A DNA stretch of 53,624 nt from Clostridia bacterium (GTDB lineage: Bacteria; Bacillota; Clostridia; TANB77; CAG-508). The notes beneath the pieces were generated by a model. That model was not told the DNA's origin, searched no databases, and saw nothing but the letters and a program-made list of their open reading frames with translations. Location: positions 1 to 53,624 of the forward strand of contig JAFXOY010000125.1 of the NCBI GenBank assembly GCA_017528375.1. Reading direction: 5' to 3'. A program made the position numbers and the translations under genes. Of this stretch, positions 1-53,624 are shown piece by piece (position 1 is the stretch's first letter; every line of letters begins with the position of its first letter).

Positions 1-2925
1 ACTAAAATTTAATTTATTAATTTCTTTAATTGGTTTACTTATTAAATACATAACAAAAGGCGCTATTAGCCATAAAACTGAAATTACTAAAATTAGTATT
101 TTAGTAATAATATCAAAATTAAAAAAGTTAAAAACAAAGAATAACCCTATTCCAATTATTCCGGCAATAATATTTGATATCATACTTAAATAATAATTTT
201 TTAAATCGTTCTTCGAGCTTTTTTCTGCTTCCTCTGCAGTTACCCATTCTAACAAATGCTTGTTACTTATTATCATTCTATATAAGCTAGTAATTTCAGC
301 ATTTAGAGACATATATGCTTTATCTGGCAGAGTCATTATTGCTATAAGTGCTTTAGTAAGGCTATTTTTAAGTGTTGTTTGTTTTTTTACAAAAGTCCTT
401 TGACCTGTTTCCCCTTCTCTTTTAAAAACAACTCTATTTATTAACTCTAGAATATATGGAATTGTAAGTGCACCAAATACATAAGTTACTATTGGCCAAA
501 TTTTTAAACTAAAATTTAATTTAGCAATAATAATTAATAAAATAGAAATCAATATGCTTGTTTCCAACTTGCTTCTTAAAATATTATCTACAATTTTATA
601 TTTTGAAAGAATGTTTAACTTTTTATTTCTAACCCATTTTAAAATTTGATAATCTCCCCTAATCCACCTATGCAATCTTTTTTTGAAAGCTAGATAATTA
701 GTAGGATATCCATCCATTAGCATTACATCTGAGACCATTCCACATCTTAAATATGATCCTTCCAACAAATCATGACTTAAAACTGTATTTTCGGGTATTT
801 CATTTTTTAGCACTTTGGAGAAAACATTTAAATCATAAATTCCTTTACCAGTAAAAATTCCTTCATCAAAGTTATCTTGATAAACATCAAAAATAGCATT
901 AACATATGAATCAGTTCCTCCTAAGCCTGAAAATATTTTTGTAAATGTACTTTTTCCAACTTCTAAAAGCCCAATTCCAACTCGTGGTTGCATTAACGCA
1001 TGTCCATCAATAACAACATTTTTGTTTTGATCTAATATTGGCATATTCAAAATATGTGCCATTGTTCCAACTAGCTCTAGGCCAGAGTTTAGAACCAAAT
1101 CTGTATCGCTGTCCAAGGTTATAATATATTTAATTTTAGGAATATTCGATTCTTCAAAATTATTATATAAAAACGGATTTTTTATATTTCCTAAAATATA
1201 TTCATTAAACTGATTTATCGCTCCTCTTTTTCTCTCCCAGCCTAAATAACAACCTTCCTGTTCATTCCACATTCTTTTTCTATAAATAAAATTAAACTTT
1301 TTAAACTTCTCATCTGGATATTTTTCATTTAATTTATTTATTTCATTTATCCCCGCCTGAATAATTTCATCATCATATTTTTCAACATCATTTTGCCCAC
1401 TTGAGCAATCTGCTAATAATGTAAAATATAAATTATTACTCTTATTGGCAATATAGTAAACTTCTAATTTTGAAAAAAGCTCATGAACCTTTTCCTTGTT
1501 TTTAACTATTGTTGGAATTATTACCATGGTTGAATATTCTTCCGGGATTCCAGATTTAAAATCAAGTTTTGGTAAAATTTTAGGTTTAATAATTTTACTT
1601 AAAATATATTGTATTAACTGAACAACAATCGTTTGACTTGGAATTAATGTTGCAACAAAAATAAGTAGTGAAATTAGAAAATTCTCTGTATAGTTTTCCA
1701 CATATATTGCACATAAAAGGCTTAGTAAAACTGATAAGACACTTATTCCTAAAATATATACTTTCTTTTTTGTACTTTGCTTTACATTTTTAACTTTTTT
1801 ATTTAGTAATTCAGATAAAAGTGTACTTTTCCCTTCTGATATTAAATAATATCCAATATGTGCTTGTTTTCCATTCTTACCTCTTTTAGCCAAATCCAAG
1901 CATTTTTTTGCAATATACATTTCAGAAATCTTTGTTTTTTTAGATATATTTTCTATTTGTTTTCTATAATAAGCTTTGGTTTTATAATCCATTTTGCTAT
2001 ATACACCAGCTGGATCATTTTTTAACAATTCCTCAACTCCATTTATTTGTTCAAAAATTTCTAAAAAATTAACTCTAATAATTGTATTTATACTTGTAAT
2101 GGATTTTCCCATTGAAATCTTTTTAAGAGCAATATCAAAGTGTTCTTTTTGAATAACTTCACTAATACTTAACCCCATTTTATCAACTTGTTCTTCTAAA
2201 ATGTTTAGAAAAGAATATGCTTGTCTTCCATATTGTTTCAATCGATAGGACATATACTCTATAAATGGGTATTTCATCTCACTATTTCCATAATTTTTAG
2301 TAACTGGAATGTTTTTAAATTTTAAATTATCTTTATTTTCAACCAATCTTTCAATAATGTTTTCAACTTTATATTTTTGAATTTGAGAAGAATATATTTT
2401 TTCACATATTCCTCGAATATTCTCTAATAATGCAATTTGAAGGAAAATACCAATATTCCAAATTTCCTCCATACTTAAATTCTTCTTGGACTGATACGCT
2501 TGTAACAAATTACTTAAATTGTTTCTATCAATTACTCCATCTGTATATGCAACAATTTCACTAGCTAAAACATATATTCTTGCAAATCCTTTATAATTGC
2601 CATTTTCCAAGCCAACAAAACTTGTATACTTTTTTAAAGTCATATCTTTAATAATAGTTTTAACTGTCTTTTCAATAATATAATAATTATCCAAAATCCA
2701 TTCTCCAGCCGGATGAATAGGTATACCAAGCTTTACATGCTCTGTTAATATATTATAAACTTCCGTAATATATTCAAAATTATCTTTAACTCTTGGAACT
2801 GGATATGTGTTTTTATCTGATTTATTTTTTAAAATATTATCTGAAGCAAGTTTTTGCAAATAATTTTCTAATTGGTTTTTATCAAGTAACACACCTTTTA
2901 TATTTAGTATTTTATAATCTCCCAA
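1..2925 (-). CDS. ndvB: Cyclic beta-1,2-glucan synthase (NdvB/ChvB-like, GT84), N-terminal part, cut by window edge
   Basis: An open frame of about 975 codons runs from a TTG start (2925, with AGAGGTG just upstream) off the left edge; I read it through without an internal stop. The N-terminal third contains HPAGEWILDNYY and SMGKSITSINTI, the family's helical protein-primer region. Hydrophobic segments follow near codons 375-430, then a glycosyltransferase domain with the LDSDTD nucleotide-sugar motif, SHDLLEG and HRWIRGDYQ, then more membrane helices. In the family this protein makes cyclic beta-1,2-glucans from UDP-glucose at the cytoplasmic membrane. The C-terminal GH94-type phosphorylase modules that set ring size would lie outside the window, so completeness cannot be judged. 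A terminator separates it from the upstream gene. Family call is firm; product ring size and physiological role are inference. Confidence 0.88.
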   Translation of the reverse strand, partial: MGDYKILNIKGVLLDKNQLENYLQKLASDNILKNKSDKNTYPVPRVKDNFEYITEVYNILTEHVKLGIPIHPAGEWILDNYYIIEKTVKTIIKDMTLKKYTSFVGLENGNYKGFARIYVLASEIVAYTDGVIDRNNLSNLLQAYQSKKNLSMEEIWNIGIFLQIALLENIRGICEKIYSSQIQKYKVENIIERLVENKDNLKFKNIPVTKNYGNSEMKYPFIEYMSYRLKQYGRQAYSFLNILEEQVDKMGLSISEVIQKEHFDIALKKISMGKSITSINTIIRVNFLEIFEQINGVEELLKNDPAGVYSKMDYKTKAYYRKQIENISKKTKISEMYIAKKCLDLAKRGKNGKQAHIGYYLISEGKSTLLSELLNKKVKNVKQSTKKKVYILGISVLSVLLSLLCAIYVENYTENFLISLLIFVATLIPSQTIVVQLIQYILSKIIKPKILPKLDFKSGIPEEYSTMVIIPTIVKNKEKVHELFSKLEVYYIANKSNNLYFTLLADCSSGQNDVEKYDDEIIQAGINEINKLNEKYPDEKFKKFNFIYRKRMWNEQEGCYLGWERKRGAINQFNEYILGNIKNPFLYNNFEESNIPKIKYIITLDSDTDLVLNSGLELVGTMAHILNMPILDQNKNVVIDGHALMQPRVGIGLLEVGKSTFTKIFSGLGGTDSYVNAIFDVYQDNFDEGIFTGKGIYDLNVFSKVLKNEIPENTVLSHDLLEGSYLRCGMVSDVMLMDGYPTNYLAFKKRLHRWIRGDYQILKWVRNKKLNILSKYKIVDNILRSKLETSILISILLIIIAKLNFSLKIWPIVTYVFGALTIPYILELINRVVFKREGETGQRTFVKKQTTLKNSLTKALIAIMTLPDKAYMSLNAEITSLYRMIISNKHLLEWVTAEEAEKSSKNDLKNYYLSMISNIIAGIIGIGLFFVFNFFNFDIITKILILVISVLWLIAPFVMYLISKPIKEINKLNFS

Positions 2926-2987
2926 ATTTGACACCTCTTATATTTCTTTTTTAGAAATATTTTCTCCAAATTTGGAAGTTTTTATAC

Positions 2988-3012
2988 AAAAAAAAGACCT
3001 AAATGGTCTTTT
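2988..3012 (-). terminator. Rho-independent terminator of the charged hypothetical gene
   Basis: Read on the minus strand, AAAGACC and GGTCTTT arms enclose a 4-nt loop and run into eight Ts. The stop codon of the gene ending at 3011 overlaps the foot of the stem. Confidence 0.8.
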
Positions 3013-4276
3013 ATTCAACAGGCATTCCTCTGAATCTTAATACACCATCAGGTCCTCTTTTATAACCAGGCTCTAACTCCTCTTTTTCGTCATCATAATC
3101 ATAAATTTGTTTTTCGCCTTTACTTTCAACAAACTCTTCTATTAATTCCTCCAATTCATCTTTAGAAGGATTCTTTGTAGGATATCTTGATGAAATCATT
3201 TGTATAATATCCATTTCATCTTTTTCTTCGATAATTGCTTCTTCAATTTTTTCAGCGATAATTTGTCTTATTTGTTCTATTTTTAATTCTCCCTCATTAA
3301 TTTCATCCGATTCAACAAAATTTTCTTCTTTAATTTCATTTACATCGTCTTTAATGTGATCATATTTTTTTACTTTTTGGTTTCCTCTATCTCTATCTGT
3401 TGCAATCTTAATTCCTTCGTCATTACCATCTTTGTCAATATCTCCTGTTTTACTTCCTTCTCTATGTCTGTGAGACACTCTTGCCTCAATCTCACCTGAA
3501 TCTAATTGGTCAAAATTAAGCTCTACTCTGTCACCATATCTATCTTTATATGTTATTTTTTGAGCAATTCCAATCTCTGTTTCATCTCTATTTTTTTCTA
3601 AAGTATCTTGCCTTCCTGTATTTAAATCTTTTCTTAAATACTCTTCAACTTCTTCATATTTTCCCGTATATAAATTTAATGCCATCATGTGGAATTTTCC
3701 ATCTTTATTAATAAAATATGAATCATATATGTTGTATTTATTTGGGCTAACCATATCAGCCACAAACTCGAAATCTTTTATTTTAACATTATTATAAGAT
3801 TTTAATTCTTTTTCTGTTAAAGATGTATCTTGTTTTTTCTTGCTGTCTTCTATTTCTTTAGCCGATTTCTTCTCAGGAACTTTTTTGTTTTCTACTTTCT
3901 CCTCTTTATTTGTTTCTAATTCTTTCTTATCTCTATTTTCAACTTTTTGTTCTTTATCCTTTTCTGATTGTTCTTTTATTTTTTGTTGAACATCATATTC
4001 TAATTTATCTTTATCAAAGCCAATTAAATCATACATTTTTCCCATTTTTATTTTTAATTCTTCTTTGTACTTTGCATCAAAGACAAATGTTTTATCATCT
4101 TTCACTATTCCAATTCGCTTATTGTCTCCATCAAGAATTTCAAACTCTGGGCCTTTCTTTCCTATTCCAATCGGTTTTACTTTTACGTCTGTTTCTCTAA
4201 AAATAGGAGTTTGATCTTTTCTTGTTAGCATAAATTCATCTAATTTCTTTGTTTCTGATTGATTTTCTTTTTCCAT
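3011..4276 (-). CDS. Highly charged hypothetical protein, 421 aa
   Basis: I do not recognise a family. The protein has no signal peptide or membrane segment. Residues 1-90 look globular (VFDAKYKEELKIKMGKMYDL). Residues 95-155 are a Lys/Glu/Gln-rich, probably coiled or disordered linker. A second globular patch around 165-215 contains KYNIYDSYFINKDGKFHMMA. An acidic helical tail holds repeated EEAIIEEK-type stretches, and the C-terminus is GPDGVLRFRGMPVE. The start is well supported by AGAGGTGATTTTAAATG. It lies 27 nt downstream of the Ca2+ ATPase stop with no clear promoter between, so co-transcription is likely. A cytoplasmic structural or regulatory role is possible, but nothing in the sequence shows it. 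Confidence 0.75.
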   Translation of the reverse strand: MEKENQSETKKLDEFMLTRKDQTPIFRETDVKVKPIGIGKKGPEFEILDGDNKRIGIVKDDKTFVFDAKYKEELKIKMGKMYDLIGFDKDKLEYDVQQKIKEQSEKDKEQKVENRDKKELETNKEEKVENKKVPEKKSAKEIEDSKKKQDTSLTEKELKSYNNVKIKDFEFVADMVSPNKYNIYDSYFINKDGKFHMMALNLYTGKYEEVEEYLRKDLNTGRQDTLEKNRDETEIGIAQKITYKDRYGDRVELNFDQLDSGEIEARVSHRHREGSKTGDIDKDGNDEGIKIATDRDRGNQKVKKYDHIKDDVNEIKEENFVESDEINEGELKIEQIRQIIAEKIEEAIIEEKDEMDIIQMISSRYPTKNPSKDELEELIEEFVESKGEKQIYDYDDEKEELEPGYKRGPDGVLRFRGMPVE

Positions 4277-4303
4277 TTAAAATCACCTCTTACACTTTTT
4301 TTA

Positions 4304-6976
4304 TCATATATTCGATATTTTGTCAAAAACCCTACTTTCTTTCCTAACAACTTTTCCAAACTTCCATTGGTTGGCAATCTTTTGAATTTCCATTAATATA
4401 ACCGGTGTAAAAGATATTCCTATTGTATACAACCACTGTTCTAAAGTTAGATTAGTTAATTTAAAAACTTCTGCAAACTGTGGTACAACAACTACAATTG
4501 TTTGTAAAAATGCTCCTCCTAGAAAAGCCAGAATTAAGTATTTGTTTTGGAATAATCCTGTTTTGAAAATTGATTCATCTGTTCTAATATTAAAACTATG
4601 TACTAATTCAAGCAATCCTAATGACACGAAAGCCATTGTTCTTCCAACCTCTAAATTATAGAAAATTTTTCCAATTGTAAAAGCTAATAAATTTAAAATT
4701 CCAATCATTGAACCTTCTACAATAATTCGTCCCCATAACCCATCTGCAAAAATACTTTTTTTTGGATTTCGTGGCTTTTCATCCATTATGTTTTTATCAG
4801 GATTTTCTAATCCTAAGGCAATTGCAGGAAGCGAATCTGTAATTAAGTTTATCCATAACAATTGTATTGCAAGTAATGGTGAACGCATTCCAATTAATAA
4901 GCCTAAAAATATTGTAACTATTTCACCAACATTTGTTGCAATTAAAAAATGGATTGCTTTCCTGATGTTATTAAATATTGTTCTTCCATATTTAACAGCT
5001 TCAACTATTGTTACAAAATTATCATCTGTTAATACCATATCTGCAGCATTTTTTGCTACATCTGTTCCATTTAGTCCCATTGCAATTCCTATATCCGCAT
5101 TTTTTAAGGCTGGTGCATCATTCACTCCATCTCCAGTCATTGCGACTACTGCGCCAGTTCCTTGAAATGCTTTTACAATTTCAACCTTATGTTCAGGTGT
5201 AACACGAGCAAATACTGAGTATTTCATTATGTTATTTTTGAATTCTGATTTTGAAAGCCTGTCTAGTTCAGCTCCAGTTATTGATAAATCGTTTTTCTTT
5301 AAAATTCCTAATTCAGTTGCAATTGCATTTGCTGTTGTAATGTGATCTCCTGTAATCATAACGGTTTTTATTCCTGCTTTTCTGCATGTTGCAATTGCTT
5401 CTTTCACTCCATCTCTTGGTGGATCAATCATCCCAATTAAGCCTACAAATATTAAATCATTTTCAATATAGTTACTTTGAATTTTTGTTGGTAATACATC
5501 AACATCTTTATATGCCACTGCTATAACCCTTAACGCTTTCGTAGCCATATTTTCATTCTGTTGCTCCACAGACTTTATATTTGACATAGCTAGACTCGAA
5601 ATTTGATTATTTGAAAAATATTTACTACATCTTTTTAATAAAACATCTGGAGCACCTTTTGTGATTATTCTATATTTGTTTCCTATTCTATGTATTGTTG
5701 TCATCATTTTTCTTGATGAATCAAATGGAATGTCATTTATTCTTTCAAATTGATTATATAAACTCTTTTTAGTTTTTCCTCGCTTATAGCATTCTTCAAC
5801 AATTGCAATTTCCGTTGGATCACCTGATATATTTGCTTTTCCTTCATCATAAGAAATTTCTACATCCGTACACATTGTGGCAAGTTCGATTGCAAAATTT
5901 GAAGTTTGGGACATTTCGGTACGCGTCCCCAAATTGCTCACTTCAACTACCTTCATTTTGTTTTGAGTTAATGTTCCAGTTTTATCAGAACAGATTACGC
6001 TACTACTACCAAGCGTTTCTACAGCTGGTAGTTTTCTTATAATGCTATTTTTCTTTGCCATTATTGTAACGCCAATTGATAAAACAATTGTTACAATAGC
6101 TGGCAATCCTTCTGGAATAGCAGCAACTGCAAGTCCAACAGATGTCATAAACATCTCAATTGGAGGAATTTTCTTTAATATTCCTATAAAGAAAATAATT
6201 GCACATATTCCTAAACATGCTAGCCCAAGTGTTTTTCCTACTTCTGATAATTTTCTTTGAATTGGAGTTTCTGGAGATTCATTTGTTATAATCATTTTGG
6301 CAATCTTACCAACTTTAGTATTCATGCCAGTTTCTACAACAACCCCTTCTCCATGTCCATTTACTATTACAGTAGTTGCAAAAACCATATTTACACAGTC
6401 ACCTATACCAACTTTCTCGTCTAAAATAACTGCTGCATTTTTATCTATAGGAACAGTTTCGCCTGTCAAACTAGATTCCTCTGCTTTTAAATTATACGCA
6501 TTAATTAATCTGCAATCTGCTGGCACAAAATTTCCAGCCTCTAAAATAACTATATCTCCCGGAACAAGTTCACTACTATGAATTTGCTTAATCCTTCCCT
6601 CTCTTCTTACCTTAACAATAGGAGCAGTCATATTTTGTAAAGCTTCCAATGACTTCTCAGCTTTAGCCTCTTGAACAATTCCCATAATTGCATTAAACAC
6701 CACAATTGCAATTATTATTATTGAATCTAAATAATCATTTGAACCCTGAATTTTTTCAATTACGGCAGAAACAATTGAAGCAATAATCAGAATAATAATC
6801 ATAAAATCATTAAACTGTTTAAAAAACTTTATAATTATGCCTTCTTTTGGTTTATCATCTAATTTATTTTCACCATATTCTTGAAAACGCCTATTTACCT
6901 CATCTGCTGTAAGTCCATATTGGTAATTTGTTTTTAACTTATGCTTTAACTCGCTAAGATTTAGAGTTTGCCACAT
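4304..6976 (-). CDS. Cation-transporting P-type ATPase, P2A (Ca2+) type
   Basis: An 890-aa P-type ATPase. It has an N-terminal cation-ATPase domain, the TGE actuator motif near residue 171, the phosphorylated Asp in DKTGTLT near 331, and the hinge TGDGVNDAP. The transmembrane Ca2+ ligands of the SERCA/PMR1 group are visible: PEGLPA in M4 (near 288), NVGE in M5, NLITD in M6 and an M8 Glu in LLELVHSF. It would pump Ca2+ (possibly Mn2+) out of the cytoplasm. ATG 6976 (MWQTLNL) follows GGAGG with good spacing and is preferred over the in-frame codon 21 nt upstream. The Shine-Dalgarno sequence is directly preceded by an intergenic GGGAC-type palindrome. Confidence 0.95.
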   Translation of the reverse strand: MWQTLNLSELKHKLKTNYQYGLTADEVNRRFQEYGENKLDDKPKEGIIIKFFKQFNDFMIIILIIASIVSAVIEKIQGSNDYLDSIIIIAIVVFNAIMGIVQEAKAEKSLEALQNMTAPIVKVRREGRIKQIHSSELVPGDIVILEAGNFVPADCRLINAYNLKAEESSLTGETVPIDKNAAVILDEKVGIGDCVNMVFATTVIVNGHGEGVVVETGMNTKVGKIAKMIITNESPETPIQRKLSEVGKTLGLACLGICAIIFFIGILKKIPPIEMFMTSVGLAVAAIPEGLPAIVTIVLSIGVTIMAKKNSIIRKLPAVETLGSSSVICSDKTGTLTQNKMKVVEVSNLGTRTEMSQTSNFAIELATMCTDVEISYDEGKANISGDPTEIAIVEECYKRGKTKKSLYNQFERINDIPFDSSRKMMTTIHRIGNKYRIITKGAPDVLLKRCSKYFSNNQISSLAMSNIKSVEQQNENMATKALRVIAVAYKDVDVLPTKIQSNYIENDLIFVGLIGMIDPPRDGVKEAIATCRKAGIKTVMITGDHITTANAIATELGILKKNDLSITGAELDRLSKSEFKNNIMKYSVFARVTPEHKVEIVKAFQGTGAVVAMTGDGVNDAPALKNADIGIAMGLNGTDVAKNAADMVLTDDNFVTIVEAVKYGRTIFNNIRKAIHFLIATNVGEIVTIFLGLLIGMRSPLLAIQLLWINLITDSLPAIALGLENPDKNIMDEKPRNPKKSIFADGLWGRIIVEGSMIGILNLLAFTIGKIFYNLEVGRTMAFVSLGLLELVHSFNIRTDESIFKTGLFQNKYLILAFLGGAFLQTIVVVVPQFAEVFKLTNLTLEQWLYTIGISFTPVILMEIQKIANQWKFGKVVRKESRVFDKISNI

Positions 6977-6990
6977 ATTTATTCCTCCTT

Positions 6991-7073
6991 TGCACAATTG
7001 GGGACGCGTCCCTGCTGTGCATTTTGCACAGCTAGGGACAGGTCATTATTAATATATATTCAGGTTTGTCCCT
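6991..7073. repeat. GGGACGCGTCCC/TGTGCA palindromic repeat (flavour A), copy 1
   Basis: GCACAATTGGGGACGCGTCCC is followed by an internal TGTGCATTTTGCACA palindrome and then AGGGACAGG. An outer TGTCCCT lies at 7067-7073. On the minus strand it lies in the 5' UTR of the Ca2+ ATPase and ends one or two bases from its Shine-Dalgarno sequence. The rest of the ~310-bp gap (7074-7183) holds no gene that I can see. Confidence 0.85.
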
Positions 7074-7183
7074 ATTTATGCTTTTTTTACTTTCTTCTTT
7101 CACAATTTTACTGCATCAGACATTGTCAAAAAGCAGATTCATAATATGATGTACTCCCGAAGAATGATAATTTTTGCTGAAAA

Positions 7184-7226
7184 TAAAAAAGATTAATTGA
7201 ATTAATTCAATTAACCTTTTTTGTTT
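7184..7226 (-). terminator. AT-rich hairpin terminator downstream of the ABC permease
   Basis: GATTAATTGAATT/AATTCAATTAACC arms are flanked by A- and T-runs, so it could work in both directions. A flavour A repeat lies between this hairpin and the permease stop codon and so would be transcribed in the 3' UTR. Confidence 0.6.
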
Positions 7227-7231
7227 TTTAC

Positions 7232-7290
7232 TGACGTGTCCCTAGCTGTGCAAAATGCACAGCCGGGACGCGTCCCCAATTGTGCAATTA
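7232..7290. repeat. GGGACGCGTCCC/TGTGCA palindromic repeat (flavour A), copy 2
   Basis: ACGTGTCCCTAGCTGTGCA is followed by AATGCACAGC, then GGGACGCGTCCCCAATTGTGCAATTA. The outer end of the repeat contains the TAA stop (7288-7290 read on minus) of the ABC permease gene. Confidence 0.87.
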
Positions 7291-8745
7291 CACATTTTTT
7301 ATTTCTTTTTTATTAAATGCAAACCATCCTGCAACAACCATAATTACCCAGTAACAAATACATACACCAGTTGCGAAACCTAGGTTTGTAAATTCATATT
7401 GAGGCAACTTTCCAAATAAGAATTGTGAGAAATCCCAGTTTAATGTTGGGAAAATTGCTAATTGCTTAATTGGATGCATTGTTAATAATGAACTTACAAT
7501 TGCTCCACCAATATTTCCTATAATTGGTAAAACAATTGCTAGTACTGTATTTCCAAAAATACAACTTACTGCAAATGCCAATGTTCCAAGTAAAATATAT
7601 ATTGGTAATTTAGATAATGCTAATATTCCTAAATATTTAAATAGATTATATGTTTCCAATGAATTTGTATTAAAATTATAAACAACGGCCGGAATAGATA
7701 GTGAATCAAATCCAAATATTATTCCTCCAATCAAAATTTGCATTAACATTGTAACAACAAATATAAATAAAATCATCATTAATGATACTATATATTTAGC
7801 TAATAATATTTTCCATCTTTTATATGGTTTTACTAGAAGCATTTTTATTGTTCCCTTTTCCATTTCTGAACTTACCATTCCACCAGCAATCATAACAACG
7901 AAGATTACTAAGAAAATTGAGTATTCATCAAACATGTTTAATAATACGCCTCTTACTGAACTGTAATTTTTAACATCTTGTCTGTTTTCTATAATATATT
8001 TAGAAGTTTCGTATTCTTCTAATGCTTCTTGTTTTGCACGTTTTTCTTGATAACTTAAACTTTTATCATTGTAATTGTAATCAATTCCTGCTGAACGAAT
8101 TCTAGCTTCAATTGCATCATTCATAAAGTTTTGCCCATAAGGAATATCTTTTTCAATTCTCATTTTAGTTAATTCTAATTTTGTCTCTAACATTGCTATT
8201 GTATTATCTAATTCTTTTGCAATTTTTTCGTTTTTCACCATTTGTTTTTGATCTTTAGTTGCTGATAGTTCTTCTTCTATTTGCACAATTTCTTCTTGAA
8301 CATATTGTTTCCAATCACCATTTTTTAATTTATTTAATTCCCTGTTATACACTTCTTGCGGATTTTCTGTTATTCCTTCTTTATCTGCATCTGTACCATA
8401 TTTATAAACATTTATATTAAATAAATATCCTTGAAAATCTCTATTTATAATATATATTTGCCATGAGTTTTCATCAAATTGTTTCATCAACTCATAAAAA
8501 TCCACATCTGTTTTTAGTTGTATATAATTTTCCCTGTCGGACTCTGGATTTATATTGTTTAACTGCTCTCTTGCATATTCAATATATTGATCACTTGTAT
8601 TATAATTACCTTGATTGATCATAGACATCATATATTTATATATAAAATTTGTTAAAACAACAAACAATGCCAAAATGATTAAAACTATATATGTACTTTT
8701 CTTTCTAAAAATCTTTATCAATTCATTTTTTATTAAACTACCCAA
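7288..8745 (-). CDS. ABC-2 type transporter permease
   Basis: A 485-aa membrane subunit with one N-terminal transmembrane helix (about residues 18-42). A ~220-aa largely helical hydrophilic domain follows (about 45-265, rich in Glu/Lys/Gln), then five or more helices to the C-terminus (IFLVIFVVMIAGG onward). This 1+5 layout with a large loop fits the ABC-2 family of Gram-positive exporters (bacitracin, lantibiotic immunity, Nat-type). It overlaps the upstream ATPase gene by 8 nt, so translation is coupled. The substrate cannot be deduced. Its last codons and stop sit at the edge of a GGGAC-type repeat. Confidence 0.9.
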   Translation of the reverse strand: MGSLIKNELIKIFRKKSTYIVLIILALFVVLTNFIYKYMMSMINQGNYNTSDQYIEYAREQLNNINPESDRENYIQLKTDVDFYELMKQFDENSWQIYIINRDFQGYLFNINVYKYGTDADKEGITENPQEVYNRELNKLKNGDWKQYVQEEIVQIEEELSATKDQKQMVKNEKIAKELDNTIAMLETKLELTKMRIEKDIPYGQNFMNDAIEARIRSAGIDYNYNDKSLSYQEKRAKQEALEEYETSKYIIENRQDVKNYSSVRGVLLNMFDEYSIFLVIFVVMIAGGMVSSEMEKGTIKMLLVKPYKRWKILLAKYIVSLMMILFIFVVTMLMQILIGGIIFGFDSLSIPAVVYNFNTNSLETYNLFKYLGILALSKLPIYILLGTLAFAVSCIFGNTVLAIVLPIIGNIGGAIVSSLLTMHPIKQLAIFPTLNWDFSQFLFGKLPQYEFTNLGFATGVCICYWVIMVVAGWFAFNKKEIKNV

Positions 8746-9649
8746 TTACATTACCCCCTGTTCTTTTTAAGAAAGCATCTTCAAGTGATACTTTTTCTTC
8801 TTTAATTTCATAAATTTTGATATTCTTTTCAACTAGTTTTTCAACAAACGCTGGAATATCGTCCTTTTTTGCAGATAATGTAAATTTATTTTCATCAATA
8901 ATAGCAATGTTTTCAGTAACTTCTAATAATTTTGTATCATTAATTTCTACAGAATAAATCTTTTCATCACCATTTGATTTAGATTTTAAATCATCCATTG
9001 ATGTATTTTCAATTATTTTTCCATTTTTAATAATACATACTTTTGTACAGAAACTTTCAAGTTCTGCTAGGTTATGGCTAGAAATAAATATTGCCATTTT
9101 TTCCTCTTTAGCAAGTTTAACCAAAAACTCTCTTAAATCTTTTATTCCTTCTGGATCAAGCCCATTTGTTGGCTCGTCTAGAATTAATAAATTCGGTTTA
9201 TTTAAAATAGCTTGTGCAATACCTAATCTTTGTCTCATTCCTAAAGAATATTTAGAAACTTTATCATTAATTCTATTTTCCAAACCAACTAGTTTTACTA
9301 CCTCATCTATTCTCTTTGAATCAATATTTTTATACATATTAGCAATTAATTCAAGATTTTTTCTTCCTGATAAATACATATAAAAATCTGGATTTTCAAC
9401 TATTGCGCCAACTTTTTCAATTGCTTTAACGAAATCTGACTTAATGTCAAATCCATTAATTTTAACTGTTCCACTTGTTATATTTTGAAGTCCTAAAACA
9501 AGTTTAATAGTTGTTGTCTTTCCTGCACCATTTGGTCCAATGAAGCCTAAAATTTCTCCTTCATTTAATTCAAATGATACATTATTTAAAATTTGCTTTT
9601 TCTTAATTACTTTATTAAGATTATCGCATTTTAAAACTGTTTTACTCAT
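8738..9649 (-). CDS. ABC transporter ATP-binding protein
   Basis: A 303-aa nucleotide-binding subunit. Walker A is GPNGAGKTT (about residues 38-46), the signature is SLGMRQRLG, Walker B with D-loop is LLILDEPTNGLDPEG, and the switch His is in ISSHNLAELE. A ~80-aa C-terminal extension is typical of the BcrA/NatA-like exporter group. It powers the permease encoded next in the same operon. The ATG follows an AGGAGG two bases from the usual distance (ACTGAAGGAGGTATTAAT). The upstream intergenic region is shared with a divergent gene of unknown function. Confidence 0.93.
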   Translation of the reverse strand: MSKTVLKCDNLNKVIKKKQILNNVSFELNEGEILGFIGPNGAGKTTTIKLVLGLQNITSGTVKINGFDIKSDFVKAIEKVGAIVENPDFYMYLSGRKNLELIANMYKNIDSKRIDEVVKLVGLENRINDKVSKYSLGMRQRLGIAQAILNKPNLLILDEPTNGLDPEGIKDLREFLVKLAKEEKMAIFISSHNLAELESFCTKVCIIKNGKIIENTSMDDLKSKSNGDEKIYSVEINDTKLLEVTENIAIIDENKFTLSAKKDDIPAFVEKLVEKNIKIYEIKEEKVSLEDAFLKRTGGNVIG

Positions 9650-9837
9650 ATATTAATACCTCCTTCAGTAATACATTACCAATATTATCATATAATTTTA
9701 ACTTTGTCATCTATGACTTGATGGTCAAATTAAAATCTCTATATTTACTAATTTTTTAAAAAATATCAAATTCTATTATTGATTATAAAAATATGTTATG
9801 TTATCATTTTATTAGAAAAATATTTAGGAGGTTTCCT

Positions 9838-10806
9838 ATGGAAGAGAAAGAAACAAAAGATAACGTTGAAAAAATTGAAAAAATTGATAAAAAAGAAAAT
9901 AATTTAAAGAAATATAAATCTATTATATCAACAATAAAAAACATGGATAAAACAGATGGTGAAGGTAATCCTTGGTATGCTGATGATTATAATTGTCCTG
10001 GATATGAGGAATTAAAGAAAATGTTTCCAAATGTTTCTTTTAAGAAAGAAGATTTATTTAAACTTCAAAAAATATGGAATGAAAAAGATAAAAATGATAA
10101 TACCATTTATAATTTAGAAGATTTTAAATATGGTCATTCTTTTTACGAATCTCATGGACACAGTAAAACCAAAGAAGAAGATGAGCAATATAATAACGCT
10201 AAAGCAAAAAAAGGTGAGCTAGACTCAAAATGGGATAATGCTATCAACAGTTTCTTCACAACTTGTGAAATTTTAAATGGTGATAGAGATTTAAATTCAT
10301 GTGATATTGAAAAAGATGCTTTTCAACCAATATGTGATTACAAATTGGAATTACGTCCTAAAAATCCTTTCTACAGTAATTACTTTAATACTTACCAAAA
10401 ATACAATGAAGCTAAATCAAATAATGAAAAATTGATACATTCAAATATGGTAATAGAACGTAAATTAAATGAAAAAGTTAATGAAAATAAAGAATTAACA
10501 ATTGCAAATCAAGAATTAACTCAAGAAAACACAACTTTAAAAGCAAATGTATCAAAACTAAGAAAGATGCTTGATAAAACACTAGAATTCTGTAACAAAG
10601 TTAAAGAAAGTAAATTAGGTAGACTATTCTTCAGAAAACATCTTAAAGCTTTACCAAGCGCTCAAATTGAAAATGAAAAAGAAAGCAATGTTGAATACAA
10701 CTTTAGAGACAACTTTAAAGACAAAGTTGAAGTAAAATTTGAAGTAAAAACTGAAGAAAAAAATAAAATGAAAGGCAAAGAAAAAGAAAAAGAACTTGAA
10801 AGATAA
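9838..10806 (+). CDS. Hypothetical coiled-coil protein, 322 aa
   Basis: I do not recognise the family. The start is ATG 9838 because TAGGAGG lies 8 nt upstream; an earlier in-frame ATG (9793) has no ribosome binding site. The N-terminus is Lys/Glu-rich. A mid part with aromatic residues (NPWYADDYNCPGYEELKKMF) looks globular. A clear coiled coil spans about residues 195-255 (ANQELTQENTTLKANVSKL). A basic patch follows (KLGRLFFRKHLKALP), then a charged Lys/Glu tail. The coiled coil plus basic patch recalls plasmid mobilisation or replication accessory proteins, but there is no catalytic motif to support that. It is divergent from the ABC operon and convergent with smc. Confidence 0.78.
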   Translation: MEEKETKDNVEKIEKIDKKENNLKKYKSIISTIKNMDKTDGEGNPWYADDYNCPGYEELKKMFPNVSFKKEDLFKLQKIWNEKDKNDNTIYNLEDFKYGHSFYESHGHSKTKEEDEQYNNAKAKKGELDSKWDNAINSFFTTCEILNGDRDLNSCDIEKDAFQPICDYKLELRPKNPFYSNYFNTYQKYNEAKSNNEKLIHSNMVIERKLNEKVNENKELTIANQELTQENTTLKANVSKLRKMLDKTLEFCNKVKESKLGRLFFRKHLKALPSAQIENEKESNVEYNFRDNFKDKVEVKFEVKTEEKNKMKGKEKEKELER

Positions 10807-10819
10807 TAAAATTCAATAT

Positions 10820-10850
10820 AAAAAAGCAGATTATATAATCTGCTTTTTTA
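10820..10850. terminator. Bidirectional terminator between the coiled-coil gene and smc
   Basis: AAAAAAGCAGATTAT/ATAATCTGCTTTTTT is a perfect palindrome with T-runs on both strands, placed between two convergent genes. Confidence 0.9.
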
Positions 10851-10860
10851 TTTTTTTGCT

Positions 10861-10924
10861 AACCCGTCCCTCGTTGTGCAAAATGCACTAGCAAAGGACA
10901 CGTCCCCAACTGTGCAACTGTGCA
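10861..10924. repeat. GGGAC/TGTGCA palindromic repeat (flavour A), copy 3
   Basis: Contains ACCCGTCCCTCGTTGTGCA and AATGCACTAGC, then GGACACGTCCCCAACTGTGCA. It directly abuts the smc stop codon (10925-10927) and lies between that stop and the shared terminator. Confidence 0.83.
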
Positions 10925-13900
10925 TTATGCCATCTTAATTGACAATAATTTACTAATTCCATTTTCCTCCATTGTAACACCATAAACTGTGTCAGCGGCT
11001 TCCATTGTTCCTTTTCTGTGTGTTATTACTAAGAATTGAGTATCATTACTAAATTTCTTTAAATAATCTGCATATCTGTAAACATTGACATCATCTAAAG
11101 CTGCTTCAATTTCGTCAAGTATACAGAATGGTGCCGGATTTATTTTTAAAATTGCAAATAATAATGCAATTGCAGTAAATGCTTTTTCTCCACCTGATAA
11201 TAACATCATATTTTGAAGTTTTTTACCTGTAGGTTGAACTCTAATGTCTATTCCACATTCAAGAATATTTTCTTCATCCTCTAAAACAAGCTCTGCTTTT
11301 CCCCCGCCAAATAATTCTTGGAATACTTCATTGAAGTTTTTATTAATTAAGGCAAATTTTTCAGCAAATTGAGTTTTCATTGTTTTAGTCATATCATTAA
11401 TAACATTTCTAAGTTTTGCTTGAGTATTTTCCAAATCCATACGTTGTTCACTCATGAAGTCATATCTTTCTTTTGCTTTTTTATACTCTTCAATAGAATC
11501 AATATTAATGCTTCCTAAATCACGTATTTTATTACGTAATTTATTAACTTCTTTTTGTGTATTTTGAACATTGCTTGGTTTTTCATAATTTTCGCAATTA
11601 TTAGGAGTCATTTCATATTCTTCCCATAGCGTATTTACAACTTGTTGTAAATCTTGTTCAAATTTATTTTTCTTTACATCAATTTTTACTATTTGTTCCT
11701 TTAATCCTTCAATTACTGAGAATTGATCTGTTATTTCTTTTTCTGTTTTTTCTAATTTTTTATTATTTTCAATTCTTGAAGTTTTTAATTCTTCAACCTT
11801 TCCTACACTATTTGAAACATCTGATTTAATTGTTTCAATTTCATTGTTATAATTAACAATATTTGCTTCTAATTCCGTATTTTCTTTAGCAATATCGCTT
11901 ATTTGTTTTTCTTTATTTTCTATACTTGCCTTATTATTTGTAATATCTAATTCAATTCTTTCAACCATTTCATCAATTGATGTTCCACTTTCATCAAATG
12001 ATGATACTGAAATTCTTAAATTTGTTATATCAAAATTCAAGTCATCAATATATTTTTGATTATCTTTATTTAAAATAGCAAATTGCTCAATAACGCTATT
12101 TAAATCTGCATTTTCCTTATCTATTTTTTCTATTTGCGCAAATTTTTCTTCTTTTTCTTTTAATAAATTAGCTTTTTGATTTTTAATAGTTTCATTTTCC
12201 TGCTTTAATTTTTCAAGTCTAGTTGCAATTTTGTCAATAGCTTCTTCAATAGATAAAATCTTTTGCTTTTCTGTTGCATAAACAATATTAATTTCATTTA
12301 ATTTGTTATCCAATTCTTCCGCTTTTTCTATAACACCAGAAATTGAACCTTCATATTTTTCTTTATTCTTTGTAACTTCTTCTAGCTTAGATTTTAAAGA
12401 TTTAATTTCTTTTTCTAGTTTTTCAATTTCATTACTTCTACCTAATATATTGACAGTTTTAGCCGCCACAGATCCACCTGTAATAGCACCAGAATTACTT
12501 ATAATATCACCTTTTAAAGTAACAATTCTAAAAGCATAATTATTTGCTTTAGCTATTTGTATTCCAGAATCCATATCATCAACTACAACTGTTCTTCCAA
12601 GTAAATTTAATACAATATTTTCATATTTTTTATTGCATTTTACTAGATCAGATGCAATTCCAATATAGCCATCAAAATTACACTTTAATCTATCAATTTT
12701 ATTTCCTTTAACTGATGAAATTGGTAAGAATGAAGCTCTTCCTAAATTATTTTTACGTAAATGCTCTACTAGTTTTTTTGCATTTTGCTCATTGTCTGTT
12801 ACAATGTTTTGAAGCACTCCACCTAATGCCATTTCAATAGCAGTTTGATATTTATCATCAACAGATATTAAGTTTGCCAAAACACCTTCCACACCTGATT
12901 TTAAAGATGGAATTTTATCACAATCTTGTAATAAAGATTTTACGCTTTTTGTATATCCTTCTTTTTCTTTTTCAGTTTCTACTAAAAATTTATATCTAGA
13001 GTCCTTCATTCGAATATCATAAGAAATTTTATTAATTTCATCTTCGTATTCTTTAATTTTATTTGTGACATTTTCTCTTTCTTTTGATATTTTTTCTATT
13101 TCAGATAATACTTTATTTTTTTGTCCTTCGATTTCAAAATATCCCTTAGAAATTTCTTGTTTATCACTTCTTGAACCATCTAATTCTGATATAGTTTCAG
13201 CAATTTCAGTTTTCAATGTTTTTTCTCTTTTTTCAAAATTTTCAAAATTAGCCTCCAAAGTACTAATTTCATTTCCAATCTCATATTTGTTATCTGTATT
13301 TTTCTCAACTTTTTGTTTTTGTTCTTCAATTTCTAATTCTTTAGAAGAGAGCTTTTCAGTTAATTTTGCAAGTTCTGCTTCTTTCTCTTTTAATTCATTT
13401 TCAAATTTTTCTTTATTAGTAAAAATATTATTTTTCTTTTCAATCTTCTGATTCTTCTCATCTTCTAATTCTGTAATTCTTGTTTTTACTTCTTCTATTT
13501 CATTTGTTAATCTTTCTGTGTTTGCTTTATTATTAGAAATTCTTTCATTTGCAATTCCTATTTCAGAATTTAATTTTTCTATCTTATTTGTACTTTCAAA
13601 GCTTAAATTTTGAACACTCTCAATTTCAGCTGTTATCTTATCTATCTCAGCCTTTAAATCATCTTTAGACTTTTGCATCTTTTCAAGTTTAGTTGATTCA
13701 TCATCTCTTTGAGATACCATTATATCCTCATCTTTAACTATTTGTTCAAGTTTTTCTTTATAATTATCTATATTATATAAGAATAAACCAACTTCTATAT
13801 TCTTTAATTCTTCCCTTAAATCTAAAAACTGTTTAGCTTTTTCAGATTGAATTCTTAATGGATCTAAATTACCTTCAATTTCAGATAAAATGTCATTAAT

Positions 13901-14470
13901 TCTTAAAAGGTTCAATTTAGTTTGTTCTAATTTTTTCTCTGATTCACCTTTTCTAACTCTATATTTAACAATTCCAGCAGCTTCTTCAAAAATATGTCTT
14001 CTATCTTCAGATTTATTGCTTAAAATTTCATCAATTTTACCTTGTCCAATAATAGAATATCCGTCTTTTCCAATACCTGTATCCATAAATAATTCTAAAA
14101 TATCTTTTAATCTACATGGTACTTTGTTAATAAAATAACCACTCTCACCGCTTCTATATATTTTTCTAGTTACTGTTACTTCATTATATTCAATTGGAAG
14201 TGCACCATCAGAATTATCAATGACAATAGAAGCTTCAGCAAAACCTAATGATTTTCTATTTTGTGTTCCATTGAAAATAATATCTTCAGATTTAGCACCT
14301 CTTAATGATTTCATACTTTGTTCTCCAAGTACCCATCTAATACTATCTGATATATTACTTTTACCTGACCCATTTGGACCAATTACTGATGTTATTCCTT
14401 CCTTAAACTCTAAAACTGTTTTATCTGCAAATGATTTAAACCCTTGTAACTCTAATCTTTTTAAGTACAT
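10925..14470 (-). CDS. smc: Chromosome segregation protein SMC
   Basis: About 1181 aa, the normal length for bacterial SMC. The N-terminal head has GPNGSGKSN (Walker A) and the Q-loop region. Two long coiled coils flank the hinge (about residues 500-670; SGVEGVLANLI and SNSGAITGGS). The C-terminal head has the ABC signature LLSGGEKAF and Walker B ILDEIEAALDD. The dimer loads with ScpA/ScpB to organise and separate chromosomes. ATG 14470 is preferred because AAAGGTG lies 7 nt upstream; the in-frame GTG 9 nt earlier is itself part of that ribosome binding site. In many Clostridia smc follows rnc, but here rnc lies 31 kb away. The stop codon touches a GGGAC-type repeat. Confidence 0.98.
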   Translation of the reverse strand: MYLKRLELQGFKSFADKTVLEFKEGITSVIGPNGSGKSNISDSIRWVLGEQSMKSLRGAKSEDIIFNGTQNRKSLGFAEASIVIDNSDGALPIEYNEVTVTRKIYRSGESGYFINKVPCRLKDILELFMDTGIGKDGYSIIGQGKIDEILSNKSEDRRHIFEEAAGIVKYRVRKGESEKKLEQTKLNLLRINDILSEIEGNLDPLRIQSEKAKQFLDLREELKNIEVGLFLYNIDNYKEKLEQIVKDEDIMVSQRDDESTKLEKMQKSKDDLKAEIDKITAEIESVQNLSFESTNKIEKLNSEIGIANERISNNKANTERLTNEIEEVKTRITELEDEKNQKIEKKNNIFTNKEKFENELKEKEAELAKLTEKLSSKELEIEEQKQKVEKNTDNKYEIGNEISTLEANFENFEKREKTLKTEIAETISELDGSRSDKQEISKGYFEIEGQKNKVLSEIEKISKERENVTNKIKEYEDEINKISYDIRMKDSRYKFLVETEKEKEGYTKSVKSLLQDCDKIPSLKSGVEGVLANLISVDDKYQTAIEMALGGVLQNIVTDNEQNAKKLVEHLRKNNLGRASFLPISSVKGNKIDRLKCNFDGYIGIASDLVKCNKKYENIVLNLLGRTVVVDDMDSGIQIAKANNYAFRIVTLKGDIISNSGAITGGSVAAKTVNILGRSNEIEKLEKEIKSLKSKLEEVTKNKEKYEGSISGVIEKAEELDNKLNEINIVYATEKQKILSIEEAIDKIATRLEKLKQENETIKNQKANLLKEKEEKFAQIEKIDKENADLNSVIEQFAILNKDNQKYIDDLNFDITNLRISVSSFDESGTSIDEMVERIELDITNNKASIENKEKQISDIAKENTELEANIVNYNNEIETIKSDVSNSVGKVEELKTSRIENNKKLEKTEKEITDQFSVIEGLKEQIVKIDVKKNKFEQDLQQVVNTLWEEYEMTPNNCENYEKPSNVQNTQKEVNKLRNKIRDLGSINIDSIEEYKKAKERYDFMSEQRMDLENTQAKLRNVINDMTKTMKTQFAEKFALINKNFNEVFQELFGGGKAELVLEDEENILECGIDIRVQPTGKKLQNMMLLSGGEKAFTAIALLFAILKINPAPFCILDEIEAALDDVNVYRYADYLKKFSNDTQFLVITHRKGTMEAADTVYGVTMEENGISKLLSIKMA

Positions 14471-14490
14471 TTTTTTCACCTTTCGTATTT

Positions 14491-14547
14491 CAAATTGAGG
14501 ACGGTCCTTTTTTCAAATTTTTAAAATTAAGGACCGTCCCTTATATC
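14491..14547. repeat. GGACGGTCC short palindromic repeat (minimal flavour)
   Basis: CAAATTGAGGACGGTCC and GGACCGTCCCTTA arms are separated by an AT-rich spacer. It carries the same GGACGG/CCGTCC core as the larger repeats but lacks the long adaptor words. It lies just upstream of the smc ribosome binding site. Confidence 0.75.
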
Positions 14548-14591
14548 AAATAATATATCAAAATTTGTTGAAAATCAATAGTTATTTTGAA

Positions 14592-14628
14592 CAAAAAAGA
14601 AGACCTTTTGATTGAAAAGTCTTCTTTA
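14592..14628 (-). terminator. Terminator of the nucleosidase-like gene
   Basis: AAAGAAGAC/GTCTTCTTT stem with a T-run on the minus strand (CTTCTTTTTTG), immediately after the stop codon at 14632. Confidence 0.87.
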
Positions 14629-14631
14629 TCT

Positions 14632-15222
14632 TTAATTCAAAAATTCTAAACAACTTGTTAATTCAAAAACCTCTTCTTTATTCAAATTATTATAATAATC
14701 TCCTAAATTCAAATTATCACTAATCTTTTTTAAAGCTAATAAACTAATTTTATTCAAATCACAAATTAAAGAAATTGAATGTAATTCCATATCAAATGCA
14801 ACATGCCCCTCTATATTAGTTTCTGTAACAAAACTTTCTGAAGAATAGCATTCAACTTTTTCAATATCAACATTATCTAGAGTTTCAAGTTCTTGACTTC
14901 CCCCTACATCCATTACATATTTTTCTTCCTCTGGTATGCCCCATTCATAGTTGTAAGCTTTTGAAATATTAACCCATTTTCCAATTGGAATATCAGTTGA
15001 ACCAGCATACCCAACGTTTATTATTAAATCTGGTTTTGGATTATTACATAAATATTGTGTCAAGTTTATTGCCGTTACTTGCTTACCTATTCCTGTAATT
15101 AATATTCTTTTATTTTCTTCTTTATTTTCAAATAAATTTTCAGCCACTTCTTTCATATTTAATTTTTCTGCAATTTGTTTTCCTTCCTTTTCCATTGCAC
15201 ATACAAACAATATACTTCTCAT
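14632..15222 (-). CDS. Nucleoside phosphorylase-superfamily protein (MTA/SAH nucleosidase-like)
   Basis: At 196 aa it is shorter than the usual ~230 aa. It opens like Pfs/MtnN (ILFVCAMEKEG), has the glycine-rich ITGIGKQVTAINL and the INVGYAGSTDIPIG stretch of the fold, and shows VAFDMELHSI where the family has a DMEGAA-type purine/ribose-binding motif. The catalytic Asp of the C-terminal SDxA-type motif is not obvious, and the C-terminus appears shortened. It may cleave methylthioadenosine or S-adenosylhomocysteine, or be a diverged relative with another nucleoside substrate. It is monocistronic, with its own terminator, and divergent from the SpoVB-like gene. Confidence 0.7.
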   Translation of the reverse strand: MRSILFVCAMEKEGKQIAEKLNMKEVAENLFENKEENKRILITGIGKQVTAINLTQYLCNNPKPDLIINVGYAGSTDIPIGKWVNISKAYNYEWGIPEEEKYVMDVGGSQELETLDNVDIEKVECYSSESFVTETNIEGHVAFDMELHSISLICDLNKISLLALKKISDNLNLGDYYNNLNKEEVFELTSCLEFLN

Positions 15223-15318
15223 TGATATAACTCCTCTTATTCATATTTACTTAAGAATTATAACATAAAATGGATTTTTTTTAAATATATTTAAGAAAAA
15301 GTATGTAAGGAGTCATAA

Positions 15319-16626
15319 ATGAAACCCATAAAAACATTTTTTATAAATGGAATAGTATTAACAATAACATCTTTAATTGTTAGATGTATAGTCATGTTCT
15401 TCAATTCATATATTTCTCAAAAAATAGGTGCTGAAGCTGTGGGTTTATACGGATTGGTAATGTCAATTTATGGGTTTGCAATAACAATTGCATTATCAGG
15501 AATAAATTTAGCTACCACTAAAATTATTGCAGAAGAAATTGCAATCGGCAAAACAGAAAATATAAAAAAAGTAGTAAATAAATGCTTACAATTTTGTTTA
15601 ATATTCAGTAGCATAGCTATGTTTTTATTAATTACCTTTTCACCCTTTATTTGTAAAACATGGTTACATGGCAGAATTTCTGCCAAGCCTTTTTATATAA
15701 TATCAATTTCTTTGCCTTTTATATCAATGTCATCATGCATAACAGGATATTTTACAGCAATAAGAAATTCCATAAAACCCGCATCAGATCAGATACTTGA
15801 ACAATTATTAAAAGTAGCACTTATATCTGCTTTTTTAAATTATTTTATGCCTTGTGGTTTGGAATATATCTGTCTCTCTCTAATTTTAGGAAATATAATT
15901 TCTGAAGTTTTATCATTTTTATATATTTTTTCACTATACAAACTTGATGAAAAAAAACTATCAAAACTTAAACCTGATAAATCATTTCTTGAAAAAAGAA
16001 TTTTGCAAATTACCATTCCTGTTGGACTAACATCATTTATACGTTCTGGATTATCAACAATTAAGCAGATTTTAATTCCTATTGGTTTTGAAAAACATGG
16101 TGAAAGTTGTAATCAAGCTTTAGCTAATTATGGTTTAATTTCTGGAATGGCAATGCCTTTAGTTCTTTTTCCTAACATAGTAATTCTGGCATTTAGCAAT
16201 TTACTAATACCAGAATTTACAGAATTAAATAGTAGATCACAGGATAGAAAAATAAAACATACAACAAAATTAATAATAAAATATTCACTGATTTTTTCAA
16301 TAATAATATCAATAATACTTTTTATATTTGCGCCACAACTAAGCTATTTTATGTATAAATCAACAAATGTAATAATCTATATAAAACTTTTAGCTCCTTT
16401 AATTCCAATTATGTATATAGACAGTGTTGTTGATGCAATTTTAAAAGGTCTTGATAAACAAGTAGATGTTTTAAAAATAAATATATTAGACCTTGTTACA
16501 TGCATTTTATTAATTTTTATTCTAATTCCGTTGTTTGGAATTAATGGTTACATTTTTATAATTTATTTTAGTGAATTATTAAATTTTACACTTAGTTTTT
16601 CTTGTCTGAAAAAAACTTTAAAATAG
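15319..16626 (+). CDS. SpoVB-like polysaccharide flippase (MOP superfamily)
   Basis: A 435-aa integral membrane protein with about 12-14 predicted helices. It opens with FFINGIVLTITSLIVR and has the SpoVB/Wzx region VGLYGLVMSIYGFAI followed by SGINLATTKIIAEE. SpoVB-type proteins move lipid-linked saccharides and are needed for spore cortex formation in Bacillus. It is somewhat shorter than SpoVB (~520 aa). The start is supported by TAAGGAG 7 nt upstream. A PASTA-domain penicillin-binding protein of SpoVD/PBP2x type follows on the same strand with its own promoter, which fits a cortex or cell-wall role. A second, longer paralogue lies at 33383-35047. Confidence 0.82.
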   Translation: MKPIKTFFINGIVLTITSLIVRCIVMFFNSYISQKIGAEAVGLYGLVMSIYGFAITIALSGINLATTKIIAEEIAIGKTENIKKVVNKCLQFCLIFSSIAMFLLITFSPFICKTWLHGRISAKPFYIISISLPFISMSSCITGYFTAIRNSIKPASDQILEQLLKVALISAFLNYFMPCGLEYICLSLILGNIISEVLSFLYIFSLYKLDEKKLSKLKPDKSFLEKRILQITIPVGLTSFIRSGLSTIKQILIPIGFEKHGESCNQALANYGLISGMAMPLVLFPNIVILAFSNLLIPEFTELNSRSQDRKIKHTTKLIIKYSLIFSIIISIILFIFAPQLSYFMYKSTNVIIYIKLLAPLIPIMYIDSVVDAILKGLDKQVDVLKINILDLVTCILLIFILIPLFGINGYIFIIYFSELLNFTLSFSCLKKTLK

Positions 16627-16659
16627 TTTGAAATTAATAGTGTTACACTTAAAATTTTC

Positions 16660-16688
16660 TTGACTTTTAAAAACAGTTACTATACAAT
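16660..16688 (+). promoter_or_regulatory. Sigma-A type promoter for the PASTA penicillin-binding protein
   Basis: TTGACT, a 17-nt spacer, then TACAAT; the gene starts about 38 nt downstream. Confidence 0.65.
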
Positions 16689-16726
16689 TATTTTGATATG
16701 AAACTATAATGAAAAGATGGTGAAAT

Positions 16727-19018
16727 ATGAAGTCAAACAATAGAAAAAATAGTGTAAAAAATACTAAAAGACAATCAAAAAAAGAAGACATAAATTTAGT
16801 GCAAAAATCAGGAAGAACTCTTGGTTTTACAGTTTTTATAATCATTTTATTAATAATTTTAGTTTTTAGATTAAGTTATCTTCAATTTATAAAAGGGCCT
16901 AGTTTAAAAGAAGCTGCAACAAAGCAGCAAACAACTAGTAGAATTATAAGCCCAAACAGAGGATCTATTTATGATTCAACAGGTAAACCTCTTGCAATAA
17001 GCGCAAAAGTTGATACTGTAACCATTAATCCACAAAAATTCGTAATAAGTGATGGTGATAACTCTCAAGAAAAAACAGCAAACCTTCAAGAAAAGGTTTC
17101 TAAAGCTTTTGCAGAAATTTTTGAACTTGAATATGACGATGTATACCAAAAAGTAACAAGCAATAGTTCAATTCAAACAATTGCTAAAAAAGTTGAAGAA
17201 GAAAAAATTAATAAGTTAAAAGCTTGGATGGAAGAAAATGAAATCAATGATGGAATTAATATAGATACAGATACCAAAAGATATTGCTATTATAATAATT
17301 TAGCATCAAATTTAATAGGTTTCTGTGGGGATGATAATCAAGGTTTAGCAGGTTTAGAGTATTATTGGAATTCAGTTTTAACAGGAACTCCAGGGAAAAT
17401 CATTACATCTCAAGATGCTCATCAAGATATTATTTCAAACAATAATGAGAATTACATTCCAGCCCAAAACGGAAGTAACATTACTTTAACTATTGATTAC
17501 AATATTCAAACAATAGCAGAAAAGTATTTAAAACAAGCTGTTGCAGATAATAATTGTAACAGAGGTGGAAATATAATTGTTATGGATCCTAAAACAGGCG
17601 ATATTTTAGCCATGGCTTCATACCCAGACTATAACTTAAATTCACCTTTTACACCAAATGAAACATTATCAAAAACATGGGACTCATTATCTGCTTCTGC
17701 CAAAAGCACAGCATTACAAAATATGTGGAAAAATATATCAGTTACAAACACATATGAACCTGGTTCAGTTTTTAAAGTTTTAATTTCTGCGATTGCACTT
17801 GAAGAGAATTTAGTAGAAACAGATACACCAGGAATTTTCTCGTGCATAGGATATCAAGACATTTATGGAACACAAATCGGTTGTGCTAAAACTTCAGGTC
17901 ACGGATATCAATCTTTAAGAGAAGCACTTGAACATTCATGTAACCCAGCATTTATGCAATTAGGTGCTAAAATTGGTAAAGAAACTCTTTATAAATATTT
18001 TGACGCATTTGGTTTATTTGATAAAACAGGAATTGCCACTGCAGGTGAAGCAGTTGGAACATTCCATAATTTAGATAAAGTTGGACCTGTAGAACTTGCA
18101 ACAATTTCATTTGGACAAAGATTTACAATTACTCCTTTACAAATGATTACATCAGTTTGTGCAATTGCAAATGACGGAGTTTTAATGCAACCAAGAATTG
18201 TAAAATCAATTCAAAATACTGACACTGGAACAGTTACAACTATTGAGCCTAAAGAAGTACGACAAGTTATATCTAGTGAAACAGCTGAACAAGTACGAAG
18301 TATGATGGAATCAGTTGTTGTTGAAGGTGGAGGTAGATATGGACAAGTATCTGGATATAATATAGGTGGAAAAACCGGTACATCTGAGGCATCACCTGGT
18401 AAAGAAGAAGAAGGTACTGTTGCATCATTCCTTGCAATAGCTCCAGTTGAAAATACAAAAGTTGCGGTTTTATTAACACTTTACGATCCAGCCAAAAGTA
18501 ATAACTACGGTGGACAAATTGCAGCACCAGTTGTTGCACAAGTATTATCTGAAGTTCTACCATACTTAGAAATACCTTCAAATAATACAACTATTACAAC
18601 TACACCAACAGATACATATAATAGTTTACAAACAACAGCTCTACCAGATGTAAAAAATAAAACTGTTGCTCAAGCTAAAAAAATATTAGAAAATGCTGGA
18701 TTCAAATATGAAACATCAAGTACAGATGATTCAATAGTTTCAGAACAAGTACCAAAACCTGGTACAGGATTAGTAAAAGGTGCACTAGTAAAATTATATA
18801 CAAATAATAATTCAGATAGAACATCTGTCGAAGTTCCAAGTGTAAAAGGTCTTACAGCCGTTAAAGCAAAAAACACCTTATTATCAAACAAATTAAATGT
18901 CAAAGTTGTAGGAACAGGCAAAGTTGTAAGCCAAGACCCAATAGCTGGAACAAATATAGAAGAAGGAAGTGTTGTTACAATTACACTTCAAGATGAGTTA
19001 GATTCAGGATCACATTAA
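16727..19018 (+). CDS. Class B penicillin-binding protein with two PASTA domains (SpoVD/PBP2x type)
   Basis: A 763-aa peptidoglycan DD-transpeptidase. It has one membrane anchor at about residues 33-52 and a PBP-dimerisation domain. The transpeptidase domain carries the active-site SVFK (347-350), SCN (404-406) and KTGT (549-552). Two C-terminal PASTA repeats span about 635-757. SpoVD usually has one PASTA domain while PBP2x-type division proteins have two, so a division (FtsI-like) or spore-cortex role are both open. The SpoVB-like gene just upstream favours either. Start ATG 16727 follows AAAGATGGTG. The gene ends next to a tandem pair of GGGAC-type repeats that separates it from the convergent pdp gene. 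Confidence 0.93.
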   Translation: MKSNNRKNSVKNTKRQSKKEDINLVQKSGRTLGFTVFIIILLIILVFRLSYLQFIKGPSLKEAATKQQTTSRIISPNRGSIYDSTGKPLAISAKVDTVTINPQKFVISDGDNSQEKTANLQEKVSKAFAEIFELEYDDVYQKVTSNSSIQTIAKKVEEEKINKLKAWMEENEINDGINIDTDTKRYCYYNNLASNLIGFCGDDNQGLAGLEYYWNSVLTGTPGKIITSQDAHQDIISNNNENYIPAQNGSNITLTIDYNIQTIAEKYLKQAVADNNCNRGGNIIVMDPKTGDILAMASYPDYNLNSPFTPNETLSKTWDSLSASAKSTALQNMWKNISVTNTYEPGSVFKVLISAIALEENLVETDTPGIFSCIGYQDIYGTQIGCAKTSGHGYQSLREALEHSCNPAFMQLGAKIGKETLYKYFDAFGLFDKTGIATAGEAVGTFHNLDKVGPVELATISFGQRFTITPLQMITSVCAIANDGVLMQPRIVKSIQNTDTGTVTTIEPKEVRQVISSETAEQVRSMMESVVVEGGGRYGQVSGYNIGGKTGTSEASPGKEEEGTVASFLAIAPVENTKVAVLLTLYDPAKSNNYGGQIAAPVVAQVLSEVLPYLEIPSNNTTITTTPTDTYNSLQTTALPDVKNKTVAQAKKILENAGFKYETSSTDDSIVSEQVPKPGTGLVKGALVKLYTNNNSDRTSVEVPSVKGLTAVKAKNTLLSNKLNVKVVGTGKVVSQDPIAGTNIEEGSVVTITLQDELDSGSH

Positions 19019-19022
19019 AAAT

Positions 19023-19148
19023 TGACACATTTGGGGACGGACTCATTTTGGGTCAAAAATGACACATTAAGGGACGGTCTTTAAATGTTTCAAAAAAGAA
19101 ACATTTGAAGACCGTCCCTTAAACATTTTAATTAAACATCTGTCCCTA
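19023..19148. repeat. Tandem GGGACGG repeats: flavour B (TGACACATT) then flavour C (GAAACATT)
   Basis: The first unit runs TGACACATTTGGGGACGGAC to TGACACATTAAGGGACGG. The second runs AATGTTTC to GAAACATTTGAAGACCGTCCC, ending in TGTCCCTAATT. The last copy supplies the TAG stop of pdp (19146-19148 read on minus). The whole gap between the convergent genes is repeat sequence, with no conventional terminator; the hairpins may serve instead. Confidence 0.85.
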
Positions 19149-20450
19149 ATTTAAAATTTCTAAAATAACTTTCGGCTTATGCACCACTTCTTCACAAATT
19201 GTAAAACAAGACCTTAATTCTCCTTCAGCCTTTTTTAATTTGTCTTTGTCATTTGCATGAATTATTCCAAGGATTTCGTTTTCTTCAACAATATCCCCTA
19301 TTTTTTTATTTATTATTAATCCAACTTGATTATCAATAATATCTTCTTTTTTTACTCTTCCTGCTCCAAGCTCGCAAGAAATTTTTCCTAGCTTTTCAGC
19401 ATCTATTTCTTTTACATATCCAGATTTATCACTTAACACTGGATTTACGTATTTTGCATTTTCAAATTTAGAAACATCATTTATGTATGAAACATCTCCA
19501 CCTTGGTTTTCAATTAACTCTAAAAACTTCATATATGCATTTCCGCTATCAATACAATCGATCATTCTTTTCTTGTTTTCATTTATATCATCACCACATC
19601 CTGCAAGCTTTATCATGTAACTTCCAAGTTCTAACACAACCTGTTTTACATCTTCTTCCATTTCTCCCTGTAGTGCTTCAGCTGCTTCAATAACTTCCAA
19701 TGTATTTCCAATTGAATACCCTAGTGGTTCATCCATATTTGTTAAAATACACACTACTTCCTTATTAGCAAGTTTTCCAATATTAATCATTGTTTCTGAA
19801 AGTTTTCTAGCATCATCAATATTTTTCATAAAAGCACCATTTCCTACAGTAACTTCAAGAACAATTTTATTAGCTCCAGAAGCTATTTTTTTACTCATAA
19901 TACTTGATGCAATTAATGGAATATTTTCAACACAGCTAATAGAATCACGTAAAGCATATATTTTCTTATCAGCTGGTGCCAAATTTAAAGTTTGCCCCAT
20001 TAAACTAATTCCAATTTTTTCAACATTTTCAATAAATTCTTCAACAGAAATTTGAGTATTATACCCAGGAATTGACTCTAATTTATCAACAGTTCCACCA
20101 GTAAAGCCTAACCCCCTACCTGACATTTTGGCAACAGGAACACCTAAAGCTGCAACTACAGGCATTAAAATCAAAGTAACTTTATCTCCAATCCCACCAG
20201 TACTATGTTTATCTACAACATTCTCTCCAAGCTTAGACAAATCCAAAACTTCTCCAGAATACGCCATTGCCAAAGTTAAATTTGTAATTTCCTCATTAGA
20301 CATACCATTTAAATAAATAGCCATTATCAAAGCAGCAGCCTGATAATCTGTAACATTTCCATCTGTATACTCATTAACAAAAAAATCTATTTCCTCTTTA
20401 TTCAATTCCTTCTTATCCCTTTTTTTTGCTATAATATCTAGAATATTCAT
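19146..20450 (-). CDS. pdp: Pyrimidine-nucleoside phosphorylase / thymidine phosphorylase
   Basis: 434 aa, the family length. The N-terminal helical domain begins MNILDIIAKKRD. The phosphate-binding signature VDKHSTGGIGDK is intact, followed by KMSGRGLGFTGGTVDKLES and the C-terminal alpha/beta domain. It splits thymidine, uridine or deoxyuridine with phosphate to base and (deoxy)ribose-1-phosphate in the cytoplasm. Substrate breadth (Pdp versus DeoA) cannot be settled by eye. It lies 18 nt downstream of rnhB in the same direction, so it is probably co-transcribed. Its stop codon TAG is formed by the edge of an intergenic GGGAC-type repeat (AATTAGGGAC). Confidence 0.95.
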   Translation of the reverse strand: MNILDIIAKKRDKKELNKEEIDFFVNEYTDGNVTDYQAAALIMAIYLNGMSNEEITNLTLAMAYSGEVLDLSKLGENVVDKHSTGGIGDKVTLILMPVVAALGVPVAKMSGRGLGFTGGTVDKLESIPGYNTQISVEEFIENVEKIGISLMGQTLNLAPADKKIYALRDSISCVENIPLIASSIMSKKIASGANKIVLEVTVGNGAFMKNIDDARKLSETMINIGKLANKEVVCILTNMDEPLGYSIGNTLEVIEAAEALQGEMEEDVKQVVLELGSYMIKLAGCGDDINENKKRMIDCIDSGNAYMKFLELIENQGGDVSYINDVSKFENAKYVNPVLSDKSGYVKEIDAEKLGKISCELGAGRVKKEDIIDNQVGLIINKKIGDIVEENEILGIIHANDKDKLKKAEGELRSCFTICEEVVHKPKVILEILN

Positions 20451-20467
20451 TTTCTTCCTTCCTTTTC

Positions 20468-21097
20468 CTATTTAACTATATTCTTCACGAAACTCAACCT
20501 ATGCAACGGGCAAAGTCCATATTCCTTAATTGCAGCAATATGTGCAGCTGTTCCATAACCTTTGTGTTGTATAAAATTATATTGTGGATAAACCTCATGC
20601 CATTGCCTCATAATTCTATCCCTTGTAACTTTAGCAATAATAGAAGCTGCAGCAATTGAATAACATTTAGCATCGCCTTTTATAATAGAATGATAAGGAA
20701 TTCCACATGTATCAATCCCTTTTAAAGCATCAACTAAAATTATATCTGGTTTTACCTTCAATCCTTTAATAGACTCCGTCAATCCCGCTTTAGTAGCGTT
20801 TAATATATTAACACGATCTATTTCCTTTTGATCAACAATTCCGACACTATAACTTATTGCATTTTCAATTATTTCATCATATAATTTTTCTCTTTTCTTT
20901 TCTGATATTTTTTTAGAATCATTTACTCCTTCAATCATTGAGTCTTTTGGCATTATTACACTTGCAACAACAACAGGCCCAGCAAGTGGTCCACGCCCTG
21001 CTTCATCTATTCCACAAATATAATTTGTTCCTTGCGAATATATATCTTCTTCTATTTTCTTTAACTCTTGTAATCTTAATTGCTCTTTTTCTTTCAT
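20468..21097 (-). CDS. rnhB: Ribonuclease HII
   Basis: 209 aa. It shows the type-2 RNase H active site: GIDEAGRGPLAGPV (Asp31, Glu32), then Asp123 in ILVDALKG and the later SIIAKVTRDR stretch. It removes RNA from RNA-DNA hybrids, including single misincorporated ribonucleotides. The gene starts 2 nt after the stop of the upstream membrane protein gene and is 18 nt from pdp, giving a compact three-gene unit. Confidence 0.97.
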   Translation of the reverse strand: MKEKEQLRLQELKKIEEDIYSQGTNYICGIDEAGRGPLAGPVVVASVIMPKDSMIEGVNDSKKISEKKREKLYDEIIENAISYSVGIVDQKEIDRVNILNATKAGLTESIKGLKVKPDIILVDALKGIDTCGIPYHSIIKGDAKCYSIAAASIIAKVTRDRIMRQWHEVYPQYNFIQHKGYGTAAHIAAIKEYGLCPLHRLSFVKNIVK

Positions 21098-21099
21098 TA

Positions 21100-21657
21100 T
21101 TATTCTTCCTTTTCTTCAGCTTTTTCTTGTTCGTTATTTTCTTCACTTACTTGTTCGTTTTGATTGTTTTCAATCTTTTTATTTTCAGGCATTTTGTGTA
21201 AATCAGAAATTTTATAACACCACATTTTATTTTCGTTTTCATATCCTTCTGTATATACTACTTCATAATTTTCATAATTAACTATGAAATATCCAGGATA
21301 TTTATTTACCAATTCCTGCAATCCAATTTGCTCAAGGGCCGCAGAATCTAATAAATAATATTTCTCGTATTCATCTTGAGAAACAACATTTTTTTCTAAG
21401 AACTCTGTTATATTTATTCCTTCAGGCAATTGTGTTAACTGATATCCCCTTAAAGGATTTTCTTCTTTGTTCAAATTATTATTAGCCTTTGCAATTTCAA
21501 CTTTAGCTTGAACCAAAAGCAAATCAGCCTGCAAATTTTTTACTTTTTCCTTATTTATATAATATTTTGCATATTGCACAATTCCAATAATAGCAATAAT
21601 TATAACCACTATTCCTATTATTAATTTAACCGAACTTTTTCCCTCTTCTTGTTTCAT
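21100..21657 (-). CDS. Hypothetical single-pass membrane protein, 185 aa
   Basis: I do not recognise the family. ATG 21657 (MKQEEGKSS) has GGAGGAG 8 nt upstream; earlier in-frame ATGs lie within or before that site. A transmembrane helix spans about residues 10-30 (VKLIIGIVVIIIAIIGIVQ). A helical stretch follows, then a small globular region with YYLLDSAALEQIGLQ and YPGYFIVNYENYEVVY, and an acidic Glu/Asn/Gln-rich tail (about 155-185). The layout resembles pilin-like or secreted-domain anchors, but there is no prepilin cleavage motif. Probably co-transcribed with rnhB and pdp. Confidence 0.75.
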   Translation of the reverse strand: MKQEEGKSSVKLIIGIVVIIIAIIGIVQYAKYYINKEKVKNLQADLLLVQAKVEIAKANNNLNKEENPLRGYQLTQLPEGINITEFLEKNVVSQDEYEKYYLLDSAALEQIGLQELVNKYPGYFIVNYENYEVVYTEGYENENKMWCYKISDLHKMPENKKIENNQNEQVSEENNEQEKAEEKEE

Positions 21658-21822
21658 ATTCATCTCCTCCATTGTATGAATTATATTATATATTTTTTTA
21701 TAATGCAAATACTAAATAAATATTATTTTTTTCACAAAATATTCACAAATCTGTTGTAAAATCATAAATAAAAGAGTTATTATATATATAATAATTTTAT
21801 AAAGAATTGGAGGAGAATAATA

Positions 21823-23070
21823 ATGAATGATGACGAATTTTTTAAAACTGTAGATTCAAACTCTGCAAATCCAAGCAAGGCTAAAATAGGCTTTTTTAAA
21901 GGGAGATTTATACCTTTTATTTCTGGTATTTTAGGAACTATTTTAGTATTAGGAATATATGTAAAAGTTCCAACAGTAAAAAATAAACTAAAAGAGTACC
22001 TACACATTGAAGATTCTACTTCAACAACACAAAACACAAATGAAGAAAAAAATCAAATAGAACAACAAACTGCACCTGTTAGTAATACAAATTTAATTTC
22101 ATTAGAAGATTACTCTAATACAGGAATATATGCAGCAAATAAAGTATTACCATCAATAGTTGGTATTACAGTTGAATATACAATAAATTCACCTTACTAT
22201 GGAATGTCAATGCAATCAACAGGTTCTGCAACTGGTTCTGGCGTAATAATAAGTGAAGATGGATATATTTTAACAAATAACCATGTTGTAAATACTTCAT
22301 CAAATTCTATGTTCTATCAAATAAGCGATGCAAATAAAGTTACTGTAAAATTATATAATGATAACACTGAATATGAAGCAAAAATAATTGGAAAGGATGA
22401 AACAACTGATTTAGCTGTCATTAAAATAGATAAAACAGGATTACCTGCAGCAGAATTAGGAGATTCTAGTTCAATTAAAGTTGGTGAATTCTGCATGGCT
22501 ATTGGAAACCCATTAGGCATGGAAAATACAGTTACAGCGGGAATTATAAGTGCTTCAAATAGAACAATAACATCTGACGGAAAAACATTAACAGTTATTC
22601 AAACTGATGCTGCAATAAACTCTGGAAACAGCGGTGGAGCTCTTATCAATTCAAAAGGACAAGTTATAGGAATTAATACTATAAAACTTTCAGGTTCAGG
22701 AGTTGAAGGAATTGGATTTGCTATTCCAATAAATTCAACAGTAGATATTTATAAACAATTAATTTCAGATGGAAAAGTAAAAAGACCTTATATTGGAATT
22801 TCAGGAAGAGATATTGATTCAAAAACTGCTGAGCAATATAAGCTAGTTGAAGGAATATATGTTCTTTCTGTTGAACAATATTCTGCAGCAGAAAAAGCTG
22901 GATTAAAACAATATGATATTATTACTGAAGTAGATGGAAAGAAAATAACAACAATGGATGAATTAAACGAATTTAAAAACACCCATAAAATAGGTGATAA
23001 TTTACAACTTAAAATTTATAGAGATAAAGAATACTCAGATATTCAAATCACATTAGGTGAACAACCATAA
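21823..23070 (+). CDS. htrA: Membrane-anchored HtrA/DegP-family serine protease
   Basis: 415 aa. A cytoplasmic N-terminus precedes a transmembrane helix at about residues 30-48. The trypsin-like domain has the catalytic triad His154 (NNHVV), Asp196 (TTDLAVIK) and Ser270 (NSGNSGGAL), and one PDZ domain spans about 325-410. It degrades misfolded proteins outside the membrane under envelope stress. Length and domain order match HtrA/YycK-type proteins of Firmicutes. GGAGGAG precedes the start. It is monocistronic, with a strong shared terminator downstream. Confidence 0.95.
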   Translation: MNDDEFFKTVDSNSANPSKAKIGFFKGRFIPFISGILGTILVLGIYVKVPTVKNKLKEYLHIEDSTSTTQNTNEEKNQIEQQTAPVSNTNLISLEDYSNTGIYAANKVLPSIVGITVEYTINSPYYGMSMQSTGSATGSGVIISEDGYILTNNHVVNTSSNSMFYQISDANKVTVKLYNDNTEYEAKIIGKDETTDLAVIKIDKTGLPAAELGDSSSIKVGEFCMAIGNPLGMENTVTAGIISASNRTITSDGKTLTVIQTDAAINSGNSGGALINSKGQVIGINTIKLSGSGVEGIGFAIPINSTVDIYKQLISDGKVKRPYIGISGRDIDSKTAEQYKLVEGIYVLSVEQYSAAEKAGLKQYDIITEVDGKKITTMDELNEFKNTHKIGDNLQLKIYRDKEYSDIQITLGEQP

Positions 23071-23072
23071 TT

Positions 23073-23103
23073 AAAAGAGCAACCAGCAGGTTGCTCTTTT
23101 TTA
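23073..23103. terminator. Bidirectional terminator between htrA and mazF
   Basis: AAAAGAGCAACC/GGTTGCTCTTTT arms enclose an AGCA loop, with A and T tracts on either side between two convergent genes. The mazF stop overlaps the T tract. Confidence 0.92.
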
Positions 23104-23445
23104 TAAACCAAAACTTACACCAAGTGCATTATTAATTTTATTCATAATAACAACATCATCAATATGCCCAATTTTTTCTTTTAATCTACTTTTATCAATA
23201 GTGCGAATTTGCTCTGTAAGAACTATTGAATCTGCTTTTAATCCGTTATTTTCAGAACCAATTTCAATATGAGTTGGTAATTTATTTTTTCCAGTTTGAG
23301 AAGTGATTGCAGCTGCAATTACAGTTGGACTATGCCTATTTCCTACATCATTTTGTATAATTACAACCGGACGAATCCCTCCCTGCTCTGATCCAACAAC
23401 AGGACTTAAATCTGCATAAAACATATCTCCTCTTTTAACTATCAT
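23101..23445 (-). CDS. mazF: MazF/PemK-family endoribonuclease toxin (EndoA-like)
   Basis: 114 aa from ATG 23445, which has TAGGAG 8 nt upstream; a GTG 9 nt earlier is part of that region. KRGDMFYADLSPVVGSEQGG, RPVVIIQND and the TVIAAAIT stretch are the typical PemK-fold core with the conserved Arg and Thr positions. The family cuts mRNA at short specific sequences (EndoA of Bacillus at UACAU). No MazE-type antitoxin gene lies next to it. The upstream gene is the GerS-like protein, where Bacillus and many Clostridia carry an antitoxin and often alr. The antitoxin may be elsewhere in the genome. Confidence 0.94.
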   Translation of the reverse strand: MIVKRGDMFYADLSPVVGSEQGGIRPVVIIQNDVGNRHSPTVIAAAITSQTGKNKLPTHIEIGSENNGLKADSIVLTEQIRTIDKSRLKEKIGHIDDVVIMNKINNALGVSFGL

Positions 23446-23553
23446 TTTAATCACTCCTACTATTTCTCTAAATAAAACATTATTAATTCATATATTTAAA
23501 TATTAGTCAGATAAAAATGTAGTTAATTTTTATTATATAATTTTTAAATTTAT

Positions 23554-24231
23554 TTAAATATCTTTTGCTTCTATTAACTTTCTTTTAAATGCTAAAACGC
23601 TCTCTTTACTTAAACTACCAATTTCTATCTTATTATATGTTATGTAAATTCTGTTCTTCTTGTTCTCGTCTTCAATAATTAATTTGGTAATTTTGCTAGC
23701 ATTTCTATTAATATATAATTTTTCAACTGCAGAATATTTATTTTTATCACGTTTTGTTTCCATTATTATAACACCATTTTCTTCATTAATACTACCACCA
23801 TTTTTCCTATAATTTTCAATAAAATCGCTTAGCCATAAAACATTATCTGCAATATATGTGTAATTTTCATATATTGTATTTAGGTTTAATTTAGAATTTG
23901 TAATTTCTAAATTAGTACCATCATACTTTACTGTCAAACCTTCAATATTTTTAGGTTCAATAACCTCTTGGCTAGCAATATTAGGACTAGCAAATTTTTG
24001 CTTTAAAATATATTTATTTGTATTTTTATTGCTTTCAACTTTTACTTCAATTTCAGCTTCATAAGAACTAATATTTAAAATATAATCTTCAATTTCTTTT
24101 AAAGTTTTATCAGTTATATTATTTCCAGTTTTAACATTTTTATAATTCATAATTTTAAAAATTGAAAAAATTAATAACGCGATAACAATTAATGCAATTA
24201 CAACTATAAAAATCCATTTTCTATTTTTCAT
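23554..24231 (-). CDS. GerS-like / LolA-fold membrane-anchored protein
   Basis: 225 aa. An N-terminal helix (about residues 5-27, WIFIVVIALIVIALLIFSIF) has no lipobox Cys after it, so it is an anchor rather than a lipoprotein signal. The remainder is beta-rich with ISSYEAEIEVKVESNK, KQKFASPNIASQEVIEP and LTVKYDGTNLEITNS, the pattern of outer-membrane lipoprotein-sorting (LolA-like) and clostridial GerS proteins. GerS in C. difficile is needed for cortex degradation during germination; here a germination role is inference. Placement beside an EndoA-type mazF recalls the gerS-alr-ndoA neighbourhood of Clostridia, which supports the call. Confidence 0.65.
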   Translation of the reverse strand: MKNRKWIFIVVIALIVIALLIFSIFKIMNYKNVKTGNNITDKTLKEIEDYILNISSYEAEIEVKVESNKNTNKYILKQKFASPNIASQEVIEPKNIEGLTVKYDGTNLEITNSKLNLNTIYENYTYIADNVLWLSDFIENYRKNGGSINEENGVIIMETKRDKNKYSAVEKLYINRNASKITKLIIEDENKKNRIYITYNKIEIGSLSKESVLAFKRKLIEAKDI

Positions 24232-24247
24232 AAAAACTCCTCCCTAT

Positions 24248-24277
24248 AAAAAAAGAATAGATAAAATATCTATTCTC
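24248..24277 (-). terminator. Terminator of dusB
   Basis: AGAATAGAT/ATCTATTCT stem followed on the minus strand by seven Ts, just after the dusB stop. Confidence 0.88.
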
Positions 24278-24282
24278 CACAA

Positions 24283-25257
24283 TCATATTCCAAAACTTTC
24301 AAAATATTCCTTTAAGCATGTTTCAAGTTCTTGTCTATTATCAATTCTATTTACAACATCTCTAAATTTTGATGCATCTTTACAATTTTTTATGTACCAA
24401 CTAATATGTTTTCTCATTTCTTTTACTGCTGTTTCTTCTCCTTTTTCTTCTATTTCCAAATCAATATGTTTTAAAATAACTCTTAATTTTTCTACATTAG
24501 AAATTTTATTTGAATCAACACCTTTAAGAATTTCCTCAAAAATCCAAGGATTTCCAAGTGATGCTCTACCTATCATAATTGCATCTACACCAGTATATTC
24601 AAACATTTTAATAGCATCTTGTTTTGATTTCACATCTCCATTTCCTATAACAGGAATATTTACACTCTCTTTAACCTTTTTAATAATATCCCAATCTGCT
24701 TCACCTGAATAAAACTCATCTCTAGTTCTACCATGAATAGTTATTGCAGAAGCACCCGCTTTTTCAATTATTTTAGCAGCTTCAACAGCTACAACATGAT
24801 CAGAATCCCAGCCTTTTCTAATTTTCACTGTAACAGGAACCTTTGAAGCCTTAACAACCTCACTAACAATTTCTTCTACCAATGGCAAATTCAATAAAAG
24901 CTTGCTACCATCCCCATTTTTAACAACCTTAGGAGCAGGACATCCCATATTGATATCCACAATATCAGCAAATTTGCTAACATACTCAGCAGCATACTTC
25001 ATAGCCTCAACATCATTGCCAAAAATCTGCACAGCAATAGGTCTTCTTTCATCCTTCATATTAAGCAACAAATCAGTTTTTTTATCGCCATAGAAAAGTC
25101 CCTTACTACTAATCATCTCAGTACAAACAAGTCCAGGTCCAAACTCTTCGCAAACAATTCTAAATGCTCTATCAGTAATTCCTGCCATAGGAGCCAATAA
25201 AATATTATTATCTAATTCAACTTTTCCAATCTTTATTTTTCTAATATAACTTTCCAC
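24283..25257 (-). CDS. dusB: tRNA-dihydrouridine synthase B
   Basis: 324 aa, family length. The FMN-dependent TIM barrel opens with LAPMAGITDRAFR. The catalytic Cys is in NMGCPAPKV, RKGWD and ITIHGRTRDEF contact FMN/tRNA, and the GNGDV and MIGRASLGNPW loops follow. It reduces uridine to dihydrouridine in the D-loop of tRNAs. The start lies 17 nt downstream of the rodA stop and the reading direction is shared, so it is in the rodA unit. Confidence 0.97.
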   Translation of the reverse strand: MESYIRKIKIGKVELDNNILLAPMAGITDRAFRIVCEEFGPGLVCTEMISSKGLFYGDKKTDLLLNMKDERRPIAVQIFGNDVEAMKYAAEYVSKFADIVDINMGCPAPKVVKNGDGSKLLLNLPLVEEIVSEVVKASKVPVTVKIRKGWDSDHVVAVEAAKIIEKAGASAITIHGRTRDEFYSGEADWDIIKKVKESVNIPVIGNGDVKSKQDAIKMFEYTGVDAIMIGRASLGNPWIFEEILKGVDSNKISNVEKLRVILKHIDLEIEEKGEETAVKEMRKHISWYIKNCKDASKFRDVVNRIDNRQELETCLKEYFESFGI

Positions 25258-25274
25258 CTATTTTTCTTCTCCTT

Positions 25275-26381
25275 TTACTCAATAAACAAAGATTTCTTTC
25301 TTCTTCCACTTATATTTAAAACAATTGCAATCAAAATCAAATTAGTAAGAAGCGAACTTCCACCATAACTAACAAAAGGTAGTGGTACACCTGTAATCGG
25401 CAACAATCCCATTGTCATACCAATATTTTCTACCATATGAAAAACAAAAATTCCAGCAATTCCAACTGCAACATATGAACCTTTATCATCTTTAGCAGTT
25501 TTCGCAATATATATTATTTTAGTTATAAGAATTACATACAAAACTATAACTAATGCAGCAATAACAAATCCCATTTCTTCACCAATTACAGAAAAAATAA
25601 AATCTGTTGTCTTTGGATATAAATATCCGAGTTGTGTTTGATTTCCTTGAGTAACACCCATTCCAAAAAGTTGGCCAGAACCAATTGCAAGTTTTGATTG
25701 AATAATATTATAACCTGAACCTCTAGGATCTAAGTCTGGATTTAAAAATACATCTATTCTTGTCTTAGCATGAGCTGGTAACACAAAAAAGTACATAATA
25801 GGCAAAATTATAACTGTTAAAGCAATCGCAATAATAATATATTTTTTATTAATACCTGCAGCAAATAACATGAAAATTGTTGCAATAACAAACGCTATTG
25901 CTGTACCATAATCTGGTTGTCTTATAATTAATAAAATTGGTACAGCCAAAACTAACAAGCATAAACCTAATTTCAATGGTTTACTAATTTCACTTTTATC
26001 ATTTTCCTGAATTTTAGAAATAACCAACGCTAATGTTAATATAACAAATATTTTAGCAAATTCAGATGGTTGCAGTGAAAATGAACCTATAGTAAACCAA
26101 CTTGTTGCACCATTAATTGGTTTGGTGAATAAAACAGCAACTAATAAAACAAGCATTATTCCATAGCCAACAGGAGCTGACTTTATAATTAATTCATAAT
26201 CAATAGAAATAACAGCAATAACAATTGGCACACTAATTCCAAGCCAAATTAATTGTTTAAATAATTCATCATGTTCAGTACTTTGTGTTGCAGAATATAA
26301 AGCAACACATCCAATTGTAATTAATATAAATACACATATTAAAATAGACCATTCAATATTTTTTAAAATCTTCTTATTCAA
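25275..26381 (-). CDS. rodA: RodA/FtsW/SpoVE-family peptidoglycan glycosyltransferase
   Basis: 368 aa with about 10 membrane helices. The SEDS signature GVPLPFVSYGGSS stands near the C-terminus and SLQPSEFAKIF after helix 3, with GSGQLFGMG in the large outer loop. The 368-aa length and the link to minD/minE fit RodA (lateral wall elongation with a class B PBP) better than FtsW. SEDS proteins polymerise glycan strands from lipid II. A terminator lies between minE and this gene, so it may also have its own weak promoter in 26382-26474, which I could not identify. Confidence 0.93.
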   Translation of the reverse strand: MNKKILKNIEWSILICVFILITIGCVALYSATQSTEHDELFKQLIWLGISVPIVIAVISIDYELIIKSAPVGYGIMLVLLVAVLFTKPINGATSWFTIGSFSLQPSEFAKIFVILTLALVISKIQENDKSEISKPLKLGLCLLVLAVPILLIIRQPDYGTAIAFVIATIFMLFAAGINKKYIIIAIALTVIILPIMYFFVLPAHAKTRIDVFLNPDLDPRGSGYNIIQSKLAIGSGQLFGMGVTQGNQTQLGYLYPKTTDFIFSVIGEEMGFVIAALVIVLYVILITKIIYIAKTAKDDKGSYVAVGIAGIFVFHMVENIGMTMGLLPITGVPLPFVSYGGSSLLTNLILIAIVLNISGRRKKSLFIE

Positions 26382-26474
26382 AATGTTTCTCCTTTTAATT
26401 CAATCTACTATTTACTATTATAACCAATTTATCCATAAATTTAAAGTACTATCTACTACTTTTTACTTTTAAAT

Positions 26475-26507
26475 TAAAAAATAGAAGATAACTCAATATC
26501 TTCTATT
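26475..26507 (-). terminator. Terminator/attenuator after minE
   Basis: AATAGAAGATA/TATCTTCTATT stem followed by a T-run on the minus strand, between minE and rodA. Confidence 0.85.
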
Positions 26508-26515
26508 CCTTAGTA

Positions 26516-27085
26516 TTATTCTTTTTCAGTAGTTTTTTTAGCAACTTTTTTTGCTTCAGCCTTTTTCTCTGCTTCTTTAGCTTTAGCTTCTTTTACACTT
26601 TTAGCTGTTGCGGCTTTAACAATTTTAGTAGTTTTTGCTTTTTCTGTTTTAGCAGTTGACTTCTTAGCTGATACTGTCTTTTTAGCTACAGTTTTCTTTT
26701 TTGCTTCAGCTTTTTTCTTTTCAGTCTCTTCTACTTTTTTCTCTGCTTCTTCTTGTTTAGCTTTTTCAATTTCTATACTTTCTTTTTTCTTTTCTTCGTT
26801 GATTCCAACAATAGGAATATTAGCATATAAAGCTGGAGCTCCAGATGTACCATCATCATTTACTCTGTTTTCTAACTTAACATCCATATCTGTTTCATCA
26901 ACATCAATATATTTTTTTATAACATCTACAATTTCCAATTTCATCATTTCTAGAAAATCTGCTGAAACATTAGCTCTATCTTGCATTAATACTAAATGTA
27001 ATCTTTCTTTAGCTGCATTTTTAGATTTATCTACTTGTTCTTTTTTTCCTTTTTTCTTAAGAAATGTTGTAAAATTTTCTAACAT
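26516..27085 (-). CDS. minE: MinE cell-division topological specificity factor with long Lys/Ala-rich tail
   Basis: 189 aa, about twice the usual ~90. Residues 1-90 are a normal MinE: an N-terminal amphipathic segment (MLENFTTFLKKKG), the MinD-contact helix region AAKERLHLVLMQDRANVS, and a C-terminal topological domain (MKLEIVDVIKKYIDVDE). From about residue 95 a Glu/Lys helix leads into about 75 residues of Ala/Lys/Thr/Val-rich low-complexity tail (AKKKTVAKKTVSAKKSTAK). MinE stimulates MinD ATPase and drives Min oscillation. The tail resembles histone H1-like basic tails and could bind DNA, RNA or acidic lipids; that is inference. It lies 23 nt after minD. Confidence 0.95.
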   Translation of the reverse strand: MLENFTTFLKKKGKKEQVDKSKNAAKERLHLVLMQDRANVSADFLEMMKLEIVDVIKKYIDVDETDMDVKLENRVNDDGTSGAPALYANIPIVGINEEKKKESIEIEKAKQEEAEKKVEETEKKKAEAKKKTVAKKTVSAKKSTAKTEKAKTTKIVKAATAKSVKEAKAKEAEKKAEAKKVAKKTTEKE

Positions 27086-27108
27086 ACTAATCCCTCCAAA
27101 AATAGTTT

Positions 27109-27903
27109 CTATTTTCTTCTAAAAACACCAAATATTTTTGAGAAAATTCCATCATCTCTACCAGGAATTGTTACATCTATGTTTTCTCCCAATATTCTTC
27201 TTGCAATTTCCATATAACATTTTCCAGAAGGAGCTCTTTTATTTGATACTGCAGGTTCCCCTTTATTAGTTTGTGTAATTATGTATTCATCATCAGGAAC
27301 TACCCCAATTAACTCAATTGAAAGTAAGTCCACGATGTCTTCAACATCCATCATTTCTCCTCTTTTAACCATATTAGGTCTTAATCTATTAATTACAAGC
27401 TCTGGATTTTTAATTTCAGCCGCTTCTAATAATCCAATAATTCTATCTGCATCTCTTATAGAAGAAATTTCTGCTGTTGTAACAACAATAGCTCTATCTG
27501 CACCAGCAATAGCATTTTTAAATCCTTGTTCAATACCAGCTGGACAATCAACTATAATAAAATCAAATTCTTCTTTAAGTTTAGTTGTTAAAGACTTCAT
27601 TTGTTCTTCATTTACAGCACTTTTATCTCTTGTTTGTGCAGCAGGAAGTAAATATAAATCTTCAAAACGTTTATCTTTTATTAAAGCTTGTCTTAATTTA
27701 CATTTTTCTTCTACAACATCTACAATATCATATACTATTCTATTTTCTAATCCCATTACTACATCAAGGTTTCTTAAACCTATATCTGTATCCACTAATG
27801 CAACTTTCTTACCGCATAATGCAAGAGCTGCACCTAAATTCGCTGTTGTAGTAGTTTTACCTACTCCACCTTTTCCTGATGTTATAACTATAACTTCTCC
27901 CAT
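27109..27903 (-). CDS. minD: Septum site-determining protein MinD
   Basis: 264 aa. It has the deviant Walker A GKGGVGKTTT at residues 10-19, the switch VDTDIGLRNLD and IIVDCPAGIEQG. A C-terminal amphipathic membrane-targeting helix is visible (GIFSKIFGVFRRK). MinD binds membrane as an ATP dimer and, with MinC, blocks FtsZ assembly away from midcell. AGGAGG precedes the start. minC is not present upstream; the upstream gene is cca, 79 nt away. Confidence 0.97.
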   Translation of the reverse strand: MGEVIVITSGKGGVGKTTTTANLGAALALCGKKVALVDTDIGLRNLDVVMGLENRIVYDIVDVVEEKCKLRQALIKDKRFEDLYLLPAAQTRDKSAVNEEQMKSLTTKLKEEFDFIIVDCPAGIEQGFKNAIAGADRAIVVTTAEISSIRDADRIIGLLEAAEIKNPELVINRLRPNMVKRGEMMDVEDIVDLLSIELIGVVPDDEYIITQTNKGEPAVSNKRAPSGKCYMEIARRILGENIDVTIPGRDDGIFSKIFGVFRRK

Positions 27904-27982
27904 CTTTTATTCCTCCTATACTATTTTTAAAATAGCAATATTAAAAGTTACTTGTCTATAATACATTAAATTTCAAAAAAAG

Positions 27983-29221
27983 TCAAATTTTAGTTTTTAT
28001 TAATTCAATTCTTTGTTCATGTAGTTTTTGCTTCAATTTTTGACCTTCTTCAATTTTAAATTTTTCTTTAATTAAATCCCCATTAATCTCTGTCATTATT
28101 TCTTCACCTAAATTTGCAAATTCTATTTTTTCCTTAATATTTCCTCTGCAATTTCTATCTGCTTCCACAACTATTTCTAATCCTTTAAGACCTAATTTTG
28201 TCCTATAAACTCTTTCTATAAGGTCTACCTGTTTGCTTGGTGTCATCTGATAAAAAATTCCACCTTTCATGTGCTCTTTTGCTGCTACTTTTCCACAGAC
28301 TATCCACTCATTTGGCATTTTCAATCTATTACCTAATTTTACAACTTCATTTACCCCATTTATATCATGTCCATAATGATGAGGATACATTTCCCTTGGT
28401 GTAACTCCTTTTCCTAAATCATGAACCAATGCTGCAAACCTTATTTTTTCATCATCAGTCAACTTTGCACTCATATCTAACGCCAACATTGTGTGATTAT
28501 AACTATCACCTTCGGGATGATATTTTTCAGGTTGCAAAGCACCTATTAATTTATATATTTCCTTAAAATGAACATCTAACACATCTGCTTTTTTTAACAT
28601 ATTAAAAAATATTGAAGGTTTATTATAAGAAAGTGCCTTTCTCATCTCTTCAAAAACACGTTCTGCAGACAAATCATTTAATTCATCCTTCAAGGAATTC
28701 ATCAAATTTAAAGTATTCTCTTCTATTTCAAAATCTAATTTACACGCAAATCTTGCTGCCCTATATACTCTTAAAGGATCTTCCGCGAAACTCTCTGACG
28801 TAGCTCTTATTACCTTTTTCTCTAAATCCCCCCTTCCATCAAATGGATCTATAATTTCACCTGTCAACACATTTTTTGCAATTGAATTTATAGTTAAATC
28901 TCTTCTTTTTAAATCCTCATATATAGTAATATTTTTATTTGAAGTAATTTCAAATTCTTTGTGACCTTTTCCTCTTTTTCTTTCTGTTCTTGCTAAAGCA
29001 AATTCTTTCTCACACATATCAAAAACTTTAAAAAACTTTCCTCTGCTAAACGCTTCAGGAAATAAGTTCGTAAACTCATCTTCTGACAAACCTTCTACAC
29101 AATAATCTTCATCATAATTGTCTATTCCAAGAAGCTCATCTCTAACAGCTCCTCCAACTAAATAAAGGCATCCACCATTTTTTTCTATCTTTTTAGCAAT
29201 ATTTAAAATATCGTTATCCAT
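27983..29221 (-). CDS. cca: CCA tRNA nucleotidyltransferase with HD domain
   Basis: 412 aa. The class II nucleotidyltransferase head has LVGGAVRDELLG, an acidic pair in NYDEDYCVEG (where DID-type residues bind metal), and the RRDLTINSIA motif. A C-terminal HD phosphohydrolase region follows with AALVHDLGKG. It adds or repairs the 3' CCA of tRNAs. Many Firmicutes enzymes lack the HD domain, so this is the longer form. At least the tRNA-Leu gene in this window already encodes CCA, so here the enzyme would mainly repair. Confidence 0.95.
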   Translation of the reverse strand: MDNDILNIAKKIEKNGGCLYLVGGAVRDELLGIDNYDEDYCVEGLSEDEFTNLFPEAFSRGKFFKVFDMCEKEFALARTERKRGKGHKEFEITSNKNITIYEDLKRRDLTINSIAKNVLTGEIIDPFDGRGDLEKKVIRATSESFAEDPLRVYRAARFACKLDFEIEENTLNLMNSLKDELNDLSAERVFEEMRKALSYNKPSIFFNMLKKADVLDVHFKEIYKLIGALQPEKYHPEGDSYNHTMLALDMSAKLTDDEKIRFAALVHDLGKGVTPREMYPHHYGHDINGVNEVVKLGNRLKMPNEWIVCGKVAAKEHMKGGIFYQMTPSKQVDLIERVYRTKLGLKGLEIVVEADRNCRGNIKEKIEFANLGEEIMTEINGDLIKEKFKIEEGQKLKQKLHEQRIELIKTKI

Positions 29222-29376
29222 ACCTAATCACCGCCATAGTCACGTTCAATTTTGATACTATTTTTCCGTATTTTTTCTACTTCTATACTACCATTTGTGT
29301 AATTTTTTTTCAAGATAAAACTTTAATGTAATAAAAAAAATATTCTTAAATATAAATTATAATGAGGTGTATTAAT

Positions 29377-30404
29377 TTGATTATAAAAACTATCAAAATT
29401 AGCAAAATATATCTTTCATGTGCCATACTTTGTTTAATAGTAATCATTGGATCATTATCACTTTATACTTTTGCAGGTAACTCCTTCCCGTTTATATGGA
29501 AAAAGGAAGAAAAACCATACATTAAATGGGTAGATTTTTCGCCTACTGCCGCTGTGTTAAAAGATACCGCTAAACTTGATATAGAATCACACAATAATCC
29601 TGATAGTACTATTCAATATAATTGGATAGAAATTTTAAGCTATTTGGCATGTAAGTATGGGGGAAATTTTAAAAAATATAATACAAAAGATTTAGCTGAT
29701 TTAAAGCAAAAAATTGAATCTGGAAACACAATTGCTGAATTAATGAAAGATTCAAAATATTACTCATATTATTTAGAAGCTTATGAGGCTGTTTTACATG
29801 AGTTTATTGGAGAATATACTGTTGATGTAAAAGATCCTGAAACTGGCGAAATCATAACAGAAACAAGATATGGTGTAAAAGTATATTCACCTATTGCTAA
29901 AAATTTCAGCTTCAGTCATTATGATGATTTTGGAAACTCTCGCTCATATGGATTTAAACGAGTTCATTTAGGAAATGATTTAATGGGAAGCATTCGGAAC
30001 TCCAATTGTAGCTGTTGAAGATGGAATTGTAGAAGCACTCCGGTTGGAATCAATATGGTGGATGGCGAATAGGAATTAGAAGTTTAGATAATAAAAGATA
30101 TTACTATTACGCACATCTGCGAAAAGACCATCCTTATGCATATAATTTGGCCGAAGGGGACAAAGTTTCAGCTGGAGATGTAATTGGTTATTTAGGAATG
30201 ACCGGATATAGTACAAAAGAAAATGTAAATAATATAAACGTTCCTCATTTGCATTTTGGTATTCAATTAATTTTTGATGAAAGTCAAAAAGATGGTGTAA
30301 ATCAAATTTGGATTGATGTTTATCAAATTATTGAATTCCTGCAAAAATATAAGTCTGAAGTTTATTATGATAAAGAATTAAAAGAATATTTTAGAAAAGA
30401 ATAA
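29377..30404 (+). pseudogene. M23-family peptidase (membrane-anchored), broken by two single-base insertions
   Basis: The start is TTG 29377 with GAGGTG 7 nt upstream. A transmembrane helix (residues ~8-33) precedes an N-terminal domain of ~130 aa and then a LytM/M23 fold. Frame 1 reads to TGA at ~30018. Restoring one base at about 29995 (ATTCGGA for ATTGGA) and one at about 30041 (CTCCGGT for CTCGGT) joins it to the frame ending at 30404. The repaired product keeps HLGNDLMG, the YYYAHL stretch and PHLHFG, that is, the Zn ligands (His, Asp, HxH) of lysostaphin-type endopeptidases. Both shifts are an extra C before GG. The rest of the gene is undecayed, so sequencing error or a very recent mutation are both possible. 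Confidence 0.8.
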
Positions 30405-30455
30405 AACATCTTATAAAGAGCTGGTTTGCGTACAGTTCTTTATAAGATGTTTTTA
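30403..30455. terminator. Bidirectional terminator between the M23 gene and the uracil-DNA glycosylase gene
   Basis: AAAACATCTTATAAAGA and TCTTTATAAGATGTTTT arms, with a loop around GTTTGCGTA, lie between the two convergent genes. Confidence 0.87.
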
Positions 30456-31020
30456 TATGCTTAAATTTTCAGAATCAGCCTTAGCTTTAAGTAATTTTAA
30501 ATCTCTCCAAAAATCTATTTTCTTAGCCTCATCTCTAAGCAAAGCTGCTGGATGCCATGTTGGTAAATATAAAATTCCTTTGTGATTAATCCATTTTCCT
30601 CTTGCTGATGTAATGCTTAATTCATTTCCTAAAATATTCTTTAAAGCCACATTTCCTAACAGCACTATAATCTTTGGCTTAACTAATAGTACTTGATTTC
30701 TTAAATAATCTAAACATGCCTCTGCTTCATCTTTCTCAGGATTTCTGTTTGCCGGAGGTCTACATTTAATAATATTCGCAATATATACATTTTCTCTATT
30801 TATTCCTATACCAGTAAAGGCTTTATTCATCAATTGACCGTGCTTTTCCTACAAATGGAATTCCTTGTGCATCTTTATCTGCACCTGGCCCTTCACCAAT
30901 GAACATTATATCTGCTTGTTTGTTTCCTTCTCCGAATACAATGTTGTTTCTGTTTGTACATAATTTACATTTTTTGCAGTCTTTAATTGAATTTTCTAGT
31001 TCACTCCAGTTATCGAACAT
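30453..31020 (-). pseudogene. Family-4 uracil-DNA glycosylase, broken by one single-base insertion
   Basis: Two overlapping minus-strand frames (31020 to ~30823, and ~30840 to 30453) together make a complete ~190-aa glycosylase. The N-terminal CKKCKLC contributes iron-sulfur ligands, GEGPGADKDAQG is the active-site loop and GIPFVGKAG follows. The second frame has NIIKCRPPANRNP (another cluster Cys) and the HPAALLR uracil loop. Removing one base near 30840 (GCACGGTC to GCAGGTC) restores GKAGQLMNKAF. The enzyme removes uracil from DNA. As in the neighbouring M23 gene, the extra base is a C before GG in the coding strand. Otherwise the reading frame is intact. Confidence 0.85.
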
Positions 31021-31050
31021 TGCTTACACATCCTTTAATAACTTTTTTTA

Positions 31051-31662
31051 TTATTTTAATAATGACTTTATTTTATTTTTTAACCTTTGAACCTTACTAC
31101 TGTTTTTTACTCTTTGTACTTTACTATTATTTTTTAGTTTACTTACATCTAGTTTACTTCCAGTTCTGGCTTCATATATTTCTGCAAGACTTTTTCCTTG
31201 ATCTGCAGGATCTAAATCAACATCTTTTGCATGGCTCTTCCAAGAATTGTCATCAGGAAGAAGATTATATGCTAAATTGTGTTGTTGCCATTCATAAACT
31301 AAATCGTCAACAGTTCTATATGATTTCATATCTTTTCCATGAATTGGATGAACATCAATTAATGCTTTACAAATATATGCAATATCTTGCCCATTAGTTA
31401 TTTTATATGAGTTTTTTATTTTCCAATTATCTTTGGTATATATTGCTGTAAAATCTTCATTTTTATATGTAAATAAATAATTAGTTTTCTTTCCATCAAT
31501 ATCACGTAAATTTATATCTCTAGTTGATTTTAATACGCTTACTGTATCTTCATTACTATTGCTTTGAGTATCTACAACATCATCTTCATTTAAACCACAA
31601 CCTGCTAAAACAGAAATCATCAACATCATAATCAGTAACAAACTTAATAATTTTTTCTTCAT
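31051..31662 (-). CDS. Predicted lipoprotein of unknown function, 203 aa
   Basis: ATG 31662 (MKKKLLS) follows GGAGGG. The signal peptide ends in a lipobox, ISVLAGC, with the lipidated Cys near residue 22. The mature part has an acidic Asn/Ser linker, a beta-like region (DGKKTNYLFTYKNEDFTAIY), then HPIHGKDMKSYRTVDDLVYEWQ and LPDDNSWKSHAKDVDLDPAD. The C-terminus carries a short internal repeat (NNSKVQRVK then NSSKVQRLK) and ends very basic. I do not recognise the family. It is membrane-anchored and faces outward; a cell-wall or DNA-binding tail is possible. Confidence 0.8.
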   Translation of the reverse strand: MKKKLLSLLLIMMLMISVLAGCGLNEDDVVDTQSNSNEDTVSVLKSTRDINLRDIDGKKTNYLFTYKNEDFTAIYTKDNWKIKNSYKITNGQDIAYICKALIDVHPIHGKDMKSYRTVDDLVYEWQQHNLAYNLLPDDNSWKSHAKDVDLDPADQGKSLAEIYEARTGSKLDVSKLKNNSKVQRVKNSSKVQRLKNKIKSLLK

Positions 31663-31741
31663 AAGTATACCCTCCATAATATATTTTTTATTATATCACA
31701 TATTGTCAAATTCATAAAATGAAATACAAAGTATTCTTTTA

Positions 31742-31775
31742 TAAAAAAATACCAGTAGTTAAACTACTGGTATTT
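31742..31775 (-). terminator. Terminator next to the tRNA-Leu 3'-end remnant
   Basis: ATACCAGTAGTT/AACTACTGGTAT is a perfect stem with an A-run at its lower-coordinate side (T-run on minus). It directly follows the tRNA 3'-end remnant (31775-31788) when read on the minus strand, as a tRNA terminator would. Confidence 0.8.
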
Positions 31776-31788
31776 GGTGCAGATGGCC
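31775..31788 (-). repeat. 14-bp copy of the tRNA-Leu 3' end (putative attachment remnant)
   Basis: TGGTGCAGATGGCC is identical to 32765-32778, the encoded CCA, discriminator, acceptor arm and first T-arm bases of the complete tRNA-Leu. It marks the outer edge of a ~975-bp islet. Stretch 31889-32038 holds nothing recognisable. Confidence 0.7.
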
Positions 31789-31880
31789 AACGTTACACTT
31801 CAGTTTTAATTCTAAACTTGTTTGATTTATCAGTATTTTCAAAATTTCATATTTAACACGTACAGTCATAGTACAGTAGT
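31781..31880. repeat. ~100-bp diverged repeat, copy A
   Basis: AGATGGCCAACGTTACACTTC to GTACAGTCATAGTACAGTAG matches copy B (32542-32640) at roughly seven in ten positions, in the same order and direction. On the minus strand copy A is open in one frame (ending near CNVGHLH); copy B has stops in it. Confidence 0.65.
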
Positions 31881-32038
31881 AAGTATTTATTTTATAATTT
31901 AAAATTCTTTAAATAAAGTTACATCTCATTTCAAATATTATATTTACAAAACATTGTCGTATAAATTTTAAAATTATATCAGTTTGTTCTAAAATGCTTC
32001 TAATTTTAATCAAGAAATATCATCAGCTATATTTGTAA

Positions 32039-32067
32039 TTGACATAATATATTAAATATGGTATAAT
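32039..32067 (+). promoter_or_regulatory. Consensus sigma-A promoter of the islet gene
   Basis: TTGACA, exactly 17 nt, TATAAT: both hexamers match consensus. The start codon lies about 55 nt downstream. Confidence 0.85.
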
Positions 32068-32122
32068 TAAAATATACCAATATTATTTAACAACTTTCAA
32101 ACATCTTAAGGAGGTTAACATT

Positions 32123-32449
32123 ATGAAAGATAATTCTAGAGTTGTGAAAATAATAACAGATATTTTTCCACATGATCAGGCTGCTTTTGAAAAACTGGGT
32201 TTTAATTTTGAAACACAAGGAAACCAAACAAAGATTATTTTCCCAAAAGGATGGATATGGGCTATGATCGACGATAATGGTTTTACTGTGGATTTGATTG
32301 ATGAAAACGGGTGTAGTCATGGATATATATGCTATGGAAACTATCCCAGAATAAGCGCTAGCATGTGGCTATACCGAAAGCCGTTTTATGATGTTATGAA
32401 AAAACATAATGTGGAAACTATCTTAAAAGAAGAGTTGAAACAGGACTAA
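32123..32449 (+). CDS. Small hypothetical protein in the tRNA-Leu islet, 108 aa
   Basis: I do not recognise it. AAGGAGG precedes ATG 32123, with a perfect promoter above and a strong terminator below, so it is a self-contained expression cassette. The protein looks globular and soluble, with several Trp, Phe and Tyr (FPKGWIWAMIDDNGFTVDLI, YICYGNYPRISASMWLYRK). Codon use is noticeably richer in G+C (GACGAT, AACGGG, CCGTTT) than the flanking genes, which suggests transfer. It sits between two copies of a diverged ~100-bp repeat, downstream of a tRNA gene. A defence, immunity or anti-phage role is a guess from the setting only. Confidence 0.82.
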   Translation: MKDNSRVVKIITDIFPHDQAAFEKLGFNFETQGNQTKIIFPKGWIWAMIDDNGFTVDLIDENGCSHGYICYGNYPRISASMWLYRKPFYDVMKKHNVETILKEELKQD

Positions 32450-32472
32450 ATGACCTTCGATATGGAACAAAT

Positions 32473-32507
32473 AAAAAAATGCAGACATTTGTGTCTGCAT
32501 TTTTTTA
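32473..32507 (+). terminator. Terminator of the islet gene
   Basis: AAAATGCAGACA/TGTCTGCATTTTTTT stem with a TTTG loop and a long T-run. Confidence 0.92.
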
Positions 32508-32541
32508 CTTCAAATTGCAGATACTATTTTATGTGTTTTAG

Positions 32542-32640
32542 ATGGACAACGTTACATTTCAATTTCTATTCTATACTTTCATAGTTTATCAGTGCTTGCA
32601 AAACTTTCAAATTGAATATGTACAGTCATAAGTACAATAG
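32542..32640. repeat. ~100-bp diverged repeat, copy B
   Basis: AGATGGACAACGTTACATTTC to GTACAGTCATAAGTACAATAG, parallel to copy A. It too is preceded by a terminator hairpin, and its first bases (TTTTAGATGGAC) look like a decayed version of the tRNA 3'-end word GGTGCAGATGGCC. Stretch 32641-32725 shows nothing else. Confidence 0.6.
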
Positions 32641-32725
32641 TACAAAAATCTTTCAAACATACTTATATACATTTCAAAATTTATATATTACTCAAAAATG
32701 TTAATAGAACTACGTTTTAGGTATA

Positions 32726-32757
32726 ATAAAAAAGTAGGTAAAAGTACCTACTTTCTA
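32726..32757 (-). terminator. Terminator of tRNA-Leu
   Basis: AAAGTAGGTA/TACCTACTTT stem with an AAAG loop, T-run on the minus strand, 8 nt after the tRNA 3' end. Confidence 0.85.
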
Positions 32758-32764
32758 AAACAAA

Positions 32765-32852
32765 TGGTGCAGATGGCCGGAATCGAACCGGCACGGTTTA
32801 TTCAACCGCAGGATTTTAAGTCCTGTGCGTCTGCCAGTTCCGCCACATCTGC
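32765..32852 (-). tRNA. tRNA-Leu (anticodon TAA), CCA encoded
   Basis: An 88-nt class II tRNA. The 5' GCAGATG pairs with 3' CATCTGC followed by A-CCA. The D-arm is GGCGGAACTGGCAGACGC. The anticodon stem CAGGA/TCCTG flanks the loop CTTAAAA, giving anticodon TAA. A long variable arm and a T-arm with GGTTCGATTCC follow. A plus-strand ORF across it is an artefact. Confidence 0.95.
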
Positions 32853-32890
32853 ATTTAATATAAACTGGCATTTGTCTTACGACAAGACTT

Positions 32891-32919
32891 ATTATATATT
32901 CTATTTCTTAATTTGTCAA
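32891..32919 (-). promoter_or_regulatory. Consensus promoter of tRNA-Leu
   Basis: Read on minus: TTGACA, 17 nt, TATAAT, about 39 nt before the tRNA 5' end. Confidence 0.85.
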
Positions 32920-32928
32920 TACTTATTT

Positions 32929-32971
32929 CAAAAAAAATTAAAAGATATAATCACGGATGACTATATCTTCT
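32929..32971 (-). terminator. Terminator of the HU gene
   Basis: An AAGATATAGTCA/TGATTATATCTT imperfect stem on the minus strand is followed by a T-rich tract. Confidence 0.65.
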
Positions 32972-33006
32972 ATATGAATTCATATTTTATATATAAATTT
33001 CATTAA

Positions 33007-33285
33007 TTATTTTTTATTTACTACATCTTTTAAAGCTTTACCAGCTTTGAAAACTGGAGCTTTTGATGCTGGTATTTTAATTTCTTCTTTAGTTTGTGGG
33101 TTTCTTCCTTTTCTAGCTGCTCTTTTTCTTACTTCAAAAGAACCAAATCCAACTAGTTGAACTTTGTCTCCTTTTGTTAATGCTTTTGTAACTACCTCTA
33201 CAAATGCGTTTACTGATGCTTCAGCACTTTTCTTTGTTTCTCCTGTTTTAGCTGCGATAGCCGCGATTAAATCAGATTTGTTCAT
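33007..33285 (-). CDS. hup: HU-family DNA-binding protein
   Basis: 92 aa, the standard length. [15 protein letters not shown] opens the dimerisation helices, [20 protein letters not shown] is the saddle and start of the DNA-binding arm, and [20 protein letters not shown] closes the fold. The homodimer bends and compacts DNA. AGGAGG precedes the start. It is monocistronic, with the tRNA-Leu gene downstream on the same strand. Confidence 0.98.
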
Positions 33286-33382
33286 TATACATTACCTCCT
33301 ATAAGTTATATGTAGCATGCTTTTAAAGCGCTACTATTATCAATATTCGCCAAAGTTATATAAAATCCTTCTTTTTTTTACG

Positions 33383-35047
33383 TTATTTTTGTTTATATAT
33401 TCCAAAACGTACCAAAATTGCATATATTTTCTGTCCATATGGTAACATTTGTATGTCTTCTTCACTAAAAACTTTTAGCACTAAAATTGATAATACATAT
33501 ACTATTACTGCTACAATTAATGCTATTATTGTAGCCAGTTTTGGAGCAATTATACCTCTTAATAGCATAAGTGTTCCATAAGATACCAACGCCATCATTC
33601 CAGATGCTAATAATGGTTTAAACATTAATTTTGTAAAACTAATTTTCTTATGAATTGTTTTTTGTAAAACTTTAAATACTATCCAAAATGCAACAAAATG
33701 ACATACATCAGTTGCAAACGCTGCTCCTACTGCTCCACCAAGTGGAAATACATCTGTTGGAATTGGAACTAAAATATAGTTTAAAATCAATTTTAGTAAA
33801 ACGCCTATTGTTAGTGCCGCTGCTGGTACAAAAACTTTTCCTAGGCCTTGTAATGCTCCATTAATTGTTTGTTCCATTGCAGTAAATATTGTAGCTAAAA
33901 CACAGATTTGCATTATAAAAGCACCGTCAGATGCATTTGGGAACAATAGTTTTAAAATTGGATCTGCAAAAACAACCATTCCAACTACACATGGTAAAAC
34001 AATAACTACAGTAGTTAATAAAGAAAATGTAATTCTTTTAACACCTTTTTTCATATTTCCTGTTGCCCTTGCTGCAGCAATAGCTGGAACTAAAGCTGTT
34101 GCAAACGCAACATTAAATGATAAAGGAAGACCTGTTAAAAGTTCAACTTTTCCACTTAAAATTCCATATTGTCTTCTAGCTTCTAAATATGGTAGATTTT
34201 TTTGTAATAACCTAACAACTGTAAATGAATCTATATTTCTATTTATAGAAGTTAAAATTGCGCTAAGTGACATTGGTATTGAAACCCAAAGAATAGCTTT
34301 GACAATTTGCATAGCTGTTTTCTTAGCTACTGGTGATCTACCTTCAAATACTACATCTGTTATTCTCTCTCTTCTATGTAATTTATAATACGCCATTAAA
34401 TAGAAGAAGCTTAGCATTGTTGATAATGTGGTTGCAACAGTTGCACCTGCTGCCATGATTGGTGTGTTCAATCCAGAAAATACAACTACTAACTCAACTA
34501 CAACTATTGTAAAAACTGTTTTAAAAACCTGCTCTAAGGTTTGAGAATTCGCAGTTACCTTTATTTTTGACTGCCCATTAAAAAATCCTCTAAATACTGA
34601 ACATATAGCAACAAAAAATAATGATGGAGATAAAACAACAAGAACCATCTCCGCTTCAGGCATTCCCATTACTCCTGCAAGAGCTTTAGCACCTATTAAT
34701 AAAAATAATGTTCCAGCTAATCCAATTACAGCAAATGTTGCAAGCGCAATTTTAAAAATTCTGTGTGCACCTTTTGTATCTCCTAAAGTAACTCTTTCAG
34801 ATATTAACTTAGAAACCGCATTCGGAACACCTATTGAAGATATTGTCAATAATAATGCATATATGTTGTACCCTGCGCCATATATTGCATTTCCATCATC
34901 CCCAAACCCTTCTTTATTTGTCAAATACCATCTATAAACTAATCCTAATAATTTTATAAAAACCTGTGAAAACATCAACGCAAGAACACCTTGCATAAAG
35001 CTTTCTTTTTTTATCTTTTTCCTTGTTCTACTACTATTTGCAATCAT
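33383..35047 (-). CDS. SpoVB/MurJ-like lipid flippase (MOP superfamily)
   Basis: A 554-aa protein with about 14 helices. A basic N-terminus (SSRTRKKIKKE) is followed by QGVLALMFSQVFIKLLG, the YGAGYNIYALLL motif and SIGVPNAVSKLISERV, the SpoVB/YtgP group pattern; FFRGFFNGQSKIKV lies mid-protein. It could flip lipid II or another undecaprenyl-linked precursor. The length fits YtgP/MurJ-type flippases and makes it a better candidate for vegetative lipid II flipping than the 435-aa paralogue at 15319-16626. AAAGGA lies ahead of the ATG. It is divergent from the VirD4-like gene. Confidence 0.87.
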   Translation of the reverse strand: MIANSSRTRKKIKKESFMQGVLALMFSQVFIKLLGLVYRWYLTNKEGFGDDGNAIYGAGYNIYALLLTISSIGVPNAVSKLISERVTLGDTKGAHRIFKIALATFAVIGLAGTLFLLIGAKALAGVMGMPEAEMVLVVLSPSLFFVAICSVFRGFFNGQSKIKVTANSQTLEQVFKTVFTIVVVELVVVFSGLNTPIMAAGATVATTLSTMLSFFYLMAYYKLHRRERITDVVFEGRSPVAKKTAMQIVKAILWVSIPMSLSAILTSINRNIDSFTVVRLLQKNLPYLEARRQYGILSGKVELLTGLPLSFNVAFATALVPAIAAARATGNMKKGVKRITFSLLTTVVIVLPCVVGMVVFADPILKLLFPNASDGAFIMQICVLATIFTAMEQTINGALQGLGKVFVPAAALTIGVLLKLILNYILVPIPTDVFPLGGAVGAAFATDVCHFVAFWIVFKVLQKTIHKKISFTKLMFKPLLASGMMALVSYGTLMLLRGIIAPKLATIIALIVAVIVYVLSILVLKVFSEEDIQMLPYGQKIYAILVRFGIYKQK

Positions 35048-35206
35048 TAAAATTTCCTTTCTACTCCCTTTTATTTCAATCTATTAAATTATATTAATAA
35101 TATTCACAATTTTCAAGTATTTTTTGCTTTTTTATTTATTAGACAATTGCAACTTCTAATATCCATATCATTTATCCAAAAAGTTTGTCAATTTTCCCCA
35201 AAAGTC

Positions 35207-35235
35207 TTGATTTTTTCTCGATTTTGTAGGATAAT
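35207..35235 (+). promoter_or_regulatory. Promoter of the VirD4-like gene
   Basis: TTGATT, 17 nt, GATAAT; the likely TTG start lies 40 nt downstream. Confidence 0.55.
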
Positions 35236-35274
35236 ATATGTATATGATTTTAAGAATTGAAAGTGGTGAAAATT

Positions 35275-37596
35275 TTGAAATTATTAGATAAATTATTAAA
35301 AAAGCTTAAAACAGATCGTAACACATTTTTCACATTCATATTAACATTAATAACTATATATTTAGTTGTAGATAGATTTGTAGACTTGTTAATCATGATA
35401 TTCACAGGAATACCATCAAGCTACTGGAACCCTATACAATACACATTAGCATTTGCATGTCCTGTATTCGCGTTCCTATTTTCATGTAGTTCAAAGTTTG
35501 TTAAGTCACAAGAAATGAAAGTATCGTTCCTTTATACATACATTGTAGCACTTTACATTTTAGTAGTATCGATGTTCACTCAATGGATAAATGCTGCTGG
35601 ATGGATGGCATTACTTTCACTTCCACAGTATCCAATACTAGCAACAGAATTTAGTTATTTGATTAAACCTGCTTTCTGTTGGATAGCTTTATACATACCT
35701 TTAACAACATTCTACCTAATATTCAAATGGATATATACAGATATTAATGATAGTAGATTAATGCTAGAAGGTATTTACGAATATAAAGGAATTAGTTTGG
35801 CTCCTAAAAGTACAACAACAGGTCCAAACACTTGTGAAATTTCTTTAGGAACTGACTACAGAAACGGTAAGAGTGTAAAAATATCAGAAAAGAAACGTTT
35901 TGAATCAATGCTTGTCGTAGGTGTTTCTGGTTCAGGAAAAACATCATTAATATTTGAACCTATGATAGCAAAAGACATTGACAAAAAATATCAATATAGA
36001 GAAACAGCAAAAGAATTAGCATTTGTTACTTTAAAAACAGGAATTGCTAATTTGACTTGCCCATATGATAATGATTATATAAACAATAACTTTAACCTAA
36101 ATATGATTAAACCAAAAGAATCAAAAGTTAAAATATTCCAATCATATATGAAGAAAATGATTTACAATATTTCTTCAAGTGGTGTTGTATTTAGAAACTT
36201 AGGTTTAACTTACATATCACCTGATTTTGAATCAACTTCTCATATATTAGATATTGCAAAAGCATATAAAGTAAATGTAAATTTGGTTGATCCAAAAAAT
36301 CCAGATTCACCAGGTTTAAACCCATTTGCTTATGATGACCCAATGCAAACAGCAGTAGCAATATCAACAGTTCTAAAAGGATTATACAATACAAGTTCTC
36401 CAGACACAGAACTTGCATATAGAGAGAACTTTTCTTCACAAGCTATTGAAAACTTAGCTATATTATTAAAAGAAATGTATCCAAGAATGCATGATGGAGA
36501 ATTACCTACATTAGAAGATATGCTTAGTATGTTAAATGATTTCCAACTTGTTGAATACATGTGTAATGAATTAAAGAAAGATGCTGAACTTGCAAAAAAA
36601 TATTCAGTATTACTTGCATACTTTAAAAAGAACTTTTACAGAAATGGTTCTGGTAGAAAAGATGCTGAAAAATTCATACACTCAGCAAGCAGTCAATTGG
36701 ATTCATTACTAAGATATCCAGGTATTAGAAATATTTTATGTAATAGAACAAATAATATTAATTTTGATAATGCATTAGCAAACGGTGATGTTACTTTAAT
36801 GTGTACAAGACGTGGAGATTTAGGAGCAGCAATGCATAAAGCATTTGGATTATTCTTTATATTATCAATGCAATATGCAGTATTAAGAAGACCAGGAAAT
36901 GAAAACACTCGTATTCCTCACTTCTTATATATTGATGAATTCCCAGACTTCATATGTTCTCAAACAGAAGCAATATTCACTATGTATAGAAAATATAGAG
37001 TTGGTACAGTTGTTTCAACACAAACTTTAGATCAATTAAATGTTGAGAATAAGAAATATAGAAATACTATTATTGCTAACTGTGCTAATAAGATTGTATT
37101 TGGTAATAATACTCCTGAGGATAATGAATGGTGGAGTCAAGAGCTTGGTCAAGAGAAAAAATGGGTATTTAATAATACTTATGATACAGAAAAAGGAAAA
37201 TATTCTAGCAATCTTGGTAATATTAAATTCACTCCTGAAACCCGTTACAAACCAGGAAAAATTCAATCAACAGGTTTCAAACAATGTTTATATAAAATTG
37301 CTGGTGATAACGGAAAATATATCAACGGTATCTGTGTTCTAAATTTCGTAGATGCAAAATACAAAGAAAAACACAGTGTTAAAAAATTCAACTTCACCAA
37401 ATTCTCAAATGGCAATTTAGATGAAGAAACATCTAATAAACCAGGAAAGAAAAAGCAAATACTTAATAGTTTTTCGGAAGATGATAATACAGATAATGAA
37501 TTAGATCCTATAAGAACGGATTTTACAGATTCAGTATTTGAGAAAGAATCTGAGGAAGCAATTGTAAAAAACAATTTAAATGTAAATAATAATTAA
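35275..37596 (+). CDS. Orphan VirD4/TraG-like coupling ATPase
   Basis: About 773 aa. TTG 35275 is preferred because GGTG stands 6 nt upstream; an in-frame TTG also lies at 35257. Four membrane helices occupy about residues 17-155. The ATPase domain has Walker A VGVSGSGKTS (about 215-224), LVDPKNPDSPGLNPF, Walker B FLYIDEFPDF and VVSTQTLDQL, the TraG/TraD/VirD4 pattern with a TraM-recognition-like C-terminal half. A Glu/Asn/Asp-rich tail follows. Coupling proteins hand DNA or protein substrates to type IV secretion channels, yet no relaxase or channel gene lies here. It is convergent with a replication-relaxation-like gene. It could be a domesticated conjugation remnant or part of a separate process. 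Confidence 0.87.
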   Translation: MKLLDKLLKKLKTDRNTFFTFILTLITIYLVVDRFVDLLIMIFTGIPSSYWNPIQYTLAFACPVFAFLFSCSSKFVKSQEMKVSFLYTYIVALYILVVSMFTQWINAAGWMALLSLPQYPILATEFSYLIKPAFCWIALYIPLTTFYLIFKWIYTDINDSRLMLEGIYEYKGISLAPKSTTTGPNTCEISLGTDYRNGKSVKISEKKRFESMLVVGVSGSGKTSLIFEPMIAKDIDKKYQYRETAKELAFVTLKTGIANLTCPYDNDYINNNFNLNMIKPKESKVKIFQSYMKKMIYNISSSGVVFRNLGLTYISPDFESTSHILDIAKAYKVNVNLVDPKNPDSPGLNPFAYDDPMQTAVAISTVLKGLYNTSSPDTELAYRENFSSQAIENLAILLKEMYPRMHDGELPTLEDMLSMLNDFQLVEYMCNELKKDAELAKKYSVLLAYFKKNFYRNGSGRKDAEKFIHSASSQLDSLLRYPGIRNILCNRTNNINFDNALANGDVTLMCTRRGDLGAAMHKAFGLFFILSMQYAVLRRPGNENTRIPHFLYIDEFPDFICSQTEAIFTMYRKYRVGTVVSTQTLDQLNVENKKYRNTIIANCANKIVFGNNTPEDNEWWSQELGQEKKWVFNNTYDTEKGKYSSNLGNIKFTPETRYKPGKIQSTGFKQCLYKIAGDNGKYINGICVLNFVDAKYKEKHSVKKFNFTKFSNGNLDEETSNKPGKKKQILNSFSEDDNTDNELDPIRTDFTDSVFEKESEEAIVKNNLNVNNN

Positions 37597-37597
37597 A

Positions 37598-37637
37598 TAA
37601 AAAAATAAACCATAAATAATTATGGTTTATTTTTTTA
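37598..37637. terminator. Bidirectional terminator between the VirD4-like and Replic_Relax-like genes
   Basis: AAATAAACCATAA/TTATGGTTTATTT stem with A and T tracts on both sides, between convergent genes. Confidence 0.9.
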
Positions 37638-37638
37638 T

Positions 37639-38580
37639 TTACATTCCTAATAACTTAACTTGCACATTCTCCATCTTATACTTACCACTCTTCTCATCAA
37701 TCTTAAATCCAACCAAAGTCTTATCCAAACTTTCCTCATTTTGACGTAAATCAGTAGTAAAATATAATTTAATTTTATCTATTTCAAGTTTATTAACAAC
37801 AATTTCTTTAAATGTTTCAGCAATATGTTTATCATCTTCGCATATAATAATCAATTGTGGAAGGCTGTGGAATCCTGAATCACCTGGAACAAAGTTATCA
37901 TAAAAATCTTTGTATAATCTCATTTTATCAACTAACTTTTTCTTCCAATCATCTTCTCTTCTTATAACTTCAAATACGAAGTCAATTGATTTAGAAGCTT
38001 TTGTTAATTTGATACTTCCACCTGTTGCTTTAAATGTTTTACCAGCGACTTTAGCTGTTAAGCTTGGCTTTGCAACATAGCTTTCAAAAGCTTTTACTTT
38101 TCTTAAATATGCAATAATTGTTTGGTTTCCAGCTAAACGTTTCTTAATCATTGGAACTGGCTTAGCATTATCACTAGGTTGCCATTTACACTCTTTTTCT
38201 CTTGATGTTAATAAATATTTACCCATTTTTTCCATACAATAAATTCTGTAAATACCTTTTCCATCCTCAGAATTAAAATAGTATCTTGTTAATATTTTAG
38301 AACGAACTAATTGATCTAATTTATTATTTAACTTATCTTGAGATTTTACATCAATTCCCTTCCACTCAAGTAATTGGAATAATTGTCTTGAAGTAATAAA
38401 CTCGAATTCATTAACTAAATCAATAATTTCAAAATGAATATCATTAATATGTCCAATATTAATCTTATGTACAATTTGATTCATTGAAACATACCCATCT
38501 TTACCATCAAAAGTTTTAATTTCCCCTTCTCTAATAGCAAAAGGTGATACTGTTGCCTTAATTTCATTATCGTTTACCAT
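37639..38580 (-). CDS. Replication-relaxation-like protein (winged-helix, plasmid-type)
   Basis: 313 aa. Residues ~45-125 look like a winged helix (IIDLVNEFEFITSRQLFQLL then SKILTRYYFNSEDGKGIYRI). A nuclease-like half follows (SIDFVFEVIRREDDWKKKL, LPQLIIICEDDKHIAETF). This is the layout of the replication-relaxation (MobC-like accessory) proteins of Gram-positive plasmids and ICEs; I cannot confirm the family without a profile search. The start follows TAGGAGG. It sits tail-to-tail with the VirD4-like ATPase, and both keep full-length frames. That pairing suggests a conserved module, not random debris. Confidence 0.7.
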   Translation of the reverse strand: MVNDNEIKATVSPFAIREGEIKTFDGKDGYVSMNQIVHKINIGHINDIHFEIIDLVNEFEFITSRQLFQLLEWKGIDVKSQDKLNNKLDQLVRSKILTRYYFNSEDGKGIYRIYCMEKMGKYLLTSREKECKWQPSDNAKPVPMIKKRLAGNQTIIAYLRKVKAFESYVAKPSLTAKVAGKTFKATGGSIKLTKASKSIDFVFEVIRREDDWKKKLVDKMRLYKDFYDNFVPGDSGFHSLPQLIIICEDDKHIAETFKEIVVNKLEIDKIKLYFTTDLRQNEESLDKTLVGFKIDEKSGKYKMENVQVKLLGM

Positions 38581-38613
38581 TTTTATAAACCTCCTAAAAT
38601 TTTAATTAAAATT

Positions 38614-39417
38614 TTACACAAATAATAACTTAATTTTTTTCTTATCAGGAATTATTTTCTTAATGTAAACATCCACGTTTTGACCATATTCAATTCCTTC
38701 TTTGTATTCTGCCATACCAACTAGATTTGGTTTTAACTCAACAAAAATACCATTTTTAGACTTTTCAGTTTCTCTAGCAATTCCAGTAACTGTTTCACCT
38801 TCTGAAAAATCTTTAACATTTTCTTCCCATGTTCCTAAAAGCTCTTTGTAAGTCAAAATAACCCTCTCTAGCTTTCTGTCAATACATTTTATCATAACAT
38901 TAATCTTTTGTCCAATTTTTAATCTCTCGGCTGGTGTTTTTATTCTAGCAATTGAAATATCTTCAATATGTAACAAGCCTACAATTCCTCCACCAATTTC
39001 CACAAAAACCCCATAAGGTTGCATACTTTTAACAATTCCATTAACAACCATGCCTTCTTGCAAATCATTTGTAATCCAATTTAAAGCATCTTCTCCAACT
39101 GCTCTCCTTGATAAAATGAAATTGTTTCTTGAATCAACATCCTTTACTTTAAATTGAACATATTTATTAACCTTACTCATGCAAATATTAGGCTTTGGGA
39201 AACCTGTTTCATCAACATTAACAGCTTCAACTTCCTCTCTAGGAATTACACCTGTAATATCATTTCCTAAATCAACATATAAATTATAATTTGAATCACA
39301 TTTGTTAACCTTAGCTTGCAAAATTTCTCCGGTTGAAATGGCATTATTTAAATATTCCTTAGTAATATCAAAATTGCTTATATTCCAACCTTCTGGCATA
39401 AATCTTTGGTATTCCAT
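38614..39417 (-). CDS. S1-domain RNA-binding protein (ribosomal S1-like)
   Basis: 267 aa with three S1-type OB folds. The first covers about residues 30-105 (LQAKVNKCDSNYNLYVDLG). The second, the most canonical, covers about 118-190 (GMVVNGIVKSMQPYGVFVEI, GLLHIEDIS). The third covers about 205-265. Clostridia commonly carry short S1-like proteins of this type that may bind mRNA or ribosomes. ATG 39417 follows AGAGGTG. It lies downstream of rluB with a ~50-nt gap. The exact RNA target is unknown. Confidence 0.85.
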   Translation of the reverse strand: MEYQRFMPEGWNISNFDITKEYLNNAISTGEILQAKVNKCDSNYNLYVDLGNDITGVIPREEVEAVNVDETGFPKPNICMSKVNKYVQFKVKDVDSRNNFILSRRAVGEDALNWITNDLQEGMVVNGIVKSMQPYGVFVEIGGGIVGLLHIEDISIARIKTPAERLKIGQKINVMIKCIDRKLERVILTYKELLGTWEENVKDFSEGETVTGIARETEKSKNGIFVELKPNLVGMAEYKEGIEYGQNVDVYIKKIIPDKKKIKLLFV

Positions 39418-39470
39418 TGGTACACCTCTTTTTCTTCAGTTTTCTTCATTATATAATTAATATATTTTTT

Positions 39471-40193
39471 TTACAATAGGAAGAAAGAATTTTTTTCCGC
39501 TTCTGTTAAATATCTCCAATTTCCTAATTTTAAATCTTTTACATCAATATTACCGATTTTGGCTCTATGCAAAGCAATTACGCCTTTATCAATTGCTGCA
39601 CACATTTTTCTTACTTCCCTATTCTTGCCTTCATGAATAGTTATTTGAATTCTAGAAATATTTTTTTCAGAATCTGTTTTTAATATTTTAACCTTAGCTT
39701 TACCAGAAACATAATCCTCAATTTCTACACCTTGTTCTAGTTTTTGCACATCTTCTTTTGTTACAATTCCCCTTACAGTTGCATTATAAGTTTTCTCTAT
39801 TTCATTTTTAGGATGAGTAACCTTATATACAAAATCTCCATCATTTGTAAGTATAATAGCTCCTGAAGTATACATATCTAATCTCCCAACAGGAACTAGT
39901 CCGCTCCCTGCACCTTTTACCAAATCCATAACTGTAGGTCTTCCGAATTGTTCTTTAACTGTTGTTACATATCCAATTGGTTTATTTAGTAAAATATAGA
40001 TATGTTTATCCACAGGTTTTACACATTTACCAATACATATAACTTCGTCAACTCCAGGAATTACTTTTGTTCCTAACTCTGTTATAACTTTTCCATTAAC
40101 ACTAACTTTTCCTTCTACAATAAGCTGTTCTGCGGCCCTTCTTGAACATACACCACTATTTGCAAGAAATTTCTGTAATCTGACTTCCTCCAT
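39471..40193 (-). CDS. rluB: RsuA/RluB-family pseudouridine synthase
   Basis: 240 aa. An N-terminal S4 RNA-binding domain (VRLQKFLANSGVCSRRAAEQ) precedes the catalytic domain with GRLDMYTSGAIILTNDG, whose Asp is the active-site nucleophile. The tail has IHEGKNREVRKMC, typical of the RsuA/RluB/E/F branch. RluB modifies U2605 of 23S rRNA; the exact site here is inferred. AGGAGG precedes the start. A double GGGAC-type repeat separates it from the RluD-like gene. Confidence 0.93.
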   Translation of the reverse strand: MEEVRLQKFLANSGVCSRRAAEQLIVEGKVSVNGKVITELGTKVIPGVDEVICIGKCVKPVDKHIYILLNKPIGYVTTVKEQFGRPTVMDLVKGAGSGLVPVGRLDMYTSGAIILTNDGDFVYKVTHPKNEIEKTYNATVRGIVTKEDVQKLEQGVEIEDYVSGKAKVKILKTDSEKNISRIQITIHEGKNREVRKMCAAIDKGVIALHRAKIGNIDVKDLKLGNWRYLTEAEKNSFFLL

Positions 40194-40210
40194 ATTTCCT
40201 CCTTGTCCTT

Positions 40211-40297
40211 TGGGGACGGTTTTATATTAAATAATGTCCTAACCCGTCCCCCGTTGTGCAAAATGCACAGCGGGGACGCGTCCCTAATTGTGCAATT
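40211..40297. repeat. Double GGGAC palindromic repeat (flavour A, copy 4, plus a half unit)
   Basis: TGGGGACGG and AACCCGTCCCCCGTTGTGCA are followed by AATGCACAGCGGGGACGCG and TCCCTAATTGTGCAATTGC. The right end encodes the last codons (Gln-Leu-His-Asn) and the TAG stop of the RluD-family gene. The left end abuts the rluB ribosome binding region. Confidence 0.87.
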
Positions 40298-41195
40298 GCT
40301 TTAATACATTCTCAAACTCTTCAGGTAGTTCACTTTCTAAATGCATTTCTTTGCCTGTAATAGGGTGTTTGAAATCCAAACTCTTAGCATGTAATAGTTG
40401 GCCTTTAACACCAAATTCATTCTTTCCGTTTGAATATACCTCATCCCCCACCACAGGATGTCCAATTTCACTTAAATGTACTCTTATTTGATGTGTTCTT
40501 CCTGTATCAATTTTTACTTCTAACAAAGTATATTTATTGAATCTTTCTAAAACCTTAAAATGAGTTATAGCTTCTTTACCGTTTTTTGCAACTGCCATTT
40601 TCTTTCTGTCTTTTGTACTTCTTGCTATTGGCATATTTATAGTAGCCTCGTTTTCACTAACCACACCTCTTACTAAAGCATAATAAACCTTTTTTACTTG
40701 CCTATCTTTTATCTGATTACTCATATTTAAATGAGCTACATCATTTTTTGCAATAATTAGAAGTCCAGAAGTATCTTTATCCAATCTATGTACAATTCCT
40801 GGCCTAATTTCTCCTCCAATACCTGATAAACTATCTTTGCAAATAGCCATTATTGCATTAACTAAAGTTCCATCCCAGTTACCATTAGCTGGATGAACAA
40901 CCAATCCCTTTGGTTTATTAACAACAATTATATCCTTGTCTTCATAAACGACTTCTAAAGGTATATCTTGTGCCTTTAAATCTAATTGCTTAGCCTCAGG
41001 AACAATTACACTAATTTCATCATTTTCCTGCACTTTATAAGAAACCTTTTGTGTTTTTCCATTTACAGAAATATTTCCTTCTTCAATTAGTTTTTTCACC
41101 ATAGTTCTAGATAAACTATTTATATTATCAGCAACATATGCATCTAATCTTACTCCAACATTTTCTGAATTAACAATTAACTTTTCTTTTTCCAT
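40284..41195 (-). CDS. rluD: RluA/RluD-family pseudouridine synthase
   Basis: 303 aa. An S4 domain (about residues 10-70) is followed by the RluA catalytic domain with HRLDKDTSGLLIIAKN (active-site Asp), GRTHQIRVHLSEIGHPVVGD and the family C-terminus. It converts uridines of 23S rRNA to pseudouridine; RluD versus RluA specificity is not resolved. Its start overlaps the lspA stop by 19 nt, so the two are translationally coupled, a common Firmicute arrangement. Its last four residues and stop codon lie in an intergenic repeat. Confidence 0.93.
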   Translation of the reverse strand: MEKEKLIVNSENVGVRLDAYVADNINSLSRTMVKKLIEEGNISVNGKTQKVSYKVQENDEISVIVPEAKQLDLKAQDIPLEVVYEDKDIIVVNKPKGLVVHPANGNWDGTLVNAIMAICKDSLSGIGGEIRPGIVHRLDKDTSGLLIIAKNDVAHLNMSNQIKDRQVKKVYYALVRGVVSENEATINMPIARSTKDRKKMAVAKNGKEAITHFKVLERFNKYTLLEVKIDTGRTHQIRVHLSEIGHPVVGDEVYSNGKNEFGVKGQLLHAKSLDFKHPITGKEMHLESELPEEFENVLKQLHN

Positions 41196-41659
41196 TCTTT
41201 ATCTCCTTTAAAAATCATACAACATGCTAATCCAATTATTCCTACAACAATATAAATATCTGCGATATTGAAAATAGCAAAATTAATAAAATCATTTACA
41301 TTAATAAAATCAACAACAAATCCACGAAATACTCTATCTAATAAATTGCTTATTCCTCCTGCAATTACCATTATAAAAAATATTCTACTTAACCAATTAA
41401 AGTCTTTGCGATTTCTCTCAAAATAAAATATCAATCCACAAATCATCAACAAATTAACTATTATAAAAACTGGAACATGACCACTACCAAAACTAAAAGC
41501 CACTCCTTTATTTTCACAATATGAAAATCTTAAAATATCCTTTATAACAACAATTGAATCATCTTTTATATTATTAATTACAAGCATTTTTGTAACCTGA
41601 TCTAAACCAACTAAAATTGCTGACCATAAATACACACAAACTCTTTTAACCTTATCCAT
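41177..41659 (-). CDS. lspA: Lipoprotein signal peptidase (signal peptidase II)
   Basis: 160 aa with four membrane helices. The catalytic Asp pair lies in NLLDRVFRGFVVDFI and FNIADIYI, and FSYCENKGVAFSF is the conserved central motif. It cleaves the signal peptide of prolipoproteins after diacylglyceryl transfer; a substrate candidate is the lipoprotein at 31051-31662. It overlaps rluD. A large inverted-repeat element lies upstream, between it and tsf. Confidence 0.96.
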   Translation of the reverse strand: MDKVKRVCVYLWSAILVGLDQVTKMLVINNIKDDSIVVIKDILRFSYCENKGVAFSFGSGHVPVFIIVNLLMICGLIFYFERNRKDFNWLSRIFFIMVIAGGISNLLDRVFRGFVVDFINVNDFINFAIFNIADIYIVVGIIGLACCMIFKGDKEWKKKS

Positions 41660-41715
41660 ATTTCAACCTCATTTTTTCTTCTTAACGTATACCATTTCCT
41701 ATAAAAAGTAGAGTA

Positions 41716-41876
41716 GGCGAAAGTTGGAGATTATGCAAGCAGATTTAATATATTAACATGAAGTGGAGTGCGCAGTTTGGCGCTCCTTATTATCGTCTTT
41801 TTCTCAAATCGTATCGCCAGTAAACGAACGGAATGTTAATATATTAAATCTGCTTGCATAATCTCCAACTTTCGCC
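41716..41876. repeat. 161-bp element with perfect 44-bp inverted arms
   Basis: The left arm 41716-41759 and right arm 41833-41876 are perfect reverse complements over 44 bp (outer ends GGCGAAAGTTGGAG/CTCCAACTTTCGCC). The 73-bp spacer contains its own hairpin GGAGTGCGC/GCGCTCC. It has no ORF and is much longer than any terminator in the window. It lies between tsf (stop 10 nt away) and lspA. No second copy is visible in the window. Confidence 0.93.
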
Positions 41877-41885
41877 GGTTATAAA

Positions 41886-42767
41886 TTACATTTTTATTTG
41901 TTTTGCAACTTCTTCAGCAAAGTTTTCTTCTACTTTTTCGATTCCTTCACCTTTTTCTAATCTTGCAAAATTATTTATTTTAGCACCTTTAGATTCTAAT
42001 AATTTGTTAATTTTCATGTCTGGATCTTTAACAAATTCTTGTTCTAATAAACAAATTTCTCCATAGAATTTATTAATTCTACCTTGAACCATTTTTTCAG
42101 CTATTTCAGCAGGTTTTCCTTCATTCATAGCTTGTGCTTTTAATATTTCCATTTCTTTAGCTACTCTTTCAGGTGTAACTGATTCTCTATTTAAAAATTC
42201 TGGTTTTGCAGCAGCAATTTGTAAACAAATGTCTTTAGCAAGTTCTGGTGTAGCATTTTCCATATCAACTAAAACACCGATTTTTCCTTCACCATGAATA
42301 TAACTTCCTACTATACCATTTGATTCAAATCTTTCAAATCTTCTTATTGACATATTTTCACCAATTGTAGCAATTTTATTAGTTAAAACTTCTTGAACTG
42401 TTTTACCAGCTTCTGCAATTGATTCTTGTCCTAATAATTCTTCTACATTTGCAGGATTTTTTTCAACGATTTGTTTTGCAACATCATTAACAAAAGTTTT
42501 GAATTCTTCATTTTTACCAACGAAATCTGTTTCAGCATTAACTTCAACTACTGCTCCAACTTTTCCATCTTCTGAAACGTAAGCAGCTACTAATCCTTCA
42601 GCTGCAACTCTGCTTGATTTTTTAGCAGCTTTAGCAATTCCTCTTTCACGTAATAATTCAATAGCTTTTTCCATATCTCCATCAGTTTCTGTTAAAACTT
42701 TTTTGCAGTCCATCATACCTGCACCTGTTTTTTCTCTTAAATCTTTAACTTGACTTGCTGTTACCAT
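41886..42767 (-). CDS. tsf: Elongation factor Ts
   Basis: 293 aa. The N-terminal UBA-like domain reads [19 protein letters not shown], the core has [13 protein letters not shown], and the dimerisation region follows. It recycles GDP-bound EF-Tu. It is the second gene after rpsB on the minus strand, the standard pairing, with an intervening hairpin. The pyrH-frr genes that usually follow are absent, and lspA comes next after the inverted-repeat element. Confidence 0.98.
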
Positions 42768-42793
42768 TTTTTTATTCCTCCCTTATTTTATTT

Positions 42794-42826
42794 AAAAAAG
42801 AGTAGAGCAAGAAAGCCCCACTCTTT
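42794..42826 (-). terminator. Hairpin between rpsB and tsf (attenuator or leaky terminator)
   Basis: AAAGAGTGGGGC/GCTCTACTCTTT stem with T-run on minus, 17 nt upstream of the tsf ribosome binding site. Partial termination here would lower EF-Ts relative to S2. Confidence 0.75.
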
Positions 42827-42844
42827 CAAAATCATTATTATTTA

Positions 42845-43627
42845 TTATTCTTCAGTTGCTTCTACAACTTCTTCCATGCTTGTTGGTTCTGCAGTTTCTT
42901 CTGTAGCTTCTACTTCTGCATTTGCGCTTGATGCATCAAAAGATTCACCTTGTCTTCCTTCAATAATAGCGTTTGCCATGCAATCAGCAATTAAGCTTAC
43001 AGCACGGATAGCATCATCATTTCCAGGAATTGCATAATCAACATCTTCTGGATTACAGTTTGTATCAACTAAACCTACAACTGGAATGTTTAATTTTCTA
43101 GCTTCTAAAATAGCTATTCTTTCTTTTTTAGGATCTACTACAAATAAAACTCCAGGAATTTCTTTCATTTCTTTAATTCCACCAAGATTTTTTTGTAATT
43201 TTTCCATTTCTTTCTTTAATAGAATAACTTCTTTTTTAGGTAATACATCAAATGTACCATCTTGTTCCATTGTTTCTAATTCATTTAATCTTTGTACTCT
43301 TTTTTCAATTGTTTCAAAGTTTGTTAGCATTCCACCTAACCATCTTTGATTTACATAGTACATACCGCTTTTTTCAGCAGCTTCTTTCATGCAGTCTTGA
43401 GCTTGTTTTTTAGTTCCAACAAATAGAACTGTTTTTCCCTCTTCTGCTTGTGATTTCATGAAGTCATATGCTTCATCTAATTTTTTTGATGTTTTTTGAA
43501 GATCGATAATATGGATACCATTTCTAGCTTGGAATATGTATTCAGCCATTTTAGGATCCCATCTTCTTGTTTGATGTCCAAAGTGAACACCAGCTTCTAG
43601 TAATTGTTTCATTGCAACTACTGCCAT
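42845..43627 (-). CDS. rpsB: 30S ribosomal protein S2
   Basis: 260 aa from ATG 43627 ([19 protein letters not shown]), which has GGGAGGAAATAAAA before it. The in-frame codons upstream belong to the leader. The coiled-coil region and the [21 protein letters not shown] signature are present. A C-terminal acidic extension (about residues 232-260, rich in Glu/Ala/Thr) is longer than in Bacillus. It is in an operon with tsf. Confidence 0.98.
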
Positions 43628-43752
43628 TTTTATTTCCTCCCTTTTTGTTTTTACCTCCATAAAGCTTCAAACATTTTTCAAAGACTTGTAATTGAAAAAA
43701 TTTTACAAGCACACCTTTTCAAACTAACTCTATGTGCGTTTTAACAGTCACT

Positions 43753-43781
43753 ATTATATCAAAAAATTCAAATTAAATCAA
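43753..43781 (-). promoter_or_regulatory. Promoter of rpsB-tsf
   Basis: TTGATT, 17 nt, TATAAT on minus. The resulting leader of ~115 nt contains AAATTTTTTCAA-type inverted sequences but no recognisable S2-binding structure. Confidence 0.65.
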
Positions 43782-43821
43782 GCTTTTTTATAGCATTTTT
43801 GTAACTTTTTAAGATATTTTT

Positions 43822-44706
43822 TTATCTTAACAACTTGTCTTTTTCAAATCCCTTTCCCCACGTCTCTCTTGCATTGAAAATAACAATAAAAGCTTTATTA
43901 TCTATCTTAGTTGCAATATTTTTTATACGTACAATTTCACTTCTAGACCCAACGCAAAAAAGCATCATCTTATCATTTTCAGTATGCATACCTTTAGCAT
44001 AAATACCAGTACTTCCCCTTTGCACCACAGTTCCTATTAGTTTAGCAATTTCATCTGATTTGTCTGATACAATAAATAAAACTTTAGTGAAATTAACACC
44101 TTCAAATACAATGTCAATCATTTTACCCATTAAAAAAATAGCAATGGCTGAATATAACCCAATTTCAATTTCTTTGAAGATTGCAATACTTAGAATTATT
44201 ATAATTGTATCAACAGTAATTATTAAATCTCCAGATCTAAATCTGTCATTAAAAGAACGTACCACATAAGAAAGTAAATCACTCCCTCCTGTTGAACTAT
44301 TAACCTTTAAAATAATTGCTGTTCCTATTCCCATTATAATTCCACCATAAATGCAAGCTAAAAGTTTATCTGTTGTGGCAGCAGGAAATCTTTCTAAAAT
44401 ATTGATAAATACGGCCAACAAAACAGTTCCGAATACTGATTTAATAAAGAATTTCTTTCCAACTCTAAAAAAAGCAATAATAAATAATGGTAAATTCAGT
44501 ATAATCATTGCAGTTCCAACAGGAACATGAAATAAATAATATGCAATTGTAGATAACCCTGAAAATCCACCTGTAGACAATTTGTTTGGCAACAAGAAAA
44601 AGGCTGTAGAACAAGCCATAATAAATGACCCAACTACAAGCCCTGCACTGGTTATAAACAAACTCTTTATTTCATTTTTCCAAACTACTTTCCACAATTT
44701 AATCAC
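43822..44706 (-). CDS. YitT-family membrane protein (DUF161/DUF2179)
   Basis: 294 aa. Five or six helices occupy the first ~200 residues, with LSTGGFSGLSTIAYYLFH and INSSTGGSDLL-like repeated GGxxGL motifs (YitT hallmark). A cytoplasmic C-terminal DUF2179 domain spans about 205-285. Function is unknown in the family; transport has been proposed. It is on its own, with no partner gene. Confidence 0.9.
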   Translation of the reverse strand: MIKLWKVVWKNEIKSLFITSAGLVVGSFIMACSTAFFLLPNKLSTGGFSGLSTIAYYLFHVPVGTAMIILNLPLFIIAFFRVGKKFFIKSVFGTVLLAVFINILERFPAATTDKLLACIYGGIIMGIGTAIILKVNSSTGGSDLLSYVVRSFNDRFRSGDLIITVDTIIIILSIAIFKEIEIGLYSAIAIFLMGKMIDIVFEGVNFTKVLFIVSDKSDEIAKLIGTVVQRGSTGIYAKGMHTENDKMMLFCVGSRSEIVRIKNIATKIDNKAFIVIFNARETWGKGFEKDKLLR

Positions 44707-44778
44707 CTAATAACAGTTTTACCACAATTAGGTAAGATTATTCATTTACCTGTAAATAGGTCAAAATTTGAGGTCATC

Positions 44779-45804
44779 CTATACAACCTTGCGAATTGCA
44801 TATTCCTTCACAGAATCATCTTTCTCAACCACCACATCAACATTATACAATTCCTTGATTCTTTTAATATTTTCTCTCTTATGTCCAACAAAATTATTTA
44901 TTAATGCTCCATTTACTTTTACTTTCACAACCTTAACCTTATTATTAAGCTTATGAATCTTTTTAGAGAAATCATCATAACAGATTCTACTCTCGACCAA
45001 CTGTCTAAATGCAGGATGATAGGGTCCAGCCACAACCTGGCTACTTTCATTTTCAGGATTACAAATTTCATCTGTACTTTGTAAACCTATTCTTATAACA
45101 TCAATTTTTTTCTTTTTAAACATTTTAAGTAAAATAGCACTCGTTTCTACTGCTTGTTCAAGCGTATTTGGCTTATATTCTCCATTTAAATAATCATCAG
45201 CAAGTTTAGTATCCTTTATAACTAAAACGGGGTAAATCCTTACCATTTTTGGTCTAAGTTTAATAAGATTTTTGGCTGTTTCAATCTCATCTTTTTGAGT
45301 ACTCTCTGGCAATCCCACCATCATCTGATGTCCTAAATTAAATTTGTTTTTCCTAATTAATTTAGATGCTTTTTTTACATCTTCAAAAGTGTGTCCTCTT
45401 TTACATTTATCAAGAATAAAATCATTTGTAGATTGAACGCCAAGCTCAATAGTCTTAACATCATATTTCTTAAGTAAATTTAAAATATCTTGATCTATAT
45501 AATCAGGTCTTGTTGAAATTCTAATTCCATCAACTTTTCTTTGCTTTATATAGACATTGGCTGCTGACAATAATTCCTCTTGAACGGCTTTATCTATTCC
45601 AGTAAAACTACCTCCGAAAAAAGCAACTTCAACTTTATTACTGCAATCTTTAAAATTACTTAAATAATAATCTATAATTCTATTTACGTCTTCGGAAGAT
45701 ATATTCTTTTTTTGTCCGCTAATCTTCTTTTGATTACAGAAAGTACAATCATTAGGACATCCTAAATGTGGTACAAAAATCGGAATTATATACTCTTTTT
45801 TCAC
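44779..45804 (-). CDS. Elp3-like radical SAM protein
   Basis: About 341 aa. The SAM cluster motif CPNDCTFC is near the N-terminus, followed by EVAFFGGSFTG and the radical SAM barrel. The C-terminal part has RIGLQSTDEI and HPAFRQLVESRICYDD. This group resembles the radical-SAM half of Elp3 and in Clostridia usually sits beside rnc and smc. Its reaction is unproven. The start is uncertain: GTG 45804 has GGAG 7 nt ahead, while ATG 45810 is only 1 nt from it. It is downstream of rnc, separated by a GGGAC-type repeat. Confidence 0.88.
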   Translation of the reverse strand: MKKEYIIPIFVPHLGCPNDCTFCNQKKISGQKKNISSEDVNRIIDYYLSNFKDCSNKVEVAFFGGSFTGIDKAVQEELLSAANVYIKQRKVDGIRISTRPDYIDQDILNLLKKYDVKTIELGVQSTNDFILDKCKRGHTFEDVKKASKLIRKNKFNLGHQMMVGLPESTQKDEIETAKNLIKLRPKMVRIYPVLVIKDTKLADDYLNGEYKPNTLEQAVETSAILLKMFKKKKIDVIRIGLQSTDEICNPENESSQVVAGPYHPAFRQLVESRICYDDFSKKIHKLNNKVKVVKVKVNGALINNFVGHKRENIKRIKELYNVDVVVEKDDSVKEYAIRKVV

Positions 45805-45825
45805 TGGCATTCTCCTTTCCACCTA

Positions 45826-45892
45826 AACATTTTAAGACCGTCCCTGAATGTTTCAATTTTGAAACAAAACAAGACCGTCCCAAAACGTTTCA
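45826..45892. repeat. GAAACATT/AAGACCGTCCC repeat (flavour C), copy 2
   Basis: AACATTTTAAGACCGTCCC and AATGTTTC are followed by GAAAC and AAGACCGTCCCAAAACGTTTC. It fills the whole gap between the rnc stop and the radical SAM gene's leader. Confidence 0.82.
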
Positions 45893-46567
45893 TTATTTTA
45901 ATTTTAACAATGCTTTATGCGCCGCATCCATCTCGGCTGACTTTTTGTTCTTTCCTTCTCCAATTGCCAATTTTTTTCCATCGCAGCTTACTTCTGCAAC
46001 AAATGTTTTATCATGATCTGGCCCTTTTTCTTCTAATATTACATATCTTATATTAACGTCACCATGTATTTGTAATTTTTCTTGTAAAACTGTTTTATAG
46101 TCTTTCATTCCAACGTGTTGACTTGCAACTTTAATAGCATCTTTTAAATTGTCAACAATAAATTTTTCTGCCTGTTCTAAATCAGAATCAAAATAAATTG
46201 CAGCTATCACCGCTTCAACACTATCAGCTAAAATAGCAGGCCTTACAGTATCACCACTCATTACTTGACTTTTTCCTAAATATAAGAAATCACTAAAATT
46301 ATGCTTTAAAGCCACTTTATGCAAGCTTTTTTCGCAAACAACATCAGCTCTAACTTTAGTCATTTCTCCTTCTTTTAGAAAGCTATAATTATTATAAATA
46401 TATTTACTTGATATAAATTCTAATATACTATCTCCTAAAAACTCCAACTTTTCATTGCTTTCAATATGATGTTCGTTCGCATATGATGTATGTGTTAATG
46501 CTTTCTTTAATAATTCAATATTTTTAAATTTATATCCTATACTTTTTTCTAATAAAGATAAATCCAT
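45893..46567 (-). CDS. rnc: Ribonuclease III
   Basis: 224 aa. The endonuclease domain has THTSYANEH and the signature NEKLEFLGDSILEFIS with the catalytic Glu and Asp. A C-terminal double-stranded RNA-binding domain spans about residues 155-223 (KNKKSAEMDAAHKAL). It processes rRNA precursors and other duplex RNAs. It is flanked by GGGAC-type repeats on both sides, which as transcribed hairpins would themselves be possible RNase III substrates. The smc gene usually found downstream is elsewhere. Confidence 0.98.
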   Translation of the reverse strand: MDLSLLEKSIGYKFKNIELLKKALTHTSYANEHHIESNEKLEFLGDSILEFISSKYIYNNYSFLKEGEMTKVRADVVCEKSLHKVALKHNFSDFLYLGKSQVMSGDTVRPAILADSVEAVIAAIYFDSDLEQAEKFIVDNLKDAIKVASQHVGMKDYKTVLQEKLQIHGDVNIRYVILEEKGPDHDKTFVAEVSCDGKKLAIGEGKNKKSAEMDAAHKALLKLK

Positions 46568-46586
46568 TTTTCATTCCTTTCTATTA

Positions 46587-46657
46587 TGACACATTCCGGG
46601 ACGGACTCATTTTGGGTCATTTTTGACACATTTTGAGTCCGTCCCCAAATGTGTCAA
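46587..46657. repeat. TGACACATT/GGGACGG repeat (flavour B), copy 2
   Basis: TGACACATTCCGGGACGG runs to GAGTCCGTCCCCAAATGTGTCA, with an internal TGGGTCATTTTTGACACATT. The outer arms pair over about 20 bases. It lies in the rnc 5' UTR. Confidence 0.87.
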
Positions 46658-46694
46658 TTTTATTTTAATTATTTATGTAATCTTCTTTGTTAAT

Positions 46695-46719
46695 AAAAAA
46701 GAAAGGAGTTACCCTTTCA
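46695..46719 (-). terminator. Terminator after acpP
   Basis: GAAAGG/CCTTTC stem with six Ts on minus, 15 nt after the acpP stop. Confidence 0.7.
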
Positions 46720-46733
46720 TTTTCTTTTGTAAA

Positions 46734-46976
46734 TTAAGCTAAATGCTCTTTTATGTATTCTACAACATCTCCAACTGTAACAACTTTTTCAGCGTCTGCA
46801 TCTGGAATTTCTGTATCAAATTCTTCTTCTAAAGCCATTATTAATTCAACTATATCTAAAGAATCAGCTCCTAAATCATCTATGAAAGATGCCTCCATTG
46901 TTACTGAACTTTCTGTAGCACCTAATTGCTCAACTATAATATTTTTTACTTTTTCAAAAACTTCTTCTGAACTCAC
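46734..46976 (-). CDS. acpP: Acyl carrier protein
   Basis: 80 aa from GTG 46976 (SSEEVFEKV), which has GGAGGTG 8 nt ahead; the longer reading frame would translate that site. The phosphopantetheine Ser is Ser39 in [10 protein letters not shown]. The four-helix ACP pattern with an acidic surface ([17 protein letters not shown]) is complete. It carries acyl chains in fatty-acid synthesis. It lies ~120 nt downstream of plsX, the common plsX-acpP order, although fabD/fabG are not between them. Confidence 0.97.
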
Positions 46977-47098
46977 GCCAAGTTCACCTCCCTCCAAGTT
47001 TTTCATAATTGATTACTATATTACTATACTTACCTAACAATATTATATGTTTAACTAAATGTCAAGTTTTTTTTAAAATTTTTACATAGTAGTCGAAT

Positions 47099-48178
47099 CT
47101 ATTGATTAATGCTCTCTTCTGTGTTAGCAATTTTAGCTTGATTTTCTAAATTTTTAGCATTAATTCTCTCAAATTCTTCAATCATTCTTTCAACTGCTCT
47201 ATTTTTTACAAACTGTTCTGCTTGTTTAATTGTAAATTCAAATAATTTTTCATCACTGCTTCCGTGTGCTTTTACAACAGGTTTTTTAACTCCTAAAAAC
47301 AAAGCCCCACCATATTCTTTATAATCACATGTTTTTGCAAATCTTTTAATTGCAGGTAATGATGGAACTGCAGCTAGTTTAGATATCATATTCTTTTTTA
47401 AACTTTCAGTTAAACTTCTTTTAACAAATTTACCCAATCCTTCTACAGCTTTTAAGAAAACATTTCCTGTAAATCCATCAGTTACAATTGCATCAACTTC
47501 TCCTGAAAATGCATCTCTTCCTTCGACATTTCCTATAAAGTTAATATTCAATTCTTCTGATTTTTCCTTTAATAATTTATATGTTTCTTTTGTTAATTCA
47601 TTACCTTTAGTTTCCTCAGTTCCTATGTTTAATAAACCAATTCTAGGTGATTTAACTCCAAAAGTATTACTTAAATAGATAGTAGCCATTTGAGCAAATT
47701 GCAATAAATTAAGCGGTTTACAATTAGTATTTGCCCCTGAATCAATTAATAATAATCTACTTTTATATGCAGGTAAAATACCAGCCATAGCAGGTCTATC
47801 TATTCCTTTAATTCTTCCAACTAATAGTGTTGCACCTGTAAGCAATGCGCCAGAATTTCCTGCTGAAATAAACACATCACCTTCATCATTTTTTAGCATA
47901 TTAAACCCAACAACCATTGAAGAATCCTTTTTATGCTTAATTGCTTGAGTAGGGATATCTTCCATTTCTATAGTTTCAGTTGTATGTTTTATACTTAATC
48001 TATCTGATATTTCCTTTATATTATTTTTCCCGTATAATTCTTTAATTCTCGAATTAATAACGTTTTCATTTCCAATTAGTACAACTTCTGCTTGGATTTG
48101 ATTAATAGCCTTAACAGCACCTTTAATATTTGCGTCTGGAGCATTATCTCCACCCATCGCATCTAATAAAATTTTCAT
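47099..48178 (-). CDS. plsX: Phosphate acyltransferase PlsX
   Basis: 359 aa. It begins MKILLDAMGGDNAP, the conserved PlsX opening, with SAGNSGALLTGATLLVGRI and DSGANTNCKP mid-protein and VEGRDAFSGEVDAIVTDGFTG later. A ~20-aa Glu/Asn-rich C-terminal tail is extra. It turns acyl-ACP into acyl-phosphate, the first step of phospholipid synthesis with PlsY. It has its own promoter behind the rplL terminator. Confidence 0.97.
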   Translation of the reverse strand: MKILLDAMGGDNAPDANIKGAVKAINQIQAEVVLIGNENVINSRIKELYGKNNIKEISDRLSIKHTTETIEMEDIPTQAIKHKKDSSMVVGFNMLKNDEGDVFISAGNSGALLTGATLLVGRIKGIDRPAMAGILPAYKSRLLLIDSGANTNCKPLNLLQFAQMATIYLSNTFGVKSPRIGLLNIGTEETKGNELTKETYKLLKEKSEELNINFIGNVEGRDAFSGEVDAIVTDGFTGNVFLKAVEGLGKFVKRSLTESLKKNMISKLAAVPSLPAIKRFAKTCDYKEYGGALFLGVKKPVVKAHGSSDEKLFEFTIKQAEQFVKNRAVERMIEEFERINAKNLENQAKIANTEESINQ

Positions 48179-48216
48179 ATAACCTCCAAAATTTCAAAAT
48201 AAAAATTTATGATTAT

Positions 48217-48245
48217 ATTCTATACCCTAATTTTTTACTTGTCAA
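48217..48245 (-). promoter_or_regulatory. Promoter of plsX-acpP
   Basis: TTGACA, 17 nt, TAGAAT on minus, about 38 nt before the plsX start. Confidence 0.75.
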
Positions 48246-48250
48246 CTAAA

Positions 48251-48287
48251 AAAAATATGTCTCGAATTATTATTCGAGACATATTTT
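48251..48287 (-). terminator. Terminator of the rplJL operon
   Basis: ATATGTCTCGAAT/ATTCGAGACATAT perfect stem with a long T-run on minus, after rplL. Confidence 0.93.
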
Positions 48288-48312
48288 TACCTAATATTCA
48301 ACCCATTTGAAA

Positions 48313-48678
48313 TTATTGTAATTCAACAACAGCTCCAACTTCTGTGAATTTAGCTTTTAATTCTTCAGCTTCTTCTTTGCTTGCTCCTTCTTTAACTGTT
48401 TTTGGAGCTCCGTCAACTAATTCTTTAGCTTCTTTTAATCCTAATCCTGTAGCGTCTCTAACAACTTTGATTACTTGGATTTTGTTTGCTCCAGCATCTG
48501 TTAATACAACATTGAAAGATGATTTTTCTTCAGCTGCTCCTGCTGCTGCTCCTCCAGCTGCTGGTGCTGCAGCTGCTACTGCAGATACTCCAAATTCTTC
48601 TTCTATAGCTTTAACTAAATCAGCTAATTCAACTACTGTCATTTTTTTGATTTCTTCAATCATTTCTTCTTTATTCAT
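48313..48678 (-). CDS. rplL: 50S ribosomal protein L7/L12
   Basis: 121 aa. The N-terminal dimerisation helices lead to the Ala/Gly-rich hinge (about residues 35-50), then the C-terminal domain with [20 protein letters not shown]. It forms the ribosome stalk that recruits GTPase factors. Start has AGGAGG. A ~218-bp spacer separates it from rplJ and contains AT-rich dyads (GTGGTTTAACCAC, GATAATTTTAAAATTATC). rpoB does not follow. Confidence 0.98.
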
Positions 48679-48896
48679 TTTTATATCCTCCTAAAATTTT
48701 TATTTGTGGTTTAACCACTTTTTATTTTTTGATAATTTTAAAATTATCATTTTTAATAATTTAACATCCGGCGATTATACGTACGCCACTCGAATTTTAA
48801 TACAGTGATTTAAGTTCACGACTCTTTATTTAGCAGTATAAATCTGCAATTCTATATTTCTGTGATTTCTCACAATTAAGTTCATAGCTATTCAAA

Positions 48897-49400
48897 TTAA
48901 GCTTGTGCTTCTTTTTGTAAACGAACTTGATCAAGTGCAACAGCGAATTTTGAAATAGTTCCAAGTAATCCACCTGCAAGCATTGATAATAAAGTTTCTT
49001 TTGATGGTAATTTTGCTAAAGTAATGATTTCTTCAGCTGTCATAACTTTACCGTCGATTATACCACCTTTGATTTTATAGAAGTCGTTAGCTTTAGTAAA
49101 ATTGTAAATTATTTTAGATGGTTCTAAATAATCTTCATTACCAAAAATAACTGCTGTAGGTCCTTCTAATAAATCATCTAATCCGTTTTCACCATTTGCA
49201 TTTAATGCTCTTTTTACTATATTATTTTTTATAATTTTGTATTGAGCATTTGCATTTCTGATATCTGTTCTTAATTTTGTATCATCAGCTACGTTTATTC
49301 CTCTGTAATCTGTTAAAAGTATAACTTTAGCTTCTTTGAATTTTTCAGCTAATTCGTTAACTTGTGCTTCCTTTTGTTTTAAAATAGTTTCACTTGCCAT
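48897..49400 (-). CDS. rplJ: 50S ribosomal protein L10
   Basis: 167 aa from ATG 49400 (MASETILKQKEAQVNEL) with GGAGGTG upstream; the in-frame stretch before it is L10 leader RNA. ILLTDYRGINVADDTKLR and the C-terminal L12-binding helix fit the family. L10 anchors L12 dimers on 23S rRNA and in many bacteria binds its own mRNA leader. Confidence 0.97.
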   Translation of the reverse strand: MASETILKQKEAQVNELAEKFKEAKVILLTDYRGINVADDTKLRTDIRNANAQYKIIKNNIVKRALNANGENGLDDLLEGPTAVIFGNEDYLEPSKIIYNFTKANDFYKIKGGIIDGKVMTAEEIITLAKLPSKETLLSMLAGGLLGTISKFAVALDQVRLQKEAQA

Positions 49401-49433
49401 TTTAATTAGTTCACCTCCTAGAAATTTCTGCAA

Positions 49434-49545
49434 TAATAAAATCCAATCTATATATGCCATAGACTGAGGCACACATAGATTGGATAAATCCGCTCATAAT
49501 ATGTTTGCCTCGGTAGGACTTACTTTGTGCCTACTTTCTTTGGCT
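49434..49545 (-). promoter_or_regulatory. L10 leader RNA with overlapping intrinsic terminator
   Basis: Read on minus, AGTAGGCACAAAGTAAGTCC, TACCGAGGCAAAC and TGTGCCTCAGTC match my memory of the L10 leader. ATCCAATCTAT/ATAGATTGGAT followed by TTTTATTATT is a terminator whose 5' half overlaps the leader's 3' arm. Excess L10-L12 would favour the terminator: autogenous control of rplJL. Confidence 0.85.
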
Positions 49546-49560
49546 ATATAAATTTATAAA

Positions 49561-50244
49561 TTATTTTTGATCAATATACATGCTTGGTCCCATTGTTGTA
49601 GAAATAGCAACGCTTTTAATGTATTGTCCTTTAGCTGCTGCTGGTTTAGCTTTTATGATTGCACTTATAATTGCATCATAGTTTTCTAATAATTTTTCTG
49701 CACCAAATGAAACTTTACCAAATCCTAAGTGAATAATGTTAGTTTTATCTAATCTATATTCAACTTTACCAGATTTAATTTCATTAATAGCTTTAGTAAC
49801 ATCCATTGTTACTGTTCCTGATTTTGGGTTAGGCATTAAACCTTTTGGTCCTAAAACTTTACCTAATCTACCAACTACACCCATCATATCTGGAGTAGCA
49901 ACTATTACATCATAGTCAAACCAGTTTTCTTTCTCGATTTTTGGTATTAATTCTTCAGCACCAACATAATCTGCTCCTGCTTTAACAGCTTCTTCAGCTT
50001 TTGGTCCTTTAGCGAAAACTAATACCTTTAATGTTTTACCTGTACCATTTGGAAGTACGGTTGTACCTCTAACTTGTTGGTCAGCGTGTTTTGAATCTAC
50101 ACCTAGTTTAACGTGTAGTTCTACAGTTTCATCAAATTTAGCTTTAGGCATTTTATCAATTATTTCTAAAGCTTCTTTTGCACTGTAAACTTTTGATTTA
50201 TCTACAAGTTGTTCACCTGCAAGATATCTTTTACCTCTTTTCAT
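49561..50244 (-). CDS. rplA: 50S ribosomal protein L1
   Basis: 227 aa. It begins [18 protein letters not shown] and has the L1 signature around [31 protein letters not shown] and [18 protein letters not shown]. It binds 23S rRNA at the E-site stalk. AGGAGG precedes the start. It follows rplK by ~80 nt in the usual order. Confidence 0.98.
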
Positions 50245-50323
50245 TTTTAACCTCCTTTGGTTCTAACGAGTTATTCACTCTCCCAATTTTAAATAATTTT
50301 TATGCATTAATGCATATCACAAA

Positions 50324-50752
50324 TTAGTCTGAAACTATAACACCCATAGAACGAGCTGTTCCAGCTACCATACTCATTGCAGCTTCTAATGTTGCAGCAT
50401 TTAAGTCTGGCATTTTTTGCTCAGCGATTTCCTTAACTTGTGCTTTTGTTATTGTAGCAACTTTATCCATGTTAGGTTTTCCTGAAGCTTTTTCAATTTT
50501 AGCAGCTTTTTTGATTAAAACAGCTACTGGTGGTACTTTTGTTATGAATTCAAAAGATTTATCTTTGTAAACAGTGATAACAACTGGGATTATCATTCCA
50601 GGTTGATTAGCTGTTCTATCATTAAATTCTTTAACGAATTGCATAATATTAACACCACTTGAACCTAATGCTGGACCTACTGGTGGAGCTGGTGTAGCTT
50701 TACCTGCAGGTATTTGCAATTTAATTGTAGTACTAATTTCTTTCTCTGCCAT
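50324..50752 (-). CDS. rplK: 50S ribosomal protein L11
   Basis: 142 aa from ATG 50752 ([19 protein letters not shown]) with GGAGGTG 9 nt ahead; the ORF upstream reads through that site. [19 protein letters not shown] and the C-terminal RNA-binding [10 protein letters not shown] are typical. It binds the GTPase-centre rRNA. Confidence 0.98.
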
Positions 50753-50823
50753 TTCTAATTGCACCTCCTTTTAGTCTAATATATTGTCAAAATAATTTAT
50801 ATAAATTTAAATTATTAACTAAG

Positions 50824-51357
50824 TTAAACTTTTTGTACTTGTGAAAATTCCAATTCAACTGGAGTTTCTCTACCAAACATAGAAACTAAAACTCTAACTT
50901 TATGTTTTTCTTTGTTGATTTCTTGAACAACACCAACAAAATCTTTTAATGGTCCATCAATTACTCTTATTGAATCATTAACATTGTAATCAACATTAAC
51001 TTCAATTTTTTCAAATCCCATATTTCTGATTTCTTCATCAGTAAGTGGAATTGGATCTGTTCCTGAACCTACGAACCCTGTAACGCCTCTTGTGTTTCTA
51101 ACAATATACCAAGTTGCTTCTGTTACAATCATTTTTATTAAAACATAACCAGGGAAAACCTTTTTTAAGTTAGTTTTCTTTTTCCCATCTTTAATTTCTA
51201 TTTGTTCTTCCATAGGAACTACTATTTCAAAGAAATAATCTTCAAGTTCTCTATTTTTAACTGTTTTTTCCAAGTCTGTTTTTACCTTATTCTCATAACC
51301 AGAATATGTATGTACAACATACCACTTTGGAGTTAATTCTTTACTCTCTTGAGACAT
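50824..51357 (-). CDS. nusG: Transcription termination/antitermination factor NusG
   Basis: 177 aa. The NGN domain opens WYVVHTYSGYENKVK, VFPGYVLIKM and TRGVTGFVG lie mid-protein, and the KOW domain reads DSIRVIDGPLKDFVGVV. It binds RNA polymerase and affects pausing and termination. It sits between secE and rplK as in most bacteria. Confidence 0.98.
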   Translation of the reverse strand: MSQESKELTPKWYVVHTYSGYENKVKTDLEKTVKNRELEDYFFEIVVPMEEQIEIKDGKKKTNLKKVFPGYVLIKMIVTEATWYIVRNTRGVTGFVGSGTDPIPLTDEEIRNMGFEKIEVNVDYNVNDSIRVIDGPLKDFVGVVQEINKEKHKVRVLVSMFGRETPVELEFSQVQKV

Positions 51358-51436
51358 CGTTTTAGCCTCCTTCTTTCATTAATTCGAATTATAAATAAAG
51401 CCAAATTTATTTAATATCGATTTTGTTAAGAATAAC

Positions 51437-51757
51437 CTATTCATTAACTGGTGTGTTTTCTGTGTTTTCTTCTACTTGTTGATTTTCATTGTTTGTTTGT
51501 GTATCAACAACTTGAGTTTGATTATTTGATTGAACTTTTTCTTTCAATCTTTCTACACCAAATTTATTCATTGCACCAAAAACAAAATCTAAACAAAATA
51601 CAATTGCTGCAGTTATTAAAACAATAACTATTACTGCAGTTACATTGTTTACCATTTGTTTTGATGTAGGCCATACAACCTTTTTAAGTTCTGCCTTAAC
51701 ATCTTTCATAAAGTGTTTGTTTTCATTTTTTACTTTACTTTCTTTTTCTTTAGCCAT
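51437..51757 (-). CDS. secE: Preprotein translocase subunit SecE with long acidic tail
   Basis: 106 aa, against ~60-70 in most Firmicutes. A basic N-terminus is followed by FMKDVKAELKKVVWPTSKQM (the SecE amphipathic helix and WPT hinge) and one membrane helix at about residues 40-62. After it comes an unusual ~35-aa Gln/Asn/Glu/Thr-rich tail (TQTNNENQQVEENTENTPV) on the outer side. It stabilises SecY in the protein channel. Confidence 0.95.
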   Translation of the reverse strand: MAKEKESKVKNENKHFMKDVKAELKKVVWPTSKQMVNNVTAVIVIVLITAAIVFCLDFVFGAMNKFGVERLKEKVQSNNQTQVVDTQTNNENQQVEENTENTPVNE

Positions 51758-51777
51758 ATTAAATTCCTCCCTAAAGA

Positions 51778-51942
51778 TTATTTTGTTTCTTTATGTGTAG
51801 TACGTTTTCCACAGAATTTACAATATTTAGTTATTTCTAATCTGTCTGTGTTATTCTTTTTGTTCTTACTTGTTGTATAAGTTCTTCTTTTACATTCAGA
51901 ACAAGCTAATATTATTGGTTCTCTAGCTCCTTTTGCTGCCAT
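51778..51942 (-). CDS. rpmG: 50S ribosomal protein L33
   Basis: 54 aa. It reads [18 protein letters not shown] and later [17 protein letters not shown], with both zinc-ribbon Cys pairs (CSEC, CKFC), so it is the C+ form. GGAGGTG stands before the ATG. It is the first gene of the rpmG-secE-nusG unit. Confidence 0.96.
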
Positions 51943-52013
51943 TTAATACACCTCCAGCCATTCTTAAATAGATTTATGTTTGACACATATTTTCACTTAT
52001 TATACGCTTTACT

Positions 52014-52042
52014 ATTCTATCACTTTTATTACGATATGTCAA
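52014..52042 (-). promoter_or_regulatory. Promoter of the rpmG-secE-nusG-rplKAJL region
   Basis: TTGACA, exactly 17 nt, TAGAAT on minus, about 70 nt before rpmG. The rest of 51943-52143 holds no further signal that I can name. Confidence 0.82.
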
Positions 52043-52143
52043 CCAAATTCTGGTATTTTTTAAGATTTTTTTCATATTTTTTTAAGCTTTATTAGTTAGA
52101 ATTTAAATACATATTTTATTAATATATCTTTTGATAAATATAT

Positions 52144-52176
52144 AAAAAAAATAACCCCCCGAAAAAAATTCGAGGG
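52144..52176 (-). terminator. Terminator of the small hypothetical gene
   Basis: CCCCTCGAATT and TTTCGGGGGG arms with eight Ts following on minus, just after the stop at 52184. Confidence 0.9.
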
Positions 52177-52183
52177 GATTGAA

Positions 52184-52465
52184 TTAGTGAGCAGCAAGTT
52201 CCTTCTCAATCTTAGCTACTAAAACATCGTCGCAGATTTTCTTGTATTGCCGTTCAGTGATACGTGCTTTTAACTCACGAATCTGGAATATATCAAGTTT
52301 CTCTGCAGCAGCCTTTAAGATTTCAGGAAAAATTTCATTATCCGTGGTATAGTCCTTGCCTCTTATGCGATCATAGATCTTATTTATTTTTCCAGTCTCA
52401 TCAAACCAGAAAAAAACATCGCCAACATTGTAGGATTTTTCCGGAATCTGCTCATAACTTTTCAT
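52184..52465 (-). CDS. Small hypothetical protein, 93 aa, foreign-looking composition
   Basis: I do not recognise it. The start has AAGGAGGAATAACA before it. The protein opens with a beta-like part (YNVGDVFFWFDETGKINKIY), followed by two charged helices (EILKAAAEKLDIFQIRELKA and RQYKKICDDVLVAKIEKELA). Codon use is richer in G+C (GCAGCAGCC, CGGCAA-type) than the ribosomal genes beside it. With its own near-consensus promoter and terminator it is a one-gene cassette, like the gene at 32123-32449. No membrane segment or signal peptide. Confidence 0.82.
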   Translation of the reverse strand: MKSYEQIPEKSYNVGDVFFWFDETGKINKIYDRIRGKDYTTDNEIFPEILKAAAEKLDIFQIRELKARITERQYKKICDDVLVAKIEKELAAH

Positions 52466-52541
52466 TGTTATTCCTCCTTAAATGTAATAGATTTGGATAT
52501 AACAGTAGTTACATCCTTTACATGTTTAACAATGTAATTAT

Positions 52542-52570
52542 ATTATAACACGTTTTATGTAAATTGTAAA
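52542..52570 (-). promoter_or_regulatory. Promoter of the small hypothetical gene
   Basis: TTTACA, 17 nt, TATAAT on minus. The ~75-nt leader has a TTACATTGTTAAACATGTAA dyad around 52516-52538 that could be an operator. Confidence 0.75.
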
Positions 52571-52600
52571 GTTTTGCTAAATCACAATATAATTTGCTAA

Positions 52601-53170
52601 TTATTTCTTTTTCTTTTTTTGTACCGAATATCCAAACTTTCCAATCTTTTTATCTAATGAATAATAGCCACCATTTGCATAGGCAATTAAATCACATTTT
52701 GATATGTCAAACGCACCTTTTTCGTCAATATATTTATCATCTGCATTTATAGCCAAAACTTCAGCAACAAACATATGGTGACTTCCTAATTCACGTATTT
52801 CTTTTACTTTACATTCAACAGAAACTGGACTTTCGGCAATCATTGGACACTTAACAAAATTTCCTTTCTCTTTTGTTAGCTTCATTTCTTTGAATTTGTC
52901 AACATTTGCTCCAGATTTAACACCACACCAATCAGTTGCAAAAGCTAAATCTTCAGTTGTTAAATTTATTACAAACTCTCCACTTTCTTTAATTAAATTA
53001 TATGAATATCTCTCAGGTCTTACAGAAATATACACCATAGCAGGATTTGTATTTAAAATTCCTGTCCATGCAACAGTCATGATATTAGATTTTTCAAATG
53101 TTCCGCATGACACCATAACAGCAGGAATTGGATAAATAAAAGTTCCCGGTTTCCACATAGTTTTAGACAT
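52601..53170 (-). CDS. Flavin reductase-like (FMN-binding split barrel) protein
   Basis: 189 aa. PIPAVMVSCGTFEKSNIMTV and AWTGILNTNPAMVYISVRPE form the flavin-binding barrel, YNLIKESGEFVINLTTED and SGANVDKFKEM follow, and the tail is Lys-only (KKKKK). The family binds FMN and often acts as an NAD(P)H:flavin oxidoreductase or as an electron-transfer flavoprotein; the substrate is unknown. AGGAGG before ATG 53170. It stands alone, just downstream of the rRNA operon. Confidence 0.9.
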   Translation of the reverse strand: MSKTMWKPGTFIYPIPAVMVSCGTFEKSNIMTVAWTGILNTNPAMVYISVRPERYSYNLIKESGEFVINLTTEDLAFATDWCGVKSGANVDKFKEMKLTKEKGNFVKCPMIAESPVSVECKVKEIRELGSHHMFVAEVLAINADDKYIDEKGAFDISKCDLIAYANGGYYSLDKKIGKFGYSVQKKKKK

Positions 53171-53253
53171 AATTTACCTCCTAAATATAAAAAATTAATT
53201 GCTTTATCTTTAAAATTTTATACAATTATTTTAGCAAATATTACCTAAAAAAT

Positions 53254-53297
53254 AAAGCATAGATTAGAAATATATACATATTTTTAATCTATACTTT
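53254..53297 (-). terminator. Terminator of the rRNA operon
   Basis: AAAGTATAGATTA/TAATCTATGCTTT arms with T-rich sequence following on minus, 18 nt after 5S. Confidence 0.75.
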
Positions 53298-53314
53298 ATT
53301 TATAAATAAAAAAA

Positions 53315-53430
53315 TCTGGCGACAACCTATTTTCTCAGCAGGGTAACCCGCAAATATCGTCGGCACATTGGAGCTTGACTTCTGTGTTCGGGATGGGAAC
53401 AGGTATTACCTCCATGTCATAATCACCAGA
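53315..53430 (-). rRNA. rrf: 5S ribosomal RNA
   Basis: A 116-nt molecule on minus. TCTGGTGATTATGAC at the 5' end pairs with GTCGCCAGA at the 3' end; GAGGTAATACCTGTTCCCAT and CCGAACACAGAAGTCAAGC are conserved 5S sequence. No tRNA lies between it and 23S. Confidence 0.96.
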
Positions 53431-53524
53431 AAAGTTTTGTATACTTAATTTACTTAAGCACACTCAAAAATATATAGATAAATTTCAAGGTATTCTAGTT
53501 ACCTTCTAGTTTATTATAATATCG

Positions 53525-53624
53525 TGGTTAAGCCCTCGAATTATTAGTATTGGTCACCTTAATACATTACTGCACTTACAGCTCCAACCTATCAACCACA
53601 TAGTCTACGTGGATTCTTACTATC
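53525..53624 (-). rRNA. rrl: 23S ribosomal RNA, 3' end only
   Basis: GGTGACCAATACTAATAATT, CGAGGGCTTAACCA and AGGTTGGAGCTGTAAGTGCA match the 3' terminal domain of 23S rRNA on minus. The gene continues past the right edge; the exact 3' end is approximate. Confidence 0.93.

Follow-up and report, generated by a model that had tools for sequence, protein, structure and literature searches.

Intergenic GGGAC palindromes of a Clostridia genome match the inverted ends of RAYT-type transposase genes

Palindromic repeats between genes

We analyzed a stretch of 53,624 nt (contig JAFXOY010000125.1, positions 1 to 53,624 of the forward strand; hereafter the window) from assembly GCA_017528375.1 of a Clostridia bacterium, an organism described as a gut bacterium. 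An earlier note on this DNA had listed eight loci with GGGACG/CGTCCC cores and flavour-specific words, all of them between genes, and reading the sequence bore out both the loci and their placement:

6991..7045, + strand: flavour-A unit with a TGCACA arm, GGGGACGCGTCCC core, TGCACAGC hairpin and GGGACAGGTCA inner part
7232..7286, − strand: flavour-A unit, inverted copy; single-stranded DNA (ssDNA) fold z −5.1
10860..10924, − strand: flavour-A unit, degenerate, without an exact GGGACGCGTCCC
14488..14549, unstranded: minimal palindrome GGACGGTCC...GGACCGTCCC with TTTCAAA-like outer words; fold z −5.4
19023..19121, + strand: composite of a flavour-B unit and, after it, a flavour-C hairpin (GAAACATT/AATGTTTC); fold z −8.1
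40211..40294, − strand: flavour-A unit plus a degenerate partner unit, from sequence reading
45824..45892, − strand: flavour-C dimer, flanked by a radical-SAM gene and an RNase III gene
46587..46656, unstranded: flavour-B dimer (TGACACATT...AATGTGTCA), 70 nt in length and lying upstream of the RNase III gene; fold z −8.2

All eight repeats are genuine, and their cores are far more frequent than chance predicts. We counted 20 GGGACG/CGTCCC hexamers in the window, compared to 0.75–1.5 expected under first-, second- and third-order Markov models (60 simulations each; means 1.37, 0.75 and 1.48, respectively; highest single simulation, 5). Eighteen of the 20 fall outside genes in a window that is about 79% coding by our gene list; the remaining two, at 4728 and 5924, lie within an ATPase gene. 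Since an alternative ATG with a ribosome site is found at 6976, we count the 6991 unit as intergenic; it overlaps a gene call only at a mechanical TTG start.

The flavour words assigned earlier are present at all eight loci, apart from an exact GGGACGCGTCCC, which is missing at 10861 and from the left half of 40211, both degenerate. At 19023 the B assignment holds for the first unit (TGACACATT with outer GGGACGGACTCA), whose inner part already carries the C-type loop GGGACGGTCTT and which is followed by the C hairpin; its outer/inner order matches one end of the transposase gene RAYT B in L002. The left end of RAYT A looks similar to the 6991 unit. As ssDNA, 6990–7048 of that unit folds at −16.5 kcal/mol (z −5.0), and its arm is 95% complementary to that at 7229–7287. 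The C dimer (45826–45893) folds weakly, with a z of only −1.8, and a lone 33-nt C unit (z −1.2) folds no better than many shuffles. A further flavour, E (GGGACGGAGAAAATTT), has no match in the window and 17 exact matches in the genome.

Transposase genes and their ends

This genome encodes two RAYT-type Y1 transposases, A and B, each present once and bounded by inverted ends of its own flavour. The relative G011 carries RAYTs with flavour-C ends and flavour-E ends as well as a second RAYT A, and RAYT A occupies one locus shared by G000 and G011. The RAYTs score above the cut-off for Pfam PF01797 (Y1_Tnp), and residues N59, H60, H62, Y119, N123 and P124 are invariant among 18 aligned RAYTs. RAYTs A, B and C share an NHVH motif and Y[IV]H.NP, while E and others have NHAH and the tyrosine motif varies in other rows (YIYNNP, YVYNNP). 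A C-terminal HTH_23 domain exceeds its cut-off in RAYTs B and C, with a weak HTH match in L075 and no HTH profile match in L001 or L077. NCBIfam REP_Tyr_transpos was the best family for all four RAYTs tested, at 56.9–61 bits, under its curated cut-off of 80 bits. When RAYT A was searched against PDB sequences, the one match was not meaningful (E = 0.34).

We sorted 45 transposase matches by length and motifs into 26 RAYT-type loci, nine IS200-type controls (L048–L054, L073, L074) and three of another RAYT type (L071, L072, L084), leaving out seven fragments or weak matches (L070, G020:C186, G025:C32, three of G032, and G037:C17). The core was found in both ends of 22 of the 26 RAYT-type loci in this order-level sample (exceptions L058, L066, L079 and L083) and of 27 of 30 RAYTs in a class-level sample (exceptions L217, L229 and L233), or 25 of 28 among new loci, L211 and L212 being repeats of L002 and L056. 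All 21 class-sample RAYTs whose inverted-repeat score lay more than 5 above the best of 20 shuffles had the core in both ends. Convergent cores were found at none of 197 relatives' ORFs of at least 200 aa and at none of the nine IS200-type loci. An Acetoanaerobium noterae RAYT has GGGACGG in both ends, which was not so in Sporomusa termitida or Collinsella aerofaciens, and the 40 kb around the Acetoanaerobium gene showed no core enrichment (16 versus 18 in the control). Plasmid and phage records yielded only RAYTs less than 60% identical.

The ends follow a simple rule, a near-constant GGGAC(G/A) core with variable, family-specific pairing arms. Among 48 ends (a set that omits L216, where the core is too close to the contig end, and L232), 32 had arms that paired with their own partner over at least 6 bp, compared to 12% of swapped combinations (permutation P ≤ 1 × 10−4); the other 16 had less than 6 bp of perfect arm pairing. 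The base after GGGAC was G in 38 of these ends and A in ten. Distance between RAYTs correlated with distance between ends (Mantel r = 0.35, P = 1 × 10−4, n = 22), and over the 48 ends the correlation was similar for arms (r = 0.28) and loop (r = 0.26; P = 2 × 10−4 each). Partial correlations of the arms were 0.24 with the catalytic part and 0.003 with the C-terminus, values that carry no P value; they hint that arms go with the catalytic region and not with the C-terminus, a hint on which we do not rest.

Dispersal, empty sites and alternative explanations

Collecting cores genome-wide, as the earlier note had proposed, gave 346 matches to GGGACGS against 29 for the reversed control; the repeats are genome-wide. 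The two genomes with RAYT A hold 51 and 60 flavour-A sites, compared to one and two in two other genomes and none in the remaining 34. Over 152 genome-by-flavour pairs, at least 15 matches were seen in 5 of 5 pairs with the cognate RAYT versus 3 of 147 without it (Fisher P = 9 × 10−8, with pairs that are phylogenetically non-independent and counts that include a few matches from the RAYTs' own end copies). This table scores G003 as a match without a RAYT, that is, against our own reading: its 51 GGGACGGACTCA matches were considered as flavour B and rejected, because 13 fetched stretches had no TGACACA arms, so G003 has a different word that shares the loop. Flavour E in this genome (17 matches; a metagenome-assembled genome, MAG, 92% complete) and flavour C in G014 (82 matches; MAG 76% complete) occur without a RAYT of their own.

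Word-matched families number 17–93 pattern matches per genome, each flavour is confined to one or a few species, and word copy numbers differ strongly between close species. Dispersed copies are often inverted pairs at fixed spacing, with single units occurring too: by our count of listed positions, this genome has 25 B pairs at 36 nt and 10 A pairs at 84–86 nt, and C pairs spaced 46 nt are numerous in G011 and G014. By eye we saw neither a clear target site nor a clear target duplication.

A comparison with empty sites in relatives had also been proposed, and the repeat was missing from relatives at all six sites that could be compared (6991, 14491, 19023, 40211, 45826 and 46587). The comparison used 22 of 24 fetched stretches (excluding L138 and L139) and only gaps with both flanking anchors aligned; 7232 and 10861 fall outside it because the genes flanking them are absent there in relatives. 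GGGAC/GTCCC was absent from the ATPase–SMC junction of G005 and G002 (site 6991). It was also absent from the orthologous gap for 14491, 860 nt long, in G011, the sole testable relative for that site. The core was likewise missing from the corresponding gaps at 19023 (G005, G011 and G008), at 40211 (G011, G014 and G013) and at both 45826 and 46587 (11 of 11 relatives each). The ATPase–SMC gap of G014 contains GGGACA and was considered as possibly occupied, a candidate rejected on reading since it holds no flavour-A unit. Excising exactly the 46587 repeat raised the alignment score for G005 (64.5 to 79) and G008 (72.5 to 82.5) and lowered it for G011 (105.5 to 77.5), while excision at 45826 and 19023 lowered it in all five comparisons; relatives are about 12–25% divergent in aligned DNA, so most exact junctions are blurred.

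That these are host intrinsic terminators or RNA hairpins kept for gene regulation, with their presence at RAYT ends incidental, is very improbable. The repeats are intergenic, most of those folded fold well, 19023 sits at a convergent junction, and, by eye, G005 and G011 have a terminator-like hairpin in the corresponding gap. However, none of seven terminator-like matches in a scan of positions 4000–20500 overlaps the five repeats there (the 40–47 kb repeats lie outside that scan), orthologous gaps lack the copies, flavours are limited to one or few species, and the matching inverted RAYT ends would be left unexplained. We likewise see hardly any room for classical MITEs that a double-strand (DDE) transposase moves in trans while RAYTs ride along as passengers: core-bearing ends occur at Y1/RAYT genes throughout the class and no target duplication was seen by eye, even though A dimers do resemble RAYT-A ends with a short spacer in place of the gene.

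An unlikely alternative, if less so than these, is that the RAYTs and repeats are fossils, once mobile, spread long ago and now fixed or domesticated. RAYT A and the B/C gene are single in this genome and kept at one locus, and the window copies at 10861, 40211 and 45826 are degenerate; against this, many B and C dimers are near-perfect palindromes (in stretches largely picked as pairs), relatives are empty at the window sites that could be tested, and copy numbers diverge between close species.

Because the main hairpin kinds match particular transposase gene ends, they look like small mobile repeats, and we consider them very probably REPIN-like non-autonomous elements of Y1 (HUH-tyrosine) transposases of the TIRYT, or RAYT group 1, kind. 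The basis is the match between repeats and RAYT ends, the copy numbers, the arm pairing, the empty sites and two orthologous RAYT loci in G000 and G011; movement itself we infer. The link to RAYTs drawn earlier is supported, with Y1 transposases bearing matching ends in the same genome. The accompanying idea of one machinery with several substrate families needs amending: the RAYT that matches differs among flavours A, B, C and E, which points to a RAYT family of related genes rather than one machinery. The minimal form at 14491 is matched to no RAYT.

Word change and relation to known systems

RAYT B of this genome and RAYT C of G011 are the same gene, found at the same locus in both species but carrying a different word in each. 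One reading, to which we give an even chance as a whole, is that a resident RAYT keeps its chromosomal place while its word, though not the core, changes and repeats with the new word largely take over, within a class-wide code of constant core and variable arms in Clostridia in which enzyme and hairpin specificity co-evolve. The switch in this lineage would have run from C to B. In the REPIN-like explanation given above as very probable, each resident RAYT gene is bounded by inverted short units with pairable arms around the GGGAC(G/A) core; the RAYT would most likely recognize the folded single strand, with the core setting general recognition or the cleavage register and the arms conferring family specificity. 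It may then copy or move units, often as inverted pairs, into new intergenic sites, the gene staying put as units spread. RAYT and word would change together over time, and through this joint change the genome's repeat population would turn over. Orthologous RAYTs with different words (B/C) beside orthologous RAYTs with the same word (A/A) form a natural experiment that makes co-evolution of a resident transposase and its repeats directly testable.

The closest known system is that of the TIRYT, or "TIRtron", RAYTs, whose group these genes resemble. Twenty of 26 TIRYTs (Di Nocera 2013, PMC3733652) belong to TnpAY1 subclass 2.1 as defined by Corneloup 2018 (PMC6006769), which takes in 291 of 292 RAYT group 1 proteins (Bertels 2017, as cited in PMC6006769) and, with 493 sequences, is the largest TnpAREP subclass in the survey table. 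A Y1 transposase with a Y---NP signature is common to both. TIRYTs further have a long C-terminus, with an HTH in some, and terminal inverted repeats bearing GGGG-A/T-C/G (GGGGWSAS), and subclass 2.1 has motifs of its own (NHVH/NH[YF]H, YIELNP/Y[IV]HLNP; PMC6006769). Agreement on these points is mixed: an HTH profile matches above its cut-off in RAYTs B and C, the motifs vary among RAYTs, and G follows GGGAC in 38 of 48 ends here, so most ends are not exact GGGGWSAS. The TIRYT paper already notes scattered TIR families of moderate abundance, some of them dimeric (PMC3733652), whereas the 2018 survey found no REP-like sequences in the vicinity of subclass 2.1 genes (PMC6006769), in contrast to the word-matched dispersed families found here. 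Species-specific repeat populations are now linked to RAYTs that look like this subclass. A constant core with variable pairing arms and a word change at one locus are absent from the TIRYT and subclass 2.1 descriptions examined, partial as these are, and a literature text search for core strings gave no title on such repeats among the matches listed.

IS200/IS605 elements have an HUH-tyrosine catalytic motif and hairpin ends. Both are seen here, but the ends here are inverted copies around a resident gene, and IS200-type loci lack convergent cores; rather than a mobile gene in several copies, A and B each occur once at loci conserved in G000 and G011. The core complement reads CGTCCC, recalling CGTC-tagged REPs (PMC3733652), in which CGTC is an unpaired end tag without a dedicated transposase, whereas CGTCCC lies between arms here and A, B, C and E have assigned RAYTs. 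As in GTAG REP/REPIN–RAYT systems, the RAYT is flanked by repeats thought to be mobilized by it, extragenic palindromes are many, and A, B and C form dispersed inverted pairs with fixed spacing; unlike in those systems, the constant element sits between the arms. By eye, A, B, C and E units have no GTAG/GTGG at the hairpin foot. Ends with GTAG plus a hairpin were seen by eye at the three loci of the other RAYT type.

Core repeats in the window and across the host genome

An earlier note had described eight loci in the window (6991, 7232, 10861, 14491, 19023, 40211, 45826 and 46587) carrying intergenic palindromes with a GGGACG core, and the words it gave were present at all eight. We counted 20 GGGACG/CGTCCC hexamers, compared with Markov means of 0.75 to 1.48 (orders 1 to 3) and a Markov maximum of 5 (60 runs per order); 18 of the 20 lay outside genes in our own gene list, which bears out the placement between genes. 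The core was also in excess genome-wide, as that note's proposal of a mobile family had implied, with 184 + 162 matches to GGGACGS vs 15 + 14 to the reversed pattern in the host assembly (1.99 Mb, 187 contigs, 92% complete, 8% contaminated). In 11 other stretches of this genome (104 kb), picked for holding cores, 64 of 84 cores fell outside mechanical ORFs of at least 100 aa, which make up 82% of that sequence; in one of them, L088, 10 of 19 cores lay inside such ORFs. The SMC-like protein adjoining repeats matched 31 MAG loci, most of which bear the names uncultured Clostridia, Clostridium or Lachnospiraceae; the closest of them came from roe-deer rumen (91% identity); identity in the relatives G005 and G011 was also 91%.

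RAYT genes, their ends and dispersed copies

A PF01797 profile search of the host genome returned two Y1 transposases, and the predicted link to a transposase with the same ends held for both: a 259-aa gene in L001 (RAYT A) is bounded by inverted flavour-A ends and a 252-aa gene in L002 (RAYT B) by inverted flavour-B ends, flavours being the arm words around the GGGAC(G/A) core. Across 38 genomes (host and 37 relatives) the family gave 45 matches, 26 of which we read as RAYT-type; inverted GGGAC(G/A) with varied arms stood at both ends of 22 of these 26, and the other four (L058, L066, L079 and L083) did not have it at both ends. The right-hand core of L080 lies 435 nt downstream. One relative, G011, carries three of these genes:

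L076, G011: flavour C RAYT (RAYT C)
L077, G011: flavour E RAYT
L075, G011: second flavour-A RAYT

Querying the class with an alignment of 18 RAYTs (A1), we found relatives in 63 of 196 genomes. GGGAC lay in both matched ends at 27/30 class loci (25/28 once two loci already in the earlier set are set aside); the inverted-repeat score exceeded the best of 20 shuffles by more than 5 at 21/30, and the core was present in 21/21. As controls, convergent cores were found at 0 of 197 relatives' ORFs of at least 200 aa, where a 300-nt stretch was considered on each side, and at 0 of 9 IS200-type loci. A RAYT of this kind, bounded on each side by AATCATTAGGGACGGTTC, is present in Acetoanaerobium noterae, though the 40 kb around it showed no core enrichment (16 vs 18 for the control).

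We next consider the architecture of the unit, using 48 RAYT ends picked by presence of GGGAC, a choice that makes the core's constancy circular in that set. The following base was G in 38 ends and A in 10, and perfect arm pairing of at least 6 bp across the core occurred in 32 of 48 vs 12% of swapped combinations (permutation P ≤ 1 × 10−4); the 22 ends analysed first had stems averaging 6.7 vs 4.6 when swapped (P = 2 × 10−4). The unit is therefore a hairpin with variable arms around a constant core. RAYT distance correlated with end distance (r = 0.35, P = 1 × 10−4, n = 22) and, in the larger set, with distance between arms (r = 0.28) and between loops (r = 0.26; each P = 2 × 10−4, n = 48). 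Loop type 3′ of the core changed often on the RAYT tree, 24 times vs a shuffled mean of 28.9. Flavour A differs from this general unit in being longer and having a self-complementary core. Folding of six window units (6991, 7232, 14491, 19023, 45826 and 46587) gave z from −5.0 to −8.2 except at 45826 (z = −1.8), and a single flavour-C unit folded weakly (z = −1.2).

Dispersed copies were unevenly distributed, and reversed-pattern controls gave 0 for each search. Flavour A had 51 sites in the host, 60 in G011, 2 in G013, 1 in G008 and 0 in 34 other genomes; flavour C had 82 matches in G014, 31 in G011, 9 in G005, 6 in the host and 0 in the remainder; flavour E had 34 in G011, 17 in the host, 6 in G014, 4 in G001, 3 in G005 and 1 in G003. 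GGGACGGACTCA matched 93 times in the host, 51 in G003, 13 in G035 and 0 to 3 times in other genomes; the 13 G003 stretches examined lacked TGACACA arms. Inverted pairing at a fixed spacing was frequent among copies: counting by hand from listed positions, we found 25 inverted B pairs at a fixed 36 nt and 10 inverted A pairs at 84 to 86 nt (50 of the 51 A sites listed) in the host. Judging from sequences compared (20 stretches each of B, A and C, the B stretches picked as pairs), the A pair looks like both ends of the RAYT-A element with a short spacer in place of the gene.

By eye, a flavour-C dimer is enclosed by a longer palindrome whose arms resemble GGTCAGCC/GGCTGACC in five of nine G014 stretches, L197–L205 (L197, L198, L203, L204 and L205), and three more have partial traces of this nesting. 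Core units form tandem arrays in L260 (G001:C36:8200-8430; TCTCCGTCCCC...) and L218 (GGGGACGGTTCTTTTTTGAAA), and G001 holds 537 GGGACGS matches vs 19 for the control.

Empty sites and arm words among relatives

For the empty-site comparison we used 22 stretches of same-genus relatives, counting a gap only if both flanking anchors aligned. The empty sites expected of mobile repeats were found: GGGAC/GTCCC was missing at 46587 in 11/11 relatives, at 45826 in 11/11, at 40211 and 19023 in 3/3 each, at 14491 in 1/1, and at 6991, the ATPase-SMC junction, in 2/3. At this junction G014 has GGGACA and, by reading, no flavour-A unit. Some of the empty gaps belong to G011 and G014, two genomes with many A or C copies at other places. 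Exact removal of 46587-46656 gave identities of 52/62 (G005), 59/71 (G011) and 58/69 (G008), compared with 44/62, 87/106 and 71/83 when it was kept, the alignment score rising for G005 and G008 and falling for G011; removal at 45826 and 19023 lowered the score in all five comparisons.

The two resident RAYTs differ in how their words compare with those of relatives. L001 and L075 align over both flanks at 79–84%, the same locus with the same word. L002 and L076 align over 3.1 kb at 76%, flanking genes included, and pair as sisters on the RAYT tree (support 100/99): one locus with two different words. Outer units of L002 carry the B loop GGGACGGACTC, and the innermost unit on each side carries the C loop GGGACGGTCTT. 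The C-bearing genomes G011, G014 and G005 have 1, 0 and 0 GGGACGGACTCA matches, and the host has 93 vs 6 for C. The simplest reading is that flavour C is ancestral and flavour B arose in the host lineage; alternatively, recombination may have replaced the gene, or one of two copies may have been lost.

Other structures were seen nearby. Window 7288-10806, where ABC transporter genes and one ORF separate the ATPase gene from the SMC gene and flavour-A units stand on both sides, is possibly repeat-bounded cargo; the ATPase-SMC distance is 177 nt in G005 and 220 nt in G002, and G014 has a 1250-nt gap. The B/C composite at 19018-19146 lies between two convergent genes, and the G005 and G011 gaps at this junction have terminator-like hairpins (by eye). 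Intergenic 41716-41876, with perfectly complementary 44-nt arms 73 nt apart, appears to be a further mobile or structured element; by eye, the hairpin is kept in G005, where changes in one arm are matched in the other, while G014 has the right part only and G011 has a different hairpin.

Mechanism and affiliation

The demonstrated part of the mechanism consists of the match between ends, the copy numbers, the pairing of arms, the empty sites and the orthology. The portion of the TnpAREP biochemistry drawn on here (PMC8266576) describes how a hairpin is recognized as a single strand and how the HUH tyrosine transfers strands; by analogy, the RAYT would recognize the unit as a single-strand hairpin and move it by HUH-tyrosine strand transfer, and we propose a division of work between core and arms. 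Among the literature matches listed, with most subscription papers outside their scope, none concerned such repeats in Clostridia by title or abstract start. As far as the parts drawn on describe TIRYT (PMC3733652) and TnpAY1 subclass 2.1 (PMC6006769), the system resembles them in the motifs and length of the protein and in having GGGGAC repeats on its flanks, but it only partly matches the motifs specific to the subclass, the HTH and GGGGWSAS in its exact form. Given this partial match, we call the host system a variant that probably operates in the manner of RAYT/REPIN systems, and not an established member.

Two further arrangements appeared among the Y1 loci. L066 (G035) is a RAYT between inverted ~150-nt blocks that consist of tandem repeats and lack the GGGAC core, and L071, L072 and L084 are shorter Y1 transposases from the same order whose GTAG-plus-hairpin ends, by eye, resemble canonical REPs.
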